Under the pieces are notes generated by a model. That model saw only the letters and a list, made by a program, of their open reading frames with translations, was not told where the DNA came from and searched no databases. A stretch of DNA of 64,000 nucleotides from Rugalucina vietnamica. Its lineage: Eukaryota; Mollusca; Bivalvia; Lucinida; Lucinidae. Below, in pieces: positions 1 through 64,000 of the stretch. A program made the translations under genes and the position numbers. Numbering within the stretch: the stretch's first letter is position 1; the number at the start of each line of letters is the position of its first letter. The stretch covers positions 28,802,956 to 28,866,955 of the forward strand of contig OZ024879.1 in assembly GCA_964017185.1 (NCBI GenBank). Direction: 5' to 3'.

Positions 1-2930
1 CAGGTTTTATAGTTTGGCTAGCCGCCATAGCACTTCCGGTTTTTTGCATTCAAAACGCAAATTAGCCCATCCGTCTGCATACCATACCATAAAATGTAAT
101 CCTCAAACATAGCTTGCGCATCAGAACGTTGCACAAAGATGTGGACAAGAGAATGCAATCTACCAGTGCCCTGCAGGTTTTCTTGTTTTGCAACAAAGCG
201 CACCCAAGCCTGCTTCAGGGGCTTTTTTCAATGCAAATGGGAGGGGTGGGTTTAAAGAACGGCGTCCCATACTTACAAATGGGATTGTCGACGCTTGTCT
301 CGCGTGTCAGTCGACTGCCATTAGAACAGAAACAGGTTTTAACCAGTCGATACCCCGCAGGTTTTTTTAATTTGGCTAGCCGCCATAGCACTTCTGGTTT
401 ACATACCAGTGCAGAATGCAAAATAGCCAATCAGTCTGCATAAACGGCCTCCCATACCTCGAAATGGAATCCTCAAGCTCGGCTTTGGCATCAGAACGTG
501 CCACAAAGATGTGAACTAGAGTATGCAACCTACCAGTGCCCCGCAAATTTTCTTGTTTGGTCACAAAGCACACCCAAGCCTGCTTAAGGTATTTTTTTTC
601 AAGGCAAATGAGAGGGGTAGGCTTGAAGAACGGCGTCCCATACTAACAAATGGGATTGTCGACGCTTGCCTCGCGTGTAAGTTGATGGCCAGAAAACCAG
701 AGAACAAGTTTTAACCAGTCGATACCCCGCAGGTTTTTTAATTTGGCTAGCCGCCATAGCACTTCTGGTTTACATACCATTGCAGAACGCAAAATAGCAA
801 ATCAGTCTGCATAAACGGCCTCCCTTACCTCGAAATGGAATCTTCAAGCTTAGCCTGTGCATCAGAACGTGACACAAAGACGTGGACAAGAGCATGTAGC
901 CTACAAGTGCCCCGCAGACTTTCTTGTTTGGCCATAAAGCGCACCCAAGCCTGCTTCAGGGGCTTATTTTTTCAATGCAAATGAGAGGGGTGGACTTGAA
1001 GAACATCGTCCCATGCTTACAAATGGGATTGACGACGCTTGCATGGCGTGTCAGTCGACGGCCAGAATACCAGAGAACAAGTTTTAACAAGCCGATACAC
1101 CGCAGGTATTTTTGTTTGGCTAGCCGCCATTGCACTTCCGTTTTTTTTTGCATAGCTTGCACACCAGAACGTGGCGCAAAGATGTGGACAAGAGCATGCA
1201 ACCTACCAGTGCCCCGCAGGTTTTCTTGTTTGACCACAAAGTGCACCCAAGAATGCTTCTGGTTTTTTTTTTCAATGCAAAAGGGAGGGGTGGGCTTGAA
1301 AAACGGCGTCCCATACTTACAAATGGGATTGTCGACGCTTGTCTCGCATGTCAGTCGACGGCCAGAAGAGGAGAGAACAAGTTTTAACCAGTCGATAAAC
1401 CGCAGGTTTTTTAGTTTGGTTAGCCGCCATAGAACTTCCGTTTTTTTGCATGCAGAACGCAAATTAACCCATCCGTCTGCATAAACGGCTTCCTATACCA
1501 CAAATGGAATCCGAAAGCTTAGCTTGCGCGTCAGAACGTGGCACAAAGTTGTGGATAAGAGCATGCAACCTACCAGTGTCCCGCAGGTTTTCTTGTTTGG
1601 CCAAAAAGCGCACCCAAGCCTGCTTCAGGTGCTTTTTTCAATGCAAATGAGAGGGGTGGGCTTGAAGAACGGCGTCCCATACTTACAAGTGTGATTGTCG
1701 ACGCTTGCCTCGCGTGTAAGTCGACGGCCAGAAGACCAGAGAACAAGTTTTAACCAGTCGATACCCGGCAGGCTTTTTAGATTGTCTAACCGCCATAGCA
1801 CTTCCGGTTAACACACCAGTCTAGAAAGCAAACTAGGCAATCGGTCTGCATAAAGTGCCTCCCATACCTGGAAATGGAATCCTCAAGCATAGCGTGCAAA
1901 TCAGACCGTGGTACCAAGATTGGAACAAGAAAGCGCAGACTACCAGCATCCCATATGACCAAATGGAATCCTCAGGCATAGCTTGCGCATCAGACCGAGG
2001 TACAAAGATGTGGACAAGAAAGTGCAGACTACCAGCGCCCCGCAGATTTTCTTTTTTGACCACAAAACGTACCAAAACCTGCTTCAGGTGCGTTTTTCAA
2101 TGCTATTGAGGGATGGGCTTGAAGAACGGCGTCCCATACTTACAAATGGGATGATCGATGCTTGCATCGCGTGTCAGTCGACATCCAGAAGACCAGAGAA
2201 CTACTTTTTACCAGTGGATGCCGCGCAGGTTTTTCCGTTTGGCTAGCCGCCATAGCACTTCTGGTTTACATACCAGTGCAGAACGCAAATTAGCCCATCC
2301 GTCTGCATAAAAGGCATCCCATATGACCAAATGGAATCCTCAGGCATAGCTTGCGCATCAGACCGAGGTACAAAGATGTGGACAAGAAAGTGCAGACTAC
2401 CAGCGCCCCGCAGATTTTCTTTTTTGATCACAAAACGTACCAAAACCTGCTTCAAGGGAGTTTTTCAATGCAAATAAGGGGTTGCCTTGAAGAACGGCGT
2501 CCCATACTAACAAATGGGATGATCGATGCTTGCATCGCGTGTCAGTCGATGGCCAGAAGATAGCCGGCGGGTTTTTCCGTTTGGCTAGCCGCCATAGCAC
2601 TTCCGGTTTACATACCATTGCAGAACTCAAAATAGCAAATCAGTCTGCATAAACGGCCTCCCTTACCTCGAAATGGAATCCTCAAGCTTAGCATGTGCAT
2701 CAGAACGTGACACAAAGACGTGGACAAGAGCATGTAGCCTACAAGTGCCCCGCAGATCTTCTTGTTTGGCCATAAAGCGCACCAAGCCTGCTTCAGGGGC
2801 TTATTTTGCAATGCAAATAAGGGGCTGCCTTGAAGAACGGCGTCCAGTACTAACAAATGGGATTTTCGATGCTTGCATCGCGTGTCAGTCGACGGCCAGA
2901 AGACCAGAGAACTAGTTTTAACCAGTCGAT
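1..2930 (-). repeat. Satellite array, left arm (reverse orientation)
   Basis: Tandem ~368-bp dimers, read on the minus strand relative to the right arm. Each dimer holds two diverged ~184-bp monomers (A with 'gtatcgactggtt', B with 'gcactggtagg'), both starting with a shared 'acctgcgggg' block. Units near 1833-2930 belong to a subtype carrying 'catatgaccaaatgg' and 'cagaccgaggtacaaag'. Short open frames occur on both strands and in several frames, as expected of non-coding satellite. The array runs off the left edge. Confidence 0.93.
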
Positions 2931-5900
2931 TTGGTTGTATGGAAGGCCGTTTATGCAGACAGATTGGCTAATTTGCGTTCTGCACTGGTATGTAAACCGG
3001 AAGTGCTATGGCGGCTAGCCAAACGGAAAGACCTGCAGGCTATCGACTGGTTAAAACTTGTTCTCTGGTCTTCTGGCCGTCGTCTGACAGGCGATGCAAG
3101 CATCGATCATCCCATTTGTTAGTACTGGACGCCGTTCTTCAAGGCAGTCCCTTATTTGCATTGAAAAACGCCCTTAATACAGGTTTTGGTATGTTTTGTG
3201 ATCAAATAAGAAAACCTGCAGGGCACTGGTAGTCTTCACTTTCTTGTCCACAGCTTTGTACCACGGTCTGATGCGCAAGCTACATGTATGCCTGAGGATT
3301 CCATTTGGTCATATGGGAGGCCGTTAATGCAGACGGATGGGCTAATTTGCGTTCTGCACTGGTATGTACACCGGAAGTGCTATGGCGGCTAGCCAACCGG
3401 AAAAACCTGCGGGGTATCGACTGGTTAAAACTAGTTCTCTGGTCTTCTGGCCGTCGACTGACACGCGATGCAAGCATCGGTCATCTTATTTGTTAGTATG
3501 GGACGCCGTTCTTCAAGCACATCCTCATTGGCATTGAAAAACGCACCTGAAGCAGTTTTGGTACGTTTTGTGGTCATTTTAAGACAACCTGCGGGGCACT
3601 GGTAGTCTGCATTTTCTTCTCCACATCTTGGTACCACGGTCTGATGCGCTCGCTATGCTTGAGGATTCCATTTAGAGGTATGGGATGCCCTTTATGAAGA
3701 CTGATTGGCTAGTTTGCGTTCTGCACTGGTGTGTAAACCGGAAGTGCTATGGCGGTTAGCCAAACTACAAAACCTGCGGGGTATAGACTGGTTAAAACTT
3801 GTTCTCTGGTCTTCTGGCCGTCGACTTACACGCGAGGCAAGCGTCGACAATCCCATTTGTAAGTATGGGACGCCGTTCTTCAAGCCCACCCCTCTCATTT
3901 GCATTGAAAAAAGCACCTGAAGCAGGCTTTGGTGCGCTTTGTGGCCAAACAAGAAAACCTGCGGGACACTGGTAGTCTTCACTTTCTTGTCCACATCTTT
4001 GTATCACGGTCTGATGCGCAAGCTATGTCTGAGGTTTCCATTTGGTCATATGGGAGATCGTTATTGCAGACGGATGGGCTTATTTGCGTTCTGCACTGGT
4101 ATGTAAACCGGAAGTGCTATGGCGGCTAGCCAAACGGAAAAACCTGCGAGGTATCGACTGGTTAAAACTAGTTCTCAGGTCTTCTGGCCGTCGACTGACA
4201 CGCGATGCAAGCATCGATCATCGCATTTGTTAGTATGGGACGCCGTTCTTCAAGCACATCCTCATTGGCATTGAAAAACGCACCTGAAGCAGTTTTGGTA
4301 CGTTTTGTGGTCATTTCAAGACAACCTGCGGGGCACTGGTAGTCTGCATTTTCTTGTCCACATCTTGGTACCACGGTCTGATGCGCACGCTATGCTTGAA
4401 GATTCCATTTCGAGGTATGGGAGGCCCTTTATGAAGACCGATTGGCTAGTTTGCGTTCTGCACTGGTGTGTAAACCGGAAGTGCTATGGCGGTTAGCCAA
4501 ACTAAAAAACCTGCGGGGTATCGACTGATTAAAACTTGTTCTTTGGTCTTCTGGTCGTCGACTTACAGGCGAGGCAAGCGTCGACATTCCCATTTGTAAG
4601 TATGGGACGCCATTCTTCAAGCCCACCCCTCTCATTTGCATTGAAAAAAAGCACCTGAAGAAGGCTTTGATGCGCTTTGTGGCCAAACAAGAAAACATGC
4701 GGTACACTGGTAGGTTGCATGCTCTTATCCACATCTTTGTGACACGTTCTGACGCGCAAGATAAGCTTTCGGATTCCATTTCGCGATATAGGAAGCCGTT
4801 TATGCGGACGGATGGGCTAATTTGCGTTCTGCATGCAAAAAACCGGAAGTGCTATGGCGGCAAGCCAAACTAAAAACCTGCGGGGTATCTACTAGTTAAA
4901 ACATGTTCTATGTTTTTCTGGCCGTCGACTGACACACCAGGCAAGCGTCGACAATCCAATTTTTAAGTATAGGACGCCGTTCTTCAAGCCCATCCCTCTC
5001 ATTTGCATTGATAAGAAGCCCCCGAAGCAGGCTTGGGTGCGCTTTGTGGCCAAACATGATAACCTGCGGGTCACTGGTAGGCTGCATGCTCTTGTCCACT
5101 TCTTTGTGGCACGTTCTGATGTAGAAGCTAAGCTTGATGATTCCATTTCGAGGTAAGGGAGGCCGTTTATGGAGACAGATTGGCTATTTTGCGTTCTGCA
5201 CTGGTATGTAAACAGGAAGTGCTATGGCGGCTAGCCAAACTAAAAAACCTGCGGGGTATCGACTGGTTCAAACTTGTTCTCTGTTCTTCTGGCCCTCGAC
5301 TGACACGCGAGACAAGCGTCGACAATCCCATTTGTTAGTATGGGACGCCGTTCTTCAAGCCCACTCCTCCCATTTGCATTGAAAAAAAGCCCTTGAAGCA
5401 GGCTTGAGTGCGCTTTGTGGCCAAACAAGAAAACCTGCGGGGCACTGGTAGATTGCATGCTCTTGTCCACATCTTTGTGGCACGTTCTGATGCGAAGTTA
5501 TGTTTGAGGATTCCATTTTGTGGTATGGGAAGCCGTTTATGCAGACGGATGGGCTAATTTGCGTTTTGCATGCAAAAAACCGGAAGTGCTATGGCGGCTA
5601 GCCAAACTAAAAAACCTGCGGGGTATCGACTGGGTAAAACTTGTTCTCTGTTCTTCTGGCCGTCGACTGACACGCGAGACAAGCGTCGACAATCCCATTT
5701 GTTAGTATGGGACGCCGTTCTTCAAGCGCACCCCTCTCATTTGCATTGAAAAAAGCCCCTGAATCATGCTTGGTTGCGTTTTGTGGCTAAACAAGAAAAC
5801 CTATGGGGTATCGACTGGTATAAACTTGTTCACTTTTCTTCTGGTCGTCGACTGACTTGCGTGGCAAGCGTCGGCAATCCCATTTGTAAGTATGGGACGC

Positions 5901-8900
5901 CGTTCTTCAAGCCCACCCCCTCATTTGCATTGAAAAAAGCCCTTGAAGCAGGCTTGGATGCTTTTTGTGACCAAACAAGAAGACCTGCGGGGCACTGGTA
6001 GGTTGCCTGCTCTTGTCCACATCTTTGTGGCACTTTCTGATGCGCAAGCTGAGCTTGAGGATTCCATTTCGAGGTATGGGAGGCCGTTTATGCAGACTGT
6101 TTGTCTAGTTTGTGTTCTGCACTGGTATGTAAACCGGAAGTGCTATGGCGGCTAGCCAAACTAAAAAACCTGCGGGGTATCAACTGGGTAAAACTTGTTC
6201 TCTGTTCTTCTGGCCGTCGACTGACACGCGAGACAAGCGTCGACAATCCCATTTGTTAGTATGGGACGCCGTTCTTAAAGCGCACCCCTCTCATTTGCAT
6301 TGAAAAAAAGCCCCTGAAGCAGGCTTGGGTGCGTTTTGTGGCTAAACAATAAAACCTGCGGGATATCGACTGGTAAAAACTTGTTCACTTGTCTTCTGGT
6401 CGTCGCTTGACACGCGTGGGAAGCGTCGGCAATCCCATTTGTAAGAATGGGACGCAATTCTTCAAGCCCACCCCCTCATTTGCATTGAAAAAGCCCTTGA
6501 AGCAGGTTTGGGTGCTTTTTGCAGCCAAACAAGAAAACCTGCGGGGCACTGGTAGGTAGCATGCTCTTGTCCATATCTTTGTGGCTCTTTCTGATGCGCA
6601 AGCTTAGCTTGAGGATTCCAATTCTAGGTATGGGAGGCTGTTTATGCAGACCGATTGGCTATTTTGTGTTCTGCACTGCTATGTAAACCGGAAGTGCTAT
6701 GGCGGCTAGCCAAACTAAAAAACCTGCGGGGTATCGACTGGGTAAAGTTTGTTCTCTGTTCTTCTGGCCGTCGACTGACACGCGAGACAAGCGTCGACAA
6801 TCCCATTTGTTAGTATGGGACGCCGTTCTTCAAGCGCACCCCTCTCATTTGCATTGAAAAAAGCCCCTGAAGCAGACTTGGTTGCGTTTTGTGGCTAAAC
6901 AAGAAAACCTGCGGGGTATCGACTGGTAAAAACTTGTTCACTTTTCTTCTGGTCGTCGACTGACACGCGTGGCAAGCGTCGGCAATCCCATTTGTAAGTA
7001 TGGGACGTCGTTCTTCAAGCCCGACCCCTCATTTACATTGAAAAAGCCCTTGAAGCAGGCTTGGGTGCTTTTTGCAGCCAAACAAGAAAACCTGCGGGGC
7101 ACTGGTAGGTAGCATGCTCTTGTCCATATCTTTGTGGCTCTTTCTGATGCGCAAGCTTAGCTTGAGGATTCCAATTCTAGGTATGGGAGGCCGTTTATGC
7201 AGACCGATTGGCTATTTTGTGTTCTGCACTGGTATGTAAACCGGAAGTGCTATGGCGGCTAGCCAAACTAAAAAACCTGCGGGGTATCGACTGGTAAAAA
7301 CTTGTTTACTTTTCTTCTGGTCGTCGACTGACACGCGTGGCAAGCGTCGGCAATCCCATTTGTAAGTATGGGACGCCGTTCTTCAAGCCCGACCCCTCAT
7401 TTACATTGAAAAAAGCCCTTGAAGCAGGCTTGGGTGCTTTTTGTGACCAAACAAGAAGACCTGCGGGGCACTGGTAGGTTGCATGCTCTTGTCCACATCT
7501 TTGTGGTACTTTCTGATGCGCAAGCTGAGCTTGAGGATTCCATTTCGAGGTATGGGAGGCCGTTTATGCAGACTGTTTGTCTAGTTTGTGTTCTGCACTG
7601 GTATGTAAACCGGAAGTGCTATGGCGGCTAGCCAAACTAAAAAACCTGCGGGGTATCAAATGGGTAAAACTTGTTCTCTGTTCTTCTGGCCGTCGACTGA
7701 CACGCGAGACAAGCGTCGACAATCCCATTTGTTAGTATGGGACGCCGTTCTTAAAGCGCACCCCTCTCATTTGCTTTGAAAAAAGCCCCTGAAGCAGGCG
7801 TTGGTGCGTTTTGTGGCTAAACAACAAAACCTGCGGGGTATCGACTGGTAAAAACTTGTTTACTTGTCTTCTGGTCGTCGACTGACACGCGTGGCAAGCG
7901 TCGGCAATCCCATTTGTAAGTATGGGACGCCGTTCTTCAAGCCAACCCCCATCAATTGCATTGAAAAACGCCCTTGAAGCAGGCTTGGGTGCTTTTTGTG
8001 GCCAAACAAGAAAATCTGCGGGGCACTGGTAGGTTGCATGCTCTTGTCCACATCTTTGTGGCACTTTCTGATGCGCAAGCTGAGCTTGAGGATTCCATTT
8101 CGAGGTATGGGAGGCCGTTTTTGCAGACCGATTGGCTATTTTGTGTTCTGCACTGGTATGTAAACCGGAAGTGCTATGGGGGCTAGCCAAACTTAAAAAC
8201 CTGCGGGGTATCAACTGGGTAAAACTTGTTCTCTGTTCTTCTGGCCGTCGACTGACATGCGAGACAAGCGTCGACAATCCCATTTGTTAGTATGGGACGC
8301 CGTTCTTCAAGCGCACCCCTCTCATTTGCATTGAAAAAAGCCCCTGAAGCAGGCTTGGTGCGATTTGTGGCTAAACAAGAAAACCTGCGGGGTATCGACT
8401 GGTAAAAACTTGTTAACTTGTCGTCTGGTCGTCGACTGACACGTGTGGCAAGCGTCGGCAATCCCATTTGTAAGTATGGGACCCCGTTCTTCAAGCCAAC
8501 CCCCTCATTTGCATTGAAAAAAGCCCTTGAAGCAGGCTTGGATGCTTTTTGTGACCAAACCAGAAGACCTGCGGTGCACTGTTAGGTTGCATGCTCTTGT
8601 CCATATCTTTGTGGCTCTTTCTGATGCGCAAGCTGAGCTTGAGGATTCCATTTCTAGGTATGGGAGGCCTTTTATGAAGACCGTTTGGCTATTTTGTGTT
8701 CTGCACTGGTATGTAAACCGGAAGTGCTATGGCGGCTAGCCAAACTAAAAAACCTGCGGGGTATCGACTGGGTAAAACTTGTTCTCTGTTCTTCTGGCCG
8801 TCGACTGACATGCGTGACAAGCGTCGACAATCCCATTTGTTAGTATGGGACGCCGTTCTTCAAGCGCATCCCTCTCATATGCATTGAAAAAGCCCCTGAA

Positions 8901-11900
8901 GCAGGCTTGGGTGCGTTTTGTGGCTAAACAACAAAACCTGCGGGGTATCGACTGGTTAAAACTTGTTTACTTGTCTTCTGGTCGTCGATTGACACGCGTG
9001 GCAAGCGTCGGCAATCCCATTTGTAAGTATGGGACGCCGTTCTTCAAGCCAACCCCCTCATTTGCATAGAAAAAAGCCCTTGAAGCAGACTTGGATGCTT
9101 TTTGTGACCAAACAAGAAGACCTGCGGTGCACTGTTAGGTTGCATACTCTTGTCCATATCTTTGTGGCACTTTCTGATGCGCAAGCTGAGCTTGAGGATT
9201 CCATTTCTAGGTATGGGAGGCCGTTTATGAAGACCGATTGGCTATTTTGTGTTCTGCACTGGTATGTAAACCGGAAGTGCTATGGCGGCTAGCCAAACTA
9301 AAAAACCTGCGGGGTATCGACTGGGTAAAACTTGTTCTCTGTTCTTCTGGCCGTCGACTGACATGCGAGACAAGCGTCGACAATCCCATTTTTTAGTATG
9401 GGACGCCGTTCTTCAAGCGCACCCCTCTCATTTGCATTGAAAAAAGCCCCTGAAGAATGCTTGGTTGCGTTTTGTGTCTAAACAAGAAAACCTGCGGGGT
9501 ATCGACTGGTAAAAACTTGTTTACTTGTCTTCTGGTCCTCGACTGACACGCGTGGCAAGCGTCGGCAATCCCATTTGTAAGTATGGGACGCCGTTCTTCA
9601 AGCCCACCCCCTCATTGCATTGAAAAAAGCCCTTGAAGCAGGCTTGGGTGCTTTTTGTGGCCAAACAAGAAAACCTACGGGGCACTGGTAGGTTGCATGC
9701 TCTTGTCCACATCTTTGTGGCACTTTCTGATGCGTAAGCTGAGCTTGAGGATTCCATTTCGAGGTATTGGAGGCCGATTATGCAGACTGATTGTCTAGTT
9801 TGTGTTCTGCACTGGTATGTAAACCGGAAGTTCTATGGCGGCTAGCCAAACTAAAAAACCTGCGGGGTATCGACTGGTTAAAACTTGTTCTCTGTTCTTC
9901 TGGCCGTCGACTGACACGGGAGACAAGCATCGACGATCCCATTTGTTAGTATGGGACGCCGTTCTTCAAGCCCACCACCTCATTTGCATTGAAAAAAGCC
10001 CTTGAAGCAGGCTTGTGTTCTTTTTGTGGCCAAACATGAAGACCTGCGGTGCACTGGTAGGTCGCATGCTCTTGTCCATATCTTTGTGGCACTTTCTGAA
10101 GCGCAAGCTGAGCTTGAGGATTCCATTTCTAGGTATGGGAGGCCGTTTATGAAGACCGATTGGCTATTTTGTGTTCTGCACTGGTATGTAAACCGGAAGT
10201 GCTATGGCGGCTAGCCAAACTAAAAAACCTGCGGGGTAATGACTGGGTAAAACTTGTTCTCTGTTCTTCTGGCCGTCGACTGACATGCGAGACAAGCGTC
10301 GACAATCCCATTTGTTAGTATGGGACGCCGTTCTTCAAGCGCACACCTCGCATTTGCATTGAAAAAAGCCCCTGAAGCATGCTTGGGTGCGTTTTGTGGC
10401 TAAACAAGAAAACCTGCGGGGTATCGACTGGTAAAAACTTGTTCACTTGTCGTCTGGTCGTCGACTGACACGCGTGGCAAGCGTCGGCAATCCCATTTGT
10501 AAGTATGGGACGCCGTTCTTCAAGCCCACCCCCTCATTGCATTGAAAAAAGCCCTTGGAGCTGGCTTGGGTGCTTTTTGTGGCCGAACAAGAAAGCCTAC
10601 GGGGCAGTGGTAGGTTGCATGCTCTTGTCCACATCTTTGTGGCACTTTCTGATGCGCAAGCTGAGCTTGAGGATTCCATTTCGAGGTATTGGAGGCCGAT
10701 TATGCAGACTGATTGTCTAGTTTGTGTTCTGCACTGGTATGTAAACCGGAAGTTCTATGGCGGCTAGCCAAACTAAAAAACCTGCGGGGTATCGACTGGT
10801 TAAAACTTGTTCTCTGTTCTTCTTGCCGTCGACTGACACGCGAGACAAGCGTCGACAATCCCATTTGTTAGTATGGGACGCCGTTCTTCAAGCCCACCAC
10901 CTCATTTGCATTGAAAAAAGCCCTTGAAGCAGGCTTGTGTTCTTTTTGTGGCCAAACATGAAGACCTGCGGTGCACTGGTAGGTCGCATGCTCTTGTCCA
11001 TATCTTTGTGGCACTTTCTGAAGCGCAAGCTGAGCTTGAGGATTCCATTTCTAGGTATGGGAGGCCGTTTATGAAGACCGATTGGCTATTTTGTGTTCTG
11101 CACTGGTATGTAAACCGGAAGTGCTATGGCGGCTAGCCAAACTAAAAAACCTGCGGGGTAATGACTGGGTAAAACTTGTTCTCTGTTCTTCTGGCCGTCG
11201 ACTGACATGCGAGACAAGCGTCGACAATCCCATTTGTTAGTATGGGACGCCGTTCTTCAAGCGCACACCTCGCATTTGCATTGAAAAAAGCCCCTGAAGC
11301 ATGCTTGGGTGCGTTTTGTGGCTAAACAAGAAAACCTGCGGGGTATCGACTGGTAAAAACTTGTTCACTTGTCGTCTGGTCGTCGACTGACACGCGTGGC
11401 AAGCGTCGGCAATCCCATTTGTAAGTATGGGACGCCGTTCTTCAAGCCCACCCCCTCATTGCATTGAAAAAAAGCCCTTGGAGCTGGCTTGGGTGCTTTT
11501 TGTGGCCGAACAAGAAAGCCTACGGGGCAGTGGTAGGTTGCATGCTCTTGTCCACATCTTTGTGGCACTTTCTGATGCGCAAGCTGAGCTTGAGGATTCC
11601 ATTTCGAGGTATTGGAGGCCGATTATGCAGACTGATTGTCTAGTTTGTGTTCTGCACTGGTATGTAAACCGGAAGTTCTATGGCGGCTAGCCAAACTAAA
11701 AAACCTGCGGGGTATCGACTGGTTAAAACTTGTTCTCTGTTCTTCTTGCCGTCGACTGACACGCGAGACAAGCGTCGACAATCCCATTTGTTAGTATGGG
11801 ACGCCGTTCTTCAAGCCCACCCCCTCATTTGCATTGAAAAAAGCCCTTGAAGCAGGCTTGTGTTCTTTTTGTGGCCAAACATGAAGACCTGCGATCCACT

Positions 11901-13645
11901 GGTAGGTTGCATGCTCTTGTCCATATCTTTGTGGCACTTTCTGATGCGCAAGCTGAGCTTGAGGATTCCATTTCTAGGTATGGGAGGACGTTTATGCAGA
12001 CCGATTGGCTATTGTGTTTTCTGCACTGGTATGTAAACCGGAATTGCTATGGCGGCTAGCCAAACTAAAAAACCTGCGGGGTAATGACTGGGTAAAACTT
12101 GTTCTCTGTTCTTCTGGCTGTCGACTGATATGCGAGACAAGCGTCGACAATCCCATTTGTTAGTATGGGACGCCGTTCTTCAAGCGCACCCCTCTCATTT
12201 GCATTGAAAAAAAGCCCCTGGCGCAGGCTTGTGTGCGTTTTGTGGGTTAACAAGAAAACCTGCGGGATATCGACTGGTAAAAACTTGTTCACTTGTCTTC
12301 TAGTCGTCGACTGACATGCGTGGCAAGCGTCGCCAATCCCATTTGTAAGTATGGGACGCCGTTCTTCAAGCCCATTTCCTCATTTGCATTGAAAAAAAGC
12401 CCTTGAAGCAGGCTTGTGTGCTTTTTGTAGCCAAACAAGAAAACCTGCGGGGCACTGGTAGGTTGCATGCTCTTGTCCATATCTTTGTGGCTCTTTCTGA
12501 TGCGCAAGCTTAGCTTGAGGATTCCATTTCTAGGTATGGGAGGCCGTTTATGCAGACCGATTTGCTATTTTGTTTTCTGCACTGGTTTGTAAGCCGGAAG
12601 TGCTATGGCAGCTAGCCAAACTAAACAACCTGCGGGGTATCGACTGGTTAAATCTTGTTCTCTTGTCTTCTGGTCGTTGACTGACACGCGAGGCAAGCGT
12701 CGACAATCCCACTTGTATGAATGGGATGCCGATGCCGTTCTTCAAGCCCATCTATCCCATTTGCATTGCAAAAAACCCTAAAACAGGCTGATGTGCGTTT
12801 TGTGGATGAAAAAGAAAACCTGATGGGTATCGACTGGTTTAATCCTGTTCTCTTGTCTTCTGGTCGTCGACTGACACGCTAGGCAAGCGTCGACAATCCC
12901 ATTTGTAAGTATGGTACGCCCTTCTTCAGGCCCACCACCTCATTTGCATTGAAAAAAGCCCTTGAAACAGGCTTGGGTGCTTTTGTGGCCAAACAAGAAA
13001 ACCTGCGGGGCACTGGTAGGTTGCATGCTCTTGTCCACATCTTTGTGGTACTTTCTGATGCGCAAGCTGAGCTTGAGGATTCCATTTCGAGGTATGGGAG
13101 GCCGTTTATGCAGACCGATTGGCTATTGTGTTTTCTGCACTGGTATGTAAACCGGAAGTTCTATGGCGGCTAGCCAAACAAAAAAACCTGCAGGATAGCA
13201 ACTGGTAAAAATTTGTTCTCCTGTTATCAAGCGCCGAGAATCCCATTAGTAAGTAAGGGACGCCGTTCTTCAAGCCCATTTATCCCATTTGCATTGAAAA
13301 AAGCCCATGGGTGATTTTTGTGACCAAACAAGAAAACCTGCGGGGTACTGATAAATTGCATGCTCTTGTCCACATCTTTGTGCCACGTTCTGATGCGCAA
13401 GCTAAGCTTGCGGATTCCATTTCGTGGTATGGGTGGTCGTTTATGCAGACAAATGGGCTAATTTGCGTTCTGCATGCAAAAAAACGGAAGTGCTATGGCG
13501 GCTGGCCAAATTAAAAATCCTACGGGTTATCGACTGGTCAAAACTTGTCTTCTGGTCTTCGACTGACACTCGTGGCAAGCGTCGACAATCTCATTCGTAA
13601 GTAAGGGACGTCGTTCTTCAAGCCACCCCCCCCCCTCATTTGCAT
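2931..13645 (+). repeat. Satellite array, right arm (forward orientation)
   Basis: Same satellite family, opposite orientation. From 2931 to about 5613 the units are AB dimers (A-type starts near 3405, 3769, 4141, 4509, 4876, 5247, 5613; spacing ~368). From 5613 onward AAB trimers (~553 bp; starts near 5613, 6168, 6721, 7643, 8199, 8751, 9304) are mixed with AB dimers. The last units (12.6-13.6 kb) are more diverged, and similarity stops near 13645 after a C-run. Monomers A and B can be aligned to each other through 'cccattt..gtatggga.gccgtt', so both derive from one ancestral monomer. Confidence 0.93.
9857..12071 (+). repeat. Recently amplified ~923-bp higher-order repeat
   Basis: The composite unit AB+AAB (about 923 bp) starts at 9857, 10780 and 11703. 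The stretches around 10002-10780 and 10924-11703 are almost letter-for-letter identical, including private variants such as 'cttggagctggcttgg' and 'cctcgcatttgc'. This is much closer than neighbouring units are to each other, so this part of the array expanded most recently. Confidence 0.85.
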
Positions 13646-13793
13646 TGTAAAATCGCATTTAATTAAGTTGACGTCATTGTATTGTCGCTCTAAAATATTA
13701 CGATTTTAAAGGTCGATATCGCGAAAACAAGCTCGGAACGGCATCGATTTCTTTTTGATTTTCATATGTAGGACATCAAAATACATTCCCGTG

Positions 13794-13826
<33 letters not shown>

Positions 13827-14124
13827 GTGAGGTCAATTACGTACGTTTGGCTTTAAGTGAAGAACAAATACTTAACGTATCAAGGAAACTGTATTAGCCA
13901 ACAATTCATCAAACAAATCTTTTTGAATATATATTGTTTATCGTGTTAACATAGGCCGTATTTCCTTATTTACATGTATAGTGATGCGTTTTCAAATTCC
14001 TTTATATACATGGGTAAGACAACTCCGGTCTGGCAGTTGTCATTATAAATCCCACCGCTGCCATCAAAAGTTACACAGGCTGAACCAAGTCACAGCTAAT
14101 CAGCGTCGGTGGAAAGAATAATAA
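13646..14124. other. Array flank with a 31-A run; no gene seen
   Basis: AT-rich sequence directly after the satellite. It contains an uninterrupted A tract at 13794-13824 and no convincing reading frame, splice pattern or RNA gene. The A tract could be the tail of an old retroposon, but I see no recognisable body. Confidence 0.6.
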
Positions 14125-14454
14125 TATTTTTATGTTTTCTTGTTACTCCCGTCAATCGATTTCTGATTATTCTTGGGAAGTTTACATTGTATACACTCCG
14201 GTGTGTTTGCAGGAATGGCGGCAGGCCTACATACATAAGGATAGAACCTGTGTAGGATCTTTAACCTGCACAGGGGATAACAGTCCCTGCACATGGGGCC
14301 TCCAGTTAACGTCCCGAACCGAAGGACGGCGCACTGTATCATGTCATACCTGCAAGTGATACGAAGGGAAGCCAGTTCGGACCAACAAATTTTCCTCGCC
14401 GCAGGCGGAGTTCGAGCACAAGAAGCCAGTGCGCTAACAACTCGGCTATATCAC

Positions 14455-14455
<1 letters not shown>
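14125..14455 (-). mobile_element. tRNA-derived SINE (minus orientation)
   Basis: Read on the minus strand it starts with a tRNA-like head ('tagccgag' A-box-like motif and a degenerate B box). The body is shared almost throughout with the plus-strand SINE at 21691-22025 (e.g. 'cgggacgttaactggaggcc' and 'gtgcaggttaaagatcc'), and the A-rich tail lies at the 14125 side. The two copies define one family with a ~330-bp consensus. Confidence 0.85.

Positions 14456-14486
<31 letters not shown>
14455..14486. repeat. (TAA)n microsatellite
   Basis: About ten perfect TAA units next to the head end of the inverted SINE. Confidence 0.95.
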
Positions 14487-14488
<2 letters not shown>

Positions 14489-15080
14489 ATGTTATAATAA
14501 TAATGAATATGATGCGGATTAACGCATGTCACCATCACGCAGTATAGTTGGTGTTGCATTTATACTCTACCTTTGACGGCTGATGTATTCTGGCGGCTGT
14601 GGAAAGTGTGCCAACTTCAGCTCGGTCATTTAGACTTACACTGGTTCAAATCGATAAAACTGAACTTGGCCGCCGGAAGTTCATCACATTTTCAAATCGA
14701 AAGTGAAAGTGGGACTGGCCTCAATAAAATTTTATGATCTGTGAGAGCGTGACTTTGAATAGAAAAGATAAAACATCGCCAGGTAAATGTGATGAAACGA
14801 AGTCATTCGGCACTGGCAAGAAACTCTATCATTGTGGCAAAGGTATGTTCGTTTTTCAAACATGTTGCAAGCAAGCGGAACTTTAACTTTTTCCTGAAAT
14901 CGCTTGTTTTGGCTGTCATTTCGAGTGTAACTAGTAGGCGACCTCTTAACTTGAAACAAATTAAAAGAGGGCATATTTGTACATGTAATCTAGAAAATCG
15001 GGTCTTGGCTTTAGGTTGGTGTTTGTGCATTTGAAACGGTTAATTAAATATTAAAAATGATTTTCGTTGAAGTGAATTTT
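14487..15080. other. Unassigned stretch
   Basis: No recognisable gene, RNA or repeat. Overlapping 60-85 codon frames exist on both strands around 14730-15034 but show no domain, no splice-site logic and no second copy in the window. Confidence 0.5.
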
Positions 15081-15796
15081 AATATGAAATAGGCACACCT
15101 AATGGGCAACCAACCAATTTATCAGGATACCGCACGCTTGAATTTTGTTTGTTTTGTTCCTTAACCAAATGAACAACTTTGGTCAATGGTCATATCTGTG
15201 CATCAAACCGTAACTTAGATGCCTTTACTTACAAAAACGTATGGCTCTCATCATTAAACTGTATGCAAAATGCCAGGACTTTCAAACTGGTTTACATGAC
15301 CAGATTACGGATATGCATCATATGCACCAGAAGAAGTATTCAACAAGGCATCAATAAATGTATTATTAAATAACCAGTCTGCAATTCTATCGTGTTGTAA
15401 ATTGAGCCTATACACCACCAGGCCTCCCATTTATTTTACTTCCCATTTTAAATTCGTTAAGCCATGTTTCAGTTTTGTTAGCATTCAGGCTGAACAGTAC
15501 AGTCAACCATTTTTCATTATTACAAGACAGGCCACATTGTTTGGCTACTTGATGGTTACAAAAGCATTGTTCAACAACACATCCTAGTACGTATGTCTTA
15601 GGAGCAGGATTTGAACTACAACCTTTCTATCGAGCTACATGTACAAGTACATGTAGTCAATATAATGGAAATGATTTTGGTTTAAATATCTGGCACAGAG
15701 TCACATGTACAAACTATATATAAACACAGCAAGTATATGGGTGTGTAGAATTTATTCTTTTAAAATGAATATCATTTCCTATAACATTTACAATTT

Positions 15797-16027
15797 GAGC
15801 CACATCATGAGAAAAACAGGATTTTTGCAAATGCGAAAACAAAGCCGCAAATCAGCTGAGTAGTAACTGTACATCTGATAAGCGCCCTTGTTTTCGCTAC
15901 ACATATAGTACAATTCTTTTCTACTTAAACTTTCAAGCTTCTTTCCTTTTCCTGTGACTGAACAGACCGGTATGTGTAAGACCTGGTCGGAAACCCTGAA
16001 GACCAATTTTCTGGTGTCATGGCTCAT
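15797..16027. mobile_element. MITE-A copy (in duplicated block 1)
   Basis: About 230-bp element with terminal inverted repeats ('gagccacatcatgagaaaaa' against 'tctggtgtcatggctcat') and an internal hairpin around 'gcgaaaacaaag' / 'ttgttttcgc'. Same family as the copies in the DENND3 introns. Confidence 0.85.
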
Positions 16028-16991
16028 TTAATAGTCTATTACATTTCTGAAATATTTTAATTAACAGAACTCCTATATGGAAAATGTTGCCAAGCATTTT
16101 TCAGTTCTAATGTCTCACTTCTCTAACTAAGATTCTTGAAATTGAGTTTTAATATTTAAGTGACACCTTCACAGGTCTGTACAATTTAATAAATATATAG
16201 TGCATTTTCTTAAGCTAAAACAGACAACTTTCACATGAAAAGTAGAATCTACAATCTGGAAAGTCTCAAAGGAAATCAGAAGTCGTTAGATGGTATTCTA
16301 ACTTTTACTAAGAATATTTGAAAAACAGTAAAGTAGTTTGATGATTCAACTACAGGTAGTAATTGCGCTTTGACAAAACAGAATCCTAAATGAATGAACT
16401 TGCTGGCAAGATGGGGAGTTTCAGAATTGAATCTAAATCAGTCCATAATGTTTATGCTGACTGAGCATTTCTCTGGTAATGTGTTAACAATGTTCGAGTT
16501 TCCATGGTCAATGATGCATTTGACACTGGTCAATACTGTATTCCCACTTCAAAGATCAAACCGTAAATAAATCTGAAACAGATTTAAACACCTCTAATAA
16601 ATTACATGAAACCTTGCCAAGGAAAATGCCTCAACTTCTATAAAAGTAGAGTGTAAAGTGCATATAAATTCACTCTATATTCTGTAAAAGATTTCCTATT
16701 TTAGCAATTAAGATGGATATTCCAAAACTTTAGACTATGATTAAGTTTTAAATCATAGATGTATAAGTACAAATTTATTAGATGCATATTTGCTTGACTT
16801 AATGTTTTACATTCGCAGACAATTGCTGCTCAGCTGTGTTATTAGGATGGTCAGATATATACAAATCAATCTGAGGCAGTTATTACCATCCTGTATACCT
16901 GTGATTCTTACAGTGCAGACTGATGCAGCATTTCACGACACATGACAAGCAGCCCAGTGATTGGAAGCTAAATAATCCATTGGGATTCAAC

Positions 16992-17273
16992 CTACAGCAA
17001 AGAGGTCATTGTCTGTCTGTAGGTATATGCTTCACCGTAAGTTGCACTCAAATCAATCTGGCTTCCAAACACTACACTCCATTTTGTCATGATGGAATGT
17101 TGCATCAATCTGTGCTTAAGAAATTTGGTTGCATCACGGATATACAGGGCTTTACCAGTATTCTTTTTACTGACATCTGTTCTTGGATCATGGGGAAGCA
17201 GAATATGAGGAAAGAAGAAATGTATAAATATCTTCATGACCAAATCTTCATGAATAACCATACTGTACTTCAA
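16992..17273 (-). other. Unexplained minus-strand open frame, possible exon remnant
   Basis: The minus strand reads through about 90 codons ending at TAG (16992-16994). An AG near 17186 could act as an acceptor for a shorter 3'-terminal exon. I recognise no family. In the second copy of the block (about 50270-50470) the 3' part stays open, but a 2-base indel breaks the frame upstream, so if it was ever coding, that copy is dead. It may be chance. Confidence 0.2.
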
Positions 17274-18317
17274 CCAAGCATCCTTAAAACATACCTTTTT
17301 AGCTATTCACCTAGTTCAAAAACAGCAACAGGGAAATGTATCTGATATTGTTTTCCAACTGCATTCCTCGATCCCTAAAAAGTTCAACACAAATTTTGAA
17401 AATCAGTTGACAAAATCATAACATTATAGTACTGAACAGCAGTGTTAACCCTTCATTTTACATGCACTGGTGGGAGGTACTTCAAAAATTTAAAAATCAA
17501 TTATTTCAGCAAATATGGGACTTCTGTTGTGAGAAACATTCCATCTAATTTTCAGGATGGAGCCTAATTCAAGAATATTTTTGGAAATAAAATTTTGAAT
17601 TTGTGAACACAGTTTGAAAACTTTTGCATTCATCAAAACATTTGGAAAGCAAATTTTATGCATGTCAATCACTAAATTTTATTCTACTCTGGAAAAATGT
17701 TATGATAGTTTCCAGAGGAGGGTTTAGGGAAAGAGGGTCATATAAGGAGCACTTACCTATGAAATTATGACGTACAATAACAGAAATTAATGCCCCTCCT
17801 GGTCCAAAGGTCACAGTCCAGGACAGCACCGTGAATATCTACAGTTGCTGAAAATAATAATAATCAACTTATTATGATCTACATATTGAATCTATAGATT
17901 GAATTTCTACATCAAGTTTGCTTATCCTAGTTACTTCAGTTTTGTGTTCATAAGGACAAGCAATAGGTTGAAGAATGTTTGTGTTCATTGTAGTTTGGCA
18001 ATTTATAAACCTGTTTTTCAAAATTTCCTGATTTTGACTTAAATTGAAAAATTGCCTGACTGATGTCAAAAATCCCTGACAATTCCTAGCTTGGCTTTGA
18101 AAAAAGTGATTTCTCTCTGACTTTTTCCCTGACCATGGACACCCTGAATAAGTATTTGCAACAAAGACAGAAATTTTATTTGTCTTACCCAAGGCTAATT
18201 TAGAACACCTCAATGACCATGGAATCATGACCACACTGCTGGTTTTTCACCTGAAAATAAATCAGTACATGTATACAGTTCAAAGAAACAGTAAAACTTA
18301 TTCAAATGAAAGTGTTC

Positions 18318-18551
18318 TTTTTTTTTTTTTTCTTCTGAGACAGTTAAACGTCCCTTTCAAGATTATTTCAGCTCATATGAGACGGTCCAATCAATAGGTG
18401 GGGTGAAAACGGGAGAACCTCCGAGAAAAACCACCTGGCACACCCGCAAGCAGAACTTGGCTTGTCTCACATGTGGCCAGAGCGGGGCTCAAACCCACAT
18501 CAGACACAGCGGTGAAATGATCGAGTGATTAAGAAACACGGGGCCACCTCA
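18318..18551 (-). mobile_element. tRNA-derived SINE, family 2 (minus orientation)
   Basis: T-run at 18318-18331 is the tail. The body contains 'cagctcatatgagacgg' and the tRNA-like promoter lies near 18490-18545 on the minus strand. A sister copy lies in the duplicated block at about 54091-54325. Confidence 0.75.
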
Positions 18552-18639
18552 AATGAAAGTGACCATAGTGTCAGACAATAGAGTATTGGCAGAACAATTT
18601 CATATGAAAAGTGGTTCATATTAATCTTGTCAACTATTT

Positions 18640-18845
18640 TTTCCATTACTGCTCTTAATCATTCCTTTGTCTCACCAGTTGATGTGGGTTCAAGCCCTCT
18701 TTGCCTTGGGTAGTGTGCTTAAGGGTGTACAAAGTATTTTGTCTTAGAGTACTTCAGTTTTCGCCCCGCCTACTGATATGACCATCTCATATGAGCTGAA
18801 GGAATCTTGAAAGGGCGTAAAAAGTAGGTTTAGAAAAAGAGAACA
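18640..18845 (+). mobile_element. SINE family 2 copy (plus orientation)
   Basis: Carries 'gtgggttcaagcc' (B-box-like) and the family body ('ttttcgccccgcctactg', 'catctcatatgagctga') ending in an A-rich tail. It lies in the opposite orientation to the copy at 18318-18551, giving a loose inverted pair that is repeated at 54420-54612. Confidence 0.7.
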
Positions 18846-19242
18846 AGTTTCACTATCCATGATGTTCTTGAACATTTATGATTTAATTAAGTTCAGACAG
18901 GCAAGCTCTTTGACCAAGTGGTAGGGGTCTTCAATTTCCTGGGATCAATACTATTGTAAAAGTTCTGGGATGTTATGCAATATTTCGATTATTTGCAAGA
19001 TACTAACAATATTCATGAGACATTTGTAAAAGTGCCTCAATCTCACTACATTCACAATAAGGTTGTTAAGTTGTTTTGTCACAAGATAGACAAAAAAAAA
19101 AAAAAATTACCCAATTATTTTCAAAACTTGAAACAGTTTTGCATCAATTAGATGTTTGCAAAAGTGTCATAGAAGCCAAGCATACTTTTGATTTACTAAG
19201 ATTTGCATTTAATTGTGTAACCAGAACTTTGAAATATTGGGG

Positions 19243-19345
19243 GCGGCCCTAGTGGCCGAGTGGTTAAGAGCGCTGATATTTTATTACGGCACTTGACCAT
19301 TCAAGCATCTCACTGCTGTGTCTGGTGTGGGTTTGAAGAAAAAAA
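19243..19345 (+). mobile_element. tRNA-like SINE head fragment
   Basis: 'ggccctagtggccgagtggt' has a good A box and is followed by 'gtgtgggtttga' near the B-box position, then an A-rich stretch. It is too short and diverged for a functional tRNA gene. Duplicate at 55032-55145. Confidence 0.65.
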
Positions 19346-19352
19346 AAGATAA

Positions 19353-19578
19353 ACATTTCATCCGAAAAGCTTTGATGTTTTTTTTTATTTTTGCTCAAAT
19401 CATAGATTGTGGGTACACATTAGAACCGCCTCACCGAAGCGGTTCTAATGAGTACCCACAATCTATGTTTGGGAGCAAAAATAAGAAAAATAGGTATGCC
19501 CCTGCATTCCCCAGTTTTTCTATATAAAAGTGGGGTATGAGGGGGTATACTTTTCATGGACATGTTTTCCTGATGATT
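19353..19578. mobile_element. MITE-B copy
   Basis: Palindromic element with the inner stem 'gattgtgggtac' / 'gtacccacaatc', the arms 'ttagaaccgcctc' / 'gcggttctaa', and an outer end 'ggacatgttttcctgatg'. Duplicate at about 55150-55384. Confidence 0.85.
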
Positions 19579-19988
19579 AATTTATTATATAATAAGCAGA
19601 TTTAAAACCGAGACTTTTAACTGTTGTTGTTTAAAAATCACTCCGAATCTATCAGAAATGACATCACAGGGATTTTCCTACCTTTTCAAAACAGGGACCC
19701 GGGACCAATGAATTTGGGAAAAATAATATGTATATCAGTCAAATTGGGAAAATGGATACAAAACAGAACAGGGGATAATATGCATATTTGATGTTAATTT
19801 GAGAATATTTCTCCGAAAAAAATATGTTGAGGGTATGATCTACGTATCCACAACAAATGTACAAGGATTTAATTATTATTTAGGGATTTTTTACCTGAAA
19901 ATTGGGAAATTTTACACATTTTTTCAATTGGGAAAGGGGCCCATAATGGGCCCCAAAAACCAGCCCAGGAAAATCCCTGCATCAGAAT

Positions 19989-20259
19989 AACATGTCCGTG
20001 AAAAGTATATCCCCTTATACCCCACTTTTATACAGTAAAACTGGGGAGTGCAGGGGTATACTTTTTTCTTGCTCCAAAACATAGCTTGTGGGTGCTCGTT
20101 AGAACCGCCTCGCCGAGGCAGTTCAGGCTAACATGTACCCACAATCTATGCCAGTTTTGAGCAAAAATAAGTAAAACATAAAAAATGACGCAATTTTAGA
20201 ATTTTTTACAACAACCAAAAACATTTCTGTATATTGCATGGGCATGTTTTCGTAATGAT
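19989..20259. mobile_element. MITE-B copy with intact terminus
   Basis: Reverse-oriented MITE-B ending in 'tgcatgggcatgttttcg' and starting with 'aacatgtccgtgaaaagt'. The central stem around 'ttagaaccgcctcgccgagg' is well kept. Confidence 0.85.
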
Positions 20260-20369
20260 ACAGGGTCTGTGGTGCGGCTTGTTGGTGAACTGTCTTATCT
20301 CGATTGTTTACAGAAAATGTATTGCTGCATATTGAATTCTGTACAGTAAATTTGGACTGGTTTAGCCTC

Positions 20370-21003
20370 TATCTCACTGGAATGCGACAACTGGAGACTA
20401 GTTCGTGAATAGTTCGCGACTATTTCGCGACAAAGATTGATGATATACACAAATTTCACATTGCAGTCTCATTGAATAGACATTTATGCGACAAATTCGC
20501 GGATTTCGGTCTAATTTTGAAAATAAATCTTGCGACTGTCGCGCAATAGTCACATGACTTTCCCGCGAATGTAGCTTATTTTCATTTTAATTCGTACAAC
20601 AGTCACGCAACATTTGTGCGAGTGTCGCATGACATTTGTACGAATGTCGCTTAGTTTTATTTTCTCGCCAGATTGTTGTGAGAGTTTCGCATGTTTTCTT
20701 AAGACTGTCGCGCAACTGTCGTGAGACACTCGCAGGACATTTGTACAAGTGTCGCGAAAATTTTGCATTGTAAAATTTAATTTGCCAAAATTTCGCGGCG
20801 ACAGGTTCGCGACACTTTCACAACATTCTTGCGAAATATTTTGGTTAAAAAATTCGCATAAAATTTTAAAGCATGTATAAAACATTCGCGACCAGTTCGC
20901 GACAAGCTCGTGACACATGAAAATTCACACGACTGACACTCATGAGACAATCGCACAAATGTCGTGCGAAAGTATGCGACAAAATTCGCATGCCAGTGAG
21001 ATA
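20370..21003. mobile_element. GTCGC-rich non-autonomous inverted-repeat element
   Basis: Terminal inverted repeats 'tatctcactggaatgcgac' and, at the right end, 'cgcatgccagtgagata'. The ~630-bp interior is crowded with GTCGC/GCGAC and TTCGCG words on both strands and has no open frame of note. A diverged copy lies at 55559-56167. The motif clusters may be binding sites for a transposase supplied from elsewhere; family unknown. Confidence 0.75.
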
Positions 21004-21690
21004 CTAGCTTTTCTCGTATCGGATCTTTTTTCAATGTCAGCGATGGACAATCTAGATGTAAAACAAAACCAGCTCAAATTTTACTACATTCAAATTATCT
21101 ATATATCTATCTTCATACATGTATACTGAGTCGATCAATTTCTGATCATCATCTCAGATGGGTGGGTGCTAAATTTTGAATTTAGCAAGTTTGGGAGAAC
21201 ATTCGGGATGGGCCATTAAAACTATTTACAACCTAATTTATAACAGTGGAAAGGTCTGACGACCTTTCCAATTAATGTCTGTAAGCATAATCTGTATCTG
21301 TATAGTAATAGCGGTAGAATCCAATTCTGGCATCTACAACCACGGTGTGTGCGCTATGAAAAGTTAGTAACTTTTATGGACAGCTTGCCGGAAGCTGTTC
21401 ACTGTCTCTGCACGAATTTGACACTCCTCCAGTTGGTTCCAATCACTAACAGTTCTAACGAAGAATGAGTTTTTGAATTGATCTGATTTAGATTCTGGTA
21501 TCTTAAAACACTCTGTGTGGTTTACTGAATATCTTTGTACAAAATTTGTAGTTTGAAAGTCAGAAATAAGATTTACTTCACGTATCCTTTGAGAATGTCG
21601 TCTTACGCTACCCCACCCACCGGTGGCGGTGGTTCGGATTGTTTTTAATCTGTTAAATTTACACCTTCTTTATGTTAGAGATTATGTTAG

Positions 21691-22025
21691 GAAGCGAGAT
21701 AGCCGAGTGGTTAGCGCACTGGCTTCTTGTGCTAGAGGTCCCGGGTTCGATCCCCGCCGGCGGCGAGGAAAATTTGTTGGTCCGAACTTGCTTCCCTTCG
21801 TGTCATTTGCAGGAATGACATGATACAGTGCGCCGTCCTTCGGATCGGGACGTTAACTGGAGGCCCCCTGTGCAGGGACAGTCATCCCCTGTGCAGGTTA
21901 AAGATCCCTACACAGGTTCTATCCTCATGCATGTAGGCTCATCCTGCAAACTCACCGGAGTGTACAATGTACACCTCCCAAGAATAATCAGAAATTGATT
22001 GATGGGAGTAACAGGAAAACAAAAA
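21691..22025 (+). mobile_element. tRNA-derived SINE with intact promoter boxes
   Basis: The head 'gaagcgagatagccgagtgg' contains a pol III A box and 'gggttcgatcccc' near 21743 is a B box. A body of about 250 bp and an A-rich tail ('caaaaacaaaaac') follow. Short flanking repeats (agagattat / agagactat) look like a target-site duplication. The homologous position at about 56560-56575 lacks the element and shows the empty site, so this insertion post-dates the block duplication. Confidence 0.9.
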
Positions 22026-22675
22026 CAAAAACAGAGACTATAATTTTGTTGACAATGTTTAACATGTGCAATGTCCACCTACTCGCAGTAAACAAGGTGC
22101 AGATCCAAATAATCACAGAGGAAACCGAATCAGGTAGTGAAATTTCGAGTCCTTCATCGCTTGACAAAGTTGTCTTTCCTTGAGGCAACTAAACAGCGAA
22201 GTGCTAATCAGCGGTACCAAGTAATGTCATACCGGTTAAGGCTGTTAAACAGGGCTTACCATTGGCTTAAGTCAGCATGAATGAATTAGTTTCATTGAAC
22301 CATTTCCATGCATTTCAGAAGCATATCTCATTTCAACTGTCTCCCGCCATCCAACTAGCAAAGAACGATTTCTGTTGCTATGCAACAACTACGGAGAGAA
22401 TGAACCACAGCTTGTAAGAGGAAAAATAATGATAAAACGAAAGTAAAGAAAAAACATGTTTTGCATTTCAAACGCAGTTTCGAGCGTTTGTATGTTCTTG
22501 TATAATTTTATTTTGAACTATCACAACTCTAGCATAGTTTTATTTGTAAGATTAAATGGATTCGCTTGGCGGAATTCGACTGCGGTAAAATTTTCCGGAA
22601 GTTGAATGACACACAAAAATCGACGTCTTCATACTGCAAAACAGAATAGAACAGAACAGAACTTCTAATCGTAAA

Positions 22676-22733
22676 AGCAACCAACTCCTCGTTGTTGCCG
22701 CTGCGCGGCAACAACTCGGTTGGTTGGTTGCTA
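22676..22733. repeat. Strong hairpin at the block's right end
   Basis: Perfect inner stem 'gttgttgccg' / 'cggcaacaac', with outer arms 'agcaaccaac' and 'ggttggttgct'. The copy at 57184-57241 keeps pairing through matched changes (gccgctgcgcggc here, gtcgctgcgcgac there), a compensatory pair that argues the stem is maintained or was copied as a palindrome. Confidence 0.8.
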
Positions 22734-23159
22734 TTAAGAAGTGTCTCGGCGTCCTGTACCGGACGAATTAGGCTAGCGTCTCCGTGTCCGGCAATGCCAG
22801 ACACCAAGCATGTCCTTTCTGGAATGGCTCCGTGTCCGGCACTAAATTTTCCTTACCATTTTTGGTTGTAAATGATGGCATTATCGTGTTATTTGGAACG
22901 GGATCCAAATAAATTTTGACCATTTATTTTTTGCAACTCGGCATGGTTGGTTGGTTGATATAATTTCCGCCGAACTCGACGCACCTCTTGAAGAGTAGGT
23001 ATAATGTAACGTAAGTCTTGTATTAAGTATGTACAGTTCCAAGTTTAAAATGATGACACATCCACCACCCTATTTTACAACCTAAGAATGTCTTGAAAAA
23101 CCCTGGATTAGCTAAGGTGGACCACGGCTTCCATATTTACAACGTATTGTCTTTAAATT

Positions 23160-25859
23160 TCAATAGCCAGTCTTTTTAGATTTTCTTTTTCTTCGGGGTA
23201 TTATAGACAGTCTCTTGTACCTCTCAACATGTAACGCGTAACACAGTCTCCGGGCGTGAAAGATAATCTCATGAACAGTCTTTTCGTCAACAATGGCAGA
23301 ACAATCAGTTAATAACTGGATTAGAGTCTGGTTATTGCTTAAGTCTATATCGCTGTCTTTCAGAACTATCTTAATGTCTCTAAGTATTGGCTGCCTTATA
23401 TTTTCGAGGGTGGTACAGTCTAATAAGAAGTGACTCAAAGTCTCTGCACTAGCATTACACAACAAACACGTTGGGTCTACTGCATTTTGGTTAAACGTAG
23501 CTCTGGTAGTTTGCAGAATATACGTCCCTGTAGTGATCTTTAGGTGTACTGCTATACGTGGTACTTCACGCAGGTTCCCTGTAGACTCGATCAACGGATG
23601 ACGTGTTGAGAACTTTGTCGTATCGAAAACTAACCGCTGGAGACTAGGGTACAGCGGAATCACAGTTTGTAATCTATCACACCAGTATCGATTGATAACT
23701 TTTTCCACAGTAGCCTTCCAGGAATGTTTTGACTGCGGCTTCTCAAGAATCTCTGAACAGTCTGGGAGCCCGTACATGATGCATAACTTTTTCACACCCA
23801 CAAACCAACTATGACTGTATAGTGATTTTATTGATAGTTGTCTTTCGGCGAGCCTTTTTTCCACAGAAGTATCTGGCAGGCGACTGATGTTTCCATAAAA
23901 AGTCAGCACCCGTTGATGAATCATTGCTTCGATAGGAATAGTTCCAGACAGCACATAGATTGCTGGGTCAGCTGTGGTAACAGGCAAGGATAGCAGATGC
24001 TTTAGACTATGCTTGTTGAACTTATCCAGGTCATCCACAAACTTCTGTCGAGGGAATACCACCTCCATTCCATACAGTAGGACTGGGAGTACATAGATTT
24101 GATATAAATGGAGTGATGTTTCTGGGTCTAAGCCGTTCTCCCCATGCAAACCGGCTGACATGAGGCTATACATGGTTCTCCTGGCCTTCTTTATGTTTTC
24201 AGCTACAGCCGTCTCATCTGTATCAGCAGAGCGGCAGATTCCCACATGCATGGTCTTATCCACTGTCGGCATTTTCACCCCATCCAGGTCCCAGGAGTTG
24301 CTTGATTTGACCTTACTTTTCCTAAGTTTGTTCAGTATTTCCAGCACTACACTTTTAACCGGCTGAAGGATAAATCTCTCCATTTTACTATGGTCGACTC
24401 CAATATCAAGCAGTGACTGTAGGATCCCGGGGCTGTCAGCACCAATAGCACAATCATCAGCGCAGGTTGGGGCGACACAGACAATAGGCCCAATCTTTGT
24501 GGCATTTTCTGCTATGGTTAAACGATCAAGTAGGCTATCATTGTATACTTTATAAAGGTCTGTGCTTAAAATCCCTCCTTGTCTCACCCCCTGATCCACT
24601 CTGAATTGCTCTGATATTTCCCCCTGCCACTTTACTGCTGACTTGGCATCCTGATGAAGACTGTTAATGAGAGTCCACATATTTCCTTCTATCCCAATAT
24701 TGAAGAGTTTTCTCATCAGGCTTCTATGTGATACAACATCAAAGGCAGACCTCGCATCAAGGAAGGCTATGTAGGCTGGAGACTGGCTATCTCGACGATC
24801 CCGGATAAATTCCTCTAATATGAGTGCTGTATTCATTGGTGAAGAGTTTTCAGTGAAGCCTCGTTGGAGTTTATTTTGCTTCTCGAGTATGAGTTGCTTC
24901 AGTCTGGCTCTGATGACAAGCTCCAATACTTTGGTGAATATTGGTATAACAGTTATGCCTCTGTAGTTCTTGGAGTCGGTGTTGCTTCCTTTTTTCTTAA
25001 AAACCGGAGTAACTAGGCCTATCTTCATTGTTTCTGTAATTTGTCCTGTTTCGAAAAGCTTGTTGAGAAGTAGACAAAGGATATCTATGATTACATCTTC
25101 AGCATATACAAAATGCTCAGCAGTTATTCCCAGGGCATCAGCAGCTTTTCCTCTGTTAAGTTCTTTGATGGCTGTCTGGACTTCCTTCTTTGTTACCTGG
25201 GCAGCCAGTTGACCTTGGGCCCGACAGATATCTTCTATCTCATTGGCGTCCATCTGAACAAGATGATGATAATCCTCATCAAACGAGGGGTCCTCTGATG
25301 CTGAGGCGAGTGACTTAAAGTGTTCAAACCATCCAGATAGTACATTTTCACCTCTGTATACCTCTCCAGAGACATGGAGTTCATCAACGCAGCTTGCTAG
25401 GTTACCTCTTTGCTTCCGTATGAGTTTGTGAAATAACTGGGTATTTTCAGACTTAGCATTTAGAATTTCCTGTCTCTCTTCATTGTGCTTCAATGCAATC
25501 TGGTTCCTACAGACCCGCCGCAGTTCCTGTCTTTTCTCACGTTTAGCAATCAGCAGTGGGTGGTTGGGATCATTTGGCATACCTCCTCTCTTCCACTCAT
25601 TGAATGCCAATTTCTTTTCAGAGAGACTGTGACGGATTTCTGGGCTCCACACTACTAGTTTTGGTTTCCTCATACGTCTTACTGTACCAGGACCGGCTAA
25701 TGTGGCTGCTTTCTTGAGGATACTATTGAATTTGATAATACTATTATCAATGCAACTGACGGAGACTGGAGTTATGTCGTAGTCACTCAGCAGTTGTGTC
25801 AGATTCGCTCTGTATGTGTCATTTTGTGTCAGATTCGCTCTGTATGTGTCATTTTGCAT
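23160..25859 (-). CDS. LINE reverse transcriptase (5'-truncated ORF2)
   Basis: An uninterrupted 899-codon frame. The first ~250 residues are basic and helical, as in the linker between endonuclease and polymerase of LINE ORF2. The reverse-transcriptase core follows: 'YRGITV' near 299, motif A 'FLDARSAFD' near 366-374 with its Asp, 'QGVRQGG' near 423-429, and the catalytic 'CADD' near 466-469 where Y/FADD is usual. A C-terminal Cys-Cys-His-Cys cluster (C798, C801, H810, C815) resembles the zinc knuckle of many LINEs. No endonuclease domain precedes it; an in-frame TGA lies 9 bases upstream of the ATG, so the 5' half is missing. The N-terminus is a duplicated ten-residue repeat caused by a ~30-bp tandem duplication at 25800-25857. 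The open frame suggests a young insertion. Clade not assigned. Confidence 0.88.
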   Translation of the reverse strand: MQNDTYRANLTQNDTYRANLTQLLSDYDITPVSVSCIDNSIIKFNSILKKAATLAGPGTVRRMRKPKLVVWSPEIRHSLSEKKLAFNEWKRGGMPNDPNHPLLIAKREKRQELRRVCRNQIALKHNEERQEILNAKSENTQLFHKLIRKQRGNLASCVDELHVSGEVYRGENVLSGWFEHFKSLASASEDPSFDEDYHHLVQMDANEIEDICRAQGQLAAQVTKKEVQTAIKELNRGKAADALGITAEHFVYAEDVIIDILCLLLNKLFETGQITETMKIGLVTPVFKKKGSNTDSKNYRGITVIPIFTKVLELVIRARLKQLILEKQNKLQRGFTENSSPMNTALILEEFIRDRRDSQSPAYIAFLDARSAFDVVSHRSLMRKLFNIGIEGNMWTLINSLHQDAKSAVKWQGEISEQFRVDQGVRQGGILSTDLYKVYNDSLLDRLTIAENATKIGPIVCVAPTCADDCAIGADSPGILQSLLDIGVDHSKMERFILQPVKSVVLEILNKLRKSKVKSSNSWDLDGVKMPTVDKTMHVGICRSADTDETAVAENIKKARRTMYSLMSAGLHGENGLDPETSLHLYQIYVLPVLLYGMEVVFPRQKFVDDLDKFNKHSLKHLLSLPVTTADPAIYVLSGTIPIEAMIHQRVLTFYGNISRLPDTSVEKRLAERQLSIKSLYSHSWFVGVKKLCIMYGLPDCSEILEKPQSKHSWKATVEKVINRYWCDRLQTVIPLYPSLQRLVFDTTKFSTRHPLIESTGNLREVPRIAVHLKITTGTYILQTTRATFNQNAVDPTCLLCNASAETLSHFLLDCTTLENIRQPILRDIKIVLKDSDIDLSNNQTLIQLLTDCSAIVDEKTVHEIIFHARRLCYALHVERYKRLSIIPRRKRKSKKTGY

Positions 25860-26196
25860 TTTGTGTCATTGACCAAAACTACTTCTGCGCGCATTAATTT
25901 GAATATACGTACGCACCGTGGGAACAGCTGTTCGCACATCCACATTTGAAATTTACCTATGTATGTGGTAAATACTGAAAGTCTTTAAAGAAGAGTTATT
26001 CAAATGCAAATAATTAAAGAAATGGAAATTGGGTATATTTGGCTGGTTATAAGCGTCTGAAAATGCGTAAAAAGGGCAATCCTACTCTTAACGTGCTAGA
26101 ACGAATGAATGAATTGACAGGAGATTGAACGAACGAATGCATGAAATAACAGAAAAATGTACGAACAATTGAATATATGAACCAACAAGCAAATAA

Positions 26197-26260
<64 letters not shown>
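26197..26260. repeat. (GATA)16 microsatellite
   Basis: Sixteen uninterrupted ATAG units. On the minus strand it begins a few bases after the GTATGT splice donor of the Mutator-like exon remnant, so it lies in that gene's former intron. Confidence 0.97.
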
Positions 26261-26261
<1 letters not shown>

Positions 26262-26266
26262 CATAC

Positions 26267-26487
26267 CTTGTTTGCTTCTTGCCGGTCCCAGTTGGCTTAT
26301 GTTTCTTTCCGCCGCGAACGCAGTGATAGGTTGCTTCGTAGAACTTGATAGCTGGGTTCAAAGTTTTCTTCGGGCATCTAGCTGCCGATGCCTCTACCGT
26401 TCGCGAATCTCTTCTATAGAACTGAACATACTCAGTGTTCTGGCAGCGTTCTTTGAAACTTTCAAAAGCCCAAAAAAAAAAAACCAA
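26267..26487 (-). pseudogene. Mutator/ZSWIM-like first-exon remnant
   Basis: The minus-strand frame begins ~30 bases inside the right TIR and runs inward for ~74 codons. Features seen: a phenylalanine-rich start, 'RDSRTVEASAARCP', then 'YEATYHCVRGGKKHKP'. This pattern recalls the N-terminal domain of MULE-type transposases and their domesticated ZSWIM relatives; that match is from memory and moderate. The frame ends at a textbook donor (AG|GTATGT, reading 26268 down to 26261). No ATG opens the frame; a T-run near 26470 may hide a frameshift. Downstream exons are not found: the LINE and microsatellite occupy the interior. Confidence 0.45.
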
Positions 26488-26657
26488 TCAAATTATTTGT
26501 ACTTTTTACTACTTACAACCAAAAAACTGGTATGGAAAATGTAGTGCCGGACACGAAGCCATTCCGGTGAGGATATGCTTGGTGTCCGGCATTGCCGGAC
26601 GCGGAGAGCCGGAGACTCTAGCCTAATTCGTCCGGTACCGGACGCCGAGACACTTCC

Positions 26658-26874
26658 ATTTTATTAATACTTTGTGCTGAGTCAAAACAGTATCTGACCT
26701 TTTCCTCAGGTACCTTGACAATTTGACATGCTCAAGACCACAAAGAAGATGCACCCCAGGTGACGCTCAAACAAGGGTCTCTCTGGCCCTGAACCCTCTA
26801 TAAAACCGCCACTGTTTGGGCAAGATAAAAAAAAAAATAGTATTCTATCCAGGATCTGACAGAAGCCACTGGCT
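26658..26874. other. Unassigned stretch
   Basis: Nothing recognised between the long-TIR element and the next SINE. Confidence 0.5.
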
Positions 26875-27079
26875 TGTACTTAGTGAAGTGGAATGAAGCA
26901 GTGGTAAAGTCTAGGACTCTGGTCTTAGGGGTCCCGGGTTTGAGCCTCAGCTGGTTAGCCATTCATTGTGACCTTGAGCTATTGAGCAAGTCATATTTTC
27001 ACAGCTCCTGAAGTAATGGTTGGCAACTGCATGAACTGATCAACCCGAACAAAATAAAAAAAAAAAAAAAAAAAGGAAG
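26875..27079 (+). mobile_element. tRNA-derived SINE, family 3
   Basis: A-box-like 'gaagcagtggtaaagtc' and B-box 'gggtttgagcctc' about 40 bases apart, followed by a short body and an A-rich tail (27047-27074). Not alignable to the other two SINE families in the window. Confidence 0.7.
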
Positions 27080-27116
27080 AAAGAAATTACAATAACATGC
27101 GCATGTAATGTAATGT

Positions 27117-27572
27117 ACATATACCCCTTATACCCCACTTTTATATTGTAAAACTCATACTGGGGTGTGCAGGGGTATACCTATTTTTCTTATATTTGAT
27201 CCAAAACATAGATTGTGGGTAATTATAATATTAGATTCAACTGCCTCGCTGAGGGCTGTTTTAACATGTACCCACAATCAATGTTTTGTGCAAATAAATT
27301 AAACCTATCAAACTTTTTATCATGAATATTTCGATTTTTTACAGCTGGAGAAACCTCTGTATCCTGGTGTCATATGTTCTCGATAGCGTAAGAAAATCAT
27401 TGGCCAATGTTGATAATACTTTGAACTCTCTCCAATCATTCTCATTGTGCCGACAGATACTCTTTCTCTAAATGTTTAAGTGGCGATTCTATGCAGATCT
27501 CCATGCCGGGTGTTTACAGATCTGACCTTGACCTAAAGATGTTGATATATTGTATGGGCAAGTTTTCGTAAT
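27117..27572. mobile_element. MITE-B copy split by ~180 bp
   Basis: Left part (27117-27362) is a standard MITE-B to 'acctctgtat'. The expected end 'atattg.atgggcaagttttcgt' reappears only at 27546-27572. The 27363-27545 stretch between them is foreign to the family. The element ends 11 bases before the 5' UTR sequence of DENND3 exon 1. Confidence 0.65.
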
Positions 27573-27609
27573 AATGTTTCAGTTGTAACAGCATAAACTC
27601 CAATACAAA

Positions 27610-27711
27610 ATGGTGTTGATTAGTCCTACTGTTGAGATGCCCAATGCCTTGGTGGACATTGTCCTTCTGGTGGGAATGGACGATAATACAGCACTTGTAC
27701 CACTAGAGAAG
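27610..27711 (+). CDS. DENND3: DENND3 exon 1 (start codon)
   Basis: 34 codons ending at AAG|GTATGG, phase 0. The ATG is preceded in frame by TAA at 27586. 'tttcag' at 27577-27582 could be an acceptor for a 5' UTR intron. The protein segment reads as the short N-terminal lead of DENND3. No promoter elements are convincing upstream. Confidence 0.7.
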
Positions 27712-30700
27712 GTATGGGACATGTACACACATTGTCACATGTACATCTTTTTAATGATATAAATTAAATTTACTGTGTTGCTTGTGTAAAATTATGGGAA
27801 GGCATGATAAAGAACTCAAGAGGTTCTAAATCTTATACATTTTCTAATGCCATCTTGCTTTACCTTGAAATAAAGAGCTAATAACTATCAAAATAGCCAT
27901 TGTAATTTGTACACATGCTTATTCTGCAAGAAATCGGAATTTAGCATCTCAACTGGAGCTTTATAGGTACTGTAAGGTGAATGAAAGTTTCACATTATCT
28001 TGCCAGTTATAAGGACTTAGTGAGGAACTGTGATTCTACAGTGTACCGTCAACCTGAGACATGGTGTGAAGAAAACTGACACAATGTCTGACACAAACAG
28101 CATGTACAGTCAGAGAATAAGGCTACAAGGTTGAAATTTGTGATTTAAGAAGAACATGGATCATACTATTCATAAGCGAAATCTTATCATTTATTAACTG
28201 GCATAAATGGCCAAATGCCTACTTTTCAAATAATGCTTCACTAGATATTGTCTGTCTTTTTTCCAGCCCAAAGATGACATCCTATCCAGTCTGTTCAGTA
28301 TTGAGTACGACCCACCAGTCTTGTCCACCATTACGTCAACCGAGATGGTCAACCTTTTCCCCTTCCCACACAGAGATGCAAAATATCCACCAACATTCGA
28401 AGATACACAAACACCCGATGTTCAAGATAGGGTTATATATCAACGAGAAAGACTAATGAGTGATCAGCTAATGGCGAAGTTTCAGACTTTTCCACTGAAG
28501 AGAAGCTATTCGGTGCATCCAAGGTTTCATGCGGGTCAGACATTGAGGTTGTCATCAGTGTCAACGAAGCCAGAGTTGCCGATATCTGAAGAGTTGCAGA
28601 GGTCCATTCCTTGGTTTTGCTTTCCAGGTAATTTTCTGTCTAACTGCTTGGAAGCATTACACTGCATAGAAAATATGAGCCACCTCGTGGTAAAACCAAC
28701 AATGTGGTTTCCGAACAGGTCCGACATAAACCGAGCTGCACAAGCACAGAAGCAGGCTAGAAGCTTGAAATTTCGGATTTAAGAAGAAGAGGAAGTGTAC
28801 TATCCGTGTAGCGAAAACAAAGGTGCTGATCAGCTTCGCGGTTACCGCGAAGCTGATCTGCGTCTTTGTTTTCGCATATGCAGATTGTTGGTTTTCCCAT
28901 GGGGCGGCTCATATGGTTAAGCCAAGCCATCCATTACACTGCATAGAAAAAGACACCCATACTTATAGGTCATAGGCTTATAGCTGTTCTTATGCTATTT
29001 CTAGTATATTGCAGGGCATTGGATTGTCATTAAGCTGAGTGTTAGGTGGAAGTCTCTCCCCCCTCCCCACTGCCCCCACCTCAAGAAAAAAAAGATACCG
29101 ACATGGACAGAATTGTTTATTGGAATGTTAGAATACAAAACAAACAAATAAAATGTACTTCTTTACTAACAGTGAAGTATCAAGCCTATAGCCATTTTTA
29201 TGGCTTAAACATAGGTCAATAAAGCATAAAAAAGGCACATAAAACTGATGGTTAACTACCCTTTGTTGTTAGGTGGCTGGCCATACTTGCTGTTTCAAAC
29301 ATGCAAACACTATGTGATCATATGATATGACAAAAAGGTAAAAGTAAGCAATGATTAAGAAATAGCTCAATCAAAATAAAAGTCCCGCTCCGGGGTGGGA
29401 AAAATAAATTGATAATCAGGTACTTATATACAGAGAACATAAATTGTAAGCTGAGTGAGAAACTATTATCTTAGCCGCAATGCGAGAAAACCGGTCTTCG
29501 GGATTTCCGACCAGGTCTGACACAAACCGACCCATGCAGCTACAGGAGATGGCTTGAAAGTTCGGATTTAGGAAGAAGAGAAATTGAACTTTCCATATAG
29601 CAAAAACAAAGGCGCTGATCAGCTTCGCAGTTACTGAGAAGCCGATCTGCCCCTTTGTTTTCGCATAGGCAAAATTCCGTTTTTCTCATGATGCGGCTCA
29701 TCTAATAGGTGGTCACTCATTTACCCTGACTTAAATAAATATATGAGAACGTATATGAGAGGTGCAAACAGCACAGAAATTCAACACCAAAACATAAAAA
29801 AATTAGGACCACAACAGAAGTATCGTCTTGGAATGGTCCGTAATATAAAATTACTTGGGGGGCATAAACTGGTTTTTCAGAGCCCTTAACTCGCCCATAA
29901 GTCTATTAAGACAAATTATTTAGACCTGATATTTCATTGCAGATGGAGCACGTGTGTACAAGGAAAAGCCTGAGACGTCAACCCACTTTCTGATCCTCAC
30001 TGACATGAATGCCCGCACAACATACGCCACCTGCTTAACATTCTACAGAACTTATATTGTTGAAAAGGTATGGATGGGGTGTAACTGAATGAGCTAGCAA
30101 TTTTGGCTAAGTTGGAAATGAACACACAGAGTGTCCATATTTGTTTTTGTATATTTTAATATGATCAAGGCAATTTGTATATGTACCTGGCCTGTCAAAA
30201 CATCAGACCAGCGCCATTGGCGAGCTATCAGCCCTTGTGTTACATTTTTAGTGATTTTAAAAGTTGTTAGTGACAAATGTATATTAGATGATTAGTGTCT
30301 GCAGAAGCAAATTAAATAATATTTATTTTGTATTTTAGGACAACCAAGTTTAGGCAATGTGTGTATGAACCTTGCTTGTCAAAACCGTAGAGAACTTGAG
30401 TGACGACCTATCAGTCTTACAGTGTTACATTTCCATTGGTTTCAAAAGTAAATGTATGTTAGTGATACATGTTTATTAGATGATAACTATTTGCTGACAC
30501 CAATAAGATTATGTTTCTGTGTGTTAAAGGATGATCAAGGCAATGTGTATATGAACCTGGCATGTCAAAACAATAGAGAAATTGACGACCTATCAGCCAT
30601 ACAGTGTTACGTTCCACAGTGTTGCATCATGATTTCAAAATATCCCTACTTCACGAGAGTTAAAGAATGTCTATCTAGGTAATAACAATGATACTTATCT

Positions 30701-33700
30701 ATATTTTCACTTTGAAAACATACCCATGCAATATACATAGATTTTTGAAGCTGTAAAAATTGAAAATTTCATTGGAAAATATATTTGATGTTTTTCTTAT
30801 TTTTGCTCAAAACATACAAGGTCTGTCCCGGGAAATCATAAAGATGTATGATATTTCGTGAACGGTTTGTTGTAATTTAAAGTTATGTTCATGCTTTTAA
30901 GCTACATTTGTTCTGAGCAATCTGTGAAAATATTAGTTCAATCGCTTACAAATTACAAAAGTTATGGAGATTTATATGATGGTGTATCGGCGTTTACGGA
31001 GCACGTTGAAAATCATTTTGCTACGTTTTTGTGGAGGGGTGGTTGAATGTTTTGTGTGCAGTCTCTTTATTAGAACCGTAATGGTGATGAATATTGTCAT
31101 CTAAGCATTGATTAGGTCTTCTTAGTTAAAATTATAGTCAATAATTTGAGTTATAAATGATAAGTAGAAAAAAAAGCATGATCAGTTTCATTTTATATGA
31201 GGGAACACTAATTTTATTTTAGACTGAAATAAAACAAACAGATGTCGCTTGTTTAAAATGACAACAAGAAACGAGCATTTAGAATATTTAAAGAAAAATG
31301 CATACAGAATCATCACAGGATTATTAATGACACAATAGAAGGCTGATTTTATAAAATAATTTCGTTAAATAAACTTAACTGGAAAGAAAAGCTTGGGGAA
31401 GGTCTAATTTTGCGCCGCAAAACTTACATTACGTCACTATTTTCGAATTAAATAATTGCAGTAGGTTTAAGAAAATTTCTATAAAATCAACGCTGATGGT
31501 GGAAATTATTTCAAACTTTCAAAAACTTATCTTACATAATTACTTGTGCAACTGATAGTTAAAATTGTGTAATATCACCTCAACTCGCAATTACAGGAAC
31601 TGTTGAATTTGATCTTGATGAATTTCAAAACAGTGTTTTTGACGTGCGCCGTAGACACCTACCCCTCTTGGAATAAATGCATATAAGTCTGTTGTGTAAC
31701 GGGTGAATCCATCCATATTTGTACGAAATGTTTATTAGATGTATGCAAACAGATCATATAAATTTCATGAAATTCTGCAGACACATTTCTGTTTTATCAC
31801 AAATGTCTACGTATTTCTGGGACAGACCCCGTAGATTGTGGCATTTCAAGCCTTCTTTGATGTGCTTTGCTAATTGCTTCCTGTTGTAACTAAGGTAACA
31901 GTAGAACAAAGGTTAACGCAGCTAGTATAAAGTTATTTGCTTTATGCATTTGTAAGGTGACAATGTTACTTCATGTCAATACTTCAAGTTACTTCATACA
32001 TGCCAAAGTCCTTATTCATAATGCAAATGACTAAATGTCTTCTTTTTTTTTTTTAATTCCAAACATAGATTGTGGGTACTCCTTAGAACCGCCTCGGCAA
32101 GGCAGTTAATTCTAACGTTTACACACAATCAATGTTTTGAGGAAAAATATTAAAATTAAATATCAATATTTTTCCTATGAAATTTTCAACTTTTATAATT
32201 GAAAAAAAATCTCTGTATATTGCATGGGCATGTTTTCGTAATGTTTATATGTACATTTTCAATATTTCAGAATGTTGATGTACATAGAGGGCGACCCTGA
32301 GGAGATGTCAACATTCCTGAAAGAGTTTGCTCATATCCTCACACATACTCCAGTACCCCCGGCTGGCACCATCTCTGTGGTAGGTCTTTCATTATGTACT
32401 GTCACAATGGTTTGTTATACATACATGTAGTTATCAGGATTTCTTGTGTTCACTCCATGTGTTATAGGGCCTATAGATGTCTACATTCCTGAAAGAGTTT
32501 GCTCATATCCTCACACATACTCCAGTACCCCCGGCTGGCACCATCTCTGTGGTAGGTCTTTCATTATGTACTGTCACAATGGTTTGTTATACATACATGT
32601 AGTTATCAGGATTTCTTGTGTTCACTCCGTGTGTTATAGGGCCTATGGATGTCAACATTCCTGAAAGAATTTGCTCATATCCTCACACATACACCAGTAC
32701 CACCAGCTGGCATGATCTCTGTGGTAGGTCTTTCATTTTGTAGACCCGTTGGATTTGCATGAAAAAATATCATTACGAAAAAAATAATTTTTGACAAAAT
32801 GACAGCTATGATAACTTAGACAGTTTTTCTTGATTAGTTTTGCAGGTATGTGCATTCAGAGGCCAATCAGCTCCTAGCACAGTTTTTAATAGAACAATTC
32901 AATATTTTGCCTGTATAATAAAGACACATTGGACATTAACATGAAGAATATTTTTAGCTCGCCTGCACGAAGTGCATAGAGCTATTGTAATCACTTCGAT
33001 TGTCCCCGTTTACGTTTACGTGTACGTCTGCGTCACACTTTCTGTTAAAGTTTTTTATAAGTCTATATCTCTTGACCATGTTGATGGATCATGTTGATAC
33101 TTTGCATATTGCTAGATATTGGTCTGAAGTTTTACGCAGTACCATCATGACCCACCCTGGGTGACCATGAGGTCAAGGTCACAGACTTAGAAATTTTGTG
33201 TTTAAGTTTTTGGTTAAAGTTTTTTTTAAGTCTATATCTCTTGACCATATTGATGGATTGAGTGGATACTTTGCTTGTTGCTAGATATTGGTCTGAAGTT
33301 TTATGCAGTACCATCATGACCCACCCTGGGTGACCTTGAGGTCAAGGTCACGGACTTAGAAATTTTGTGTTTAAGTTTTTGGTTAAAGAGTTTGTAAGTC
33401 TATATCTCTTGACCATATTGATGGATTGAGTGGATACTTTGCATGTTGCTAGATATTGGTCTGAAGTTTTATGCAGTACCATCATGTACTGTTTTGTGTT
33501 TAAGTTTTGGTTAATGCTTTTATAAGTCTATATCTCTTGAACATGTAGATTGATCAAGTTGATACTTTGCATTGGAATTTGGTCTGAAGTTTTATGTTGT
33601 ACCATCATGACCCACCTGAGTGACCTTGAGGTCAAGGTCATGGGTCATAGATTTTAACAGATGTAGTGGCAAAGCACAAGTCAGGCGAGCTAGGCTGTCC

Positions 33701-36700
33701 TGTGACAGCTCTTATTTTAGAAAAGAATAATGTTGGACAAAAATGACAGCTCTGTGGGTTGAAGCCAAATTTAACAGTTACACTACTTTAGAATCTAAGA
33801 AGCATTGCTTATTGACTCTTTTTTTTCGTTCATCCAAAGAAGAGCCTCTCTTCAATTTAACATTTTTTTTTCAGGAATTCAATCTCTACCAAATGCCAGT
33901 AACCTTGATACCACCTGACCATCCTGACAAACCAGTCATAGATGTGCCATTACACCTAGTCTTTCTGTGTTTTCCAATTGAAGAGCTCCTCAAGCTACTC
34001 TCCTGTGTCCTATTGGAGGAGAGAATAGTCTTCCTGTCCTCAAATTATGCTCTCCTTGCAATTATTGCTGAGGTAGGTACTTCAATATGAGCCACATTGT
34101 GAGAAAACCAGATATTTTCCTATGCGAAAACAAAGGCGCAGATCAGCTTCGCAGTAACTGTGAAGCTGATCAGCGCCTTTGTTTTCGCTACACGGATAGT
34201 ACAATTCCTCTACTTTCTAAATCTAAAATTTCCAGTCTCTAGTCATCTTCTGTGCTTCGGAAACCCTGAAGACCAGTTTACTCGCGTCATGGCTCATATG
34301 AATATCAAATAAATTTGGAAATGTTAGATAGCTTGGAATTTCTAAGTTCTCACTAATAGGCCTTGCCATATACTCACGAGTGGAAGCCATGACATGCTAC
34401 TTGTTGGTATGAGTTCTAAATCGCCCCTCGTCGCGCAACGTGTTGCTGCAAGTTATGTTGGAAAAGTTAGAAGCTGCCACACACAAACTCTAGTGCTACT
34501 TGTAGCAATCTGATTTCTGTGGAGCTGTGTGAAAATAAACAATGATAATTGTGGTAATACAGTTCAACCTCATTATATATATATAGTTTTCAATATAACG
34601 TGGACATGTTGTGACTCCCAAAATGATTATTTTGAAATATGTGTATTGTTAATAACCTCGCTATAACAAGGTTTCACTTATAGCATCGTCTGTTTCCATG
34701 AACCCCAACAATCGCATCATGATAAGGTTTGCCTGTATTTCTAATTTTTCAGAGTATCCGTAACTTCATCCTACCATTCAAGTCTCGCTACACCTACTCT
34801 CCGATATTACCGTCAGGCAAAATAGACCTCCTTCAGTCGATTGGAATATTCATGTTTGGTTGTCATTCCAAACATAGACAGGAAGCTGAACAGGTAGACT
34901 TTTCTTTCACAGTTTAGGCTTAAAAATAGTTGTTTGTATCTGGTTACCTGTTTGTGTCTAATTTGTGTCTAATTGTTTTACCCCTGACCCTAACTTCTTT
35001 GGGTAATTTTAGGGGATTCATTTAAATTGTGAATTGTCATTAATTTGCACATATTGATGTTTAAATAAGTTTGAGAACATTATCTAAGAAAATACTTTGC
35101 CGTATTGTTAGAAAGACTGCTCTTTACATATATGAAAACAAATATGAGATCAGCTTTGCAGTAAATGCAAATGCTGTTGCAAAGTATATTTGAGCTGCAT
35201 CATGAGAAAAACAGACTTTTTGCATATGCAAAAACAAAGTCCCAGATCACCTTTCACCGTAACTGTGAAGCTGATCAGCGTCTTTGTTTTTTGCTACATA
35301 GATAGTACAATTCCTCTACTTTCTAAATCCAAAATTACCAGTCTCTAGCCATCTTCTGTGTTTGTACAGCTTGGTTTGTGTCGGACCTGTTCGAAAACCA
35401 CATTGTTGGTTTTCTCCTTACGCGGCTTGTATCATTCCTGTAGGTTGAAGGTTTGGTGTTGGTGGACATCGACAGAGGGACTGTATCTATAAACTCGGAC
35501 CCAGAAAGAGACGGCAATAACATTGTAATACCTGGTCTTCCTACGCAAGCTGCTAGTGTTTTTAAGGAAAAATGTTCGAAGATGAAACTGCAGATTGAAT
35601 TGGAACAGACACAGAGGTAATTATAATTGAGCCTTTGCATGAGAAACAATTTCGGTTTCAGACCAGGTCTGACACAAACCAGCTTATACAGTCACAGAAG
35701 CAGGCTAGAAACTTGAAATTTCAGATTTAAGAAGAAGAGGGATTGTACTGTCCATGAAGTGAATACAAAGGCGCTGATCTGTTGTGCAGTTACTGCACCG
35801 CTGATCTGCCATTTTGTTTTTGCCTATGCATGTTGTTGGTTTTTTATGTGGCAGCTCATTTAACATTAAAGGTAATTTCATGTTAATTTTATCAGTGTCC
35901 CACAATTGTAAAATGACATTCAAATGACATGGTTTCGACTGAATGGAAAAAAGAAAATAATAGATATTTTTATAATAGCCAGCCTCTCCATGCAAGCTGC
36001 CAGTGTCTATAAGAAAAAAAAATCAAAGATGAAACTATATATTGATTGTTTTTTCCCCATATACAGGTCTGGATCATCTCGAAAAATGGCGATCAAAATT
36101 ATTGTGCGGATTGGTGACAATATTTCACCTTAGCAAAGGGAATCACTCCAAAAGACTGTTTCTAACTATAGGATGAAACTAATTGGGACTAAAGAATGAA
36201 ACAAATCGGAAATGGGTGATCACACAATTATCCGATATCCGTTACATGAGGTGTGGGTTTCGTTCACAATCGGAAAAAGTCAAACGGAATCTTCAAAAAA
36301 GAGGCTACCTGATAGCAGTCATGTTACTTTTTTGTCGTGCAGAACCACAACAAAATTGTTGCATTTCTATTATGATATGTAACCCCATGTACCACTGGTC
36401 AATACATGAAGTTGTTGCTCATCTGCGTGATAATTTTGATTGCGATTTTCCAAGATGATCAAGACCTGATATAACTGAAAAATTATTGACCGTTCTTTAT
36501 TTTTGCAGGCCATTCTGTTACAACATGGAGAGACTAAGAGAGCAGCAGTCTGAGTTTATACAGAAACAAAATGAGGTCATCTCACACACATGTCTGGAGT
36601 TGATGGTCAATATGTTCAGGTATGAGCCGCGCCGTGAGGAAACCGGTCTTGGGGTCTCCGACCAGGTCCGACACAAACTAGCCTGAACAGTCATAGAATA

Positions 36701-39700
36701 AGGAAATAAGCTTGAAATTTCTGATTTAAGAAGAGGAGGAATTGTACTATCCGAGTAGCGAAAGCAAAGGTGCTGATCATTTGTACAGTTACTGCACAGC
36801 AGATCTGCGTATTTATTTTCGCAAAAATCTGGTTTTGTCATGACGCGGCATGTATATTATAAGAATGTTTCATGAGTGTCATTGATGGATAGACAAATCT
36901 GTCCTGAGGGTCACTTTGGTATCATGAGGCTTGCCAAGGGATCTCAAACTGTGACTCGAGGGACTGTAAGAATCTTACATGAGTGTCAGGTATGGATAGA
37001 CAAATCTGTCCCGAGGGTCACATTTTGGCATCACGAGGCTCGCCGAGTGATGCCAAACTGTGACCCGAGGGACAGATTTGTCTATGCATACCTTACACGA
37101 ATGATGGATTCTTTTTCTTGCATGCCGTAATGCGGCGAAGCTTGATTTTTATACTGTTTACCTAGAAAAATGCTACAATCGCGGCATCCGCCATTTTGAA
37201 TTAAAACGTTTTGACGTCATCGTGACGTGTGTGCTTAGCAATGAAATTACATAACGTCCTATACAACCAATGTTAAAAAAGAACACTTGAACGCAGGGTG
37301 CGACCGGGGTGAGATAACGAGGGTGGGATAAGAATTTCTCACATGGGGTAAAACTTAGGATTTCTCTATCTGGTGTGCAAGAAAGATTTATCTATCCGTA
37401 CAATGCACTCATGACATTCTTTTTCTTGCACGCCTGTATGCAGCAAAGCTTGATTTTCATAACATTTACACTGAAAAATGTGGTAATCATGTCAGCCATT
37501 TTGTTGGGATGTGTGCGCTTAATGACAAATTTTCGCGACATCTAATACAACCGATGTTAAAAAAGAACATGTGAATGCAGGGTCAAACTATTGACTTAGT
37601 TTAGAGTATATCTGAAGTATTCCCAGTGATGTAGATAATTATTTTTCACAATGCGTACTGTACGCATCAAAATGAATGTACAGTGCATACCAACAATACA
37701 ACTGTGTACACATTTTCTGAGAATTCTTATTCTAACCTCTCATCCAGAAACGAACTTATAGATGGATAAGACCATTTATTCAAGTATGAAATTTCAAGTA
37801 AATTGTTTGATAATCCTGTAATTACATGTTATTCTATCATTTAGGCATGTTAAATCACATTTTATCCCTTGCATAAATAATAAGAGACAAAAATGGGGAA
37901 AAATGATAAACTGGGATGACTGTAGAACATGGAATACATCAAGTTTTAAATAGAAAACAATGACCAAAAACTATTCTATGAACGAAAGTGACACACTATC
38001 ATTACAATTCATGAATAAACCTTTGGTAAACAATTTGTCTGGGCGAGGCACTGGACAGAGAGCATGTATATTGTATAACTACTGAAAAAAAATTATATAT
38101 TGCATGATGTGTAATATGGAACGATCAAAAGATACATTAATATTGTAACTATTTTTCGATTATTGACAGAGCAGTTAGAGACAAAACAAGTTGTAAAGTT
38201 GTTTTGTGACAATTTTCAAGGTATTTTTCCGAGTACGCATAAAATCGAAAATTGTTTGCATACCGCTGATATTTACTGCGTACATGGTACGCACAGGTCT
38301 GAATTTTCTATGTGTACAAGCCGAAAAATCGTGCGTACATATGCAGTACGCATCATTATCTACATCGCTGATTCCTATGTATTTATTAAAAGATCATTCA
38401 GTAAATATGATTATATTTCAGAGGAGTGGTGTTTGATATGCGGGCAGAACTGAAACATTTCAACAAAGATGCCTTTCTTACGAAAAAGTCAGAGCATGAT
38501 AGACTTTTCTATGCTGGGGTAAGTTTACATGTTCAAAATGCTCGCAGCATTACGAAAACAGGTGATTGATATACAGATTTTACTAAGTTGTAAAAATTGA
38601 AAATTTTCATTCGAAAATTTTTTAAAATTGTCTTATTTTTGCTCACATTAGAACCGTGGTTCTAACGAATACCCACAATCTATGTTTGGATCAAAAATAA
38701 GAAAAATAAGTATACCCTATATTTTACTATACAAAAGTGGGGTTTAAGGGAGTATTTATTGCACGGACATGTTTTCCTGATGGATATTTATTGCTACTTT
38801 TAAGATATTCTTTGCTAGGTGAACAGTTCATGTTTCAAATACATGTATACTTGTTCGTTTAATCAAGAGTTCATAAATAATTCAGAAGGAGGTTAGAAGA
38901 ATTTCTGAATAAATCAGAAATAATCAATACAAATTATGATCTTATACAGATAGGGGTATATAATCATGAATGGCCAGATGGATGAAATTTGCTTCAAGTA
39001 CAGTAAAACTTTGTACTATCTTTTTAGCACAAAGTGTAAGTGCTGAACAACTGCACAGATATTTCCTAGCTGATCTAAGCTTTTGTCTTTGCATTTTCAT
39101 CACACCACAACCTCTTTATAACACTGTTGTTGGGGTCCAAAATAATATCACTGTTAGCTATCTAATCTGTGTTACAATGAGTATAAAATGTATAGATATA
39201 TAGCAAAATAAGTCTAAAATGGCTATTTGTGGTCCATGGATGGTCCGTGTTGTATCCAAAACCATGTTGTAATGAACCATGTTATAAAGAGGTTGAAGTG
39301 TGTACTGTTTGTTTGAAGTGTATACTGTTTTTCATATGAACTTGTATATCAAGCATATTGTTAAAATTGAGAAAAAGAAACATAATTTTAGGCATCAAAA
39401 TAATACATTTATTCCCATTAATTCCTTTTTTGTTTACCAGGTATTTAAGACAGACATGTTCAAGAAGTTTTTGGAAGAGCGGATGTCTGATTCCTCAGAT
39501 TACTGGTCAGACCTGGAGATGAAGACAAGACGAGATATCGACAGCTATACACTGACCAGAAGGTGATTTAGAAGTCCTGGACAATGGGTTATGCTCCAAT
39601 ATACAATCCAGAGTCAAAAGTTATTTCACAATATTGGATGTTACTTAGACATTAGTATATTTTCATGATTTATATGAGAAAATTCTCCATGGCACTCTTT

Positions 39701-42700
39701 GTCAGCATATTCTTATACTTTTTGTAACATTTTAGAGTAAAATGAATGAGAAAATTATCCTTTTTTTTTCATAAAAATTATACACATTCTAATAGTTTAA
39801 CTGCCACACCTCTTAAAAAAATCAATGTATCGCTGCCAAGCATTTATTATTTATTCATTAAATATTATATCTATAGGTATATGCACACATTATGTATCAC
39901 AGGAAAGGATATTTTATGCTGAATAACCTGATGTAAAGTATGTTTCCCTCCCTTTAGAACTTTCCTCTACAGACTACTGTCGTCGGTGGCAGTGACGGGT
40001 AAAAATGACTATAGTCGTTGCTGGCAGTAAAAGAGTTAAAGCATAGCATGCAATTACTTAAAAAATAAATCTGGACCTTTTGACAGTTTTTAGCTCGCCT
40101 GTATGAAAGTACAGGAAGAGCTATTGCAGTCACCCCGGCGTTGGCGTCGGCGTCGGCATTAGCGTCGGCGTTGCTCAAAATGTTAAAGTTTTTGGTTAAA
40201 GTTTTTATGAGTCTATATCTCTTGAAGTTGTGGATGCATCAAGTTGATACTTTGCATGTTGGTAGATATTGGTCTGAAGTTTTATGCTGTACCATCATGA
40301 CCCACCTGGGTGACCTTGAGATCAAGGTCATGGACTTAGAAATTTTGTGTTAAAGTTTTTGGTTAAAGTTTTTATAAGATCTCTTGAAGTTGTGGATGCA
40401 TCAAGTTGATACTTTGCATGTTGGTAGATATTGGTCTGAAGTTTTATGCTGTACCATCACGGAGTTCAAGGTCACAGACTTTGAAATTTTATATTAAAGC
40501 TTTTGCTTAAAGTGTTTTGAACTGTATATTGCTGGAACAGATGGATGGGCGTAGTTGATACTTTGCTGTTAGATATTATTCTTAAGTTTTATGCTGTAGC
40601 ATCTTGATTCACCTGTAGTCAAGGTCACAGACTTAGAAATTTTATGTTATAAGTCTATATCAAATATGCAGATGGATCAAGTTGAACTTAGCAAGTTGGT
40701 AGATATTGGTCTTAAGTTTAATGCTGTACCATCACAACCCACCTGAGTGACATTGGGGTCAATGTCTTCGGTCATAGATTTTAATAGATTTAGTGGCAAA
40801 GCACAAGTCAGGCGAGCTACGCTGTCCTGCGACAGCTCTTGTTGGGCAATATCACCAGAGTCAATGATAAGCAATAAGAATTCCTTCAAAATAAGAAACT
40901 ATCACTAATTTATTTACCATTTGTATTTCACCAGGCGTAGCAGTGTTACTGCAGCAGCAGTATCCTTAATACCACCAACTGTGAAAAGGGAAGTAGCTCC
41001 ATGCCGTCTGCCAGATATTACGAATCTGGATCGCTATGTCAACAGTTCCATATCAATGCTGTCAAACCAAATCAAGGTAGGTAATTCTGTAAAAAGGGAA
41101 GTAACAACATGAAGACTACCAGATATTGCGAACCTTAATCATTATATCAGCAGTTCCATATCAGTGCTGTCAAAACAAATCAAGGTTAAGTATTAAACTA
41201 AGTCTTTGACTATGTTGTTAGGCATGCAATGAGATTTAACCTCATTTCTGAAACAGCTATGAAGTGTTACATTTTAGGTATATACTGAAATTGTTGAAGG
41301 ACTGTATAACAAAAGTCAAAATTAAGATCTATAATCACAACAACAGCTTTTACAATTTGGCTACCATAGTTACAGCTTTCTGGCCCTGAGGTTTTCAAAC
41401 TTCTATTTTCAAGCCAAGCATGAAATTTATCCTGCTTTGAAGTGTAAAGATAACAACTGTTCTTGGCATTCATTTATGAGCAGGATAAATCTAAAGCTAA
41501 ACCTGAAATTTCTACAAATTTGGGTTATTTCAATATTAATGGCAAGTTAAAGTTAGTTCTGTCCACAGTTGGGAAAAAAAAGAAGTTTTACAACCTCATA
41601 TTATTTTCAGCAATGCCCAGACTATGACCAGAGAACATCGTTTGTCTACCTACGCTGTCTATTTTATGTTGCCAGCGGTAACAAGCTTGCTGCCATGGAT
41701 GACCTCATTAAGTTGTCGACCAGTAATATACGCATCCTTCCTCAGGAGTAGGTCCCAATTTTTTTTCCTCCAAAAATTGTATTGCAATCTCCTTAAAACG
41801 AACAAGAAAGGTAGTTATGTGACTCCAATGCAGAGCAATTTGCAAACAGCATCATATTGAAGCAGTTGAGCCAGCCCACTAGGCTAGCTTGTAAGAACTT
41901 TTTTTTAAGCTCAGCTGCAGCTTAGCTGAGATTGAATTTGTTTTCCTCATTAATGTTAAAATATCATCAATTGTTTGACATTTTGATATTTCTGAGCAGG
42001 ATAAATAACTGGCTTTTGGTAATATGATTTTAATCCCTTTGCATAAGGATACTCAAAATAAGCCTTGGTATATTTGTGCAAAAAGTTATGGCTACTGGCT
42101 TGTGGTCTGTAGGTTGCGGATCTGATTATCTAGTCTGGCTCATTCTTTCAGCAGTCTCGGTGAACTGCAAATGAGGAAAACAAAAATAATTGAGCCACCA
42201 CATGGGAAAACCAACATTCTGCATAAGCAAAAACAAAGGCGCAGATCAGCTTCGCAGTAACTGCGAAGCTGATTAGCGCCTTTGTTTTTGCTACTCGGAT
42301 AGTACAATTCCTCTACTTTCTAAATCTAAAATTTTCAGCCTCTAGCCATCTTCTGTGGTTGTACAGCTCAGTTTGTGTCAGACCTGGTTGGAACCCCAAA
42401 TTGTTGATTTTGTCATGCGATGGTTCAGTTATTGTCATAAACATGAATGGTAAACATGTTATATTTTCTAGATTACTCCAGTCAGTCTACCAGACCCTAT
42501 CCCCAGAGGAACTGGTGATCTTTAAGAAGAAGATAGGGCATGAAAAACTGCTAGAGATTCTAGAGACATTAGAAGCTGAAGAGGCAGATTTGAAGGTTCA
42601 GAAAATAAGGATGGATCCTGTCAAAATACCGGACAGGGACATCAGTAAGTTATAAGATTGTCATGATGTTTTAGTTGCTCTACTTTCATTAATAAAACAT

Positions 42701-45700
42701 GCCAATGCAATATAGAGAGATATTTTTTTCAACTGTGAAATGGAAATTTTTCAATTGAAAAATTTTAATATTTTTTTCTCAAAACATAGATTGTGATTAC
42801 ATGTTAGAACCGCCTTCTAACCAGTAACCACAATCTATGTTTTGGATCAAGAATAAGAAAAATAGCTTTACCCCTGTATACCCCAGTTTTACTATATCGA
42901 AACAATGAGGGGGCATGTTATCCTGAGGAAGCAGATCTAAAAGTACTGAAAATAAGGATGGATCCCGTCGAAATACCGGACAGGGACATCAGTAAGTTAT
43001 AGGTTGCCTGAGGCTGAAAATAATACTGGCCAACCTCATTATAACACTATCTGAATGGTTATTGGTGATACGCCAAATTGACAATACTTCACCAGGGGTG
43101 CACTAGGAGGGAAATCAGTCACTGGCTATCGAAACAGACCATGTTATAAGTGAACTGTGTTATAAAGAGGTTACTTTCTATAGAAATATAGTATAATCAT
43201 TAATTTGAGGGCCTTGACATGGCCGTATTATATTGAAAACCTCATTATAATGAGGCATGTTATAATGAGGTTGCAGTAAAAAGGTACAAGTAGGCAAAGA
43301 TCAGGAAAAGGCGCAATCAGAAAAAGATTCCCACTCCAAAAACCAAGGTGGGAAAAAACCAAACTAACAATCAGGTACTTATAAATCCTTTTTCATGCTT
43401 ATATAAGCATAGAATTTAAACAGAACAAGAATGTGAAGATTTTCATGCTTAAACCATAGTGTTTATGCAATAGTTTATCCCACCCATTAATGTTTAAATG
43501 CAACACATTTACGAGGCACATAATTGTGTTTTATGATGTTACAGCATGAAAGATGGATTATCACATGAACTGCGACGCAGGAAAAGTGGTTTTCGGAGTT
43601 TCCGACCAGGTCTGGCCCAAACAGATTTGTACAGTCTCAGAAATAGGCTAGAAGCTTGAAATTTTGGAAGAAGACAAATTGTACTATTTGTCAAATTGGC
43701 TTAAATAAAAAGTCAATTCTTTTCTATTCAATTCCTTCTTCAACCAATGATGATTTTTCCTCACAAGTGTGATGTCACTTCCTATGCACATGACATCACT
43801 TCGTGTTTTCAGAGAAAGAAGAGTTTGTAGAGCTAGTGTCCCTAATGGAGATGAGCAATGATTACGACACTATCAGCCGACTGTTTGAAGCTCTCACTAG
43901 ATCCAGAAATTCCTATCGTAAGTTACAAAAAAAGACAAAATAAATAAATAAAAGAATAAAATGAAATAAAATAAAAAGAAATTCCTCAATCTCTTGTTTT
44001 ATCACCTTGAGAAAACCAAGTAATTATTTTAAAAATGAAGAATCAGTCAGCAATTTATTAAGTGGCACATACTTACTTAATGACACTGTGCCGAGTGCAC
44101 AATCTTGATGTATATGTGTCTAATTTACTGCTTCTGGTAGCTCTGTTGGTAGTGAAATTGCCAAGGAAGTAAGCAATATCAAAACGTACACATCGCCCAA
44201 TACTTCTTGGAGACTTGTTCCTGAAAATATTTCACTGCCAGTTTCATCATCTACCAGTGGATCAGTATTAAGCCATTAGCAAAAGAATGTTCGCATAACA
44301 ATGGTAATCTGCGTCTAAGGTCTTGACCATGAAGATTGTAGATCAATCAGTCAGTCATCCAATGAATCAGTTCAATCAATCAATTGATCTTCTTATTTCT
44401 AGATGTGGAGCAGGGCATTCTACAGTTGTTTGTTGGACGTTGGAATGAGAACCAGGAACAGTGCAGTCTGGTCAAGGTTGTGGACAGTAAACTTGCAGAG
44501 GAAGAAACTATCCTAAAGATCTCAGAACAAATCAAGACAGACAATGGCATTGGGAGGATTGGACTCACTGATAAGAGGTTGGAAAATATTTTTGTTTCTT
44601 CTTTCATGTTTTGTAATGCGGTACTGCCTAAAGCAGAAACCAGTTTTATGTTATAAAGTGTGAGTACCACATCAATATAAATCTGTCGTCTTAGTTTTGA
44701 CATAAATTAGATATTGAGGTTCAAAGATTCAAGAGGCTTGAAATTCTGAGCAGGATGGTTATCATTCTTTATATTAAAGATAGTATTGCTATAATGCCAT
44801 ACATCTGATACACCTGAGAAGCCAAATAGGGAGATTAACTTTTCCATGTAGGGAGAATGATTAAAGAAAGAAGAAAATTCTTAAATATTGTTTAGGAAAT
44901 CTGAAATTCCATAAAGGTAGATGTATAAGATATCATTACGAAAACTTGCCCATGCAATATACAGAGGTTTTCTTCAGAAGCAAAAATTGAAAATTTCATT
45001 GGATTTTTTTTTTATATTTTTGCTCAAAACATACATTGAGGGTACACGTTAGAACCGCACAATCTATGTTTTGGATCAAAAATAAGAAAAATAGGTATAC
45101 CCCTGCAAACCCCAGTTTTTCTATGTAAAAGTGGGGTTTGAAGGTGTATACATTTTATGGATATGCTTTCCTGATGTATAGGGATAAAACTGGAAATCAA
45201 AATAGGGAGATCCACTGGAAATAGGGCAATATAACATGATAAAAAGACTGTTATGTGTGCTTTACTCAGATATCTTTTTGATGTAGATCTATGTTGTTTT
45301 TATCTCCACTCTATTTTTTGCTCCTTAATTGAAAATATTTATGCTATGCATTTTGTTGTTATTTTGTAGATTATTCTTTCTGAAAGATGTGTCCAACTTG
45401 TACCAGGAGATAGTAAAATTACGAGATATAAAAAAGATAGAGAAATCACAACATCAGGCATTCCTCTCACAAACTACTGATACTCTGCTTATACATAGGA
45501 AAGGTAGGCTTTTGAGTACTTTCAGCTGAGCATGCAAGGACCATATATTTTGAATTTTAATTAAGGATATTTTTGAGCCTCGGCGCGAGGAAAACGGTCT
45601 TTGGGGTTTCTGACTAGGCCTGACATAAACTGGCCTGTGCAGCTTCAGAGGATGGTAAGAAGCTTTAAATTTCGGCTTTAGGCAAAAGAGGAATTGTATT

Positions 45701-48700
45701 ATCCATTTAGCAAAAACAAATGCGCTGATCAGCTTTGCAGTTTCTGCAAAGCCGATCTGCGCCTTTGTTTTCGCATAGGCAAAAATCAGGTTTTCTCACA
45801 ATGCAGCTCATTTAAATTGTACCAGGAGATAGTAAAATTACGAGATATAAGAAGAATAGAGAAATCACAACATCAGGCCTTTCTCTCACAAACTACTGAT
45901 ACTCTGCTTATTCACAGGAAAGGTAGGCTTTTGAGTATTTTCGGTTGAGTATGCAAGGAATGTATACACTATATTTTGGTTTTTGATTAAGGATATATGA
46001 CATAAACTGGGAGCCTTTGTTTTCGCTACACAGATAGTATAATTCCTCCTCTACTTATATTTAAAATGTAAAGCTTGTATCCTTCTTCTTTGACTGTACA
46101 GGCCCGTTTTTGTCGGACCTGGGTGGAAATCTCAAAGCCTGTTTTTCTCACGTCGCGGCTCATGTTTAAATTGTACTAAGAGATAGTTAAATTACGAGAT
46201 ATACGAAGGGTGGCCCAGTAAATCATGGACTGTGCTTGCTGTTTAAAAACTATTCAATGCACAGTCTTCCAATGTACAAGTATATTACGTAAACATGTTC
46301 TAGGCATGCATACAAAATTTCAGAAAAATACACCCAAGAATAAAATCTCAGTACACAATACAAAACTACAAGTCATGCAGAACCGGCGCACGCTGACGAC
46401 GTCGTCTACTGTTATGCGTCAACTTCATGTACTACATGTACTTGCCATTAACTCTTTATAGACATACGCTCAGTTGTGTGGGATACACAAGGGATGTTGG
46501 TACCAACTTTTGAAACATGTCACTGAACCATAGACTATGTAACGACCTGTTGAATCGCTTACATGAACTTCTCTCTGCCCTGAAAACGTTTACACTGAAG
46601 ATGCGATTTCTTCTGCGCAAAGTACGTTAAGAACATTCATGAATGGTTTCCGTCCATGCTATGTACTTTCTGTCCACCCATCTCTAAATCGACCGAGCCA
46701 TTTAAAGATAAGGCTCCTCAAAATACCACTGTATATGTTTGTGCTTTTCAGATGCTTGAATGCATCATTTGAGGTCATAGCGGTCTGCACACAGAACTGG
46801 ATTGCGTTTGTCGCGCTTTCTCTTCCTCTAACGTCGCCATTTTCATTAGTTTGTAAGTTTAACAGACAACATTTAAATGTATGCCATTTTCAAACAGATG
46901 ATATGTAACATTCAAAATTTTCTCTGGTGATGTTAAAAGAATGTTGCTATAAGCAGACAGCTCGTTTTGGCGCTTTACACTGACATGGCTGAAAAATATT
47001 AGTTTATTGAACACACAGAAGATTATTTAAATGTGTTTGTTTGGGTTGCGCCGGGTTCACATACACTGACCTAATCAATCATGCACATTTTTCAAGTTGT
47101 ACACAAACTTATACTTTTATGCACCTCTTTTTACTGAATTTGAATGCGGAATGTATTTGAAAAGTTTAATGGCAATAGGGCGTCAAATAATGAAAATATC
47201 AACAAAGTACACAATTTACCGGGCCACCCCTCGTAAATCACAGCATCAGGCCTTTCTCTCACAAACTACTGATACTCTGCTTATACACAGGAAAGGTAGG
47301 CTTTAGAGTACTTTCAATGGAATATGTTTGCTTTTATCATCAGGAAAACATCTCTGTGCAATGAAACCCCTTAAACCCCAGGTACCAAATGCCACTTTTA
47401 CATTCTAAAACTGGGGTATGCAGGGCTATACCTATTTTTGGTCCAAAACATAGATTGTGGATACTCATTAGAACGGCCTTGCCTGCTGCGCGGCAAGGCG
47501 GTTCTAATGTGTACCCACGATCTATGTTTTAATCAAAAACATTAAAAATATCAAAAAAAATTTTGGTGAAATTTTCATTTTTTACAGCTGAAAAAAAGAA
47601 ATCTCTGTATATTGCATGGTCAAGTTCCCGTAATGTTCAATCAGGATGATCACCAACATGACAGGCATATCCAAGAGCTTGCTTTATAATATAAATGAGC
47701 ACCAAGCAAGGTAGCTTTTGATACCATTTTTAACGTCTTTGCTATGACTTGGCCCGACATCAAACTCGCTACCTCCTGCTCCAGAAACGGGTGCACTAAC
47801 CATCATACCAATGGGATGCGTCTTTTCACCAGCATTCTCCTTAACTCCGAGTTGGAGTTGTAAAGTTTTAAACTCCAACGTTTTGATTCTGACCCCAAGT
47901 GTTTTTGAAGACCCAATAGAAAAAGTATAGGAAGAATCCAGTATTATAAGAAAAAACCCATTTTACTCAAATTTTCAAAATCCTAGTGAGAAATCTTGTT
48001 ATACACTGTTTTTCCAGAAGGTAAAGCCTTCACAGTTTATCTGAAGGAAGACCGTAACTGGTGGTATCGTGTGATCACGGAGATGTGGGCGGGGAAACTC
48101 ATTGCCGAGGCAACGAGGGACATCAATGCTGTCTCACAGGCGATACAGAACACATTACTGATTGATGCTCTTATTTCATGGTAAGAAATAGCCTACCACA
48201 CCTCAACCTTTTTATAACACTATTGTCTGGATCTAAGCCAATTTCTGTGTTAGCTTATCAATTTGTGTTACAACAAGAGTAAAATTTATAGGTATATAGC
48301 AAAAACAGTCTGAAATGGCCATTTAGGGTCCAGCAACTATCCAAATTATAATATGAAATAGGCACACCTAATGGGCAACCAACCAATCTATCAGGATACC
48401 GCACGCTTGAATTCTTGATTTTTGTGTGTACATTAGTTTGTTTTGTTGCTTAACCAAATAAACAACTTTGGTCAATGGTCATATCTGTGCATCAAATTTC
48501 CTTTTGTAAACATAACTTAGATACCTTTACTTACAAAAACGTATTGAACTGTATGCAAAACTGGTTTACATGACCAGATTACGGATATGCATCATATGCA
48601 CCAGAAGTTTTCAACAAGGCATCAATAAATGTATTATTAAATAACCAGTCTGCAATTCTGTAGCTTTTCTGTTCCAAGACACTTATAGATCTCTTAAAAA

Positions 48701-51700
48701 GTTGTAAATTGAGCCTATACGCCACCAGGCCTCCCATTTATTTTACTTCCCATTTTAAATTCGTCATCAGTGTTCACAGAAGCCATGTTTCAGTTTTGTT
48801 TGCATTCAGGCTGAACAGTACAGTCAACCATTTTTCATTATTACAAGACAGGCCACATTTTTTGGATACTTGATGGTTACAAAAGCCTGTTCAACAACAC
48901 ATCCTAGTACTTATGTCTTAGAAGCAGGATTTGAACTACAACCTTTCTATCGAGCTAAGCTACATGTACAAGTACATGTATGTCAACATAATGGAAATGA
49001 TTTTGGGTTAAATATCTGGCACAGAGTCAAATGTACAAACTGTATATAAACACAGCAAGTATGGGTGTGTAGAATTTATTCTTTTAAAATGTAACATTTA
49101 TAATTTGAGCCACATGAGAAAAACAGGATTTTTGCAAATGTGAAAACAAAGCCGCAGATCAGCTGAGTAGTAACTGTACATCTGATTAGCGCCCTTGTTT
49201 TCGCTACACATATAGTACAATCCCTTTTCTGCTTAAACTTTCTAGCTTCTTTCCTTTTTCCTGTGACTCAACAGACCGGTTTGTGTAAGACCTGGTCGGA
49301 CACCCTGAAGACCAATTTTCTGGTGTCATGGCTCATTTAATAGTCTATTACATTTCTGAAATATTTTATTTAACAGAACTCATATATGGAAAATGTTGCC
49401 AAGCATTTTTCAGTTCTAATGTCTCACTTTTCTAACTAAGATTCTTGAAGTTAAGTTTTAATATTTAAGTGACACCTTCACAGGTCTGTCAATTTAATAA
49501 ATAAAGTGCATTTTCTTAAGCTAAAACAGACAGCTTTCACATGAAAAAGAAGGTGGTATTTGCTAACTTTTACTAAGAATATTTGAAAAACAGTAAAGTA
49601 GTTTGATGATTCAACTGTAGTAATTGCGCTTTGACAAGACAGAATCCTGAATGAATGAACTTGCTGGCAAGATGGGGAGTCTCAGAATTGAATCTAAATC
49701 AGTCCATCATGTTTATGCTGACTGGGCATAAATTTCTCTGGTAATGTGTTAACAATGTTCCAGTTTCCATGGTCAATGATGCATTTGACACTGGTCAATA
49801 CTGTATTCCCACTTAAAAGATCAAACCATAAATAAATCTGAAACAGATTTAAACACCTCTAATAAATTACATGAAACCTTATCAAGGAAAATGCATCAAC
49901 TTCTATAAGAGTAAAGTGCCTATAAATTCAATCTATATTCATAATAATTAATTCTGTAAAAGATTTCATATTTTAGCAATTAAGATGGATATTCCAAAAC
50001 TTTATACTTATGATTAAGTTTTAAATCATAGATGTATAAGTACACATTTATTAGATGCATATTTGCTTGACTTAATGTTTTACATTCGCAGACAATTGCT
50101 GTGTTATTAGGATGGTCAGATATATACAAAATCAATCTGAGGCAGTTATTACCATCCTGTATACCTGTGATTCTTACAGTGCAGACTGATGCAGCATTTC
50201 ACGACACATGACACGCAGTCCAGTGATTGGAAGCTAAATGATCCATTGGGATTCAACCTACAGCAAAGAGGTCATTGACTCTCTGTAGGTATATGCCTCA
50301 CGGTAAGTTGCACTCAAATCAATCTGGCTTCCAAACACTACACTCCATTTTGTCATGATGGAATGTTGCATCAATCTGTGCTTAAGAAATTTGGTTGCAT
50401 CACGGATATACAGGGCTTTACCAGTATATTTTACTGAGATCTGTTCTTGGATCAGGGGAAGCAGAATATGAGGAAAGAAGTATAAATATCTTCATGACCA
50501 AATCTTCATGAATAACCATACTGTACTTCAACCAAGCATTCTTTAAACCTACCTTTTTAGCTATTTACCTAGTTCAAATATGTATCTGATATTGTTTTCC
50601 CATTGCATTCCTCGATCCCTAAAAAGTTTAACACAAATTTTGAAAATCAGTTGACAAAATCATAACATTATAGTACTGAATAGCAGTGTTAACCTTGCAT
50701 TTTACATGCACTGGTGGGAGCCTAACTGGGAGGTACTTCAAAAATTTAACAAGAACGCCGAGGAGGTCGATATCGCACCTGCACTGGGCAAAATAACTAC
50801 CAGAGGACCAATGGTCCTGTAAACGCTCACCTGAGATCTGCTGCATATACCAATAAACATGTTTGAATATTATGGTATTTAACTCCAGTGCAGGGGCAGA
50901 TGAAGCACTTGGGCCATTTTCTTTTTTCAGAATCTTCAATATTCTGTCCATTTGGCAATTTCCTGCTGGCTTTTCCCTTCAAATGACATTTAAACAGTTT
51001 TCCCAATTCAAATGCATAGGCAACCCATGTTGACCTTGCCATAAACTTGGTCAAAGTCATCACAGGGTCATGATTTATATATACATTGTAGTACTTTAGC
51101 CATCGATGCTTCACGCCAAGTTTCCTTGAAATCAGTTGATTGGTTTCAGAGAAGATTTTTGATGGGTTTTTTACCATATATGGGCATGGCGGCCATCTTT
51201 GTCATGTGACCTAGATTATTTATATACACATTGATTCCCCCATTCTATAGATGCTTCACATAAAATTTGGCTTTAATTGGCCAAGCGGTTTCAGAGGAGA
51301 AGACGTTTGAATATTATGGAAATATACATGTATATTACCCCGGGGTGGGGGTACATAAGCTCCTGGGTCCAATTTTTTTCAGAATCATTAATATTCAGTC
51401 CTATTTCCCGTTTCCTGCAAGACTTTCACTTTAAATTACATTTTAAAAGTTTTCCCCATTCAAATGCCTTGGCGACCTATGTTGACCTTGCCGTAAAATA
51501 GGTCAAGGTCATCACAGGGTCATGATTTATACATACATTGTAGTGCTTGAGCCATCGATGCTTCATGCCAAGTTTCGTTGAAATCGGTCAACCGGTTCTG
51601 GAGAAGAAGATTTTTGAAGGGTTTTTACCATATATGGGCATGGTGGCCATCTTGGTCATGTGACCTGGATTTTTTTATATACATATTGGTTCCCCCTTCC

Positions 51701-54700
51701 TATTGATGCTTCACATAAAATTTGGCTTTGATTGGCCAAGTGGTTTCAGAGGAGAAGACGTTTGAATATTATGGAGATATACATGTATATTGCCCCGGGG
51801 TGGGGGAACATGAGCCCCTGGGGTCCAATTTTTTTCAGAATCATTAATATTCAGTCCTAATGCCCATTTCCTGCAAGACTTTCACTTTAAATGACATTTT
51901 AAAAGTTTTCCCCATTCAAATGCATTGGCGACCTATGTTGACCTTGCCGTAAAATAGGTCAAGGTCATCACAGGGTCATGATTTATGTATACATCGTAGT
52001 GCTTGAGGCATCAATGCTTCATGCCAAGTTTCGTTTAAATCTGTCCACTGGTTCTAGAGAAGAAGATTTTTGAAGGGTTTTCACCATATATGGGCATGGC
52101 GGCCATCTTGGTCATGTGACCTGGATTATTTATGTACACATTGGTTCCCCCTTCCTATAGATGCTTCATATAAAATTTGGCTTTGATTGGCCAAGCGGTT
52201 TCAGAGGAGAAGATCTTTGAAATTGTGGACGGACGACGGACGACAGACGACGGACGGACGTCGGATCATGGCCATCCTATAAGCTCACCTTGTGAGCCTA
52301 ACGGCTCAGGTGAGCTAAAAAACCTGAAATATAGGTCGAGGGGACCAGGTCAAGGTATGTTCTGAAAGGGTATGTCAAGGACATTTACTATGCAAGATTT
52401 CAAACTCACATCTATCACAGGTGCAGAGAAAACCACAGTTTGACATAAAAATTAACAAGTCAATGGACCATGAAATATAGGTCAAGGTCAGCGGGTCAAG
52501 GTGCATGCTTGACGGGTATGTCAAGGACAATTACTATGTAAGGTTTCACACTCGCAGCTATCACAGGTGCAGAGAAAACCAAAGTTTGACATAAAAATTA
52601 ACATGTCAATGGACCATGAAATATAGGTCAAGGTCAGCGGGTCAAGGTGCTTGCTTGAAGGGTATGTCAAGGACAATTACTATGCAAGGTTTCACACTTG
52701 CAGCTATCACTGATGCAGAGAAAATCAAACTTCGACATAAAAATGAACAAAGTCAGTGGACCTTGAAATATAGGTCAAGGGCACTGGGTCAAGGGGCGTG
52801 CTTGAAGGGTATGTCAAGGACAATTACTATGCAAGGTTTCACACTCGCAGGTATCACTGATGCAGAGAAAACCAAACTTCGACGTAAAAATTAACAAAGT
52901 CAATGGACCGTAAAATAAAGGTCAAGGGCACCGGGTCAAGGTGCATGCTTGAAGGGTATGTCAAAGGGTATGTCAAGGACAATTACTTTGCAAGGTTTCA
53001 CACTCGCAGGTATCACTGATGCACCAAACTTTGACATAAAAATGAACAAAGTCAATGGACCATAAAATATAGGTCAAGGGCACCGGGTCAAGGTGCATGC
53101 TTGAAGGGTATGTCAAGGACAATTACTTTGCAAGGTTTTACGTTCCTAGCTCCCACTAATGTAGAGAAAACCAAACTTCAACGTAAATGTTGACGGACGG
53201 ACGAACGAACGGACGGATGGACGGACGGACAGACGGAAATTTGGACTCCTATATTGCACCCTGCTATAAGCAGGTACGATAAAAATCAATTATTTCAGCA
53301 CAGGACTTCTGTTGTGAGAAACATTCCATCTAATTTTCAGGATGGAGCTTAATTCAAGAATATTTTTGGAAATAAAATTAATTTGTGAACACAGTTTGAA
53401 AACTTTTGCATGTCAAAACATTTGGAAAGCAAATTTTATGCATGTCAATCACTAAATTTTATTCTACTCTGAAAAAATGTTATGGTGGTTTCCAGAGGAG
53501 GGTTTAGGGAAAGAGTAAATCTTGGGTCATATAACTTGAGGAGCACTTACCTATGAAATTATGACTTGTACAATAACAGAAATTAATGCCCCTCCTGGTC
53601 CAAAGGTCACAGTCCAGGTCAGCACCATGAACATCTACAGTTGCTGAAAATAATAATATCAACTTATTATGATCTACATATTGAATTTCTACATCAAGTT
53701 TGCTTATCCTAGTTACTTTACTTCAGTTTTGTGTTCATAAGGACAAGCAACAGGTGAAAGAATGTTTGTGTTCATTGTAGTTTGGCATTTTATAAACCTG
53801 TTTTTCAAAATTTCCTGATTTTGGCTTAAATTGAAAAATTCCCTGACTGATGTCAAAAATCCCTGACAATTCCTTGGCTTTGAAAAAAGTGATTTCTCTC
53901 TGACTTTTTCCCTGACCATGGACACCCTGAATAAGTATTTGCAAGAAAGGCAGAAACTTTGTCTTACCCAAGGCTAATTTAGAACACCTCAATGACCATG
54001 GATTCATGACCACACTGCTGGTTTTTTACCTGAAAATAAAACAGTACATGTATACAGTTCAAAGAAACAGTAAAACATTCAAATGAAAGTGTTTTTTTTT
54101 TTTTTTCTAATTCAGTTTAACGTCCCTTTCAAGATTATTTCAGCTCATATGAGACGGGCCAATCAATAGGTGGGGCGAAAACGGGAGAACCGCGAGAAAA
54201 ACCACCTGGCACACCCGCAAGCAGAACTTGGCTTGTCTCACATGTGGCCAGAGCGGGTCTCAAACCCACACCAGACACAGCAGTGAAATGATCGAGTGAT
54301 TAAGAAACACGGAGCCACCTCAAATGAAATTGACCATAGTGTCAGACAATAGAGTATTGGCAGAACAATTTCATATGAAAAGCGGTTCATATTCATCTTG
54401 TCAAATTTTTTTTCCATTTATACTGCTCATAATCATTCCTTTGTCTCACCACTGTGTCCAGTGTATGTGGGTTCAAGCCCCCTTTGCCTTGGGTAGTGTG
54501 CTTATGGGTGTACAAAGTATTTTGTCTTAGAGTACTTCAGTTTTCGCCCCACCTACTGATATGCCCATCTCATATGAGCTGAAAGAATCTTGTAAGGGCG
54601 TAAAAAGTAGGTTTAGAAAAAGAGAACAAGTTTCACTATCCATGATGTTCTTGAACATTTATGAATTAATTAAGTTCAGACAGGCAAGCTCTTTGACCAA

Positions 54701-57700
54701 GTGGTAGGGGTCTCCAATTTCCTGGGATCAATACTATTACAGTTCTGGGATGTTATGCAATATTTGGATTATCTGCAAGATACTCTTACAATATTCATGA
54801 GACATAAATTTGTAAAAGTGCCTCAATCTCACTTCATTCACAATAAGTTTGTTAAGTTTGTTTTGTCACAAGATAGACAAAAATAATTACCCAATTATTT
54901 TCAAAACTTGAAACAGTTTTGCATCAATTGCCTTGGTAAAGAGATGTTTGCAAAAGTGTCATAGAAGCCAGGCATACTTTTGATTTACTAATATTTGCAT
55001 TTGATTGTGTAACCAGAACTTTGAAATATTGGGGGTGGCCCTAGTGGCCGAGTGGTTAAGAGCGCTGATATTTTATTACCGCACTTAACCATTCAAGCAT
55101 CTGTTTGGGTTTGAAGAAAAAAGAAAAAAAAAAAAAAAGAAAAGAAAATTGTCAGCTTTAAAAATTGAAAATTTCATCAGAAAAGCTTTGATATTTTTCT
55201 TATTTTTGCTAGATTTTGGGTACACATTAGAACGCCTCACCGAAGCGGTTCTAACGAGTACCCACAATCTATGTTTGGGAGCAAAACTAAGAAAAATAGG
55301 TATGCCCCTGCATTCCCCAGTTTTTTCTATATAAAAGTGGGGTATGAGGGGGTATACTTTTCATGGATATGTTTTCCTGATGATTAATTTATTATATAAT
55401 AGGCAGATTTAAAACCAAGACTTTTAACTGTCGTTGTTTAAAAATCACTCCGAATCTATCAGAAATGATACAGGGTCGGTGGTGCGGCTTGTTGGCGAAC
55501 TGTCTTATCTCGATTGTTTACAGTATTGCTGCGTATTGAATTTGGACTGGTTTAGCCCTATCTCACTGGAATGCGACAACTGGAGACTATTTCGCAACAA
55601 AGATTGACAATATAAACACAACCTTCACCGTTTCACGTTGCAGTCTCATTGAACAGACATTTATGCGACAAATTCGCAAATTTCAGTCTAATTTTGAAAA
55701 TAAATCTTGCGACTGTCATGCAATAGTTGCATGACTTTCCAGGGAATGTAGCTTATTGTCATTTTAATTCGTACGACAGCTGCACAACATTCGTGCGAGT
55801 GCTGCACGACATTCGTACGAATGTCGCTTAGTTTTATTTTCTCGCCAGATAGTTGTGAGGTTTTTCGCATGTTTTCATAAGACTGTCGCGCAACCATCAT
55901 GAGACACTCGCAGGACATTGTTACGAGTGTCGCAAAAGTTTCGCATTGTAAATTTGCCAAAATTTCGCGGCGACAGGTCCGCGACACTTGCACGACATTC
56001 TTGCGAAATATTTTGGAACAACTTTAAAAAATTTGCATAAAATTTTAAAACATGTTTAAAACCTTCCGGACCAGTTGGCGACAAGCTCACGACACATGAA
56101 TATTCTCACGACACTCGCACAAATGTAGTGTGAAAGTCTGTGACAAAATTCGCATGCCAGTGAGATACTAGCTTTTCTCGTATCGGATCTTTTTTCGATG
56201 TCGGCGATGGGAAATCTACAGATGTAAAACAAAACCGGCTCAAATTTTACTGCATTCAACCTAATTAGGACCTTTCCAATTAATGTTTGTAAGCAAGATT
56301 ACAAGATTACAAGAAACTTTATTTAAAGTCGACTTTCAAATTTACAACAGGATAACATTAGCCATTGGCTATTTTGTCGACAAACACAAATTAAAACTGT
56401 ACATGTAAGCATAAGATTTACTTCACGTATCCTTTGAGAACCACTAGATGATCGATCACTGGTCCTTGATCGATCACTTGTCGTCTTACGCTACCCCACC
56501 CACTGGTGGCGGTGGTTCGGATTGTTTCTAATCTGTTAAATTTACATCTTCTGTATGTTAGAGACTATAAATATTTTGTTGACGATGTTTAACATATGCA
56601 ATGTCCACCTACTCGCAGTAAACAAGGTGCAGATCCAAATAATCATAGAGGAAACCGAATCAGGTAGTGAGTTCGCTTGACAAAGTTATCTTTGAGACAA
56701 CTAAACACCGAAGTGCTAATCAGCGGTACCAAGTAATGTCATACCGGTTCAGGCTGTTAAACAGGGCTTAACATTGGCTAAGTCAGCATGAATGAATTAG
56801 TTTCAATGAAGCATTTCCATGCATTTCAGAAGCATATCTCATTTCAACTGCCTCCCGCCATCCAACTAGCAAAGAACGATTTCTGTTGCTATGCAACAAT
56901 TACGGAGAGAATGAACCACAGCTTGTAAGAGGAAAAATAATGATAAAACGAAAGTAAAGAAAAACAGGTTTTGCATTTCAAACGCAGTTTCGAGCGTTTG
57001 TATGTTCTTGTGTAATTTTATTTTCAACTATCACAAGTCTGGCATATTTTTATTTGTAAGATTAAATGGGTTCGCTTGGCGGAATTCGACTGCGGTAAAA
57101 ATTTCCGGAAGTTGAATGACTCACAAAAATCGACGTCTTCATACTGCAAAACAGAATAGAACAGAACAGAACTTCTAATCGTAAAGCAACCAACACCTCG
57201 TTGTTGTCGCTGCGCGACAACAACTCGGTTGGTTGGTTGCTATAAAAAAAAGTGTGTTGTAATGAACCATGTTATAAAGAGGTGCAAGTGTATATTGCTG
57301 GTACACCTGAACCTCTTTATAACACGCTTCATTACAACATGTTCAAGATATAACATGGACCATTCCTGGAGCCCAAGTAGTCATTTTAAACCAAATTTGT
57401 GATATATATTTATACATTTTACTCTCGTTATAACATGGATTGGATAGCTAACACAGAAATTGTGTTATAAAAAGGTTATGGTGTATTTAGTGAAGTTTAA
57501 CATAGATCAGTAACTCCTTGGAGCTTATATTAATGTTTATACATGTTACAGTAGCAGTTAAACTGACCTGACCATTAGTACTACCTGTTGTCATGCGGTG
57601 CAGATGGGGCTCGTTAGCCTTGGAAGGCAACTCATCTAGGAGTTAAGCTAGTTCTCTACACAAAAATCTAGCTGGGCAGGGGGAACTCATTAGTCTTGGT

Positions 57701-60700
57701 TGACAGTCCTCCTAGGAGTTTACAGGTCTCTAAACAAAACCTAAGGAAGGGTAGATGGAGCTCTTCAGCTGTGGCCAGCAATTCATCTAGGAGAAGGAAA
57801 CTCCAAAATCAAACCTGTGTGTCTGGATATGCCTAGTCCAGATATGCAAAGACTCTTTCGGTAGATGGAGCGGAAGAAATCACCTGATTCAACGGTTCAG
57901 AAAGCGATACAGCAACATGTTGTGGAACATGCAGAGCGTGACAAGGCACTAAAGATGTTACGGTCATCCACTGCATCCAAACCCAACTCCAGACGTCTTG
58001 ACCTGTGTCTTGCCTCTGGGCGCAGCTGGGCGAGGACTAGAGAGTGAGGTTGACGTTGCGCACCTCTTCCTCACTATAATCCAATTTCATAGCGCATGTC
58101 ATCTTATTTCTCAACACACAAGCACTTGCATACACAACAATTTCATCACACTTGCACCCACATACCTACAAAGTCCTGTGGCGATGGGCGAGTGGCGAAG
58201 CAGCAGGTGTAGGACACACTGGGAGCTGTAGTTGCAGACCTGCACACAGGCGGCTCAGTTCTAATGGTCGCTTTCTGTGAGGAGAAGCAGTAAGCAGAAT
58301 TCGGCAGTCGGCTGAGCGACTGAGCAGATCTATTTAGGACCGCACTGCTCGCCCCCGTAGCATGGGGAAGGGGCTAGAAAAGGTGCCCTAAACAATTGCC
58401 TGCTTCAAACCCCCTGGCTGGTTAACCGCGATCAGCGGGGATCCCCTTAAGCAGTCGAAATACAAAGAAAAAAGCTAAAGTAATTCCCTTACGGATTTGG
58501 ACAATGCTGGGTCAGATAGACCACAGCGTAGAACGGCCCTTGTGGGCAGAGAACTTGGGAGGTATGATATACAGATAGCTGCATTGAGTGAGACTCGGTT
58601 CGCAGATGTTGGGGAGATCAAAGAAGTTGGTGCTGGATACACCTTCTGGAGTGGACGCAAAAGTGAAGAGAGGCGTGAAGCAGGAGTTGGCTTTGCCATC
58701 AAAACAGAACTTGTTGGTAAGCTGTCAGGATTGCCAAAAGGCATTAATGACATTGAGACTTCCTCTTTCAGGCAATAAACATGCAACTATTGTCAGTGCT
58801 TATGCACCCACAATGACCAATCCAGATGAGGTCAAGGACAAGTTCTATGATGACCTAGACAATGTTATTTCTGCAACACCCTGCACAGACAAGCTTATCC
58901 TTCTTGGCGACTTTAATGCCAGAGTGGGTACAGACCACCAGACCTGGGAAGGAGTTATAGGTCCAGAAGGGGTTGGAAAGTGCAACAGCAATGGTCTCTT
59001 GCTTCTCAGGAAGTGTGCTGAACATGACCTTCTAATCACCAACACAGTCTTCCGTCTACCTAATAGGAACAAAACATCCTGGATGCATCCCCGTTCCAAA
59101 CACTGGCATCTCATAGACTATGTCATAGTGCGGAGAACAGACAGGCAGGATGTTAAAGTGACAAAGACTATGTGTGGTGCAGACTGCTGGACAGATCATA
59201 GACTGGTTGTCAGCAAACTCAACCTAAGAATACAGCCTGCGAGGCGACCTCAAGGCAAGAAAGCTCCTAAGAGACTGGATGTCTCAAAGCTAAATAAAGA
59301 CAGCATGAGATAAGATTTCTTAACAGACATTTGCAACCAACTGGATGCAATGAATCTCAGTTCAGAGGACCCTGAAGAAAACTGGACAGTTTTCCATAAA
59401 ACAGTTCTTTCTTCAGCTGCAAGCACCTTAGGCCATCCATCTCGCAAACATCAAGACTGGTTTGATGAGAATGATGACGAAATTCAGAGGCTTCTTGAAG
59501 AAAAGCACCGATTGCACAAGGCACATCAAGATGATACTAGCTCAGTATCAAAGAAAGCAGCCTACAACAACATTTGTAAGACAGTCCAGACCAAGCTTAG
59601 GGACATGCAAGATTCCTGGCTGAGGAAGAAAACAGAAGAAATTCAGTCTTTTGCGGATAGAAAGGACATGAAGAAATTTCATGATGCACTGAAAACCATT
59701 TATGGTCCAAAGAGTTCTGGAGCCACCACATTGCTCAGTGCAGATGGAAACAATCTTCTCACAGATAAAGAAGCTATCTTGAAAAGGTGGGCAGAACACT
59801 TCAATAGTGTGCTTAATCATCCATCAAGCATCAATGAGGATGCAATCGACAGACTTCCACAGATAGAGTGCAATGTTCTGTTAGATGAATTTCCTACCGT
59901 TACGGAAACAAGAAAAGCAGTTCAACTACTATCATCTGGCAAAGCCCCAGGTGCAGATGCAATTCCTGCCGAAGTTTACAAGGCTGGGGGCTACCCATGG
60001 CAGAGAAACTGACAGAGTTGTTTCACTGTATGTGGAGAAAGGAGGCTATCCCACAAGAATTTAAGGATGCATCCATAATCCACCTATACAAGCGGAAAGG
60101 AAATCCTCAAGTCTGTGACAATCACAGAGGCATCTCCCTCCTATCAATTGCTGGGAAGATACTTGCAAAAATTCTGTTGAATCGTCTGAATGTTCATCTT
60201 GATCAGATGGGACTTATCCCAGAAAGTCAATGTGGATTCAGAAAAGACAGAGGGACAATAGACATGATATTCACAGCAAGACAGCTTCAGGAGAAATGCC
60301 AAGAACAGAATGTAGATACATGACGTTTGTTGACCTCACCAAAGCTTTCGACACTGTTAGTCGTGATGGACTCTGGAAAATCATGGCCAAGTTTGGCTGT
60401 CCACCCAGATTCATAGCAATGGTGCGGCAGTTTCATGATGGCATGCAGGCACGTGTGCAAAATGATGGAGAGTTCTCTGAACCATTTGAAGTAACAAATG
60501 GGGTCAAACAAGGCTGTGTTCTGGCACCAACACTGTTCAGCATGATGTTTTCTGTTCAGCTTATGGATGCTTTTCAGGACAGTGACACTGGTTTTCCAAT
60601 CAGGTACCGTTTTGATGGCAACATATTCAACCTCAGAAGGTTGCAAGCCAAAACTAAGGTCCAGACTGATGTGCTAGATGAGCTCCTCTATGCAGATGAT

Positions 60701-63700
60701 ATGGATAAGAATGCCAGCACAGAGGCAAAAATGCAAAGAGCCATGGATCAAGTCTCACAGTCATGTGATAACTATGATCTCACAATCAGCACAAAAAAGA
60801 CAGGGGTTGTACACCAACCAGCGCCCGGAAAGCCATATAATGAACCAACCATCACTGTGAATGGGCAAAAACTGAAAGTTGTTGACAAGTTCACCTACCT
60901 GGGAAGCACTCTCTCCAGAGCAGTGCATATTGATGATGAGATCACTGCCAGAATTGCAAAGGCTAGTGTGGCATTCGGACGACTCCGTGCAAATGTCTGG
61001 GAGCGAAATGGAATCAAGCTTGACACCAAGCTGAAAGTCTACAAGGCTGTGGTACTGCCAACCCTCTTGTATGCATGTGAGACCTGGACAGTATACCAAC
61101 GCCATGCAAAGAGACTTAACCATTTCCACTTAAGCTGTTTGAGAAAGTTGTTAAAAATCAAGTGGCAGGACAAGATTCCAGACACAGAGGTCCTGACGAA
61201 AGCAGGGATGCAAAGCATGCATACAGTCTTAAAGCTAGCACAGCTAAGATGGACTGGCCATGTTATAAGAATGCCTGATGCGCGACTTCCAAAGAAAGTT
61301 TTCTATGGAGAACTACAGGAGGGAAAGCGCTCTCAAGGTGGCCAGAAGAAACGCTACAAAGACACCCTCAAAGCCTCTCTGAAGGATTTCGAAATACCAA
61401 TGGGGTCCTGGGAACAGACTGCACAGGAGCGATCAAAGTGGCGAGGTCTCATCAACAAAGGAGCAGCTCTTTATGAAAAGAAGAGAATCTGTGAAGCTGA
61501 AAGAAAGCGAAGAGAGCGCAAAGCCAAAACAAATGTGCCACCATCAGACTCTATGACATTGACTTGCTCTACTTGCAACCGACAGTTTAGAGCCTGAGAA
61601 TTGGCCTAGTCAGCCATCAAAGAACTCACCAACACACATCAGCACTATTCAAGAAATAATGATGGTCTTTCTCATTAGTGAGAGACAACTATCAATGTTT
61701 ATACATCAGCTGCGACGCAAGAAAACCGGTCTTCGGGGTTTCCGACCAGGTCTGACCCAAACCGGCCTATACTCCCATACAAGAAAGCTAGAATGTTCAA
61801 TTTTTGGGTATAAGTAGAGCAGGAATTTTACTATCCATGTAGCGAAAACAAAGGCGCTGATCAACTTAGCAGTCAATGTGAAGCTGATCTTCATCTTTGT
61901 TTTTGCATAGGCAAAAATCCGGTTTTCTCATGACGCGGCTCATATCTTTTAGATGGACAATAAATCTCTTGTCTTCTTGTTCTGTACTATCAAGTCTTGA
62001 CATGCATTTGGGAGAATACAGGTTATGATATTGATCAGGCTAATACTCTAACTAGCTGTTGGTTACAAATGAAATGATGTGATAAAATTACTGGTTAACT
62101 GCTCGATACAATGTTGGGAACAAATAATGTGAAATGGATAAAGGACCAGCCTGACATGACCACAGCTTTTTACCACAAACAGTTTACAAAAAATAAATTT
62201 TATTAAGACACATAAACACTTTTTTGTAATGACTGTAAAACATCTGGGGCCAGTTGTTCAAAATAAACGATGTCATTAGTTAAAGATTCTTTAAAATTTC
62301 AAACATGAATATTACAAATACACTGTTATTTTTTGTTGATAAAACGTGAGAATCCTTTGCAATTGTCTAGCCTTCTTCTGTGACTGTAATGGCAAGTTTG
62401 TGTCAGACAAGGTCAGGATCATAGAAGACTGGTTTGCTTGTGAAATAGCAAACCACGTCAAACTTCAATTTTGAAACTTGATTTAAGGATTATGCCGACA
62501 ACATGGGAAATAACTCTTGTTGGGAGCTATGCATCGCCAGCTTCGTATTTTGAAAATGGAGGATTTATGTAAAACAAATTTACTAAATAATTGTCAAAAT
62601 AGCGTCTGTACAATTTGATGAAGTTTTTGAATAGGAATGACGCCAATGACGTCACAATAAAGGCGACGTAATGTTGCATTTAGATCTATTTGGTGCAACG
62701 TTTTTTGGCGCCATGACTTTGAAATTTGCGACACTGGGCTGATTAAACTGCACGTCTAATTTTACAAGCAAGCAGTATGTTCTCAACTTTAACTGAATAT
62801 CAACTTAGAAATATTGCGCTACACATTTAGGTTAAACATTTTTGTCTACAATCTACAGTGCAATTTAAACTCGTACAAAAATCTCTAAAATCGTAAGCAG
62901 AATCAAAGGGGGTGGGGTAACTTAGTTGTCTGTAGTATTTTTTTCTTTTCGTTGACCACATGATTTTTTCTCACCAAATTACTTGTTATTAGATGGTCTT
63001 GCAATGAAAACTTTATCGCGGAAATTTATCGGCGAGTTTTGGAATAATATTAGAATTGCTACGTTAACAAGGATGAAAACAAAATAGCCATAAAAGCACA
63101 CATTTACAAAATATCTCTTCCTGATAACACTTTAAGGAAAAACGCACACTTGATGATGGTTATATACACACAACAACGTCTAGTCTTGATGAAATGTATG
63201 GTATTTGGATAGTACTGATTGTACTTTTCGAATTTTTTATTGCCAAAATGTAGTAGCAACTAGCGAAAAAGGCTTTTTTCGGCACACGAAATGGGCGTTC
63301 TTTCAACTGGTATCCTGGTGAACCCCTAATTTTATATGTCCAGTGCAAAGTTAACATATTAAAGTATCTTCAGAATAAAAGTAAGAAAAATTTATCGAGC
63401 CGTTTAAAATCACCTTTGCGATTGGCATCATCCTTAATTTGATTTTTGCAGTGGGCAGAAAGAAAATGCTCCACACCATGACCAGATTGAGACCTGGGCA
63501 GATAAACTGGCCTTCTACACACAAGCAAAAGAGGCGGGGGAAAAAAATCATTTGAAAAATTTTGATATTTTTTCAAAACATACATTGTGGGTACATGTTA
63601 AAACCGCCTTGCCAAGGCTGTTCTAACGAGTACCCAAAATCTATTGTCTGGACTAAAACTAACAATTTTGCTCAAAAGATAGAATGTGGATACTCATTAG

Positions 63701-64000
63701 AACCACCTTGCATAGATTGTGGGTATATGTTAGAACTGCCTTGCCGAGGCGGTTCTAATGAGTACCCAGAATCTATATTTGGGAACAAAAATAGGTATAC
63801 CCATGTAAACCCAAGTTTTACAATAAACAAGTGGGTTATGAGAGGGTATGCATTGCATGAACATGTTAGCATGATGTTTATTTTGCAGTGGGCAGCAGGA
63901 AGATGCCCCACACCACGATCAGATTGAGACCTGGGCAGATAAACTGGCCTTCTACACACAAGCAAAAGAGGCGGGAAAACATATACTGCCCAAGGATACA
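27610..64000 (+). CDS. DENND3: DENN domain-containing protein 3 (Rab12 GEF), exons 1-19, partial
   Basis: Nineteen exons join in phase with GT/AG ends and give about 940 codons, continuing past the window. In order: start segment 'NALVDIVLLVGMDD' (1-34); uDENN with 'IPWFCFP|DGARVY' and 'THFLILTDMNARTTYA' (about 145-245); cDENN with 'VPLHLVFLCFPIEELLKLLS', 'EERIVFLSS' and 'LPSGKIDLLQSIGIFMFG' (about 280-430); dDENN with 'LELMVNMFR' and 'FKTDMFKKFLEER' (about 455-565); a linker; and the PHenn region with 'GRIGLTDKRLFFL' and 'RNWWYRVITEMWAG' (about 750-906). Known of the family: DENND3 activates Rab12 by nucleotide exchange in endosomal and autophagic traffic, and a WD40 propeller follows PHenn. 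Start choice: in-frame TAA 24 bases upstream of the ATG. Another DENN paralogue is less likely given the PHenn-like segment. Intron 18 is 15.7 kb. Confidence 0.88.
27712..28266. other. DENND3 intron 1
   Basis: No recognisable repeat or gene; ends in 'tttttccag'. Confidence 0.6.
28267..28627 (+). CDS. DENND3: DENND3 exon 2
   Basis: 361 bp, acceptor 'ttttttccag', donor CCAG|GTAATT, phase 0 in, phase 1 out. Ends in 'SIPWFCFP', the start of the uDENN core; the split Asp codon is completed by exon 3. Confidence 0.9.
28675..28913. mobile_element. MITE-A copy (intron 2)
   Basis: Ends 'atgagccacctcgtgg' and 'ccatggggcggctcat', with the central palindrome 'ctgatcagcttcgcgg' / 'ccgcgaagctgatc'. An 18-bp copy of the left flank ('attacactgcatagaaaa') recurs 35 bases past its right end. 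Confidence 0.88.
28914..29471. other. DENND3 intron 2 interior
   Basis: Contains a diverged intronic repeat (29333-29440, around 'atcaggtacttata') that recurs at 43277-43385. Otherwise nothing recognised. Confidence 0.6.
29472..29702. mobile_element. MITE-A copy (intron 2)
   Basis: Starts 'agccgcaatgcgagaaaacc', ends 'tttctcatgatgcggctcat', with the family palindrome in the middle ('gctgatcagcttcgcag'). Confidence 0.88.
29943..30067 (+). CDS. DENND3: DENND3 exon 3
   Basis: 125 bp, acceptor 'attgcag', donor AAG|GTATGG. Encodes 'GARVYKEKPETSTHFLILTD', the central uDENN strands. Confidence 0.92.
30160..30265 (+). pseudogene. Decayed copy 1 of DENND3 exon 4
   Basis: 'atgatcaaggcaattt' through 'ctatcagcccttgtgttac' aligns to exon 4 with substitutions and indels; no open frame. 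Confidence 0.8.
30339..30450 (+). pseudogene. Decayed copy 2 of DENND3 exon 4
   Basis: Keeps a 'tattttag' acceptor before GAC AAC CAA, then aligns to exon 4 ('gtatgaaccttgcttgtcaa') until indels give an in-frame TGA near the aligned 'LS' codons. Confidence 0.85.
30530..30678 (+). CDS. DENND3: DENND3 exon 4
   Basis: 149 bp, acceptor 'tgttaaag', donor AG|GTAATA, phase 2 out. Encodes 'LSAIQCYVPQCCIMISKYPY', the end of uDENN entering cDENN. Confidence 0.92.
30713..30816. mobile_element. MITE-B left half, interrupted
   Basis: 'aacatacccatgcaatatac' to 'ttgctcaaaacata', where a ~1-kb element enters at a TA. The family sequence resumes only briefly ('gattgtgg') at 31834. Confidence 0.75.
30817..31831. 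mobile_element. TA-flanked ~1.0-kb DNA transposon, non-autonomous
   Basis: Left end 'caaggtctgtcccgggaaat', right end 'atttctgggacagaccccg', imperfect inverted repeats of ~19 bp, flanked by TA on both sides. TA target duplication and terminal form fit Tc1/mariner. No transposase frame. The target was a MITE-B ('aacata' + 'gattgtgg'). Confidence 0.8.
32041..32253. mobile_element. MITE-B copy ending 17 bases before exon 5
   Basis: 'aaacatagattgtgggtact' stem with the partner near 32124-32143, ending 'tgcatgggcatgttttcg'. The exon 5 polypyrimidine tract follows at once. Confidence 0.85.
32271..32379 (+). CDS. DENND3: DENND3 exon 5
   Basis: 109 bp, acceptor 'aatatttcag', donor GTG|GTAGGT, phase 0 out. 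Encodes 'GDPEEMSTFLKEFAHILTHT'. Its last 75 bp are present twice more downstream. Confidence 0.9.
32477..32551 (+). pseudogene. Tandem copy 2 of exon 5 (3' 75 bp), possible cassette exon
   Basis: Nearly identical to the last 25 codons of exon 5 (one synonymous change, TCA to TCT). It is preceded by 'gggcctatag' (possible acceptor) and followed by GTAGGT. Phase 0 on both sides, so inclusion would add 25 residues without frame loss. ~173-bp tandem unit. Confidence 0.75.
32649..32723 (+). pseudogene. Tandem copy 3 of exon 5 (3' 75 bp), possible cassette exon
   Basis: Open through all 25 codons. Relative to exon 5 I count four synonymous codon changes and one replacement (Thr to Met). An upstream AG at 32638-32639 would add three in-frame codons; donor GTAGGT kept. 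Confidence 0.75.
32955..33713. mobile_element. Repeat family E copy (inverted-end element with ~170-bp internal tandem units)
   Basis: Opens 'tagctcgcctgcacgaag', closes 'gtcaggcgagctaggctg' then 'gacagctctta'. The interior has three to four diverged repeats built on 'ctatatctcttgacca', 'ttggtctgaagtttta' and 'gaggtcaaggtca'. A sister lies at 40091-40842. This wording of repeat is common in bivalve genomes as I recall. Confidence 0.8.
33875..34072 (+). CDS. DENND3: DENND3 exon 6
   Basis: 198 bp, acceptor 'tttttttcag', donor GAG|GTAGGT, phase 0/0. Core of cDENN: 'LVFLCFPIEELLKLLSCVLL' and 'EERIVFLSSNYALLAIIAE'. Confidence 0.95.
34087..34299. mobile_element. MITE-A copy (intron 6)
   Basis: 'tgagccacattgtgagaaaa' against 'ctcgcgtcatggctcat', with a central palindrome 'cagatcagcttcgcag' / 'ctgtgaagctgatc'. 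It begins 15 bases after exon 6. Confidence 0.9.
34563..34726. mobile_element. Diverged MITE-C-like copy
   Basis: Starts 'caacctcattatata', holds 'aataacctcgctataac'; resembles the MITE-C family but its right end is unclear. Confidence 0.45.
34753..34893 (+). CDS. DENND3: DENND3 exon 7
   Basis: 141 bp, acceptor 'atttttcag', donor CAG|GTAGAC, phase 0/0. cDENN: 'FILPFKSRYTYSPILPSGKI' then 'GIFMFGCHS'. Confidence 0.94.
35189..35430. mobile_element. MITE-A copy just upstream of exon 8
   Basis: 'tgagctgcatcatgagaaaa' to 'tctccttacgcggctt'; its right end is 13 bases from exon 8, so the MITE abuts the exon's polypyrimidine tract. Confidence 0.88.
35444..35616 (+). CDS. DENND3: DENND3 exon 8
   Basis: 173 bp, acceptor 'cctgtag', donor AG|GTAATT, phase 2 out. 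Encodes 'EGLVLVDIDRGTVSI' and 'PGLPTQAASVFKEK', the cDENN-dDENN junction. Confidence 0.93.
35627..35860. mobile_element. MITE-A copy just downstream of exon 8
   Basis: 'tgagcctttgcatgagaaac' to 'tttttatgtggcagctcat'. With the copy at 35189-35430, exon 8 is bracketed by two MITE-A elements within 13 bases on each side. Confidence 0.85.
35975..36047 (+). pseudogene. Partial copy of DENND3 exon 8
   Basis: Aligns to the exon 8 stretch 'GLPTQAASVFKEKCSKMKL' (here SLSMQAASVYKKKKSKMKL), open for ~24 codons with both silent and replacement changes; no donor kept at the aligned place. Confidence 0.85.
36048..36508. other. DENND3 intron 8 remainder
   Basis: No recognisable repeat or gene; ends in 'atttttgcag'. 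Confidence 0.5.
36509..36619 (+). CDS. DENND3: DENND3 exon 9
   Basis: 111 bp, acceptor 'tttttgcag', donor AG|GTATGA, phase 2 out. Encodes 'NMERLREQQSEFIQKQNEVI' and 'LELMVNMFR', the start of dDENN. The donor sits at the very edge of a MITE-A. Confidence 0.92.
36622..36854. mobile_element. MITE-A copy starting at the exon 9 donor
   Basis: 'atgagccgcgccgtgaggaa' begins two bases after the exon (TTCAG|GT+ATGAGCC), so the element supplies intron positions +3 onward. Right end 'tttgtcatgacgcggca'. Confidence 0.85.
36866..37580. repeat. Foldback repeat region in intron 9
   Basis: A near-perfect ~105-bp palindrome at 36985-37093 (arms 'gatagacaaatctgtcccga', centre 'gaggctcgccgag'), preceded by a diverged half copy from 36886. 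The following 'ctttttcttgcatgcc' to 'gaacacttgaacgcaggg' stretch recurs in diverged form at 37419-37582. Confidence 0.8.
37624..38370. mobile_element. 747-bp inverted-repeat element with ATTCC target duplication
   Basis: Ends 'cagtgatgtagataat' and 'attatctacatcgctg' are inverted with one mismatch. ATTCC flanks both sides (37619-37623, 38371-38375). Sub-terminal 'gcgtactgtacgc' and 'gcagtacgcatc' add to the inverted structure. No transposase frame; family not assigned. Confidence 0.85.
38422..38518 (+). CDS. DENND3: DENND3 exon 10
   Basis: 97 bp, acceptor 'tatttcag', donor GGG|GTAAGT, phase 0 out. dDENN: 'GVVFDMRAELKHFNKDAFL'. Confidence 0.92.
38549..38780. mobile_element. MITE-B copy (intron 10)
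   Basis: 'cattacgaaaacaggtgatt' to 'ggacatgttttcctgatg', with a shortened central stem 'ttagaaccgtggttctaa'. Confidence 0.85.
39108..39295. mobile_element. MITE-C, best-preserved copy
   Basis: 188 bp with inverted ends 'caacctctttataacac' and 'gttataaagaggttg'. Used here as reference for the interrupted copy in intron 18. Confidence 0.85.
39441..39562 (+). CDS. DENND3: DENND3 exon 11
   Basis: 122 bp, acceptor 'tgtttaccag', donor AG|GTGATT, phase 2 out. dDENN end: 'VFKTDMFKKFLEERMSD' and 'YWSDLEMKTRRDIDSYTL'. Confidence 0.93.
39563..40090. other. DENND3 intron 11, 5' part
   Basis: AT-rich intron with no recognised element before the family E repeat. Confidence 0.5.
40091..40842. mobile_element. 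Repeat family E copy (intron 11)
   Basis: 'tagctcgcctgtatgaaagt' to 'gtcaggcgagctacgctg' and 'gacagctctt'; three or more internal units with 'ttggtctgaagtttta'. Starts with a GTCGGC minisatellite at 40139-40171. Same layout as 32955-33713. Confidence 0.82.
40935..41076 (+). CDS. DENND3: DENND3 exon 12
   Basis: 142 bp, acceptor 'tttcaccag', donor AAG|GTAGGT, phase 0 out. Linker after DENN: 'CRLPDITNLDRYVNSSISML'. Confidence 0.9.
41088..41188 (+). pseudogene. Tandem partial copy of DENND3 exon 12
   Basis: ~109-bp offset copy of the exon's 3' part plus its donor region ('aaaagggaagtaacaac' to 'caaatcaagg'). The aligned Cys codon is a TGA stop, so it cannot be a translated cassette in that frame. 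Confidence 0.88.
41611..41747 (+). CDS. DENND3: DENND3 exon 13
   Basis: 137 bp, acceptor 'ttattttcag', donor GA|GTAGGT, phase 2 out. Linker: 'TSFVYLRCLFYVASGNKLAA'. Confidence 0.9.
42190..42428. mobile_element. MITE-A copy (intron 13)
   Basis: 'tgagccaccacatgggaaaa' with the family palindrome 'gatcagcttcgcagtaactg', ending 'ttttgtcatgcgatggttca'. Ends 43 bases before exon 14. Confidence 0.85.
42472..42644 (+). CDS. DENND3: DENND3 exon 14
   Basis: 173 bp, acceptor 'atattttctag', donor A|GTAAGT, phase 1 out. Acidic-basic helical linker: 'SPEELVIFKKKIGHEKLLEI', 'AEEADLKVQKIRMDPVKIP'. Confidence 0.92.
42695..42924. mobile_element. MITE-B copy fused to an exon 14 copy
   Basis: 'aacatgccaatgcaatatag' to 'ggcatgttatcctg'. 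Its last bases run directly into exon 14-like sequence at 42925. Confidence 0.82.
42925..42991 (+). pseudogene. Partial copy of DENND3 exon 14 (3' end)
   Basis: 22 open codons (EEADLKVLKIRMDPVEIPDR..) plus the donor A|GTAAGTTATA. I count about seven synonymous and two replacement codon differences from exon 14. It lacks the 5' part of the exon and any acceptor; a MITE-B end lies directly upstream. Confidence 0.88.
43031..43273. mobile_element. MITE-C copy (intron 14)
   Basis: 'caacctcattataacac' and 'gttataatgaggttg' ends. Confidence 0.75.
43277..43560. other. Intron 14 repeat shared with intron 2
   Basis: 43277-43385 aligns with 29333-29440 ('aaggtacaagtaggcaa', 'gatcaggaaa..gc.caatca', 'atcaggtacttata'). 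The rest is unassigned. Confidence 0.6.
43564..43690. mobile_element. Truncated MITE-A (left half)
   Basis: 'tgaactgcgacgcaggaaaa' through 'gcttgaaattttggaag'; the central palindrome and right half are absent. Confidence 0.75.
43813..43917 (+). CDS. DENND3: DENND3 exon 15
   Basis: 105 bp, acceptor 'gtgttttcag', donor TATC|GTAAGT, phase 1 out. Encodes 'EEFVELVSLMEMSNDYDTIS', just before PHenn. Confidence 0.9.
43918..44402. other. DENND3 intron 15
   Basis: A-rich start, then no recognised element. Confidence 0.5.
44403..44577 (+). CDS. DENND3: DENND3 exon 16
   Basis: 175 bp, acceptor 'atttctag', donor AG|GTTGGA, phase 2 out. PHenn: 'EQGILQLFVGRWNENQEQC' and 'GIGRIGLTDKR'. Confidence 0.9.
44934..45176. 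mobile_element. MITE-B copy (intron 16)
   Basis: 'cattacgaaaacttgcccat' to 'ggatatgctttcctgatg'. One arm of the central stem is deleted ('gttagaaccgcacaatc'). Confidence 0.85.
45370..45503 (+). CDS. DENND3: DENND3 exon 17
   Basis: 134 bp, acceptor 'attttgtag', donor AAAG|GTAGGC, phase 1 out. PHenn: 'LFFLKDVSNLYQEIVKLRDI' then 'HQAFLSQTTDTLLIHRK'. Two further partial copies lie downstream. Confidence 0.92.
45571..45812. mobile_element. MITE-A copy between exon 17 and its copy 2
   Basis: 'tgagcctcggcgcgaggaaa' to 'tctcacaatgcagctcat'. The copied exon starts 5 bases past its end. Confidence 0.85.
45818..45922 (+). pseudogene. Copy 2 of DENND3 exon 17 (3' 105 bp)
   Basis: Open for all 35 codons. 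Differences from exon 17: two Lys-to-Arg changes and four synonymous. Donor GTAGGC and ~40 bp of intron kept; no good acceptor upstream because the join is at the MITE-A end. Confidence 0.88.
46010..46165. mobile_element. Right half of a MITE-A
   Basis: From 'gggagcctttgttttcgc' to 'tctcacgtcgcggctcat', ending 5 bases before copy 3 of exon 17. Confidence 0.8.
46171..47295 (+). pseudogene. Copy 3 of DENND3 exon 17, split by a transposon
   Basis: 46171-46203 ('ttgtactaagagatag..') and 47236-47295 ('aatcacagcatcaggcct..') together match exon 17. The third codon is a TAA stop. The donor side is kept. A 1030-bp element separates the halves at a TA. Confidence 0.88.
46204..47233. mobile_element. 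TA-flanked 1030-bp Tc1/mariner-type element, non-autonomous
   Basis: Left end 'cgaagggtggcccagtaaat', right end 'atttaccgggccacccctcg': a 20-bp inverted repeat with two mismatches, flanked by TA on both sides. Intact neighbouring exon copies show the empty site. Only short unrelated frames inside, so no transposase. Confidence 0.85.
47336..47634. mobile_element. MITE-B copy (intron 17)
   Basis: 'catcaggaaaacatctctgt' to 'tgcatggtcaagttcccg'. Central stem 'gccttgcctgctgcgcggca' well kept. Confidence 0.85.
47635..48017. other. DENND3 intron 17, 3' end
   Basis: No recognised element; ends at the exon 18 acceptor. Confidence 0.5.
48018..48180 (+). CDS. DENND3: DENND3 exon 18
   Basis: 163 bp, acceptor 'gtttttccag', donor TCATG|GTAAGA, phase 2 out. 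End of PHenn: 'GKAFTVYLKEDRNWWYRVIT', 'EMWAGKLIAEATRDINAVSQ'. Some reading into the WD40 lead may follow in exon 19. Confidence 0.92.
48204..48346. mobile_element. MITE-C, left part (interrupted)
   Basis: Matches 39108-39250 from 'caacctttttataacac' to 'ctatccaaa'. The rest of this MITE is found 8.9 kb away at 57247-57288. Confidence 0.8.
49105..49338. mobile_element. MITE-A copy (in duplicated block 2)
   Basis: 'tgagccacatgagaaaaaca' to 'tctggtgtcatggctcat', sister of 15797-16027. Confidence 0.85.
50885..52225. repeat. ~455-bp tandem repeat, about 2.9 units
   Basis: Marker 'ccatatatgggcatgg' at 51174, 51628 and 52084 (spacing 454 and 456). Each unit holds 'gaccttgccgtaaaataggt'-type text. 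Confidence 0.9.
52326..53190. repeat. ~146-bp tandem repeat, six units
   Basis: Marker 'aaatataggtcaagg' recurs near 52326, 52472, 52618, 52764, 52911 and 53063. Each unit includes 'gggtatgtcaaggacaatta'. Confidence 0.92.
54091..54325 (-). mobile_element. SINE family 2 (minus), block copy 2
   Basis: Sister of 18318-18551 with the same T-run and 'cagctcatatgagacgg'. Confidence 0.7.
54420..54612 (+). mobile_element. SINE family 2 (plus), block copy 2
   Basis: Sister of 18640-18845 with 'gtgggttcaagcc'. Confidence 0.65.
55032..55145 (+). mobile_element. tRNA-like SINE head, block copy 2
   Basis: 'ggccctagtggccgagtggt' and an A-rich tail; sister of 19243-19345. Confidence 0.65.
55150..55384. 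mobile_element. MITE-B copy, block copy 2
   Basis: Sister of 19353-19578, with 'cctcaccgaagcggttcta' centre and 'catggatatgttttcctgat' end. The second MITE-B of block copy 1 (19989-20259) is missing here. Confidence 0.82.
55559..56167. mobile_element. GTCGC-rich element, copy 2
   Basis: 'tatctcactggaatgcgac' to 'cgcatgccagtgagata'; diverged sister of 20370-21003. Confidence 0.75.
57247..57288. mobile_element. MITE-C, right part (interrupted)
   Basis: 'gtgttgtaatgaaccatg' and 'ttataaagaggtg' complete the copy begun at 48204. Confidence 0.78.
57309..57474. mobile_element. MITE-C copy, inverted
   Basis: 'aacctctttataacacgctt' to 'gtgttataaaaaggtta'; matches the reverse complement of 39108-39295. 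Confidence 0.75.
57560..61690 (+). pseudogene. LINE retrotransposon with endonuclease and reverse transcriptase, inactivated
   Basis: A long GC-richer leader (to ~58490) is followed by ORF2 in pieces. Apurinic-type endonuclease: 'ALSETRFADVGE', 'ILLGDFNARVG' near 58900-58929, 'TDHRLV' near 59191-59208. Reverse transcriptase: 'GISLLSIAGKILAKILLNRL', 'FVDLTKAFDTV', 'VKQGCVLAP', catalytic 'LLYADD' ending at 60700. A C-terminal C2H2-like finger ('CSTCNRQFRA', His codons near 61615 and 61627) is broken by a one-base shift at TGA 61595-61597. Frame changes near 58775, 59990 and 60320 and an in-frame TAA at 59311-59313 prevent full translation. It is not the same family as the LINE at 23160-25859: motifs and strand differ. 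It lies in DENND3 intron 18 in the sense direction. The left boundary is uncertain. Confidence 0.88.
61704..61945. mobile_element. MITE-A copy (intron 18)
   Basis: 'cagctgcgacgcaagaaaac' to 'tctcatgacgcggctcat', one of the least diverged copies. Confidence 0.9.
61946..63451. other. DENND3 intron 18, 3' part
   Basis: Mostly unassigned. A MITE-A scrap ('tcttctgtgactgtaatgg') lies at about 62370-62445. 'ggggccagttgttcaaa' at 62268-62284 resembles a dispersed repeat I recall from invertebrates. No exon seen. Confidence 0.5.
63452..63541 (+). pseudogene. Upstream copy of DENND3 exon 19 (5' part)
   Basis: Keeps the acceptor 'gatttttgcag' and ~30 codons in frame. It differs from exon 19 by two replacements near the start (Gln/Lys, Asp/Asn) and three silent changes, then is identical until it meets a MITE-B at ~63541. 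No donor is kept. Confidence 0.88.
63542..63880. mobile_element. MITE-B, compound copy
   Basis: Two overlapping stems, 'cattgtgggtacatgtta' and 'gattgtgggtatatgtta', each paired with a 'gagtaccca' arm, then 'ggtatgcattgcatgaacat'. It separates the two copies of exon 19. Confidence 0.8.
63899..64000 (+). CDS. DENND3: DENND3 exon 19 (runs off the window)
   Basis: Acceptor 'tttattttgcag'; the first base completes the Cys codon begun in exon 18. Open to the edge: 'HDQIETWADKLAFYTQAKEA' then 'GKHILPKDT'. Preferred over the copy at 63452 because it continues past the point where that copy is truncated. No donor in view. Confidence 0.82.

What the first reader, a model, noticed from the sequence alone, without database searches (positions are those of the whole stretch)
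27610..64000. Seven of 19 DENND3 exons carry adjacent partial copies
I see ten extra exon pieces next to their sources: exon 4 (two), 5 (two), 8, 12, 14, 17 (two) and 19. This is far more than expected by chance in one gene and suggests a recurrent local process, such as template switching or MITE-mediated tandem duplication, acting on exon-intron junctions. Some copies are clearly dead (TGA in the exon 12 copy, TAA in exon 17 copy 3, indels in the exon 4 copies); others stay open. Alternatives are alleles of a very polymorphic genome wrongly joined in assembly, or the same process acting on introns generally with exons as bystanders.
Basis: partly seen in the sequence, partly recalled or inferred. 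Interest (0 to 1): 0.85.

Follow-up and report, generated by a model that had tools for sequence, protein, structure and literature searches.

The report
Broken exon copies beside inserted elements
In a clam-like animal, seven of the 19 DENND3 exons in this window carry nearby, mostly broken copies, several sitting across a small jumping element; they look like repeated small repair mistakes at exon edges rather than working alternative exons.

Summary
A 19-exon, 943-codon open DENND3 model fits 27610-64000. All ten reported copies are found; the exon 4 copies are decayed near full-length units, not partial. Exon 20, just outside, has two more, so 8 of about 25 exons.

Copies are about 74-99% identical to their sources; most start or end inside the exon, and four of ten have stops or frame-breaking indels. 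In exons 14, 17 and 19 the doubled host piece lies on both sides of a MITE; exon 8 is looser. Six of 26 MITEs in the window have flanking host repeats, null near 1%. Elsewhere in this 1.09-Gb assembly 3 of 86 do. MITEs crowd exon edges: 12 of 22 within 80 bp, about 10% expected; 6 of 18 downstream.

Best reading: independent small duplications from mis-repaired staggered breaks at exon edges, often with an element inserted; a known kind of event at unusual density. Assembly error is unlikely. Function is not supported, though four open copies show unexplained synonymous bias. The rate in other genes could not be measured.

The parts
27610..64000 (+). DENND3 gene, exons 1-19 of about 25: 27610-27711, 28267-28627, 29943-30067, 30530-30678, 32271-32379, 33875-34072, 34753-34893, 35444-35616, 36509-36619, 38422-38518, 39441-39562, 40935-41076, 41611-41747, 42472-42644, 43813-43917, 44403-44577, 45370-45503, 48018-48180, 63889-64000+
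   Evidence: AG/GT path search with an open 943-codon frame, best-scoring of 128 open paths; Pfam DENN, uDENN and TPR_DENND3 above cut-off, dDENN just below its cut-off; 76% identity to P0001, 720 of 933 aligned residues
30137..30529 (+). two decayed near full-length copies of exon 4 (about 30154-30291 and 30338-30490), tandem unit about 184 bp; no M1 or M2 between
32475..32742 (+). two 5'-truncated copies of exon 5 with donor (32475-32551 and 32648-32723), separated by a 77-bp filler
   Evidence: filler has no dispersed relative in the sample searched
35970..36045 (+). internal partial copy of exon 8, no usable donor, frame open
35628..35863 (+). MITE family M1, 11 bp after exon 8, between exon 8 and its copy (106 bp before the copy)
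41087..41186 (+). 5'-truncated copy of exon 12, 108-bp period, 8-bp spacer, in-frame TGA
42686..42918. MITE family M2 between exon 14 and its partial copy (right border set by hand; 42916)
42923..43001 (+). 5'-truncated copy of exon 14 with donor; starts 4-6 bp after the MITE
45574..45812 (+). full-length MITE M1 between exon 17 and copy B (3-bp and 1-bp gaps)
45814..45996 (+). 5'-truncated copy B of exon 17 with donor and about 70 bp of intron, open frame
46010..46163 (-). remnant of MITE M1 in the other orientation, between copies B and C
   Evidence: sequence read
46167..47326 (+). copy C of exon 17 (46167-46208 and 47235-47326), TAA stop, split by an inserted element at 46209-47228 with terminal inverted repeats (read by eye)
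   Evidence: inserted element has no relative in the sample searched
63444..63538 (+). 3'-truncated upstream copy of exon 19 with acceptor, no donor
63545..63876. MITE family M2 (left part lost, with an internal duplication) between the truncated copy and the intact exon 19; borders set by hand (63535-63885)
28655..28950 (.). intronic case: M1 at 28674-28914 flanked by a 19/19-bp host repeat (28655-28673 and 28932-28950)

Best explanation
The copies are scars of several independent small duplications at exon edges. A break with its two nicks about 45-185 bp apart (inferred) was filled in on both sides and rejoined, doubling the piece between the nicks. Often an element, MITE M1 or M2 or another short insert, ended up in the join, giving host piece - element - host piece. 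A duplication that spans an exon edge leaves one intact exon, so it is tolerated, and the second piece decays. MITEs concentrate at exon edges in this gene, which may put breaks there. Shown: anatomy, abutting junctions, differing identities, MITE crowding at exon edges, the same arrangement at a few other places in the genome. Inferred: the staggered break, the fill-in, and whether the element caused the break or filled it.
For: All ten copies are local and direct, 74% to 99% identical to their sources. Host repeats flank 6 of 26 MITEs in the window at score 38 or more; 600 random positions give 0.8% at 40 or more and 1.5% at 34 or more. Gaps to the MITE are 3 and 1 bp for exon 17, 0 and 4 for exon 19, 31 and 4 for exon 14 (some MITE borders were set by hand, but, with automatic borders, repeats exon 17 and gives 31 and 6 for exon 14). 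Outside the window 3 of 86 MITEs have a host repeat within 40 bp on both sides (0 of 19, 1 of 21, 2 of 24, 0 of 22); null 23 of 6000, of which 13 lie in one array and 4 at the window's own MITEs. At L002 an M2-type element with both inverted-repeat ends sits with no gap between 44-bp repeats with one difference. MITEs lie within 80 bp of an exon edge in 12 of 22 cases (expected 10%, P 2e-7) and, in the downstream half, 6 of 18 (expected 6.6%, P 8e-4). No copy has two good splice sites with a matching open frame. Staggered-break duplication is an established mechanism (PMC8355091, abstract and introduction read); local repair-mediated duplications with a mean of 162 bp are known in human (PMC2671141, abstract, passages and section 7 read).
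Against: None of 22 MITEs in 20 further M2 loci has a long flanking repeat, and 0 of 19 in the rest of DENND3 and upstream, so elements usually insert without one. Exons 4, 5 and 12 have no M1 or M2 in the join. Purely intronic cases should outnumber exon-spanning ones but do not (one 19-bp intronic MITE case in the window, perhaps L022 elsewhere); the exon bias is not fully explained. The four open copies tested (exon 5 copy 3, exon 14, exon 17 B, exon 19) have 8 non-synonymous of 29 changes where a copy dead from birth predicts 17-19. For exon 17 the MITE is 16.9% from its family consensus while the two host pieces differ at 23 of 183 columns, gaps included; one shared birth date would predict more difference between the pieces, unless family substructure inflates the MITE figure.
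Confidence: 0.57

Rival explanations
1. The MITE itself causes the duplication by aberrant transposition: its two ends join two different places, on sister or homologous chromatids, so the stretch between them is doubled.
For: Junctions fall at or within a few bases of the element's ends in exons 17 and 19 and at L002; in L002, by eye, one end sits in a run of TA and the other joins about 46 bp upstream. Transposition-mediated re-replication in maize is reported (PMC4270019, search listing only).
Against: Exons 4, 5 and 12 show the same sort of copy without M1 or M2; none of 22 MITEs in 20 further M2 loci has it.
Confidence: 0.15
2. Ordinary background: this genome makes many small local duplications everywhere and those on exons are simply the ones that stay recognisable, because one copy is conserved.
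For: Random 200 kb holds 12 small local duplications besides 7 larger arrays (hand count from the listing); counting satellites, 7 of 19 is not unusual (P 0.07). Exon 4 and 8 copies (about 74%) would be hard to see in intron.
Against: Without the satellite block random intron intervals give a mean of 1.0 and 0 of 2000 trials reach 7. Exon 5, 14, 17 and 19 copies (86-99%) would be detectable anywhere.
Confidence: 0.17
3. Tandem exon duplications that are or were functional alternative exons, later truncated by MITE insertion or deletion.
For: Open copies have too few non-synonymous changes (8 of 29, expected 17-19, 0 of 1500 simulations as low at each of three kappa values). L029 holds two exon-like copies, open with AG and GT at their ends, on both sides of a MITE, with 5 synonymous and 1 non-synonymous differences (read by eye).
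Against: Four of the ten copies have stops or frame-breaking indels (exon 4 twice, exon 12, exon 17 C). Exon 5 copies and exon 17 B have a moderate acceptor and a good donor, but by hand the exon 5 readings meet TAG and the exon 17 B reading is out of frame. P0001 aligns with only 2 and 8 extra residues, so it carries no such copy. The L029 gene is unidentified and its aligned piece of 111 bp, which includes intron, is open in no frame.
Confidence: 0.08
4. Assembly artefact: two alleles of a very polymorphic genome placed in series.
For: Synonymous-biased differences are what alleles would show.
Against: The four open copies differ at 6-9 positions in 66-108 bp, synonymous change near 0.2-0.4 per site by hand estimate, too high for alleles; stops, indels, a 1-kb transposon inside copy C; mid-exon junctions with no overlap; three copies in series for exons 4, 5 and 17; assembly of 47 contigs in which the other 85 of 86 matches to the exon 19 stretch lie in its MITE part (only the best 40 of 7416 candidates scored).
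Confidence: 0.03

Closest known systems
Repair-mediated duplications by capture of proximal DNA (Pace et al. 2009, PMC2671141)
   Same: Local (under 5 kb), short (their proximal mean 162 bp, maximum 619 bp), include exons and splice sites, filler at many breakpoints
   Different: Theirs were found inside interrupted TEs and cases within 50 bp of each other were removed; their Table 2 lists 4 partial-exon and 4 full-exon donors among 824; here 7 of 19 exons of one gene are hit and a MITE lies in several joins
Small tandem duplications from staggered breaks (Schimmel et al. 2021, PMC8355091)
   Same: Direct tandem doubling of a short stretch; exon 12 (108-bp period, 8-bp spacer) fits directly
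   Different: Most cases here have 77 bp to several hundred bp of other DNA between the copies; enzymes untested
Tandem direct duplications by alternative transposition in maize (PMC4270019, listing only)
   Same: Duplication tied to a DNA transposon
   Different: Here stretches are only 19-183 bp and the elements are small and non-coding; nothing about the transposase is known; sizes in maize not looked up
Tandem exon duplications and mutually exclusive exons (PMC9013439 and PMC9741552, listings only)
   Same: Exon sequence repeated next to itself
   Different: Copies here are mostly truncated inside the exon, or dead

Membership tests
Repair-mediated duplication (Pace 2009) | Donor and copy within 5 kb | tested here: met
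   Start-to-start distances 108-1792 bp
Repair-mediated duplication (Pace 2009) | Copy at least 50 bp; their proximal maximum 619 bp | tested here: met
   76-183 bp aligned per copy, the split exon 17 copy in pieces of 41 and 82 bp; the 19-bp intronic case at 28655 would not qualify
Repair-mediated duplication (Pace 2009) | More than 50 bp between donor and copy | tested here: inconclusive
   Met for exons 5, 8, 14, 17 and 19; not met for exon 12 (8-bp spacer); exon 4 not cleanly measurable
Repair-mediated duplication (Pace 2009) | Microhomology, deletion or filler at breakpoints checked against an empty orthologous site | not testable with these tools
   No related genome sequence could be fetched
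Target-site duplication of a MITE family | Short duplication of fixed length at nearly every copy | tested here: not met
   Repeat lengths 19-183 bp; none in 22 of 22 MITEs from 20 further M2 loci
Mutually exclusive or cassette exon | Acceptor and donor, matching phase, open frame | tested here: not met
   Scores, frames, phases by hand; nearest is exon 5 copy 3, whose open-frame acceptor scores 2.9, below the lowest real one of 3.5
Mutually exclusive or cassette exon | Spliced RNA | not testable with these tools
   No RNA reads
Haplotype join in assembly | Single molecules lack the copies, half depth | not testable with these tools
   No reads

The most novel reading that the evidence does not exclude
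In this bivalve, MITEs land preferentially at exon-intron edges, and breaks made there repeatedly double short stretches that span the edge. The intact copy saves the gene, and the spare, sometimes complete and open as at L029, is raw material for new alternative exons and for intron growth, so the element steers where exon duplication happens genome-wide.
Probability: 0.25. Interest if true: 0.65.

Novelty: new variant of a known kind. Interest (0 to 1): 0.45.

Why it matters
Small repair duplications are known, but exon pieces are a tiny share of them in human (4 partial-exon and 4 full-exon donors among 824 in PMC2671141). Eight of about 25 exons in one gene, with MITEs in several joins and MITEs crowded at exon edges, would make a natural test bed for how breaks, mobile elements and selection together shape exon duplication. 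It also warns annotators that decayed exon copies next to real exons may occur in such genomes and can corrupt gene models.

Tried and rejected
A fixed long target-site duplication for the MITEs was considered and rejected: none of 22 MITEs from 20 further M2 loci has it. Those loci were taken from the best M2 matches, so they lean to copies like the window's. A first flank null on random loci was useless because satellites gave 14-29% hits; one search's null (592 of 6000) likewise; one search removed arrays. The first synonymous/non-synonymous simulation had exon 17 B in a wrong frame; one search replaces it. Gene conversion between copies was considered for the synonymous bias and set aside by reasoning only. 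MITE divergence against copy divergence was not decisive.

Rows dropped or set by hand. One search found 28 MITE stretches; one search used 26 (fragments 28081-28181 and 27546-27572 dropped, several borders trimmed by hand). One search used 22 inside the gene (46010 left out, one split in two). In one search the exon 19 MITE was missed because the automatic border was too wide; it is counted. One-sided cases L006 and L019 are not in 3 of 86. In one search two composite matches were dropped and the exon 5 and 12 stretches re-added by hand. With the stricter filter the window shows 6 local duplication blocks, 5 of them exonic (exons 4, 5, 14, 17, 19); exons 8 and 12 do not pass it. A coding reading of the L002 and L006 repeats is by eye and weak (L006 has codon-breaking gaps; L002 one non-synonymous difference in 15 codons); L022 has no convincing frame. 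Locus L001 (3601 bp, overlapping the window) and the viral, plasmid and phage collections were not used.

Full report
What is there. The stretch 27610-64000 holds exons 1-19 of a DENND3 gene. A search for AG/GT exon borders with an open frame gives 19 exons and 943 codons. Pfam finds DENN, uDENN and TPR_DENND3 domains above their cut-offs and dDENN just below its cut-off. The best protein relative, P0001, an unnamed protein, is 76% identical over 99% of the query; the next, Mercenaria mercenaria, is 49%. By my count 31 of the 44 hits are named as molluscs, and the best named ones are bivalves, so the genome is probably a bivalve; no species name came from any call. The window is C11:28802956-28866955 of an assembly of 1.09 Gb in 47 contigs.

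The copies. Blastn of each exon with 60 bp of flank finds all ten reported copies, and alignments show their borders. Exon 4 has two upstream, near full-length, decayed copies in a tandem of about 184 bp. Exon 5 has two 5'-truncated copies with donor, separated by a 77-bp filler. Exon 8 has an internal copy. Exon 12 has a direct 108-bp tandem with TGA. Exon 14 and exon 17 have 5'-truncated copies with donor; the third exon 17 copy has TAA and is split by a 1.02-kb element with terminal inverted repeats (seen by eye). Exon 19 has an upstream 3'-truncated copy. Beyond the window, exon 20 has two upstream copies; one abuts a 187-bp foldback sequence. Six further exons were located with P0001, and exons 21-25 showed no local copy, so 8 of about 25 exons.

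More than chance? In one search, 7 of 19 exons share at least 40 bp with a local direct copy. Nineteen random intron intervals of the same sizes, 2000 trials, give a mean of 3.8 and P(7 or more) 0.07 when the satellite block at 50.8-53.3 kb is kept; a mean of 1.0 and 0 trials at 7 or more when it is left out; a mean of 1.8, P(6 or more) 0.0065 and P(7 or more) 0.0015 in introns 1-17 alone. The conserved source exon also makes old copies easier to see. I take the excess as real but not overwhelming; it is one gene, chosen because it looked odd.

The MITE link. Two MITE families were delimited, M1 (237-bp consensus) and M2 (243-bp consensus without its outer ends), from 31 copies each. Of 26 copies tested in the window, six have a direct host repeat on their two sides scoring 38 or more: exon 8, exon 14, exon 17 A-B, exon 17 B-C, exon 19 and one intronic 19-bp case; 600 random positions reach 40 in 0.8% and 34 in 1.5%. 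The exon 17 B-C case is probably a second step of the same array, so independent events are five. Gaps between repeat and element are 3 and 1 bp in exon 17, 0 and 4 in exon 19 (hand-set borders), 31 and 4 in exon 14, 25 and 106 in exon 8. Elsewhere, with both ends within 40 bp: 0 of 19 MITEs in the rest of DENND3 and 10 kb upstream, 1 of 21 in seven M2-centred loci, 2 of 24 in twenty random 10-kb loci, 0 of 22 in twenty more M2 loci, together 3 of 86. The null is 23 of 6000, of which 13 are in one array and 4 at the window's MITEs. By hand calculation 3 of 86 against 23/6000 gives P about 0.005.

Two cases stand out. At L002 an M2-type element with both inverted-repeat ends lies with no gap between 44-bp repeats that differ at one base (46 of 47). 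L029 has M1 between two exon-like copies, open, with AG before and GT after; read by eye they differ by five synonymous and one non-synonymous change. The gene there is unidentified, and over the whole aligned piece, which includes intron, no frame is open.

MITEs at exon edges. In DENND3, 12 of 22 MITEs lie within 80 bp of an exon edge where 10% are expected (P 2e-7); without the last large intron 11 of 17 against 19% (P 5e-5). The downstream half, with exon borders from tblastn only, repeats it: 6 of 18 against 6.6% (P 8e-4). Counts include MITEs that are part of the duplications themselves.

Are the copies alive? Exons 8 and 12 copies have 21 non-synonymous of 38 changes, as a dead copy predicts (22-24). 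The four open copies have 8 of 29, where 17-19 are predicted, and none of 1500 simulations was as low at any of three kappa values. Yet with splice models made from the gene's own 18 introns no copy has two good sites with a matching open frame: exon 5 copies and exon 17 B come nearest, but by hand the first meet TAG or have a very weak acceptor, and the second is out of frame. So function is not supported for the window copies, and the synonymous bias is left unexplained; allelic divergence before duplication or a period of use are the candidates.

Artefact? Stops, indels, three copies in series, identity from 74% to 99%, mid-exon junctions without overlap and a transposon inside one copy speak against joined alleles. 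In one search the exon 19 stretch matched itself; the other 85 matches lie between query positions 156 and 489, the M2 part, though only the best 40 of 7416 candidates were scored. Reads would decide.

Mechanism. Shown: local direct duplications of differing identity at exon edges, several with a MITE in the join, and MITE crowding at those edges. Inferred: staggered breaks filled in and rejoined, as in PMC8355091 (abstract, introduction read) and PMC2671141 (abstract, passages, section 7 read), with selection keeping those that leave one exon whole. Whether the MITE made the break or filled it is open; for exon 17 the MITE looks rather older than the duplication (16.9% from consensus; host pieces 160 of 183 columns identical), which is not decisive. 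Listings of papers on MITE-linked or partial exon duplication and on bivalve MITEs (12 of 391 shown; 29: 6 of 6; 48: 12 of 218; 99: 6 of 693; titles and abstract starts only) showed none that describes this arrangement; the library lacks most subscription journals.

L002 had been written as 44 of 44 identical; the score means one difference. Confidence in the best explanation was lowered by 0.01 for this and for the MITE age in exon 17.

Not done. The base rate in other genes was the main missing test; the genome search for DENN-domain genes did not complete.

Noticed in passing
L009/L010, window-frame positions 64470-64534 and 65185-65306: Exon 20 of DENND3 also has two upstream copies, one ending at a 187-bp foldback sequence, the other with a stop (by eye).
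   Followed up: partly
L029:500-1000 (C15:19786486 onward): Two exon-like open copies with AG and GT at their ends lie on both sides of an M1 MITE; differences 5 synonymous, 1 non-synonymous by eye. Possible functional alternative exons in an unidentified gene.
   Followed up: partly
36619-36624: The M1 copy after exon 9 starts one base past the exon, so the MITE supplies part of the splice donor.
   Followed up: no
1-13650: Large satellite with about 185/370-bp units, with an orientation switch near 2930.
   Followed up: no
33030-33700 and 40090-40840: Two copies of a related element with an internal tandem repeat of about 165-170 bp.
   Followed up: no
50856-53194: Adjacent arrays with 456-bp and 146-bp units in the last large intron of the window.
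   Followed up: no
23160-25865 (-) and 58588-61597 (+): Long ORFs (one of 901 codons, one in pieces over several frames) that look like non-LTR retrotransposon proteins; label recalled, not searched.
   Followed up: no
45395-45503 versus 45814-45922: Copy B of exon 17 reads DIRR where the source reads DIKK; P0001 and Mya have DIR, so the source may be the one that changed.
   Followed up: partly
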